From contig NZ_CM002285.1 of assembly GCF_000497445.1 (NCBI RefSeq), positions 8,397,095-8,413,159 on the forward strand: a stretch of 16,065 bases of DNA, given 5' to 3'. This DNA comes from Streptomyces roseochromogenus subsp. oscitans DS 12.976. GTDB lineage: Bacteria > Actinomycetota > Actinomycetes > Streptomycetales > Streptomycetaceae. The notes under the pieces were generated by a model. That model searched no databases. It was not told the origin of the DNA and was given only the letters and a program-made list of their open reading frames with translations. Below, piece after piece: positions 1 to 16,065 of the stretch. Made by a program: the position numbers and the translations under genes. Numbering within the stretch: the stretch's first letter is position 1; every line of letters starts with the position of its first letter.

Positions 1-15
1 GGAGCGGAGGGGACG

Positions 16-1446
16 ATGAGCGGGTCACCGAAGTACAGCAGCGTCCGTGTGGGTGCGATGTATGCCCAGCGGGAGGCGGCGGAGCGCCGTCGCCGGGCCG
101 AGGAGCGCCGGGCCAGGGAACGCAGGCGGGCCGCCGAGCGGGCGCGGCTGGCCCAGGAGGCGGCTGCCCGCCGGGAACGCGCGCGTGCCGAGACGGAGCG
201 GCGCCGTGCCGAAGTCGCACGAAAAGAGGCCGAGTTGGCGGCCCGGCGGACGGCCGAGCGCGGCGCCCGGCTGGCCCGTGCGCGGGCGGAGCAGAACCGG
301 GCCGACGAGCGCGGTCTGGAGGAGGTGCGGGAGCTGATCGCCGAGGCCCAGCGGTCCGGGGCGCGGGCCGACGTCGGTTCCCTGGAGAGGCGGTTGGCCG
401 ACCTGCGGGAGCGGGCCGCCCGTGGGGAACAGCTCGGGGACGCGGTGGAGGAACTGCGCGGCCGGGTCGTGAGCCTGCGCTCGACAGCAGGGGGGAACTT
501 TACGGACGACCCCTCCGCCGTCCTGGCCGGTCTGGAGCGCCGGTTCTCCGCCACCGGCACGGACGGCGCCACCCTCGACGCGGACGGCCATCGGCGCTGC
601 ACCGACCTGCTCGACCAGCTGCGCGCGGCCGCCGCCCCGGGCCGGCAGGTCCGTTTCGAAGCCCTGCTCGGCACGGTCGAACACGCCCTGGCCCGGCATG
701 CTGCGAAGGTCGCCGAGGCCCGAGAAGCCGCTGAGCGGACGGCACTCGCGGAACAGGAGCGGGAGGCGGCCGAGGCGGCGGAGCGCGAGCGCGCCGAGGC
801 AGCGCAGGCGGCCCTGGAGCTGGCCCTCGTGGAGGCCGCCGAGCGGCTCGACGTCGTACGGCCGGCGGCCGAGGGCGTGGTGGACACCGCCGCCGATCTC
901 GGCGACCCCGGGCTCGCCGACGAGATCGGGGACCACCTGTGCGCCGTCACCCAGGCGCTGACCGGGCGCTCGGCGGCCGAGGCACTGAAGGCGGTCGCCG
1001 ATCTGGAAGGGCGGCTCCCCGACGCCGAACGCCGGCTGGACGAGCTGGAGCTGGCCTACCAGCGACGCCGGGACCTGGTGGAGGCGCTCCGGGACGCCAT
1101 GACCGGCGAGGGGTTCGCCTTCGAGGGCGGTGAGGACCAGGGCGGCAGCTTCCGGCTGCACTTCACGCGGCCGACCGGGGCGACGTACGAGACCACGGTC
1201 ACCACCGAGGACGACGGCACGCCCGTCCTCGTCTACCGCGTGGCGGGCGAGCCGGACGTGACGCTGTACGCCCCGCAGGACGAGGCGGTGTGCGACACCA
1301 CCGAGGCGCTGCTGGAGCGGGTGCACGGGGCGCTGGGCGGCGACGACGGCTTCGTCCCGGGTGAGCTCGGCTGGGACGGCAAACCGCCGGGCCGGCGCGC
1401 CAAGCCGCTGCCGCACGAGACCTCCTGGAGGTGGACGACCCCGTGA
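16..1446 (+). CDS. Coiled-coil protein of unknown function, first gene of the chaperone/GTPase operon
   Basis: I do not recognise a named family. The ATG at 16 is preceded by GGAGCGGAGGGG at 1-12, a strong ribosome binding site, so the 476-residue start is well supported. Residues about 16-110 are almost only Arg, Glu and Ala (ERRRRAEERRARERRR type) and predict a long charged helix or coiled coil. Residues about 110-160 and 235-355 contain further helical, heptad-like stretches (AAERERAEAAQAALELALVEAAERL class). From about 355 the composition changes to a compact mixed alpha/beta region with short strands (SFRLHFTRPTGATYETTVTT, TPVLVYRVAGEPDVTLYA), suggesting a folded domain at about 355-450. 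There is no signal peptide or membrane segment, so it is probably cytosolic. It overlaps the AAA+ gene by four bases (GTGA), implying translational coupling. By position it may be a scaffold or adaptor for the downstream ATPase, but that is inference. The gene upstream of the window is unknown. Confidence 0.85.
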   Translation: MSGSPKYSSVRVGAMYAQREAAERRRRAEERRARERRRAAERARLAQEAAARRERARAETERRRAEVARKEAELAARRTAERGARLARARAEQNRADERGLEEVRELIAEAQRSGARADVGSLERRLADLRERAARGEQLGDAVEELRGRVVSLRSTAGGNFTDDPSAVLAGLERRFSATGTDGATLDADGHRRCTDLLDQLRAAAAPGRQVRFEALLGTVEHALARHAAKVAEAREAAERTALAEQEREAAEAAERERAEAAQAALELALVEAAERLDVVRPAAEGVVDTAADLGDPGLADEIGDHLCAVTQALTGRSAAEALKAVADLEGRLPDAERRLDELELAYQRRRDLVEALRDAMTGEGFAFEGGEDQGGSFRLHFTRPTGATYETTVTTEDDGTPVLVYRVAGEPDVTLYAPQDEAVCDTTEALLERVHGALGGDDGFVPGELGWDGKPPGRRAKPLPHETSWRWTTP

Positions 1447-3440
1447 GCACGGTCGGCTTCGCCAAGGGCGAGGACGGTACGGGACCCGTCACCGCCGACG
1501 GCATGATGCCCCTGTGGGCGGTCTCGCTCGGCTGGGAGCTGCGGCGCGGCCGTCAGGTGATCATCAACGGGCAGATCCGGGACCGCTGGTGGTTCGAGGA
1601 CCGGCCCGCCTCCTTCCGGGAGGTGGTCGCCGGGGTGCTGGAAGTGCGCGGCGCCGACGTGGTGGGCTGGTGGGACCCGGTGGCCGGGCTCACCTTCCCG
1701 CTGCCGGGCCACGCGGAGCGCTTCGCCCGGCTGGAGACGGACCGGCCCCGCACAGCCACCGGCAGCGGTGACCGGGGCACACCCGCGGACGACCGGCGTC
1801 AGGATGACCGGCGTCAGGACGACCGACAGCGAGCCAACCCGCGCAGCCGGCGCGGCATCGAACGCGAGCGGGACCGGTCGAGCCTGCTCTCCCCTCGCTC
1901 AGCCGGCCCCCCGCGCGCCTTCGACGACGTGGTCGCCACCGTGCACCGACTCGCCGCCTCCCCCGACGCGGCCACGGCCTTCGTCTTCCAGGACATCGAC
2001 CACCACCTCCCGCCCGGCCAGCCGGAATCGAGCGCCGGCTACCTCCGGCTGCGCGCCGCGATGACGGACGCCGTGACCCCCCGCGAGGCCCTGGCGGGCC
2101 ACCGCCCGCACGCCCGCAACGCCGTCCTGTGCGCGGTGGGCGACGTCGGCCGGCTGCCCGGCTGGTTCCACCTGGAGGACCCCCGGATCGCCACGCTGCA
2201 CGTCGGCCCACCGGACCCGAGCGAGCGCCGCCTGTGGCTGACCTGGCTGCGCGGCGACTTCAACGGCGCCCCGGACGCCACGCGCCACGACATCGAGGCC
2301 CTGGTCGGTGCCACCGACGGCATGTCCGGCTGGGACATCGACGCGCTCGCCCGGACCTCGTGGCTGCGCGACGTGCCGCTGCGGAAACCGGACAAGCTCC
2401 TGGAACTGCACCGGCTCAACGTGAGCGTCGACCCGTGGACCCAGCTGGACCGGGAGACCGTCGCCGGCGCGGCCGACGTACTGGGCGCCCGGGTGGTAGG
2501 CCAGTCCAAGGCCGTAGACGCGGTGGCCGCCGCGCTCCAGGCGGCCTTCGTGGGCGTCGACTTCGGCGGCTCCGGCACCGCCCGCCCCCGGGGCGCGTTC
2601 TTCTTCGTCGGCCCGACCGGCGTCGGCAAGACCGAACTCGCCAAGGCCGTCGCCGAGTTGATGTTCGGCGACCAGAGTGCGTACGCCCGCTTCGACATGA
2701 GCGAGTACCAGCAGGAACACGCGGCCGAGCGGCTCGCGGGCGCACCGCCTGGCTACATCGGCCACGAGCAGGGCGGCGAGCTGACCCGACGGGTCCAGGA
2801 ACGGCCGTTCAGCGTCCTCCTCTTCGACGAGATCGAAAAGGCGCACCCGCGGGTACTGGACAAGTTCCTCCAGATCCTGGAGGACGGCCGCCTCACCGAC
2901 GGCCGCGGCCAGACCGCGTACTTCTCCCAGTGCCTGATCATCTTCACCTCCAACACGGGCGCGGAGGCGGTCCAGAGTCTGCTGTCCGGAGGCGACTCCG
3001 AAGGCGGCGAAGAAGTGCCGTACTCCGCCCTGGAGGCACACTTCACCCGGGCCGTGGAGGAGAAATTCCGGGCGATCGGCCGGCCGGAGATCTACGGTCG
3101 GCTCAAGCCGGGCGTGGTCGTCTTCGACATGCTGCGCCGCGAGCACATCGTGAAGATCGCCGACCGGCTGCTGGGCCAGCTCACCGAGTCCGTCCGCGAA
3201 CGCCACCAGGTCGAGCTGGTCCCCGACACGGACACCCTGCACCCCTGGATCACCGAGCGGATGAGCGACCCGGAGCACCAGGCATACGGCGGCCGCCAGA
3301 TCCGCAACGAACTGGAACGGCTGCGGGAGGCCGTGGTCGCCCGGTTCCTGGCCCAGCGCCCGACCCCGGGCAGCCGGATCCGGCTCGGCATCGACGCCGA
3401 CGGCACGCCGTGGGCCAGGACCGAGGAAGGGAACGGCTGA
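1443..3440 (+). CDS. ClpB/ClpC-like AAA+ ATPase with degenerate first AAA domain
   Basis: The GTG at 1443 is chosen because GGAGGTGG at 1425-1432 is correctly spaced and gives a GTGA overlap with the previous stop; the in-frame GTG at 1431 lies inside that site. The protein has 665 residues. Residues about 25-95 form a small domain (INGQIRDRWW, WWDPVAGLTF) resembling the N-terminus of other uncharacterised bacterial AAA ATPases. A polar, Arg/Asp-rich linker follows at about 100-155. Residues about 160-330 look like the second half of an AAA domain with a Walker B-like FVFQDID but no Walker A. Residues about 345-660 are a full Clp/Hsp100 second ATPase domain: Walker A GPTGVGKT (390-397), pore loop GYIG (437-440), Walker B LLFDEIEKAH (D462/E463), sensor-1 TSNTG, arginine finger R553 in EIYGRLKP, and sensor-2 GGRQI (R618). 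It is therefore likely an active unfoldase or remodeller using only the second ring. There is no ClpP-binding IGF/IGL-type loop that I can see. It lies three bases before an Hsp70-like gene, recalling the ClpB-Hsp70 partnership. Confidence 0.9.
   Translation: MSTVGFAKGEDGTGPVTADGMMPLWAVSLGWELRRGRQVIINGQIRDRWWFEDRPASFREVVAGVLEVRGADVVGWWDPVAGLTFPLPGHAERFARLETDRPRTATGSGDRGTPADDRRQDDRRQDDRQRANPRSRRGIERERDRSSLLSPRSAGPPRAFDDVVATVHRLAASPDAATAFVFQDIDHHLPPGQPESSAGYLRLRAAMTDAVTPREALAGHRPHARNAVLCAVGDVGRLPGWFHLEDPRIATLHVGPPDPSERRLWLTWLRGDFNGAPDATRHDIEALVGATDGMSGWDIDALARTSWLRDVPLRKPDKLLELHRLNVSVDPWTQLDRETVAGAADVLGARVVGQSKAVDAVAAALQAAFVGVDFGGSGTARPRGAFFFVGPTGVGKTELAKAVAELMFGDQSAYARFDMSEYQQEHAAERLAGAPPGYIGHEQGGELTRRVQERPFSVLLFDEIEKAHPRVLDKFLQILEDGRLTDGRGQTAYFSQCLIIFTSNTGAEAVQSLLSGGDSEGGEEVPYSALEAHFTRAVEEKFRAIGRPEIYGRLKPGVVVFDMLRREHIVKIADRLLGQLTESVRERHQVELVPDTDTLHPWITERMSDPEHQAYGGRQIRNELERLREAVVARFLAQRPTPGSRIRLGIDADGTPWARTEEGNG
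1788..1829 (+). repeat. 15-bp in-frame tandem repeat in AAA+ gene linker
   Basis: Two near-identical 15-base units (GACGACCGGCGTCAG at 1788-1802; GATGACCGGCGTCAG at 1803-1817) are followed by a shorter third copy (GACGACCGACAG, 1818-1829). The units are in frame and encode DDRRQ-DDRRQ-DDRQ in the polar linker between the N-terminal domain and the degenerate AAA region. This is probably replication slippage in a disordered, length-tolerant segment, so copy number may vary between strains. Confidence 0.8.
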
Positions 3441-3443
3441 CAC

Positions 3444-5015
3444 ATGCTCGGTATCGCCATCGGCCACCGCATCGCCCGCATCGGCCGCATCGACGCGGAA
3501 GGCCGCCCGGCCGTGACGGTGACGGACCTGGCCGGAACGGAGACAGCCACCGACCGCGACGCCGCACTGACCGCGCTCCTCGCCGAAGCCACAGGTGAGG
3601 AGGCAATGCTCGGCCTGCCCGCCTCCGCCGGCCGCGATGCCGAGGCCCGCCTCCGCCGCGCCGCCGAGGACGCCGGCCTCCGCGTCAACAGAGTCGTCCC
3701 GGAACCGGTCGCGGTGGCCCTGCACTACGGCGCGATCGACGAGGGCGTACACCGTACGGTCCTGGTGGTCGACCAGGCCGCGGCCACGGTGGACCTGACG
3801 GTCCTCGCCATCACCCCGGACCTGACGGTACGAGTCGTCACCACGCGCACCGAACAACTGGCCGACGACCACGCCCGCACGGCGATAGCCCGGGAACTGA
3901 CCCAGGCGACCCTTGACTCCGTACTCCTCTCCGGCGACCTGTACACAACGCCCGCCCACCGCACGGACATCGAGAACCTCGCCGAGGCTCAGGGCCTGAC
4001 GGTCCGCTGCACAACCCCCGAACTGGCCGTCGTACACGGTCTCCTGCTCCTGGAAGACTTCGGGCTCCTCCGCATCACCTTCGGCCCGGCACCGACGGTG
4101 ACCCACTTTCCCCCTCCGCTGGAGGACCCGGAACCGCACGCCTGGTCCACTCCCGTGGAGGACCCAGAACCAGAAAGCGCCCCGAAGGGGCGCGGGGCCG
4201 AGACATATGCGGCTCCGCCGCGTGGGCGCGAGGAACCCCCACCGGCCCGCAGCGAACCCCCCACCGCCACCACCCCACCCCTCCCCACCCCCGAACCAGA
4301 ACCCGAAACACAACCCCAACCCCAACCCCAGACACACCCGCAACCGGCCCACACCCTCCACGCCGTCCCCGTAACCCAACTCCAAGCCATCCGCCGGGAC
4401 GACCACCTCCTCGTCCTCTGGGCCTGGCCCGACTCCGCCCTCACCGCCCGCGTCCGCTGGCGCTGCGAAGACGCGGCAGCGACCCGCCCCCGCGAGGGCG
4501 ACATCCGCTGGCAGCGCCGGGTCTACGAACACGACGGCGGCCTGGACCTCCCCGTCGGCCGAGGCGCGGTCACGCTCACCGTCGAGGCCCTGGTCCCCGA
4601 CGCCACCGTCGACACGGAGGGCGCCGCCTCCCTGCGCATCCCGGCCGAACCCCCCATCGTCGAGTACGAACCGTCCCTGCGCCGCCGCCTCACCGGCGCC
4701 CGCGTCGCGACCGTCACCTTCACCGCCCGGACCGGCTGCGACCTCCCCGCCCTCCGGATCGTCCACGGCCTCGGCCGCTACCGCCCCACCAGCACGGCCG
4801 AGGGCACCGTCCTCCACGAGGTCCCCGCCCAGCGCCTCCCCGCCGGCACCCCCCTCACCGTGGAGTTCCCCTTCCCCAGCACCCGAGGCTCCTCCTGGCT
4901 CGTCTGCTTCCCGGCGGACGGCCCGGACTCCGGCCCCGGCTCCGACCCAGACTCCTGCCAAGACCGCGACATCGACATCCGCCCCACGGCGCTGCACCGG
5001 CTGCGAGTGACCTGA
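3444..5015 (+). CDS. Shrunken Hsp70-like protein with proline-rich linker and beta-rich C-terminus
   Basis: The ATG at 3444 follows GAAGGGAA (3426-3433) and lies three bases after the AAA+ stop; the product has 523 residues. Residues 1-210 align by eye with a minimal Hsp70/actin-like ATPase core: GIAIGHR at 3-9 sits where Hsp70 has GIDLGTT, LPASAGRDAEARLRRAAEDAGL matches the VPAYF...R.AT..AG.iAGL helix, EPVAVALHYG (87-96) matches EPTAAALAYG, VVDQAAATVDLTVL (108-121) replaces the DLGGGTFD phosphate-2 loop, and VLLSGDLYTTP (160-170) replaces VLLVGGSTRMP. The acidic residue of phosphate-1 and the glycines of phosphate-2 are lost, and most of subdomain IIB and the whole peptide-binding domain are absent, so ATPase activity is doubtful. 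Residues about 212-315 are a low-complexity Pro/Glu/Gln/Thr linker. Residues about 325-515 look like one or two beta-sandwich (fibronectin-III-like) domains, which is inference. Context (ClpB-like ATPase before, GTPase after) suggests an adaptor or pseudo-chaperone role. The stop abuts the next start. Confidence 0.85.
   Translation: MLGIAIGHRIARIGRIDAEGRPAVTVTDLAGTETATDRDAALTALLAEATGEEAMLGLPASAGRDAEARLRRAAEDAGLRVNRVVPEPVAVALHYGAIDEGVHRTVLVVDQAAATVDLTVLAITPDLTVRVVTTRTEQLADDHARTAIARELTQATLDSVLLSGDLYTTPAHRTDIENLAEAQGLTVRCTTPELAVVHGLLLLEDFGLLRITFGPAPTVTHFPPPLEDPEPHAWSTPVEDPEPESAPKGRGAETYAAPPRGREEPPPARSEPPTATTPPLPTPEPEPETQPQPQPQTHPQPAHTLHAVPVTQLQAIRRDDHLLVLWAWPDSALTARVRWRCEDAAATRPREGDIRWQRRVYEHDGGLDLPVGRGAVTLTVEALVPDATVDTEGAASLRIPAEPPIVEYEPSLRRRLTGARVATVTFTARTGCDLPALRIVHGLGRYRPTSTAEGTVLHEVPAQRLPAGTPLTVEFPFPSTRGSSWLVCFPADGPDSGPGSDPDSCQDRDIDIRPTALHRLRVT
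4172..4252 (+). repeat. Streptomyces intergenic-type palindromic repeat lying inside a coding region
   Basis: This segment matches, from memory, a repeat seen in very many copies in Streptomyces intergenic DNA: an AGCGCCCC-GAA-GGGGCGCGGGGC block, a short variable spacer, GCGGCTCCGCCGCGTGGGCGCG, then a tail ending in CCCGCAG. Two hairpins are visible: GCGCCCC (4177-4183) pairs with GGGGCGC (4187-4193) around a GAA loop, and GCGGC (4209-4213) pairs with GCCGC (4217-4221) around TCC. Here the element is read in frame and encodes about 27 residues (roughly 243-270) of the proline-rich linker of the Hsp70-like protein. The copy differs from the form I remember in the second half (AGGAACCCCC where CAGCCAC is common). 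A genome-wide search would confirm membership. Confidence 0.75.
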
Positions 5016-6203
5016 ATGGCCAGACGACTCACCTGCCCCTACTGCTACGAGACCTTCGCCCCGCGTGAGATCCGGTTCCGCTGCAACAGCCGGCTCAGCC
5101 GCACCCGCAAGCAGTGCGAGCGCCGCCGCGACCCGGTCCTCGACGAACGCTTCGGCCGGCGCCCCAGCCACGACGTGGGCCCGGACTTCGCCGCCGACGG
5201 CCGCAAGTCGACGGCGGTGTGCCCGGACTGTGACGGCGAGACGACGTACCGCATCTGCCCGGTCTGCCACGTCGAACTGCCGGTGCAGTTCGGCATGGTG
5301 GAGAACCGGCTGATCGCGATGGTCGGCGCGAGATCCTCCGGCAAGACGATCTACATGACCGTGCTGCTGCACGAGATGCGCAACCAGGTCGGCGAGGCCT
5401 ACGGCGCCTCGCTGATGGGCCTGGACGACACCACCATGCGCCGCTACAGCTCGGAGTACGAGGACCGGCTCTACCGCGACCGGCAGATGTTCCCGCCCAC
5501 ACAGACCGCGACGACCAACGCCAATCGGGTGGAACCACTGGTGTTCAGGTTCGGGCTGCGCCGCAAGGGGCTGTTCGGGGAGCGGCCGCAGCACAGCGTG
5601 CTGTCGTTCTTCGACACGGCGGGCGAGGACTTCAACAGCAGGGAGAGCGTGGAGCTCAACACCCGCTACCTGACCAACGCGGACGGCATCATCCTGTTGC
5701 TGGACCCGCTGCAGATGCCGGGCGCCCGGGACAACGCGGCACCCGGCACGGCGCTGCCCGGCCTGGACGGCATCGACCCGCCGATCAACGTACTGAGCCG
5801 GGTGAGCGGCATGCTGCTGGCCGCGAAGGGCGGCAAGGCAGCGAAGGCCGACACCCCGATCGCGGTGGTCTTCTCCAAGATGGACGCCTTCTGGCATCTG
5901 ATGGAGAACGGCAGCCCGCTGCGGTCACACGCACCCGCGCGCGGCCGTTTCGACGTCGGCGACAGCCTCAGCGTCCACGAGGAGGTCCGTCAGCTGCTCA
6001 AGGAATGGGACGGCGTGCCCATCGACCAGTCCCTGGAGAACACCTTCGCCCGCTACCGCTACTTCGGTGTCTCCGCGCTGGGCCGCAGCGCCACACCGGA
6101 GGCCCGTGTCGCCGACACCGGCATCCAGCCCTACCGGGTCGCGGATCCGCTGCTGTGGCTGCTGAGCGAGTTCGGTGCGGTGCCGAAGGCGGGCCGCGGA
6201 TGA
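5016..6203 (+). CDS. Zinc-ribbon TRAFAC-type GTPase (double-GTPase system, first partner)
   Basis: The ATG at 5016 directly follows the previous stop with no gap, so translation is probably coupled; the upstream ribosome site is weak. The product has 395 residues. It opens with zinc-binding cysteines: CPYC near residue 7, further Cys at about 27-39, then CPDC and CPVC (about 70-90). The GTPase core follows: G1/P-loop GARSSGKT (104-111), G3 DTAGED (200-205), G4-like SKMD (287-290) and G5-like VSALG (about 352-356). The interval between G3 and G4 is long and contains an LLLDPLQMPG segment typical of this family. No membrane segment is seen. Presence beside a GAP1-type gene and a second GTPase fits the double-GTPase (DO-GTPase) class of predicted conflict-system NTPases; naming of the exact subfamily is from memory. 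The TGA stop overlaps the ATG of the GAP1 gene (ATGA at 6200-6203). It is expected to bind GTP and act as a switch; its partner and trigger are unknown. Confidence 0.88.
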   Translation: MARRLTCPYCYETFAPREIRFRCNSRLSRTRKQCERRRDPVLDERFGRRPSHDVGPDFAADGRKSTAVCPDCDGETTYRICPVCHVELPVQFGMVENRLIAMVGARSSGKTIYMTVLLHEMRNQVGEAYGASLMGLDDTTMRRYSSEYEDRLYRDRQMFPPTQTATTNANRVEPLVFRFGLRRKGLFGERPQHSVLSFFDTAGEDFNSRESVELNTRYLTNADGIILLLDPLQMPGARDNAAPGTALPGLDGIDPPINVLSRVSGMLLAAKGGKAAKADTPIAVVFSKMDAFWHLMENGSPLRSHAPARGRFDVGDSLSVHEEVRQLLKEWDGVPIDQSLENTFARYRYFGVSALGRSATPEARVADTGIQPYRVADPLLWLLSEFGAVPKAGRG

Positions 6204-8671
6204 CAAGGGGGACGAGCAGCGGAATGAGGAGCTTCCAGCAGCTCTACTACACCTCCTGCGAGCACGGGCTCAGCGGTTCCTCCGGCTTCCAGTTCAACGC
6301 GGTCAGCGAGCGGGTCTCGGCCGAGACCCGGCACCGGGTGGAGGGCCTGGCCGGGTATGAACCACCGCGCTCCCTGGTCGAGTCGGACACCCCCGAGCTG
6401 CTGGCCCGCTGCCCGGTGAACCTCTGCCACACCCCGGGCCGGCCGGGCGGCGCCACCACGCTGTGCGTGCGGTATGTCGGCCGGGACTCGGCGCGCCGCT
6501 TCGGCAACTACTTCGCCCACGCCCTGTACACCGAGGGCGAGTTCACCCCGGACAGCGGCGAGCCGCTAGCGATCGAGCTGTGGGACTCCCCGCTGTGGAC
6601 CGCACGAGTCGCCGGCACGACCGAGATCCCGGAGCTGCCCGCGCCCCTGCCACGCGGCCCGCTGTCCCCTCGCTCGGCGCGCGCCTTCCTGCGTGCGCAC
6701 CCGCACGCCGAGCAGCTTCCGGCCTTGCTGGCGGCGGTGTTCACGGCGCTCGCGGAGGACGGCTCGGTCGTGGTGATCGACGATACGACCGACCGGATCG
6801 CCCACTGGTTCGCGACCGTCTCCTACCTCCTGCCACCCCCGCTGGCCCGCACTCTTTCCTTCGCCACCTACCTCTTCCGCCCCACCCGCAGCCGGCTGCA
6901 CCTCATCGGTACGGTGCCCGAGGCCCACCCCGAGTTCGGCCCCGACGACGAGGAGTCGTACACCGTCTTCGACTTCTCCGCGGGCCGCTTCCCCGAGGTG
7001 GTGCCCACCCACCATCTGGTACGGCTGCTGACCCGGATCGGGGTCGGGTCGATCCGCTCGGTGTGGTCCTGGACGGCCGAGTACACACACGGCCAGGAGT
7101 GGGCGCTGGGCGACTGGCACGCCCCGGTGGCGGCGGCCGCGGCGGCGGGGGGCATCGAGCTGACCGACGCCGACGTCCGCGCGGTGATCGACTGGCTGCC
7201 CGGCGCCGGTCATCTCGGACCGCGCCGGGCGGCGGTGGCGGCGGACATCCACCACAAGCACCGGGACCTGAACGACGACCAGCTCGCGGCGCTGAGCGCG
7301 GCCGCCCAGGCGGGCGGCGACGTGGCGCTGCACCAGGAACTGGAGGGCAAGCTCCACCAGTCCCGCATCCGCGCCTATGTGACCGGCACGGAGAACGCGC
7401 CGGGCCCTGTGCCGATCACCCATCCAGCCGAGAAGGAGCGGGCCACCGCCCTGTGGCAGCGGCTGCTCGGCGAGGCCGCCACCAGCCGTCAGCGGGTACG
7501 GCTGCTGCTGTGGGCGGTGGGTGCGCGGCTCGCCCCGCCGCCGGAGCTGCTCGCGGCCCAGAGCCTGGATCTGGCCCGCGCCCTGCTCGGTTCCTCCGGC
7601 GCGGGCCCCGGCCTGCGCGAGGACGTCGCCCAACTCGTCTACACACTGAGGGAGTTCAGGGCCGCGCTGGCGACGGCGGTGCACGAGGTGCTGGACGAGC
7701 GGGGCGGGGGTCAGGAGCAGCTGTTCGCCCAGTTCCCGGCCCAGTTGCTGAGCGAGCGGGACCTCGATGAGCGGCCCCGCCTCCTTGAGCACTACTGGCG
7801 GGCGCAGGCCGAGCGGGAGCCCGCCCGCACGGTCGAGCTGCTGTTCAGGATCCTTCAGGTGCGCGGCCTGGCCACGCCGGACGCGGAGCTCCTGCGCGGG
7901 CTGTGGCGGCAGCCGTCACCGGTCTGGACGTATGAGGAGGCGACCGCGATCGCCCGCGGGCTGCCGTCGGACCAGCCGGTGGCCGAGGTGGTCGCCGAGT
8001 GGTTCGACCGCGCGATGAAACAGGAGGTCAGGGACGAGCAGGGCCTAAGGGACTGCCTGGTGCTGTGCGACACACTGACCGCACCCGGCCGCTACGCCTG
8101 GCTGCGGGCGGTCACCCAGGAGTGCGTGCGGACCATCCTCCGGCTGGACGCGGCCCTGCGCGAGGCCACCGAGGCCACAGCGCTCGCCCGCGCGTTCCGG
8201 ATCCCGCAGATCGACGCCTGGGCGGCACCCCGCGCACTGAAGCACTACCGGCTGCTCCCCGCCATGCTCCGGCTGCCCGCCGACCCGGCCCGGCTGCGCA
8301 CGGAGATCGGGGAGTTCGGCTTCTCCCTGGCCGACGGCTATCTGCGCGCCGTACACCGGGCCGCGCTGACCTCGGGCCGTGTCGACGAGGTGCTGTTGAG
8401 TCATGTCACAGGGGTGATCGCAGTCAACGGCGAACGGGTCGCACTGCCGCAGGCGCACCTGGAGATCGTCGAGGCGCTGCGCCTGCACACCGCCCACCAC
8501 TGGCGGTCCGAGGACCTGGACCGCCTGGCCCGCGCGCTCCGCCCCTATGACACACGGCTCGCCGACGACTATCAGGAGTACGCCGAAGACCGCCTGGGCC
8601 GCGTGAAGAAGTGGACCCGCAAGCGCGCCCAGCGGCGGTCCCCGGACGGCCCCCGACCGGAAGAGGGGTGA
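6200..8671 (+). CDS. GTPase-associated protein 1 (GAP1)-type protein
   Basis: The hallmark N-terminus is QLYYTSCEHGLSG (residues 14-26) followed by FQFNAV (30-35), which I recognise as the N-terminal signature of the GTPase-associated protein 1 family. The ATG at 6200 overlaps the GTPase stop (ATGA) and gives 823 residues. An alternative ATG at 6224 (815 residues) has AAGGGGG about twelve bases upstream and cannot be excluded. The first roughly 150 residues form the GAP1 N-domain, with a Cys/His-rich CPVNLCHTPGRPGG stretch and a GNYFAHALY motif. A middle region to about 270 includes RAFLRAHPHAEQLPALLAAV and the TLSFATYLFRPTRSRLHLIGT motif. The remainder, about 270-800, is a long, mostly helical Leu/Ala/Arg-rich C-terminal region. 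The last 20 residues are strongly basic. No catalytic motif or membrane helix is evident. Family context says it pairs with the flanking GTPases; its biochemical role is unknown. Confidence 0.9.
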   Translation: MTRGTSSGMRSFQQLYYTSCEHGLSGSSGFQFNAVSERVSAETRHRVEGLAGYEPPRSLVESDTPELLARCPVNLCHTPGRPGGATTLCVRYVGRDSARRFGNYFAHALYTEGEFTPDSGEPLAIELWDSPLWTARVAGTTEIPELPAPLPRGPLSPRSARAFLRAHPHAEQLPALLAAVFTALAEDGSVVVIDDTTDRIAHWFATVSYLLPPPLARTLSFATYLFRPTRSRLHLIGTVPEAHPEFGPDDEESYTVFDFSAGRFPEVVPTHHLVRLLTRIGVGSIRSVWSWTAEYTHGQEWALGDWHAPVAAAAAAGGIELTDADVRAVIDWLPGAGHLGPRRAAVAADIHHKHRDLNDDQLAALSAAAQAGGDVALHQELEGKLHQSRIRAYVTGTENAPGPVPITHPAEKERATALWQRLLGEAATSRQRVRLLLWAVGARLAPPPELLAAQSLDLARALLGSSGAGPGLREDVAQLVYTLREFRAALATAVHEVLDERGGGQEQLFAQFPAQLLSERDLDERPRLLEHYWRAQAEREPARTVELLFRILQVRGLATPDAELLRGLWRQPSPVWTYEEATAIARGLPSDQPVAEVVAEWFDRAMKQEVRDEQGLRDCLVLCDTLTAPGRYAWLRAVTQECVRTILRLDAALREATEATALARAFRIPQIDAWAAPRALKHYRLLPAMLRLPADPARLRTEIGEFGFSLADGYLRAVHRAALTSGRVDEVLLSHVTGVIAVNGERVALPQAHLEIVEALRLHTAHHWRSEDLDRLARALRPYDTRLADDYQEYAEDRLGRVKKWTRKRAQRRSPDGPRPEEG

Positions 8672-8679
8672 GCCATTCG

Positions 8680-10224
8680 ATGGACGACATCCTGCTCTTC
8701 GTCATCATCCCCGCGGTCTACCTGGCCCTGCTCCTGGTCTACCTGGTCTTCGCCCCGGCGATCGCGGTCCTGCGCGGGGCCGCCCTGGTCAGTGAACTGC
8801 TTTGGCGTTACGGCCAGTTGCTCAACGGCGTGTTGCGCCTGCGCACCCCCGAGTTCGTGACCATCCCGCCGTACCGCCCCGCCGACGAACTGGCCCACCG
8901 CAACTACTTCTTCGGCCCCGCCACCCGCGACCTGCGCCAACTCCTCACTCAGGGCTGGCGTTTGTATGTCCGCACGGTCAACGACGCCTACCGCCGGGTG
9001 ACCGCCCGCCAGTTCACCGCCCCCTCCATGCACCGGTCCGTCTCTGTCCCGTACGGCCTGACCCTCTACCTGGGCCTCGGCGTCGGCGCCGCCGCCGCGG
9101 TACCGGTGCTGGGCCTGCTCCTCGGCGTGCAGGCGCTCGGCGTGGCTCTGCTGACGGCCGGTGCCCGGCTCACCGCGCTCACCCTGCGGGCCGCCGACCG
9201 CACGGTGATGATCCTGCGCGGGCTGCCCCGGGGCATGCTGTGCCCGAGCTGCTTCGAACGCGTCCCCTATCCGGCATACGACTGCCCCCGCGCGACCTGC
9301 CGACGCCGGCACGCCGACATCCGCCCGGGCACCTTCGGCCTCTTCCGGCGCCGGTGCGCCTGCGGCGAGCGGATACCGACCCTGCTGATGCTGATGAGCA
9401 GGGACGCCCGGCTGAGCGGCTTCTGCGTGCACGAACACTGCGGCAAGCCGATGAACCCGGACGCCGGGCACATGCCCGAGCTGATCCTGCCGCTGATCGG
9501 CGGCCGGGCCGCGGGCAAGACGCAGCTGATGGCGGCGATGGTGAAGTCACTGGAGAACACGGCGGAGAACGGCGGGCCGGCGATCCGGCTCGCGGACCCC
9601 GAGTCGCGTGCCAACCAGCGGGTGCTGAACGAGGTCCTGGAGATCCAGGGCCACACCCGTCCCACCCAGAAGACCTTGCCCCGAGCCCATTCGTTCGTGC
9701 TCGGCAGCGGCCGCGCCGAGCGGCTGGTGCATGTCTTCGACACAGCCGGCGAGCGGTTCGTCAACCGGGAGGAGACCGACGCGCTGCGCTATGCCCGGGA
9801 GGCCCGCACCTTTGTGTTCGTCCTCGACCCGATGGCCGTCGACGCGTTCTGGACCCGCCTCGACCCGGCGGGCCCGAAGGTCGACCGCACGCTGGGCTCG
9901 ACGGTCGACCCGGAGGACGTGTTCGCGCGCTCGCTCCAGACCGTACGCACGATGGGCACCCGCCTCGACAAGGCCCGGCTCGCCGTCGCCGTCACCAAGA
10001 GGGACCTTCTGGCAGGCCGGCCGGGCCTGCTGCCCGACCGCCCGGACGACAGCGATACAGCTCGGGAGTGGCTGTGTGAGCGGCTGGGGTTGCGGAATCT
10101 GGTGAAGACGATGGATTTGGAGTTCGGTGAGGTGCGGTTTTTCTGCACGGCGGCGGTAGCGGATCAGGAGGGGCGGGTGGACCCGAGTATTGCGGCTTTC
10201 GTTGAGTGGTGTCTGCGCGAGTGA
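8680..10224 (+). CDS. Membrane-anchored zinc-ribbon GTPase (double-GTPase system, second partner)
   Basis: The ATG at 8680 is preceded by AAGAGGGG (8661-8668) and lies eight bases after the GAP1 stop, giving 514 residues. Residues about 3-28 are a hydrophobic N-terminal anchor (LLFVIIPAVYLALLLVYLVF). A second hydrophobic stretch occurs at about 127-165 (LYLGLGVGAAAAVPVLGLLL), so the protein probably has a membrane hairpin with the catalytic part in the cytosol. A zinc ribbon follows: CPSC at 188-191, CPRATC, and CAC, with a later HEHC. The GTPase core has G1 GGRAAGKT (274-281), G3 DTAGER (354-359), LDPMA, G4-like TKRD (439-442) and a G5-like FFCTAAVAD near the C-terminus. Compared with the upstream GTPase the core is related, but the G4 differs (TKRD against SKMD) and membrane segments are added. 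This is typical of the second (DO-GTPase2-like) partner; subfamily naming is from memory. It ends the six-gene operon. Confidence 0.88.
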   Translation: MDDILLFVIIPAVYLALLLVYLVFAPAIAVLRGAALVSELLWRYGQLLNGVLRLRTPEFVTIPPYRPADELAHRNYFFGPATRDLRQLLTQGWRLYVRTVNDAYRRVTARQFTAPSMHRSVSVPYGLTLYLGLGVGAAAAVPVLGLLLGVQALGVALLTAGARLTALTLRAADRTVMILRGLPRGMLCPSCFERVPYPAYDCPRATCRRRHADIRPGTFGLFRRRCACGERIPTLLMLMSRDARLSGFCVHEHCGKPMNPDAGHMPELILPLIGGRAAGKTQLMAAMVKSLENTAENGGPAIRLADPESRANQRVLNEVLEIQGHTRPTQKTLPRAHSFVLGSGRAERLVHVFDTAGERFVNREETDALRYAREARTFVFVLDPMAVDAFWTRLDPAGPKVDRTLGSTVDPEDVFARSLQTVRTMGTRLDKARLAVAVTKRDLLAGRPGLLPDRPDDSDTAREWLCERLGLRNLVKTMDLEFGEVRFFCTAAVADQEGRVDPSIAAFVEWCLRE

Positions 10225-10351
10225 GCGTTCCCCCCGGCCACCTCGTCGCGCATGTGGATGAGGTGTGGAGATCGCCCGAGCCGACGGATGAAAACCGATG
10301 AAAGTCCTGAGGGCCGCGTGACGTGGGGCTCTGAATGTGGCTTTACTGGGA

Positions 10352-10401
10352 GTTACCCATGGACCATCGCTCGGACCAGGCGTGGCGGGGATCAGGGTAA
10401 C
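10352..10401. promoter_or_regulatory. Inverted repeat in the gap before the lysin gene
   Basis: The 190-base gap 10225-10414 holds no gene. It contains GTTACCC at 10352-10358 and its exact complement GGGTAAC at 10395-10401, 36 bases apart and ending where the lysin ribosome site (CGGGAGGA, 10401-10408) starts. It could be an operator or an RNA stem that hides the ribosome site, but a 7-base match is short. A GATGAAA direct repeat also occurs around 10287-10302. I see no convincing -35/-10 pair and no terminator after the GTPase gene, so read-through from the operon is possible. Confidence 0.25.
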
Positions 10402-10414
10402 GGGAGGACTGTCG

Positions 10415-12181
10415 ATGGCTTACGCCAAGGGGTACGACGTGTCCGACTTCCAGTCGGGCATACCGGGGGACGCAGGCTTCGCTTTCATCAAGGCCACCGA
10501 GGGCGCGCACACCGAACAGAGCGGCTACAAGCAGAAGTTGGCCGAGGCTCGACGCCGCAAACTGGTGGTCGGGCACTACCACTTCCTGCACGCGGAGAAC
10601 GCGGTCGCGGACGAGGTGGACCACTTCTGCCGGGTCGTCGGCCATGTGCCGCAGGGCGAGTTGCTGGCACTGGACTTCGAACCGTACGGCCAGAACGTGA
10701 GTGACGCGCACGCGACCCAGGTGAAGAACCAGTGGCTGGCGGCGGTGAAGCGGCACTACCCGGACAACCTGGTCGGCCTCTACGTCGACCGCGACTACTG
10801 GTTCCGGACCGATGACAACGCGGGTGACTTCCTCTGGATAGCGGACTACGTCACACCGGGCGCGCCCAGGATCCGGGCTCCGTGGAAGTTCCATCAGTAC
10901 ACCGACCGGCCGATGGACGTCGATGTGTACCACGGCACGATGCGGGAGCTGAGGGAGTGGGCGGGCGCCGCGGCGGCGAAGCCGTCCCCTGCGCCACGGC
11001 CGCACCCTCAGCCCACACCGCACCCGCGGCCCGCGCCGCATCCGGGGCCCCAACAGCCATGGAAAGGCCTGCAGTTGGTTTCGCGCGCCGAATGGGGCGC
11101 CCGCCCCTGGCGGGAGCCGAACGGGTCGATCCCGTACCACGAGCCGCGCAAGGGTGTGAAGATCCACTACCTGGGCACGCCGTACACGTTCGGCCCGCAC
11201 TCCACCTGCGCGGCCTATGTGCGCCGCATCCAGGACGGGCACATGGACTTCGACAAGTGGTCCGACATCGGCTACAGCTTCGTGGTCTGCGAGCACGGTG
11301 TGGTCTACGAAGGCCGCGGGCTGCAGCGGCGCAACAGCGCCAACGGGAACGTGCCGCTCAACGAGGCACACTACGCGGTCTGCGCATTGGTCGGCGCTTC
11401 CGGATCCACCACGCCCACCTGGGACCAGCTCAACGGCCTTCGGGACGCGATCGAGTACTGCCAGAAGCATGGACCGGCCGGTCCGGAGATCAAGGGCCAT
11501 CGGGACGGGTACGCCACCGACTGTCCTGGGCCGGTGCTCTACGCGTGGGTGCGCGAAGGGGCGCCGCGGCCGTCGGGCTCGGGCACCAGCCCCAAGCCTG
11601 AGCCCAAGCCACAGCCCAAGCCTCAGCCCGAGCAGCCGGTACGCCGCCAAGTCACCCTCGGTGGGCTGCGATACGGCTTCGGCGCCAACGGCATGCACGT
11701 CACCGCAGTCGGCCGGGCGCTGGTCGCCGCCGGGTTCGGCAAGCACTACCACGACGGCCCTGGCCCCGAGTGGACGGACGCGGACACCCTCAACTACGCC
11801 GACTACCAACGCAGTCAGGGCTTCTCCGGCGCTGACGCCGACGGCGTGCCCGGTGAGCGTTCGCTGCGCTCCCTGTTGCACGGGGCGATACCGCTCGCCA
11901 CGGTCGCGCACACCAAGGTGGTCGACTCGGCACGGCACGACCCGGGCGCTCCGCAGGGCGCGACCAGCAACCCGGACGACGTCCTCACGATCGAACTAGC
12001 CCTGGCCGACGAGGGGCTGCTCGATCGCAGGTGGGTCGACGGCTCCTTCGGCACCAAGACCGTTGCCGCCTACTCACAGCTCCAGAAGCGCTACGGCTAC
12101 ACCGGGATGATGGCCGACGGCATCCCCGGCAAGGACTCGCTGACCAGGCTCGGCCATGCGCACGGCTTCGCCGTCGAGTGA
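10415..12181 (+). CDS. Bifunctional peptidoglycan hydrolase (GH25 muramidase + PGRP amidase), endolysin-like
   Basis: The ATG at 10415 is chosen because CGGGAGGA (10401-10408) is ideally placed; the in-frame GTG at 10337 has no good site. The product has 588 residues. Residues 5-200 are a glycoside hydrolase 25 (lysozyme) domain: GYDVSDFQ with D8/D11, FIKATEG, GHYHFL and the catalytic-type LDFEP (D87, E89). A Pro/His-rich linker spans about 190-215. Residues about 220-385 are a PGRP/amidase-2 domain (LVSRAEWGARPW) with zinc ligands H251 (KIHYLG), H362 (GHRD) and C370 (DCPG), so an N-acetylmuramoyl-L-alanine amidase. A KPQPKPQPE linker follows, then two C-terminal peptidoglycan-binding-like repeats (about 410-490 with GADADGVPG; about 520-585 with MMADGIPGKDSL). 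There is no signal peptide, typical of endolysins needing a holin or cell breakage for access to the wall. A holin-like gene follows 30 bases later. It probably cuts both glycan and peptide links, either for particle release or self-lysis. Confidence 0.92.
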   Translation: MAYAKGYDVSDFQSGIPGDAGFAFIKATEGAHTEQSGYKQKLAEARRRKLVVGHYHFLHAENAVADEVDHFCRVVGHVPQGELLALDFEPYGQNVSDAHATQVKNQWLAAVKRHYPDNLVGLYVDRDYWFRTDDNAGDFLWIADYVTPGAPRIRAPWKFHQYTDRPMDVDVYHGTMRELREWAGAAAAKPSPAPRPHPQPTPHPRPAPHPGPQQPWKGLQLVSRAEWGARPWREPNGSIPYHEPRKGVKIHYLGTPYTFGPHSTCAAYVRRIQDGHMDFDKWSDIGYSFVVCEHGVVYEGRGLQRRNSANGNVPLNEAHYAVCALVGASGSTTPTWDQLNGLRDAIEYCQKHGPAGPEIKGHRDGYATDCPGPVLYAWVREGAPRPSGSGTSPKPEPKPQPKPQPEQPVRRQVTLGGLRYGFGANGMHVTAVGRALVAAGFGKHYHDGPGPEWTDADTLNYADYQRSQGFSGADADGVPGERSLRSLLHGAIPLATVAHTKVVDSARHDPGAPQGATSNPDDVLTIELALADEGLLDRRWVDGSFGTKTVAAYSQLQKRYGYTGMMADGIPGKDSLTRLGHAHGFAVE

Positions 12182-12211
12182 CCTTCCGCCGCAACGGACT
12201 GAGGAACCGTC

Positions 12212-12505
12212 ATGTATCAGATAGCTATTTCCCTTTGGCGTACCTTCGTGCCCTACCTGGTGGCCTTCGTCGTGCTGCAGGCCGCGCGGCTGGGCATCCA
12301 TCTGAACAACGCCACCGTGAACTCCGCTCTCACCACCGGCTTCGGCACGGTCTACTACGCGGTCTTCCGTGTGCTGGAGCACCGCTACGGCGCCCGCTGG
12401 GGCTGGTTCCTGGGAGCGGCCAAGCCGCCGGCCTACGCGCTCGCGGGAACTCCCGCCACCGGCACTCACGCGATCGACTACACCAGGCTTCCCGAGGGCG
12501 GCTGA
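12212..12505 (+). CDS. Small holin-like membrane protein
   Basis: A 97-residue product with the ATG at 12212 preceded by CTGAGGAA (12198-12205). Residues about 8-30 (FVPYLVAFVVLQAARLGIHL) form a transmembrane helix. Residues about 38-56 (LTTGFGTVYYAVFRVLEHRY) form a second, more amphipathic one, followed by a Gly/Pro/Ala-rich soluble tail (GWFLGAAKPPAYAL). Size, topology and position right after an endolysin resemble small holin-like proteins encoded next to lysin genes in actinobacteriophages and phage-like loci. Expected role: oligomerise in the cytoplasmic membrane and let the leaderless hydrolase reach the wall. Sequence identity to a named holin family cannot be judged here; a general small membrane protein is the alternative. 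Confidence 0.75.
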   Translation: MYQIAISLWRTFVPYLVAFVVLQAARLGIHLNNATVNSALTTGFGTVYYAVFRVLEHRYGARWGWFLGAAKPPAYALAGTPATGTHAIDYTRLPEGG

Positions 12506-12591
12506 CATCAGCTCAAGTCCCCTATAAACGATGGACAGTTGTGAAGGCGGTTGGGGTGAAGCGTGCAGATCTCCGTCTCCGGCCGGGAATG

Positions 12592-12624
12592 ACCAGTACT
12601 GACCGGATGCGGTCCTTGACTGGT
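12592..12624. promoter_or_regulatory. Two-part stem-loop or operator in the CIS leader
   Basis: Outer arms ACCAGT (12592-12597) and ACTGGT (12619-12624) enclose inner arms GACCG (12601-12605) and CGGTC (12610-12614) around a GATG loop. Both pairs are exact. The right outer arm overlaps a TTGACT hexamer (12616-12621) that could be a -35 box, so a repressor bound here would block it. It may equally be an RNA structure. Confidence 0.4.
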
Positions 12625-12645
12625 ACGTAACCGCACCGTGAGACT
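12616..12645 (+). promoter_or_regulatory. Candidate promoter for the CIS structural genes (weak)
   Basis: TTGACT (12616-12621) is a good -35 match for the housekeeping sigma factor; 18 bases later GAGACT (12640-12645) is a poor -10 that keeps only A at position 2 and T at position 6. It would give a leader of about 240 bases before the sheath start. A start-site map would decide. Confidence 0.2.
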
Positions 12646-12744
12646 CATCCTGCGTTCAGGCACCAGGGACTTCATGTGTAACCAGCGCAACACCTCGCGG
12701 TACAGGTGCCGCAGGGGCTGCGACGGGGGAATCAGGTAACGGCC

Positions 12745-12765
12745 GCACCGGGCCTCTCCCGGTGC
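12745..12765. other. Perfect 8-bp GC-rich hairpin in the CIS leader
   Basis: GCACCGGG (12745-12752) pairs exactly with CCCGGTGC (12758-12765) around the loop CCTCT. No T-run follows, so it is not a classical intrinsic terminator. It may be a leader structure, attenuator or processing site. Confidence 0.5.
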
Positions 12766-12792
12766 TCGCAAGTCGTGACTCCGCACGCATTC

Positions 12793-12822
12793 GACGGCGA
12801 CGACAGCGCGCTGCGCGCCGTC
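12793..12822. other. Second leader inverted repeat
   Basis: GACGGCG (12793-12799) pairs exactly with CGCCGTC (12816-12822), enclosing the perfect palindrome CAGCGCGCTG (12804-12813). It lies about 65 bases before the sheath start. GC-rich DNA makes such repeats easier by chance, but together with the two upstream stems it suggests a structured leader. Confidence 0.4.
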
Positions 12823-12878
12823 GGCCGGTTCGCGTGCGTCTTCCTCCTTCTTCGTGTCCCCGGGTGCGACAAGGGAAT

Positions 12879-12883
12879 GGAGG
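12879..12883 (+). promoter_or_regulatory. Ribosome binding site deciding the TTG start of the sheath gene
   Basis: GGAGG at 12879-12883 (inside GGAGGGGG) sits five bases before TTG at 12889. The alternative ATG at 12877 overlaps this site itself and would have only a poor site upstream, so TTG is the better start. Confidence 0.7.
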
Positions 12884-12888
12884 GGGAA

Positions 12889-14736
12889 TTGACGACGACA
12901 CCGACCTATCCCGGGGTCTATATCGAGGAGCTGCCCAGCAGCGTCCGCACGATCGGCACCGTGACGACCTCGGTCACCGCCTTTGTCGGCCGCACCCGGC
13001 GGGGACCCGTCGACCGGCCTGTGACCATCACCAGCTTCGCCGACTACGAGCGGCAGTTCGGTGGCCTGGACCCGCAGAGCCCGGTCAGCTACTCCGTGCA
13101 GCAGTTCTTCGTCAACGGCGGCACCGTCGCCGTCATCGTCCGCGCGGTGGCGGCCGGCACGGGCAAGTCGGCGACGGTGACGCTGCACTCGACCGAGAGC
13201 AGCACCGAAACCCCGGTCCTGGAGGTCACCGCCGAGCAGCCAGGTGCCTGGGGTGCGGGCCTGCGGCTCTCCGTGGACTACGACACCACCGCTCCGGAGA
13301 GCACCTTCAACCTCCGGGTCTTCGACATCACCGGCGGTGTCAGCGAGTTCTTCTCCGGGCTGTCGCCCAAGGCCGGCGACCCCAACTTCGCCGAGACCGC
13401 GGTCAACGGCGGTTCCGACGCCATCAGGGTGAAGGTCCTCGCCGAGCAGCGCCCGGACCCGGTGGGCACCGTGTCCAAGCCCTTCGCGGCCACCCTGCCC
13501 GACCTCACCCGGCAGATCGAGGTCAAGATCGGGACGGCCCAGCGGACCTTCCGTATCTACGACGCCGAGCAGGACGGCAAGGCCCCGGTCACCGTCACCG
13601 ACCTCGCCCTGCTGCTGGAGCGCAAGCTGCGCGCGCTGCCGGACGCACCGGGCCGGCGGGTCTTCGCCGGGACGACCGTCACCGCCTTCGGCAACCGCCT
13701 GCAGATCGTGGCCGGTTCCAACGATCCCGCCGACACGGTGCGCTTCGTCGGCGAGGCCGCCAACAACCTCGGCCTGGAGTCAGGCGTCAACCCGCCGGTC
13801 TTCGCGCTCGCGGGCGGCGAGGACGGGGGAGCACCCGGCCCGACCGACCTGATCGGCAGTGAGCCGGAGAAGAGCGGCATCCAGGCGCTGCGTGACGTCC
13901 AGGACGTCAACCTGCTGGTTCTGCCCGAGATTTCCGCCTACCCGAACATCGAGGACCAGCTCACCGTACTTTCGGCGGCGCAGGCGCTCGCCGAGGAGAA
14001 GCGGCTCTTCGTCATCGCCGATGCTCCGCAGACCTGGTCGAGCGTGGACGCGGCGCGGGCCGGTCTGTCCGCGTTCGACCCGGTGCGCAGTAACCATTCG
14101 GCGCTGTATTTCCCGCAGCTGGAACTCATCGACCCGCTCACCGGCCGGCTGCGCTCTTTCCCGCCGTCCGGCACCATCGCCGGGGTCTACGCCCGGACCG
14201 ACGCCGCCCGAGGGGTGTGGAAGGCGCCGGCCGGGACGGAGACCCCGCTCTCCGGGGTACGGGCGCTGGGCGTCAAGCTCACCGACAAGGAGAACGGGCT
14301 GCTCAACCCGCTGGGGCTGAACTGCGCGCGGAGCTTCCCGGTGGTCGGCCCGGTGGTGTGGGGCGCTCGGACGCTGGCGGGAGCGGACGCGCTGCAGTCC
14401 GAGTGGAAGTACATACCGGTGCGGCGGCTGGCGCTGTTCATCGAGGAGAGCCTCTACCGCGGGCTGCGGTGGGTGGTCTTCGAGCCGAACGACGAGCGGC
14501 TGTGGTCGCAGATCCGGCTCAATGTCGAGGCCTTCCTGCAGAAGCTCTTCCAGCAGGGGGCGTTCCAGGGGACGACTCCGCGCGCGTCGTACTTCGTCAA
14601 GTGCGACAGCTCGACCACCACGCAGGCGGACATCGACCGCGGAGTGGTCAACGTGCTGGTCGGCTTCGCTCCCGTGAAGCCCGCGGAGTTCGTGGTCGTC
14701 CAGATCGAGCAGATGGCCGGGCAGTTCGAGGCCTAG
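12889..14736 (+). CDS. Contractile injection system tail sheath protein
   Basis: From the TTG at 12889 the product has 615 residues and begins MTTTPTYPGVYIEELPSS, the typical start of phage/CIS sheaths (Y-P-G-V-Y-I-E-E). The N-terminal third continues with TAFVGRTRRGPVDRPVTITS and FVNGGTVAVIVRA, hallmarks of the sheath domain that contacts its neighbours. Residues about 95-325 are an inserted beta-rich region (surface domains). From about 330 (GIQALRDVQDVNLLVLPEIS) to the end lies the conserved sheath core with GVWKAPAG, NPLGLNCARSFPVVGPVVWG, EWKYIPVRRLALFIEESLY and the C-terminal strand FVVVQIEQMAG that locks subunits together. The protein polymerises around the tube and contracts to drive it outward. 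It is longer than the simplest CIS sheaths and near T4 gp18 in size because of the inserted domain. The tube gene follows after 25 bases. The in-frame extension up to 12706 is rejected. Confidence 0.95.
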   Translation: MTTTPTYPGVYIEELPSSVRTIGTVTTSVTAFVGRTRRGPVDRPVTITSFADYERQFGGLDPQSPVSYSVQQFFVNGGTVAVIVRAVAAGTGKSATVTLHSTESSTETPVLEVTAEQPGAWGAGLRLSVDYDTTAPESTFNLRVFDITGGVSEFFSGLSPKAGDPNFAETAVNGGSDAIRVKVLAEQRPDPVGTVSKPFAATLPDLTRQIEVKIGTAQRTFRIYDAEQDGKAPVTVTDLALLLERKLRALPDAPGRRVFAGTTVTAFGNRLQIVAGSNDPADTVRFVGEAANNLGLESGVNPPVFALAGGEDGGAPGPTDLIGSEPEKSGIQALRDVQDVNLLVLPEISAYPNIEDQLTVLSAAQALAEEKRLFVIADAPQTWSSVDAARAGLSAFDPVRSNHSALYFPQLELIDPLTGRLRSFPPSGTIAGVYARTDAARGVWKAPAGTETPLSGVRALGVKLTDKENGLLNPLGLNCARSFPVVGPVVWGARTLAGADALQSEWKYIPVRRLALFIEESLYRGLRWVVFEPNDERLWSQIRLNVEAFLQKLFQQGAFQGTTPRASYFVKCDSSTTTQADIDRGVVNVLVGFAPVKPAEFVVVQIEQMAGQFEA

Positions 14737-14761
14737 GTTCAGGGGTTAGGAAGCAGCTTTC

Positions 14762-15286
14762 ATGGCCGAGTTCACCATCAACCCGCAACGATTCGACCCC
14801 TACAAGAACTTCAAGTTCCTGGTGGTCTGGGACGGTCGGGTGGTCGCGGGCATCAGCAAGATCAGCCCGCTGAAGCGGACCACCGAGGTGGTCAAGCACC
14901 GCAACGGCGGCGATCCCAGCTCGCCGCGGAAGTCCCCGGGCCGCACCGAGTTCGAGGCGATCACCCTGGAGCGCGGGGTCACCCACGACCCGGAGTTCGA
15001 CCGCTGGGCCAACAAGGTCTGGCAGGTCGGCGCCGGTCCGGGCGCCGAGGTCTCGCTCGCCGACTTCCGCAAGGACCTGGTCATCCAGGTGCTCAACGAG
15101 GCCGGCCAGGTGGCCGTCGCGCACAAGGTGTTCCGGGCCTGGCCGAGCGAGTACCAGGTGCTCGGCGAGATGGACGCCAACGCCAACGCGGTCGCCATCC
15201 AGAGCCTCAAGCTGGAGTGCGAAGGCTGGGACCGGGACTGGTCGGTCCCGGAACCGCAGGAGCCGTCGTACACCAATCCCGCGTAG
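14762..15286 (+). CDS. Contractile injection system inner tube protein (T4 gp19-like)
   Basis: A 174-residue protein from the ATG at 14762, preceded by AGGAAG (14748-14753). It begins MAEFTINPQRFDPYKNFKF and contains VAGISKISPLKRTTEVV, HRNGGDPSSPRKSPGRT, EAITLERGVTHDPEFDRWAN and NANAVAIQSLKLECEGWDRD, the conserved run of the phage/CIS tube family. The full single-domain beta-barrel length is present, plus a short Pro-rich tail. Hexamers stack into the rigid tube inside the sheath and load cargo in some systems. It is the second gene of the structural operon. The stop is six bases before the GTG of the next gene, so the two are probably co-translated. Confidence 0.95.
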   Translation: MAEFTINPQRFDPYKNFKFLVVWDGRVVAGISKISPLKRTTEVVKHRNGGDPSSPRKSPGRTEFEAITLERGVTHDPEFDRWANKVWQVGAGPGAEVSLADFRKDLVIQVLNEAGQVAVAHKVFRAWPSEYQVLGEMDANANAVAIQSLKLECEGWDRDWSVPEPQEPSYTNPA

Positions 15287-15292
15287 CCGACA

Positions 15293-16051
15293 GTGAGTCC
15301 GGAAGGTACAGCCGGCGCATCGGTCGGTGCGGCCGCCCTGCTGGCCGTCTGGGAGTCGGGGCTGGCCGCGGGGTACGCCAAGCGCGCCCTGCTGCTGCAC
15401 TCCGCCGCCCGGCCGGCGGCGGGCACCGAGGAGCTGCTGTCCGTCCCGGTAGGGCGTCGTGACGCCGATCTGTTCGCGCTGCGGCGTGAACTCTTCGGAG
15501 AGCGGCTGGAGGTGCGCGTGACGTGCCGTCAGTGCGGCGGGGAGATGGAGTTCACGCTCGGCGTGCAGGACGTGATCGGCGCCGGGGCCGCCGAGGTCGC
15601 GGACGGACCGCTGGCCGTCGAGGCCGACGGCTGGACGGTGCGGTTCCGGCTGCCGACGGCCGGGGATCTGGCCGCGGTCGAGGCGTCACCTGTTGTGGAG
15701 GCCGGTGCCGAACTCGTCGCCCGCTGCGTGCTGCACGCCGAACGTTCCGGAACCGAGGTGGCGGCCGACGCACTGCCCGAGCACGTGCGGCAGCGCGTCG
15801 CCCAGGCCGCGGCCGAGGCCGACCCGGGAGCCGACGTCCGGCTCAACCTGACCTGCCCGGACTGCGGTCACGCGGCCACCGCCGAACTGGACATCGGCTC
15901 GTACCTGTGGGCCGAACTGGACGCCTGGGCGCGGGGCACGCTGCAGGATGTCCATCTGCTCGCCGGCCACTACGGATGGAGCGAGTCCGAGGTCCTGGCG
16001 CTCAGCCCGCTGCGGCGCCGCTACTACCTGGAGCTGTGTGCGGATGCCTGA
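15293..16051 (+). CDS. T4 gp51-like baseplate hub assembly protein with two CxxC pairs
   Basis: A 252-residue protein from the GTG at 15293. No good ribosome site is visible, so translation probably re-initiates after the tube stop six bases upstream. It starts with a segment typical of the family (AALLAVWESGLAAGYAKRAL, DADLFALRRELFGERLEV), then CRQC (78-81), a central region including VRFRLPTAGDLAAVEA, and a second CPDC (188-191). The two CxxC pairs probably make one zinc ribbon. The end (WAELDAWARGTLQDVHLLAG, YGWSESEVLALSPLRRRYYL) matches the C-terminal signature of the T4-type baseplate hub assembly chaperone family found beside tube genes in CIS loci. Role: assembly of the baseplate hub or a structural part of the baseplate, which cannot be told from sequence. 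Its end overlaps the next gene by eight bases. Confidence 0.85.
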   Translation: MSPEGTAGASVGAAALLAVWESGLAAGYAKRALLLHSAARPAAGTEELLSVPVGRRDADLFALRRELFGERLEVRVTCRQCGGEMEFTLGVQDVIGAGAAEVADGPLAVEADGWTVRFRLPTAGDLAAVEASPVVEAGAELVARCVLHAERSGTEVAADALPEHVRQRVAQAAAEADPGADVRLNLTCPDCGHAATAELDIGSYLWAELDAWARGTLQDVHLLAGHYGWSESEVLALSPLRRRYYLELCADA

Positions 16052-16065
16052 CCACTTCGACCGCC
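16044..16065 (+). CDS. Start of next CIS operon gene (partial, cut by window edge)
   Basis: The ATG at 16044 overlaps the end of the baseplate-hub gene in another frame and reads MPDHFDR before the window ends. GGAG at 16030-16033 is ten bases upstream, an acceptable ribosome site. Only seven codons are visible, so no product can be named; by position it is likely another CIS structural or assembly gene. Confidence 0.5.

Follow-up and report, generated by a model that had tools for sequence, protein, structure and literature searches.

A conserved GAP1/double-GTPase operon beside a contractile injection system with its own lysis genes in a Streptomyces genome: probably two neighbouring machines

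Does a collinear block of genes in the soil bacterium Streptomyces roseochromogenus subsp. oscitans DS 12.976, in which a GAP1/double-GTPase operon is followed by lysis genes and a contractile injection system (CIS), encode one machine or two? An earlier note on the window, i.e. the whole stretch of 16,065 nucleotides analysed here, had read it as a composite machine: the GTPase/GAP1/chaperone operon would act as a sensor or controller of CIS firing, assembly or release, and the lysin would serve for exit or killing. Its gene inventory was accurate: all eleven genes are present on the plus strand where it had placed them (Table 1), with 190 bases between the stop of the second GTPase gene (10224) and the lysin start (10415) and 383 bases between the end of the holin-like gene (12505) and the TTG start of the sheath gene (12889). 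The Clp-type AAA, the Hsp70 fragment, two DO-GTPase2 domains, GAP1-N2/M/C, GH25, Amidase_2, the sheath C-terminal domain, the gp19 tube and T4_baseplate all scored above the Pfam cut-offs; the PG_binding_1 and Phage_sheath_1 matches fell below them. The window truncates both modules, the operon at its left and the CIS block at its right edge. The collinearity of operon and CIS is real and, among the relatives examined, special to this genome. Since relatives carry operon and CIS each without the other, we consider it very likely that two separate machines stand side by side, a conserved GAP1-N2/double-GTPase operon and a CIS with its own lysis genes.

Table 1. Features of the window, with the basis of each assignment.
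Feature	Position	Strand	Basis and remarks
Coiled-coil-like protein of the GAP1 operon	16..1446	+	476 aa; no Pfam family; syntenic in relatives
Clp-type (ClpC/ClpB second-ring) AAA+ ATPase, N-terminal half its own	1431..3440	+	Pfam
Hsp70/ASKHA fragment, proline-rich linker, conserved C-terminal half	3444..5015	+	Pfam
DO-GTPase2 with N-terminal CxxC motifs	5016..6203	+	Pfam; segment prediction (no membrane segment predicted)
GAP1, domains N2, M and C	6200..8671	+	Pfam and predicted model
Second DO-GTPase2 (N-terminal segments hydrophobic), which closes the conserved operon	8680..10224	+	Pfam; segment prediction
Junction, left edge of the ~38 kb CIS-bearing block	10225..10414		Nucleotide comparison
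Endolysin, GH25 + Amidase_2 + peptidoglycan binding	10415..12181	+	Pfam; later part like Streptomyces phage endolysins
Holin-like small membrane protein	12212..12505	+	PHROG, hydrophobic segment; accompanies the lysin in 3 other CIS loci
CIS/phage tail sheath, TTG start	12889..14736	+	Pfam/PHROG
CIS inner tube, gp19 family	14762..15286	+	Pfam
T4_baseplate-type CIS baseplate protein; CIS continues past the window	15293..16051	+	Pfam

The first six genes of the window make up the 3' portion of an operon conserved in Streptomyces, which encodes, in this order, vWA, PP2C, kinase, radical-SAM, coiled-coil, Clp-type AAA, Hsp70-like, GTPase, GAP1-N2 and membrane GTPase proteins, the first four of which are encoded left of the window, starting ~4.6 kb upstream. 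Of the 16 Streptomyces loci with 10 kb of upstream sequence, 13 had counterparts of all ten genes, from vWA to the second GTPase; in L019 and L021, the vWA gene, at the locus edge, was the only one missed, and L009, although its upstream sequence was available, gave no matches to the kinase, PP2C and vWA genes. The vWA match lies below its Pfam cut-off, and the GAP1 N2, M and C domains all lie far above theirs. Directly 5' of the GAP1 gene lies that of a DO-GTPase with N-terminal zinc ribbons, and the second DO-GTPase has predicted membrane segments. Together, the Pfam domains, the operon content and published GAP1-N2 descriptions bear out the earlier identification of a conflict-type operon. 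By its sequence, it is a variant of the GAP1-N2 DO-GTPase systems, whose action in biological conflict is a prediction of the authors who described them (Kaur et al., 2020; PMC7159879). As in the passages of that study considered here, GAP1 N2/M/C is accompanied by zinc-ribbon and membrane DO-GTPases; the genes for the kinase, PP2C and vWA proteins are reminiscent of the 'third theme' defined there, and the HSP70-family part of the 'second theme'. The same passages call these two themes non-overlapping, whereas our operon combines parts of both, and their GAP1-N2 descriptions do not include the Clp-type AAA, coiled-coil-like and radical-SAM proteins found here. The conserved C-terminal half of the Hsp70-like protein, which has no Pfam fn3 match, may be FnIII-like, purely by analogy with the published GAP1-N2 system. 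Likewise, the 476-aa protein has no Pfam family match, and its putative coil is a reading of the sequence that the earlier note and the present analysis have in common. The likely job of the operon would be an NTP-thresholded conflict or stress response, with GAP1 regulating both GTPases near the membrane, the kinase, PP2C and vWA proteins defining its threshold, and the complex, once assembled, being remodelled by the Clp-type AAA and Hsp70-like proteins.

Right after the last stop of this operon begins a separate block of ~38 kb that contains the CIS together with the endolysin and holin-like genes and extends ~32 kb rightward beyond the window, ending near window coordinate 48611. Nucleotide homology among 19 Streptomyces copies of the operon ends between window positions 10157 and 10254, and none of the 22 other copies has a CIS beside it in the fetched flanks. 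In three relatives, the DNA that forms the right flank of the block in this genome (the DUF5997/LysR side) lies behind the operon, beginning ~50-165 bases (L009 and L145) or ~1.1 kb (L007) after its last stop. To judge from sequence, these arrangements of operon and right flank without a CIS are empty sites. The position of the block, directly behind the last operon gene and at a point that is empty in relatives, most likely reflects an insertion in the ancestry of the strain, although the empty sites could alternatively have arisen by CIS loss. Three further genomes (G033, G122 and G139) have a CIS beside the same DUF5997 gene without GAP1. Scans of the junctions did not find a tRNA or flanking repeat that would explain the insertion, and the annotated genes include no integrase. 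The common strand and the 190-base gap are what a composite machine would lead one to expect, and they make read-through from the operon into the CIS possible; co-regulation of the two is unproven. A scan of positions 9900 to 13000 detected neither promoter nor terminator patterns, which tells little in a high-GC genome.

The content of the CIS cluster, as determined by Pfam, comprises sheath, tube, spike/baseplate, PAAR-like tip, AAA and eCIS_core proteins, the PAAR and Phage_tail_X matches being below the cut-offs. The eCIS_core/tape-measure-like protein has 2568 aa. A very large ORF with an N-terminal DUF4157/eCIS_core region and predicted membrane segments lies just 5' of the spike/baseplate genes, and a cell-wall-related gene is found near the 3' end; both features recall the Tme CIS of S. 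davawensis, as far as described in the sections of that report used here (Nagakubo et al., 2024; PMC11126660). The S. davawensis cluster differs from ours in that the latter has a lysin and a holin-like gene 5' of the sheath gene; none of the words 'lytic', 'endolysin', 'holin' and 'amidase' occurs in the main text of the report. In common with the cytoplasmic CISs of S. coelicolor, S. venezuelae and S. lividans, the cluster has sheath, tube, baseplate and AAA genes, according to the excerpts considered from a group of four papers (PMC10066040, PMC10020575, PMC10286715, PMC13277306). These excerpts describe the S. lividans cluster as devoid of viral lytic genes, unlike the one analysed here, and those of S. 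coelicolor and S. venezuelae as lacking a typical tape measure and ClpV; a later paper reports Sle1, an effector of S. lividans that is related to tape measures. In addition, the C-terminal profile score of the sheath is ~1e-13 here, compared with values near 1e-20 for most sheaths of the family, a class to which we assume that of S. coelicolor to belong.

The lack of ClpV in the two published clusters gives the Clp-type AAA protein of the operon, with its Walker A motif at residue 394 and Walker B motif (LLFDE) at residue 463, some appeal as evidence for a composite machine. We found no support for it as a ClpV-like sheath recycler, given a TssH/ClpV score of 206 bits against a cut-off of 885 and the presence of the operon without any sheath match in 5 of 19 genomes. 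Its ClpB score is higher (249 bits), yet far under the ClpB cut-off.

In the sheath tree, this genome pairs with G067 (99/97) and then with G103 (100/99), both from other genera. A lysin and holin-like pair lies directly 5' of the sheath gene in 4 of the 27 close-type CIS loci, ours included, so that the link between lysis genes and CIS made in the earlier note holds. The order lysin-holin-sheath recurs at similar spacing in G067, G114 and G137, with different genes further upstream, and none of these three genomes has a GAP1-C match. Since the nearest relatives of the sheath are CISs of other genera of the family, some of them with the same pair, we assign the lysis genes to the CIS. A prophage remnant caught by chance between the two modules would agree with the match of the lysin to Streptomyces phage endolysins, but the recurrence of the same gene order in three genomes with other upstream genes makes it very improbable. 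The composite machine is at odds with the foreign affinities of the CIS and with the existence of lysin-bearing CISs in the absence of GAP1. The 'holin' call is based only on size, position, one hydrophobic segment and a weak PHROG match of unknown function. CIS particles may assemble in the cytoplasm, load the 2568-aa protein and be freed by holin-endolysin lysis, similar to Afp, MAC and tailocins, in which a lysis cassette beside the injection particle serves its release by lysis. The examples considered are Gram-negative, and lytic release here would be a prediction from the genes. In having an endolysin and a holin-like gene, this CIS lineage of Streptomyces and its sister genera departs from the cytoplasmic CISs described in Streptomyces, which bears on the question of whether particles are released by lysis. 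Close-type CISs occupy many different genomic sites; when these were clustered, leaving out the L061 flank, our genome grouped with L051, L063 and L069 through common lysin and holin-like genes, and L174 joined through weak matches to L051. A plasmid search yielded only sheath matches below 60% and no GAP1 match, and an alignment of the stretches 5' of the lysin and of the sheath genes revealed no trustworthy common promoter.

The genus sample comprised 392 genomes, with GAP1 in 102 and a sheath in 261. Sheaths were commoner in GAP1 genomes (81 of 102, versus 180 of 290 others; Fisher p 0.0014, ignoring kinship), in line with a composite machine, and the difference was not significant in the family sample (15 of 21 versus 78 of 129; p 0.47). 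GAP1 was scored on three candidates per genome in the genus and nine in the family sample, and its counts may be low. A phylum-level survey (GAP1 in 4 of 296 genomes, four candidates scored in each) was kept out of the association, GAP1 carriers being known in other genera. For the 39 GAP1 loci in 36 genomes, our own aside, that share a contig with a sheath, the sheath was 29 kb away in five cases, which represent a single other site; the next distance was 157 kb. The search for sheath and GAP1 pairs suggested earlier thus went against the composite unit: placement is independent in nearly all genomes of the genus sample, and both the CIS-free operon copies and the operon genomes devoid of sheath matches point the same way. 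Based on operon synteny, genus and family counts and distances, a composite machine derived from conserved linkage was rejected as a general feature. Control of the CIS is an unlikely general role for the operon and unproven, and we regard a composite machine at this locus as quite improbable; the same holds for control of the CIS by GAP1 in this strain. Telling a neighbourhood apart from a machine matters, as a one-system reading would seek a form of control that the relatives do not support.

In five other genomes, a GAP1 gene different from ours is followed by another CIS, indicating that the contact between GAP1 and CIS arose at least twice and that a non-random neighbourhood effect may exist. 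This second, independent contact could be counted in favour of a composite machine, but it is convergent, and its GAP1 gene has no match nearby to the AAA, Hsp70-like or GTPase proteins of our operon. Alternatively, the gaps behind GAP1 genes, or their neighbourhoods, may favour the landing or retention of CISs in the manner of a defence island, without mutual regulation. Consistent with this idea, at both sites a CIS-bearing block separates the GAP1 gene or operon from flanking DNA that lies directly behind GAP1 in relatives, and G507 and G483 contain possible CIS remnants; under uniform placement in 36 genomes, moreover, 0.026 contacts within 1.5 kb are expected, and one further site was seen. 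However, this site is a single independent event beyond the locus selected for study, chance alone would give 0.52 pairs at a scale of 30 kb, and close-type CISs are found at many other sites, also beside DUF5997 without GAP1. Such a hotspot appears rather unlikely, albeit less so than a composite machine, and the repeated contact poses a small puzzle. Separately, a segment resembling eCIS_core (40% over 117 residues) was detected 2-4 kb behind a GAP1 gene of G783 (L105 and L168 representing the same gene), where the fetched sequence contained no other CIS genes.

In the predicted structure of GAP1, the N and M domains look longin-DENN-like, and the C domain forms a helical repeat. The whole model had no Foldseek match at E 0.001 or better, and none of 36 GAP1 N+M sequences matched the DENN, longin or TagF Pfam models at E values up to 5. 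Longin-DENN families and TagF occupy the first ten Foldseek rows for the GAP1-N2/M model, which aligns over 234-254 residues with DENND1B, DENND1A, DENND10 and TagF. The model thus suggests a resemblance of GAP1-N2/M to longin-DENN GTPase regulators and the type VI secretion system (T6SS) protein TagF, a point that could favour the composite machine; candidate kin include DENND1, DENND10, folliculin and C9orf72/SMCR8. None of the terms contractile, phage tail, injection, DENN, longin and TagF occurs in the main text of PMC7159879. Whether GAP1-N2/M is a bacterial longin-DENN module with the same fold as TagF is, on the predicted model, about an even bet. It is far more doubtful that GAP1-N2/M acts as a longin-DENN exchange or activating factor for double-GTPases and that GAP1 switches were captured at least twice as local controllers of recently acquired CISs, in one case of a CIS with its own lysis genes, a joint reading marginally less probable still than the composite machine. 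The predicted DENN-like fold provides a concrete, testable idea of how GAP1 may act on the double-GTPases.

The eleven genes of the window and the two intermodule gaps described in the earlier note are confirmed in the source genome (G000; 9.78 Mb). The gene names are backed by Pfam and other libraries, weakly in the case of the holin, whereas the name of the coiled-coil protein found no backing in any of them. Both the GAP1/double-GTPase operon and the contractile injection system (CIS) extend past the window ends (Table), and both carry putative functions.

Features of the locus and its surroundings (L, locus; G, genome; approximate values marked ~)
Feature	Coordinates	Position	Remarks
Window	G000:C1:8397095-8413159		
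CHAT-domain protein	L002:8730-12098	left of operon, beyond vWA	1122 aa; RES-domain protein next
N-only stretch		left of window	between RES and vWA genes
vWA, PP2C, kinase genes		left of window	
Radical-SAM/4Fe-4S single-cluster protein	L002:18232-18903	left of window	motif CPLRCQGC; retained in relatives' GAP1 operon
GAP1-N2/M	window 6200-8671		predicted model
CIS block	window ~10225 to ~48611		~38 kb, including NB-ARC gene
Pvc16_N, AAA, eCIS_core ORF, CIS_tube		right of window	eCIS_core ORF, 2568 aa
Phage_tail_X-like, Phage_base_V, PAAR-like, Baseplate_J, DUF6519, Amidase_2, NB-ARC		right of window, further	
NB-ARC/TPR protein	L004:13324-15747	3' end of CIS block	
DUF5997/LysR neighbourhood	L004:18100-18717	right flank	
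Second GAP1-CIS contact	L073, L076, L077, L081, L109 with L169-L173		five genomes
eCIS_core-like stretch (G783)	L105:7269; L168	close behind GAP1 gene	

A GAP1 scan of genome contigs yielded 36 loci, the closest of which, among named genomes, come from Streptomyces. The window GAP1 shares 54-89% identity with its counterparts in 19 Streptomyces loci (L005-L023), and 13 of the 16 among these with 10 kb of upstream sequence match all ten operon genes in the same order (vWA, PP2C, kinase, radical SAM, coil, AAA, Hsp70-like, GTPase, GAP1, GTPase). L019 and L021 lack only vWA, at the locus edge, and L009 has no match to vWA, PP2C and kinase despite the presence of upstream sequence. The previous identification of the operon as a predicted GAP1/double-GTPase conflict-type system is upheld. 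Three extra copies retrieved in other searches (G044/L047, G800/L145, G773/L153) show at most 94% DNA identity to any of the 19, giving a total of 22 copies besides that of the window. The nucleotide homology of the 19 copies stops between window positions 10157 and 10254. A sheath match exists somewhere in 14 of the 19 operon genomes and is absent from the assembly in the other five, so that the operon, a unit of its own, seemingly has no need of a CIS.

In its predicted structure, GAP1-N2/M is similar to longin-DENN GTPase regulators and to the type VI secretion protein TagF, and a DENN-like action of GAP1 is conceivable on the basis of this modelled fold. Themes of GAP1-N2 proteins have been treated previously (Kaur et al., 2020; PMC7159879), and the main text of that paper gave no match to contractile, phage tail, injection, DENN, longin or TagF. 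Our literature search returned no paper tying contractile injection to GAP1 in Streptomyces or to a conflict system with a GTPase, the excerpts consulted from Streptomyces CIS papers contain no GTPase link, and TagF is not joined to DENN or longin in any paper among the matches listed.

The site behind the operon is empty in several relatives. The G000 right flank (DUF5997/LysR side) lies ~50 and ~165 bases behind the last stop of the operon in L009 and L145, respectively, and is reached after ~1.1 kb of other sequence in L007. The CIS would thus be a later neighbour of the operon, probably acquired by insertion. Alternatively, an ancestor may have possessed both modules and its descendants lost one or the other, a course made conceivable by G033, G122 and G139, in which a CIS adjoins DUF5997 and GAP1 has no match. 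Whether by insertion or by loss, the operon and the CIS are separable. The DUF5997/LysR neighbourhood is possibly a site of frequent exchange, as it is occupied by a CIS in four genomes and by this GAP1 operon in other genomes.

For the 22 other operon copies, the fetched stretches contain no match to sheath, tube, lysin or any further CIS component; they cover at least 6 kb of downstream sequence in 21 copies and 1.3 kb in L018. The composite machine proposed in the earlier note, in which the operon controls the downstream CIS and the lysin provides the exit or killing step, is therefore not supported, with a second GAP1-CIS contact (see below) as a caveat. In a family sample of 150 genomes, GAP1-C was found in 21, sheath in 93 and both in 15 (association p 0.47), and the two lie less than 100 kb apart only in G000, among the coordinates listed. 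A genus sample of 392 genomes contains GAP1-C in 102, sheath in 261 and both in 81 (77 plus G000, G024, G056 and G095), an association with a Fisher p of 0.0014 without kinship correction. We collected 96 GAP1 loci from 92 of these 102 genomes, with G000, G044, G064 and G095 also covered and G819, G716, G560, G564, G567, G569 and the second G024 copy left out. Together with the earlier 36, this makes 132 loci (8 duplicates among them), none of which matches the sheath or tube profile; as a control, the sheath profile matched 19 of 27 CIS stretches, eight of the 27 being sheath-free by tblastn.

Beyond G000, the nearest GAP1-sheath pairs are 29.1-29.5 kb apart and occur in five genomes (G518, G685, G714, G791, G510), in which the CIS 3' end lies directly behind GAP1 in convergent orientation; the next same-contig pair is separated by 157 kb. 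This CIS occupies the gap between the GAP1 gene and a conserved flank, which immediately follows GAP1 in relatives, for example G617 (L075), G613 (L097) and G534 (L111). A piece matching the CIS end, possibly a remnant, is retained in G507 and G483 (L078, L083). CIS-bearing and CIS-free genomes are interleaved in the GAP1 tree, with G510 far from the other four, suggesting that the CIS was either inserted long ago and then lost many times or inserted repeatedly. The second-contact CIS falls into a different sheath-tree clade from that of G000, its GAP1 neighbour is 27-29% identical to the window GAP1 over the matched part, and the window AAA, Hsp70-like and GTPase proteins have no match in the fetched stretches. 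If placement were uniform (36 genomes), 0.52 pairs would be expected at distances up to 30 kb and 0.026 at distances up to 1.5 kb. Since the five genomes represent one site, the contact is suggestive at most of non-random placement. In G783, the eCIS_core-like stretch stands behind GAP1 with other CIS genes absent from the fetched stretch.

The sheath tree (30 rows) pairs G000 with G067 (99/97), followed by G103 (100/99), both from other genera of the same family, within an open clade (87/88) that includes G114, G053, G137 and G023 from other genera and G698, G142 and G742 from the same genus. A lysin and holin-like pair directly 5' of the sheath recurs in G067, G114 and G137, where genes further upstream differ and GAP1-C has no match. 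The previously claimed link between lysin and CIS thus holds: lysin, holin and CIS form one group, to which the GAP1 operon does not belong by descent. The pair is present in 4 of 27 CIS loci, G000 included, which were defined by a sheath identity of at least 64% and available upstream sequence, 14 of them chosen from GAP1 genomes. Lysin residues 245-605 resemble Streptomyces phage endolysins, and particles may be released by lysis. Afp and MAC are known eCIS examples with adjoining lysis cassettes, the S. lividans cluster is described without lytic genes (PMC10286715), and those of S. coelicolor and S. venezuelae without a typical tape measure and without ClpV (PMC10066040), a tape-measure-related effector being reported later for S. 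lividans (PMC13277306). Two-sheath CIS or tail clusters occur in G102, G661, G698, G472, G808, G489, G626 and G787, with the paired sheath matches ~1.8-3.3 kb apart on one contig.
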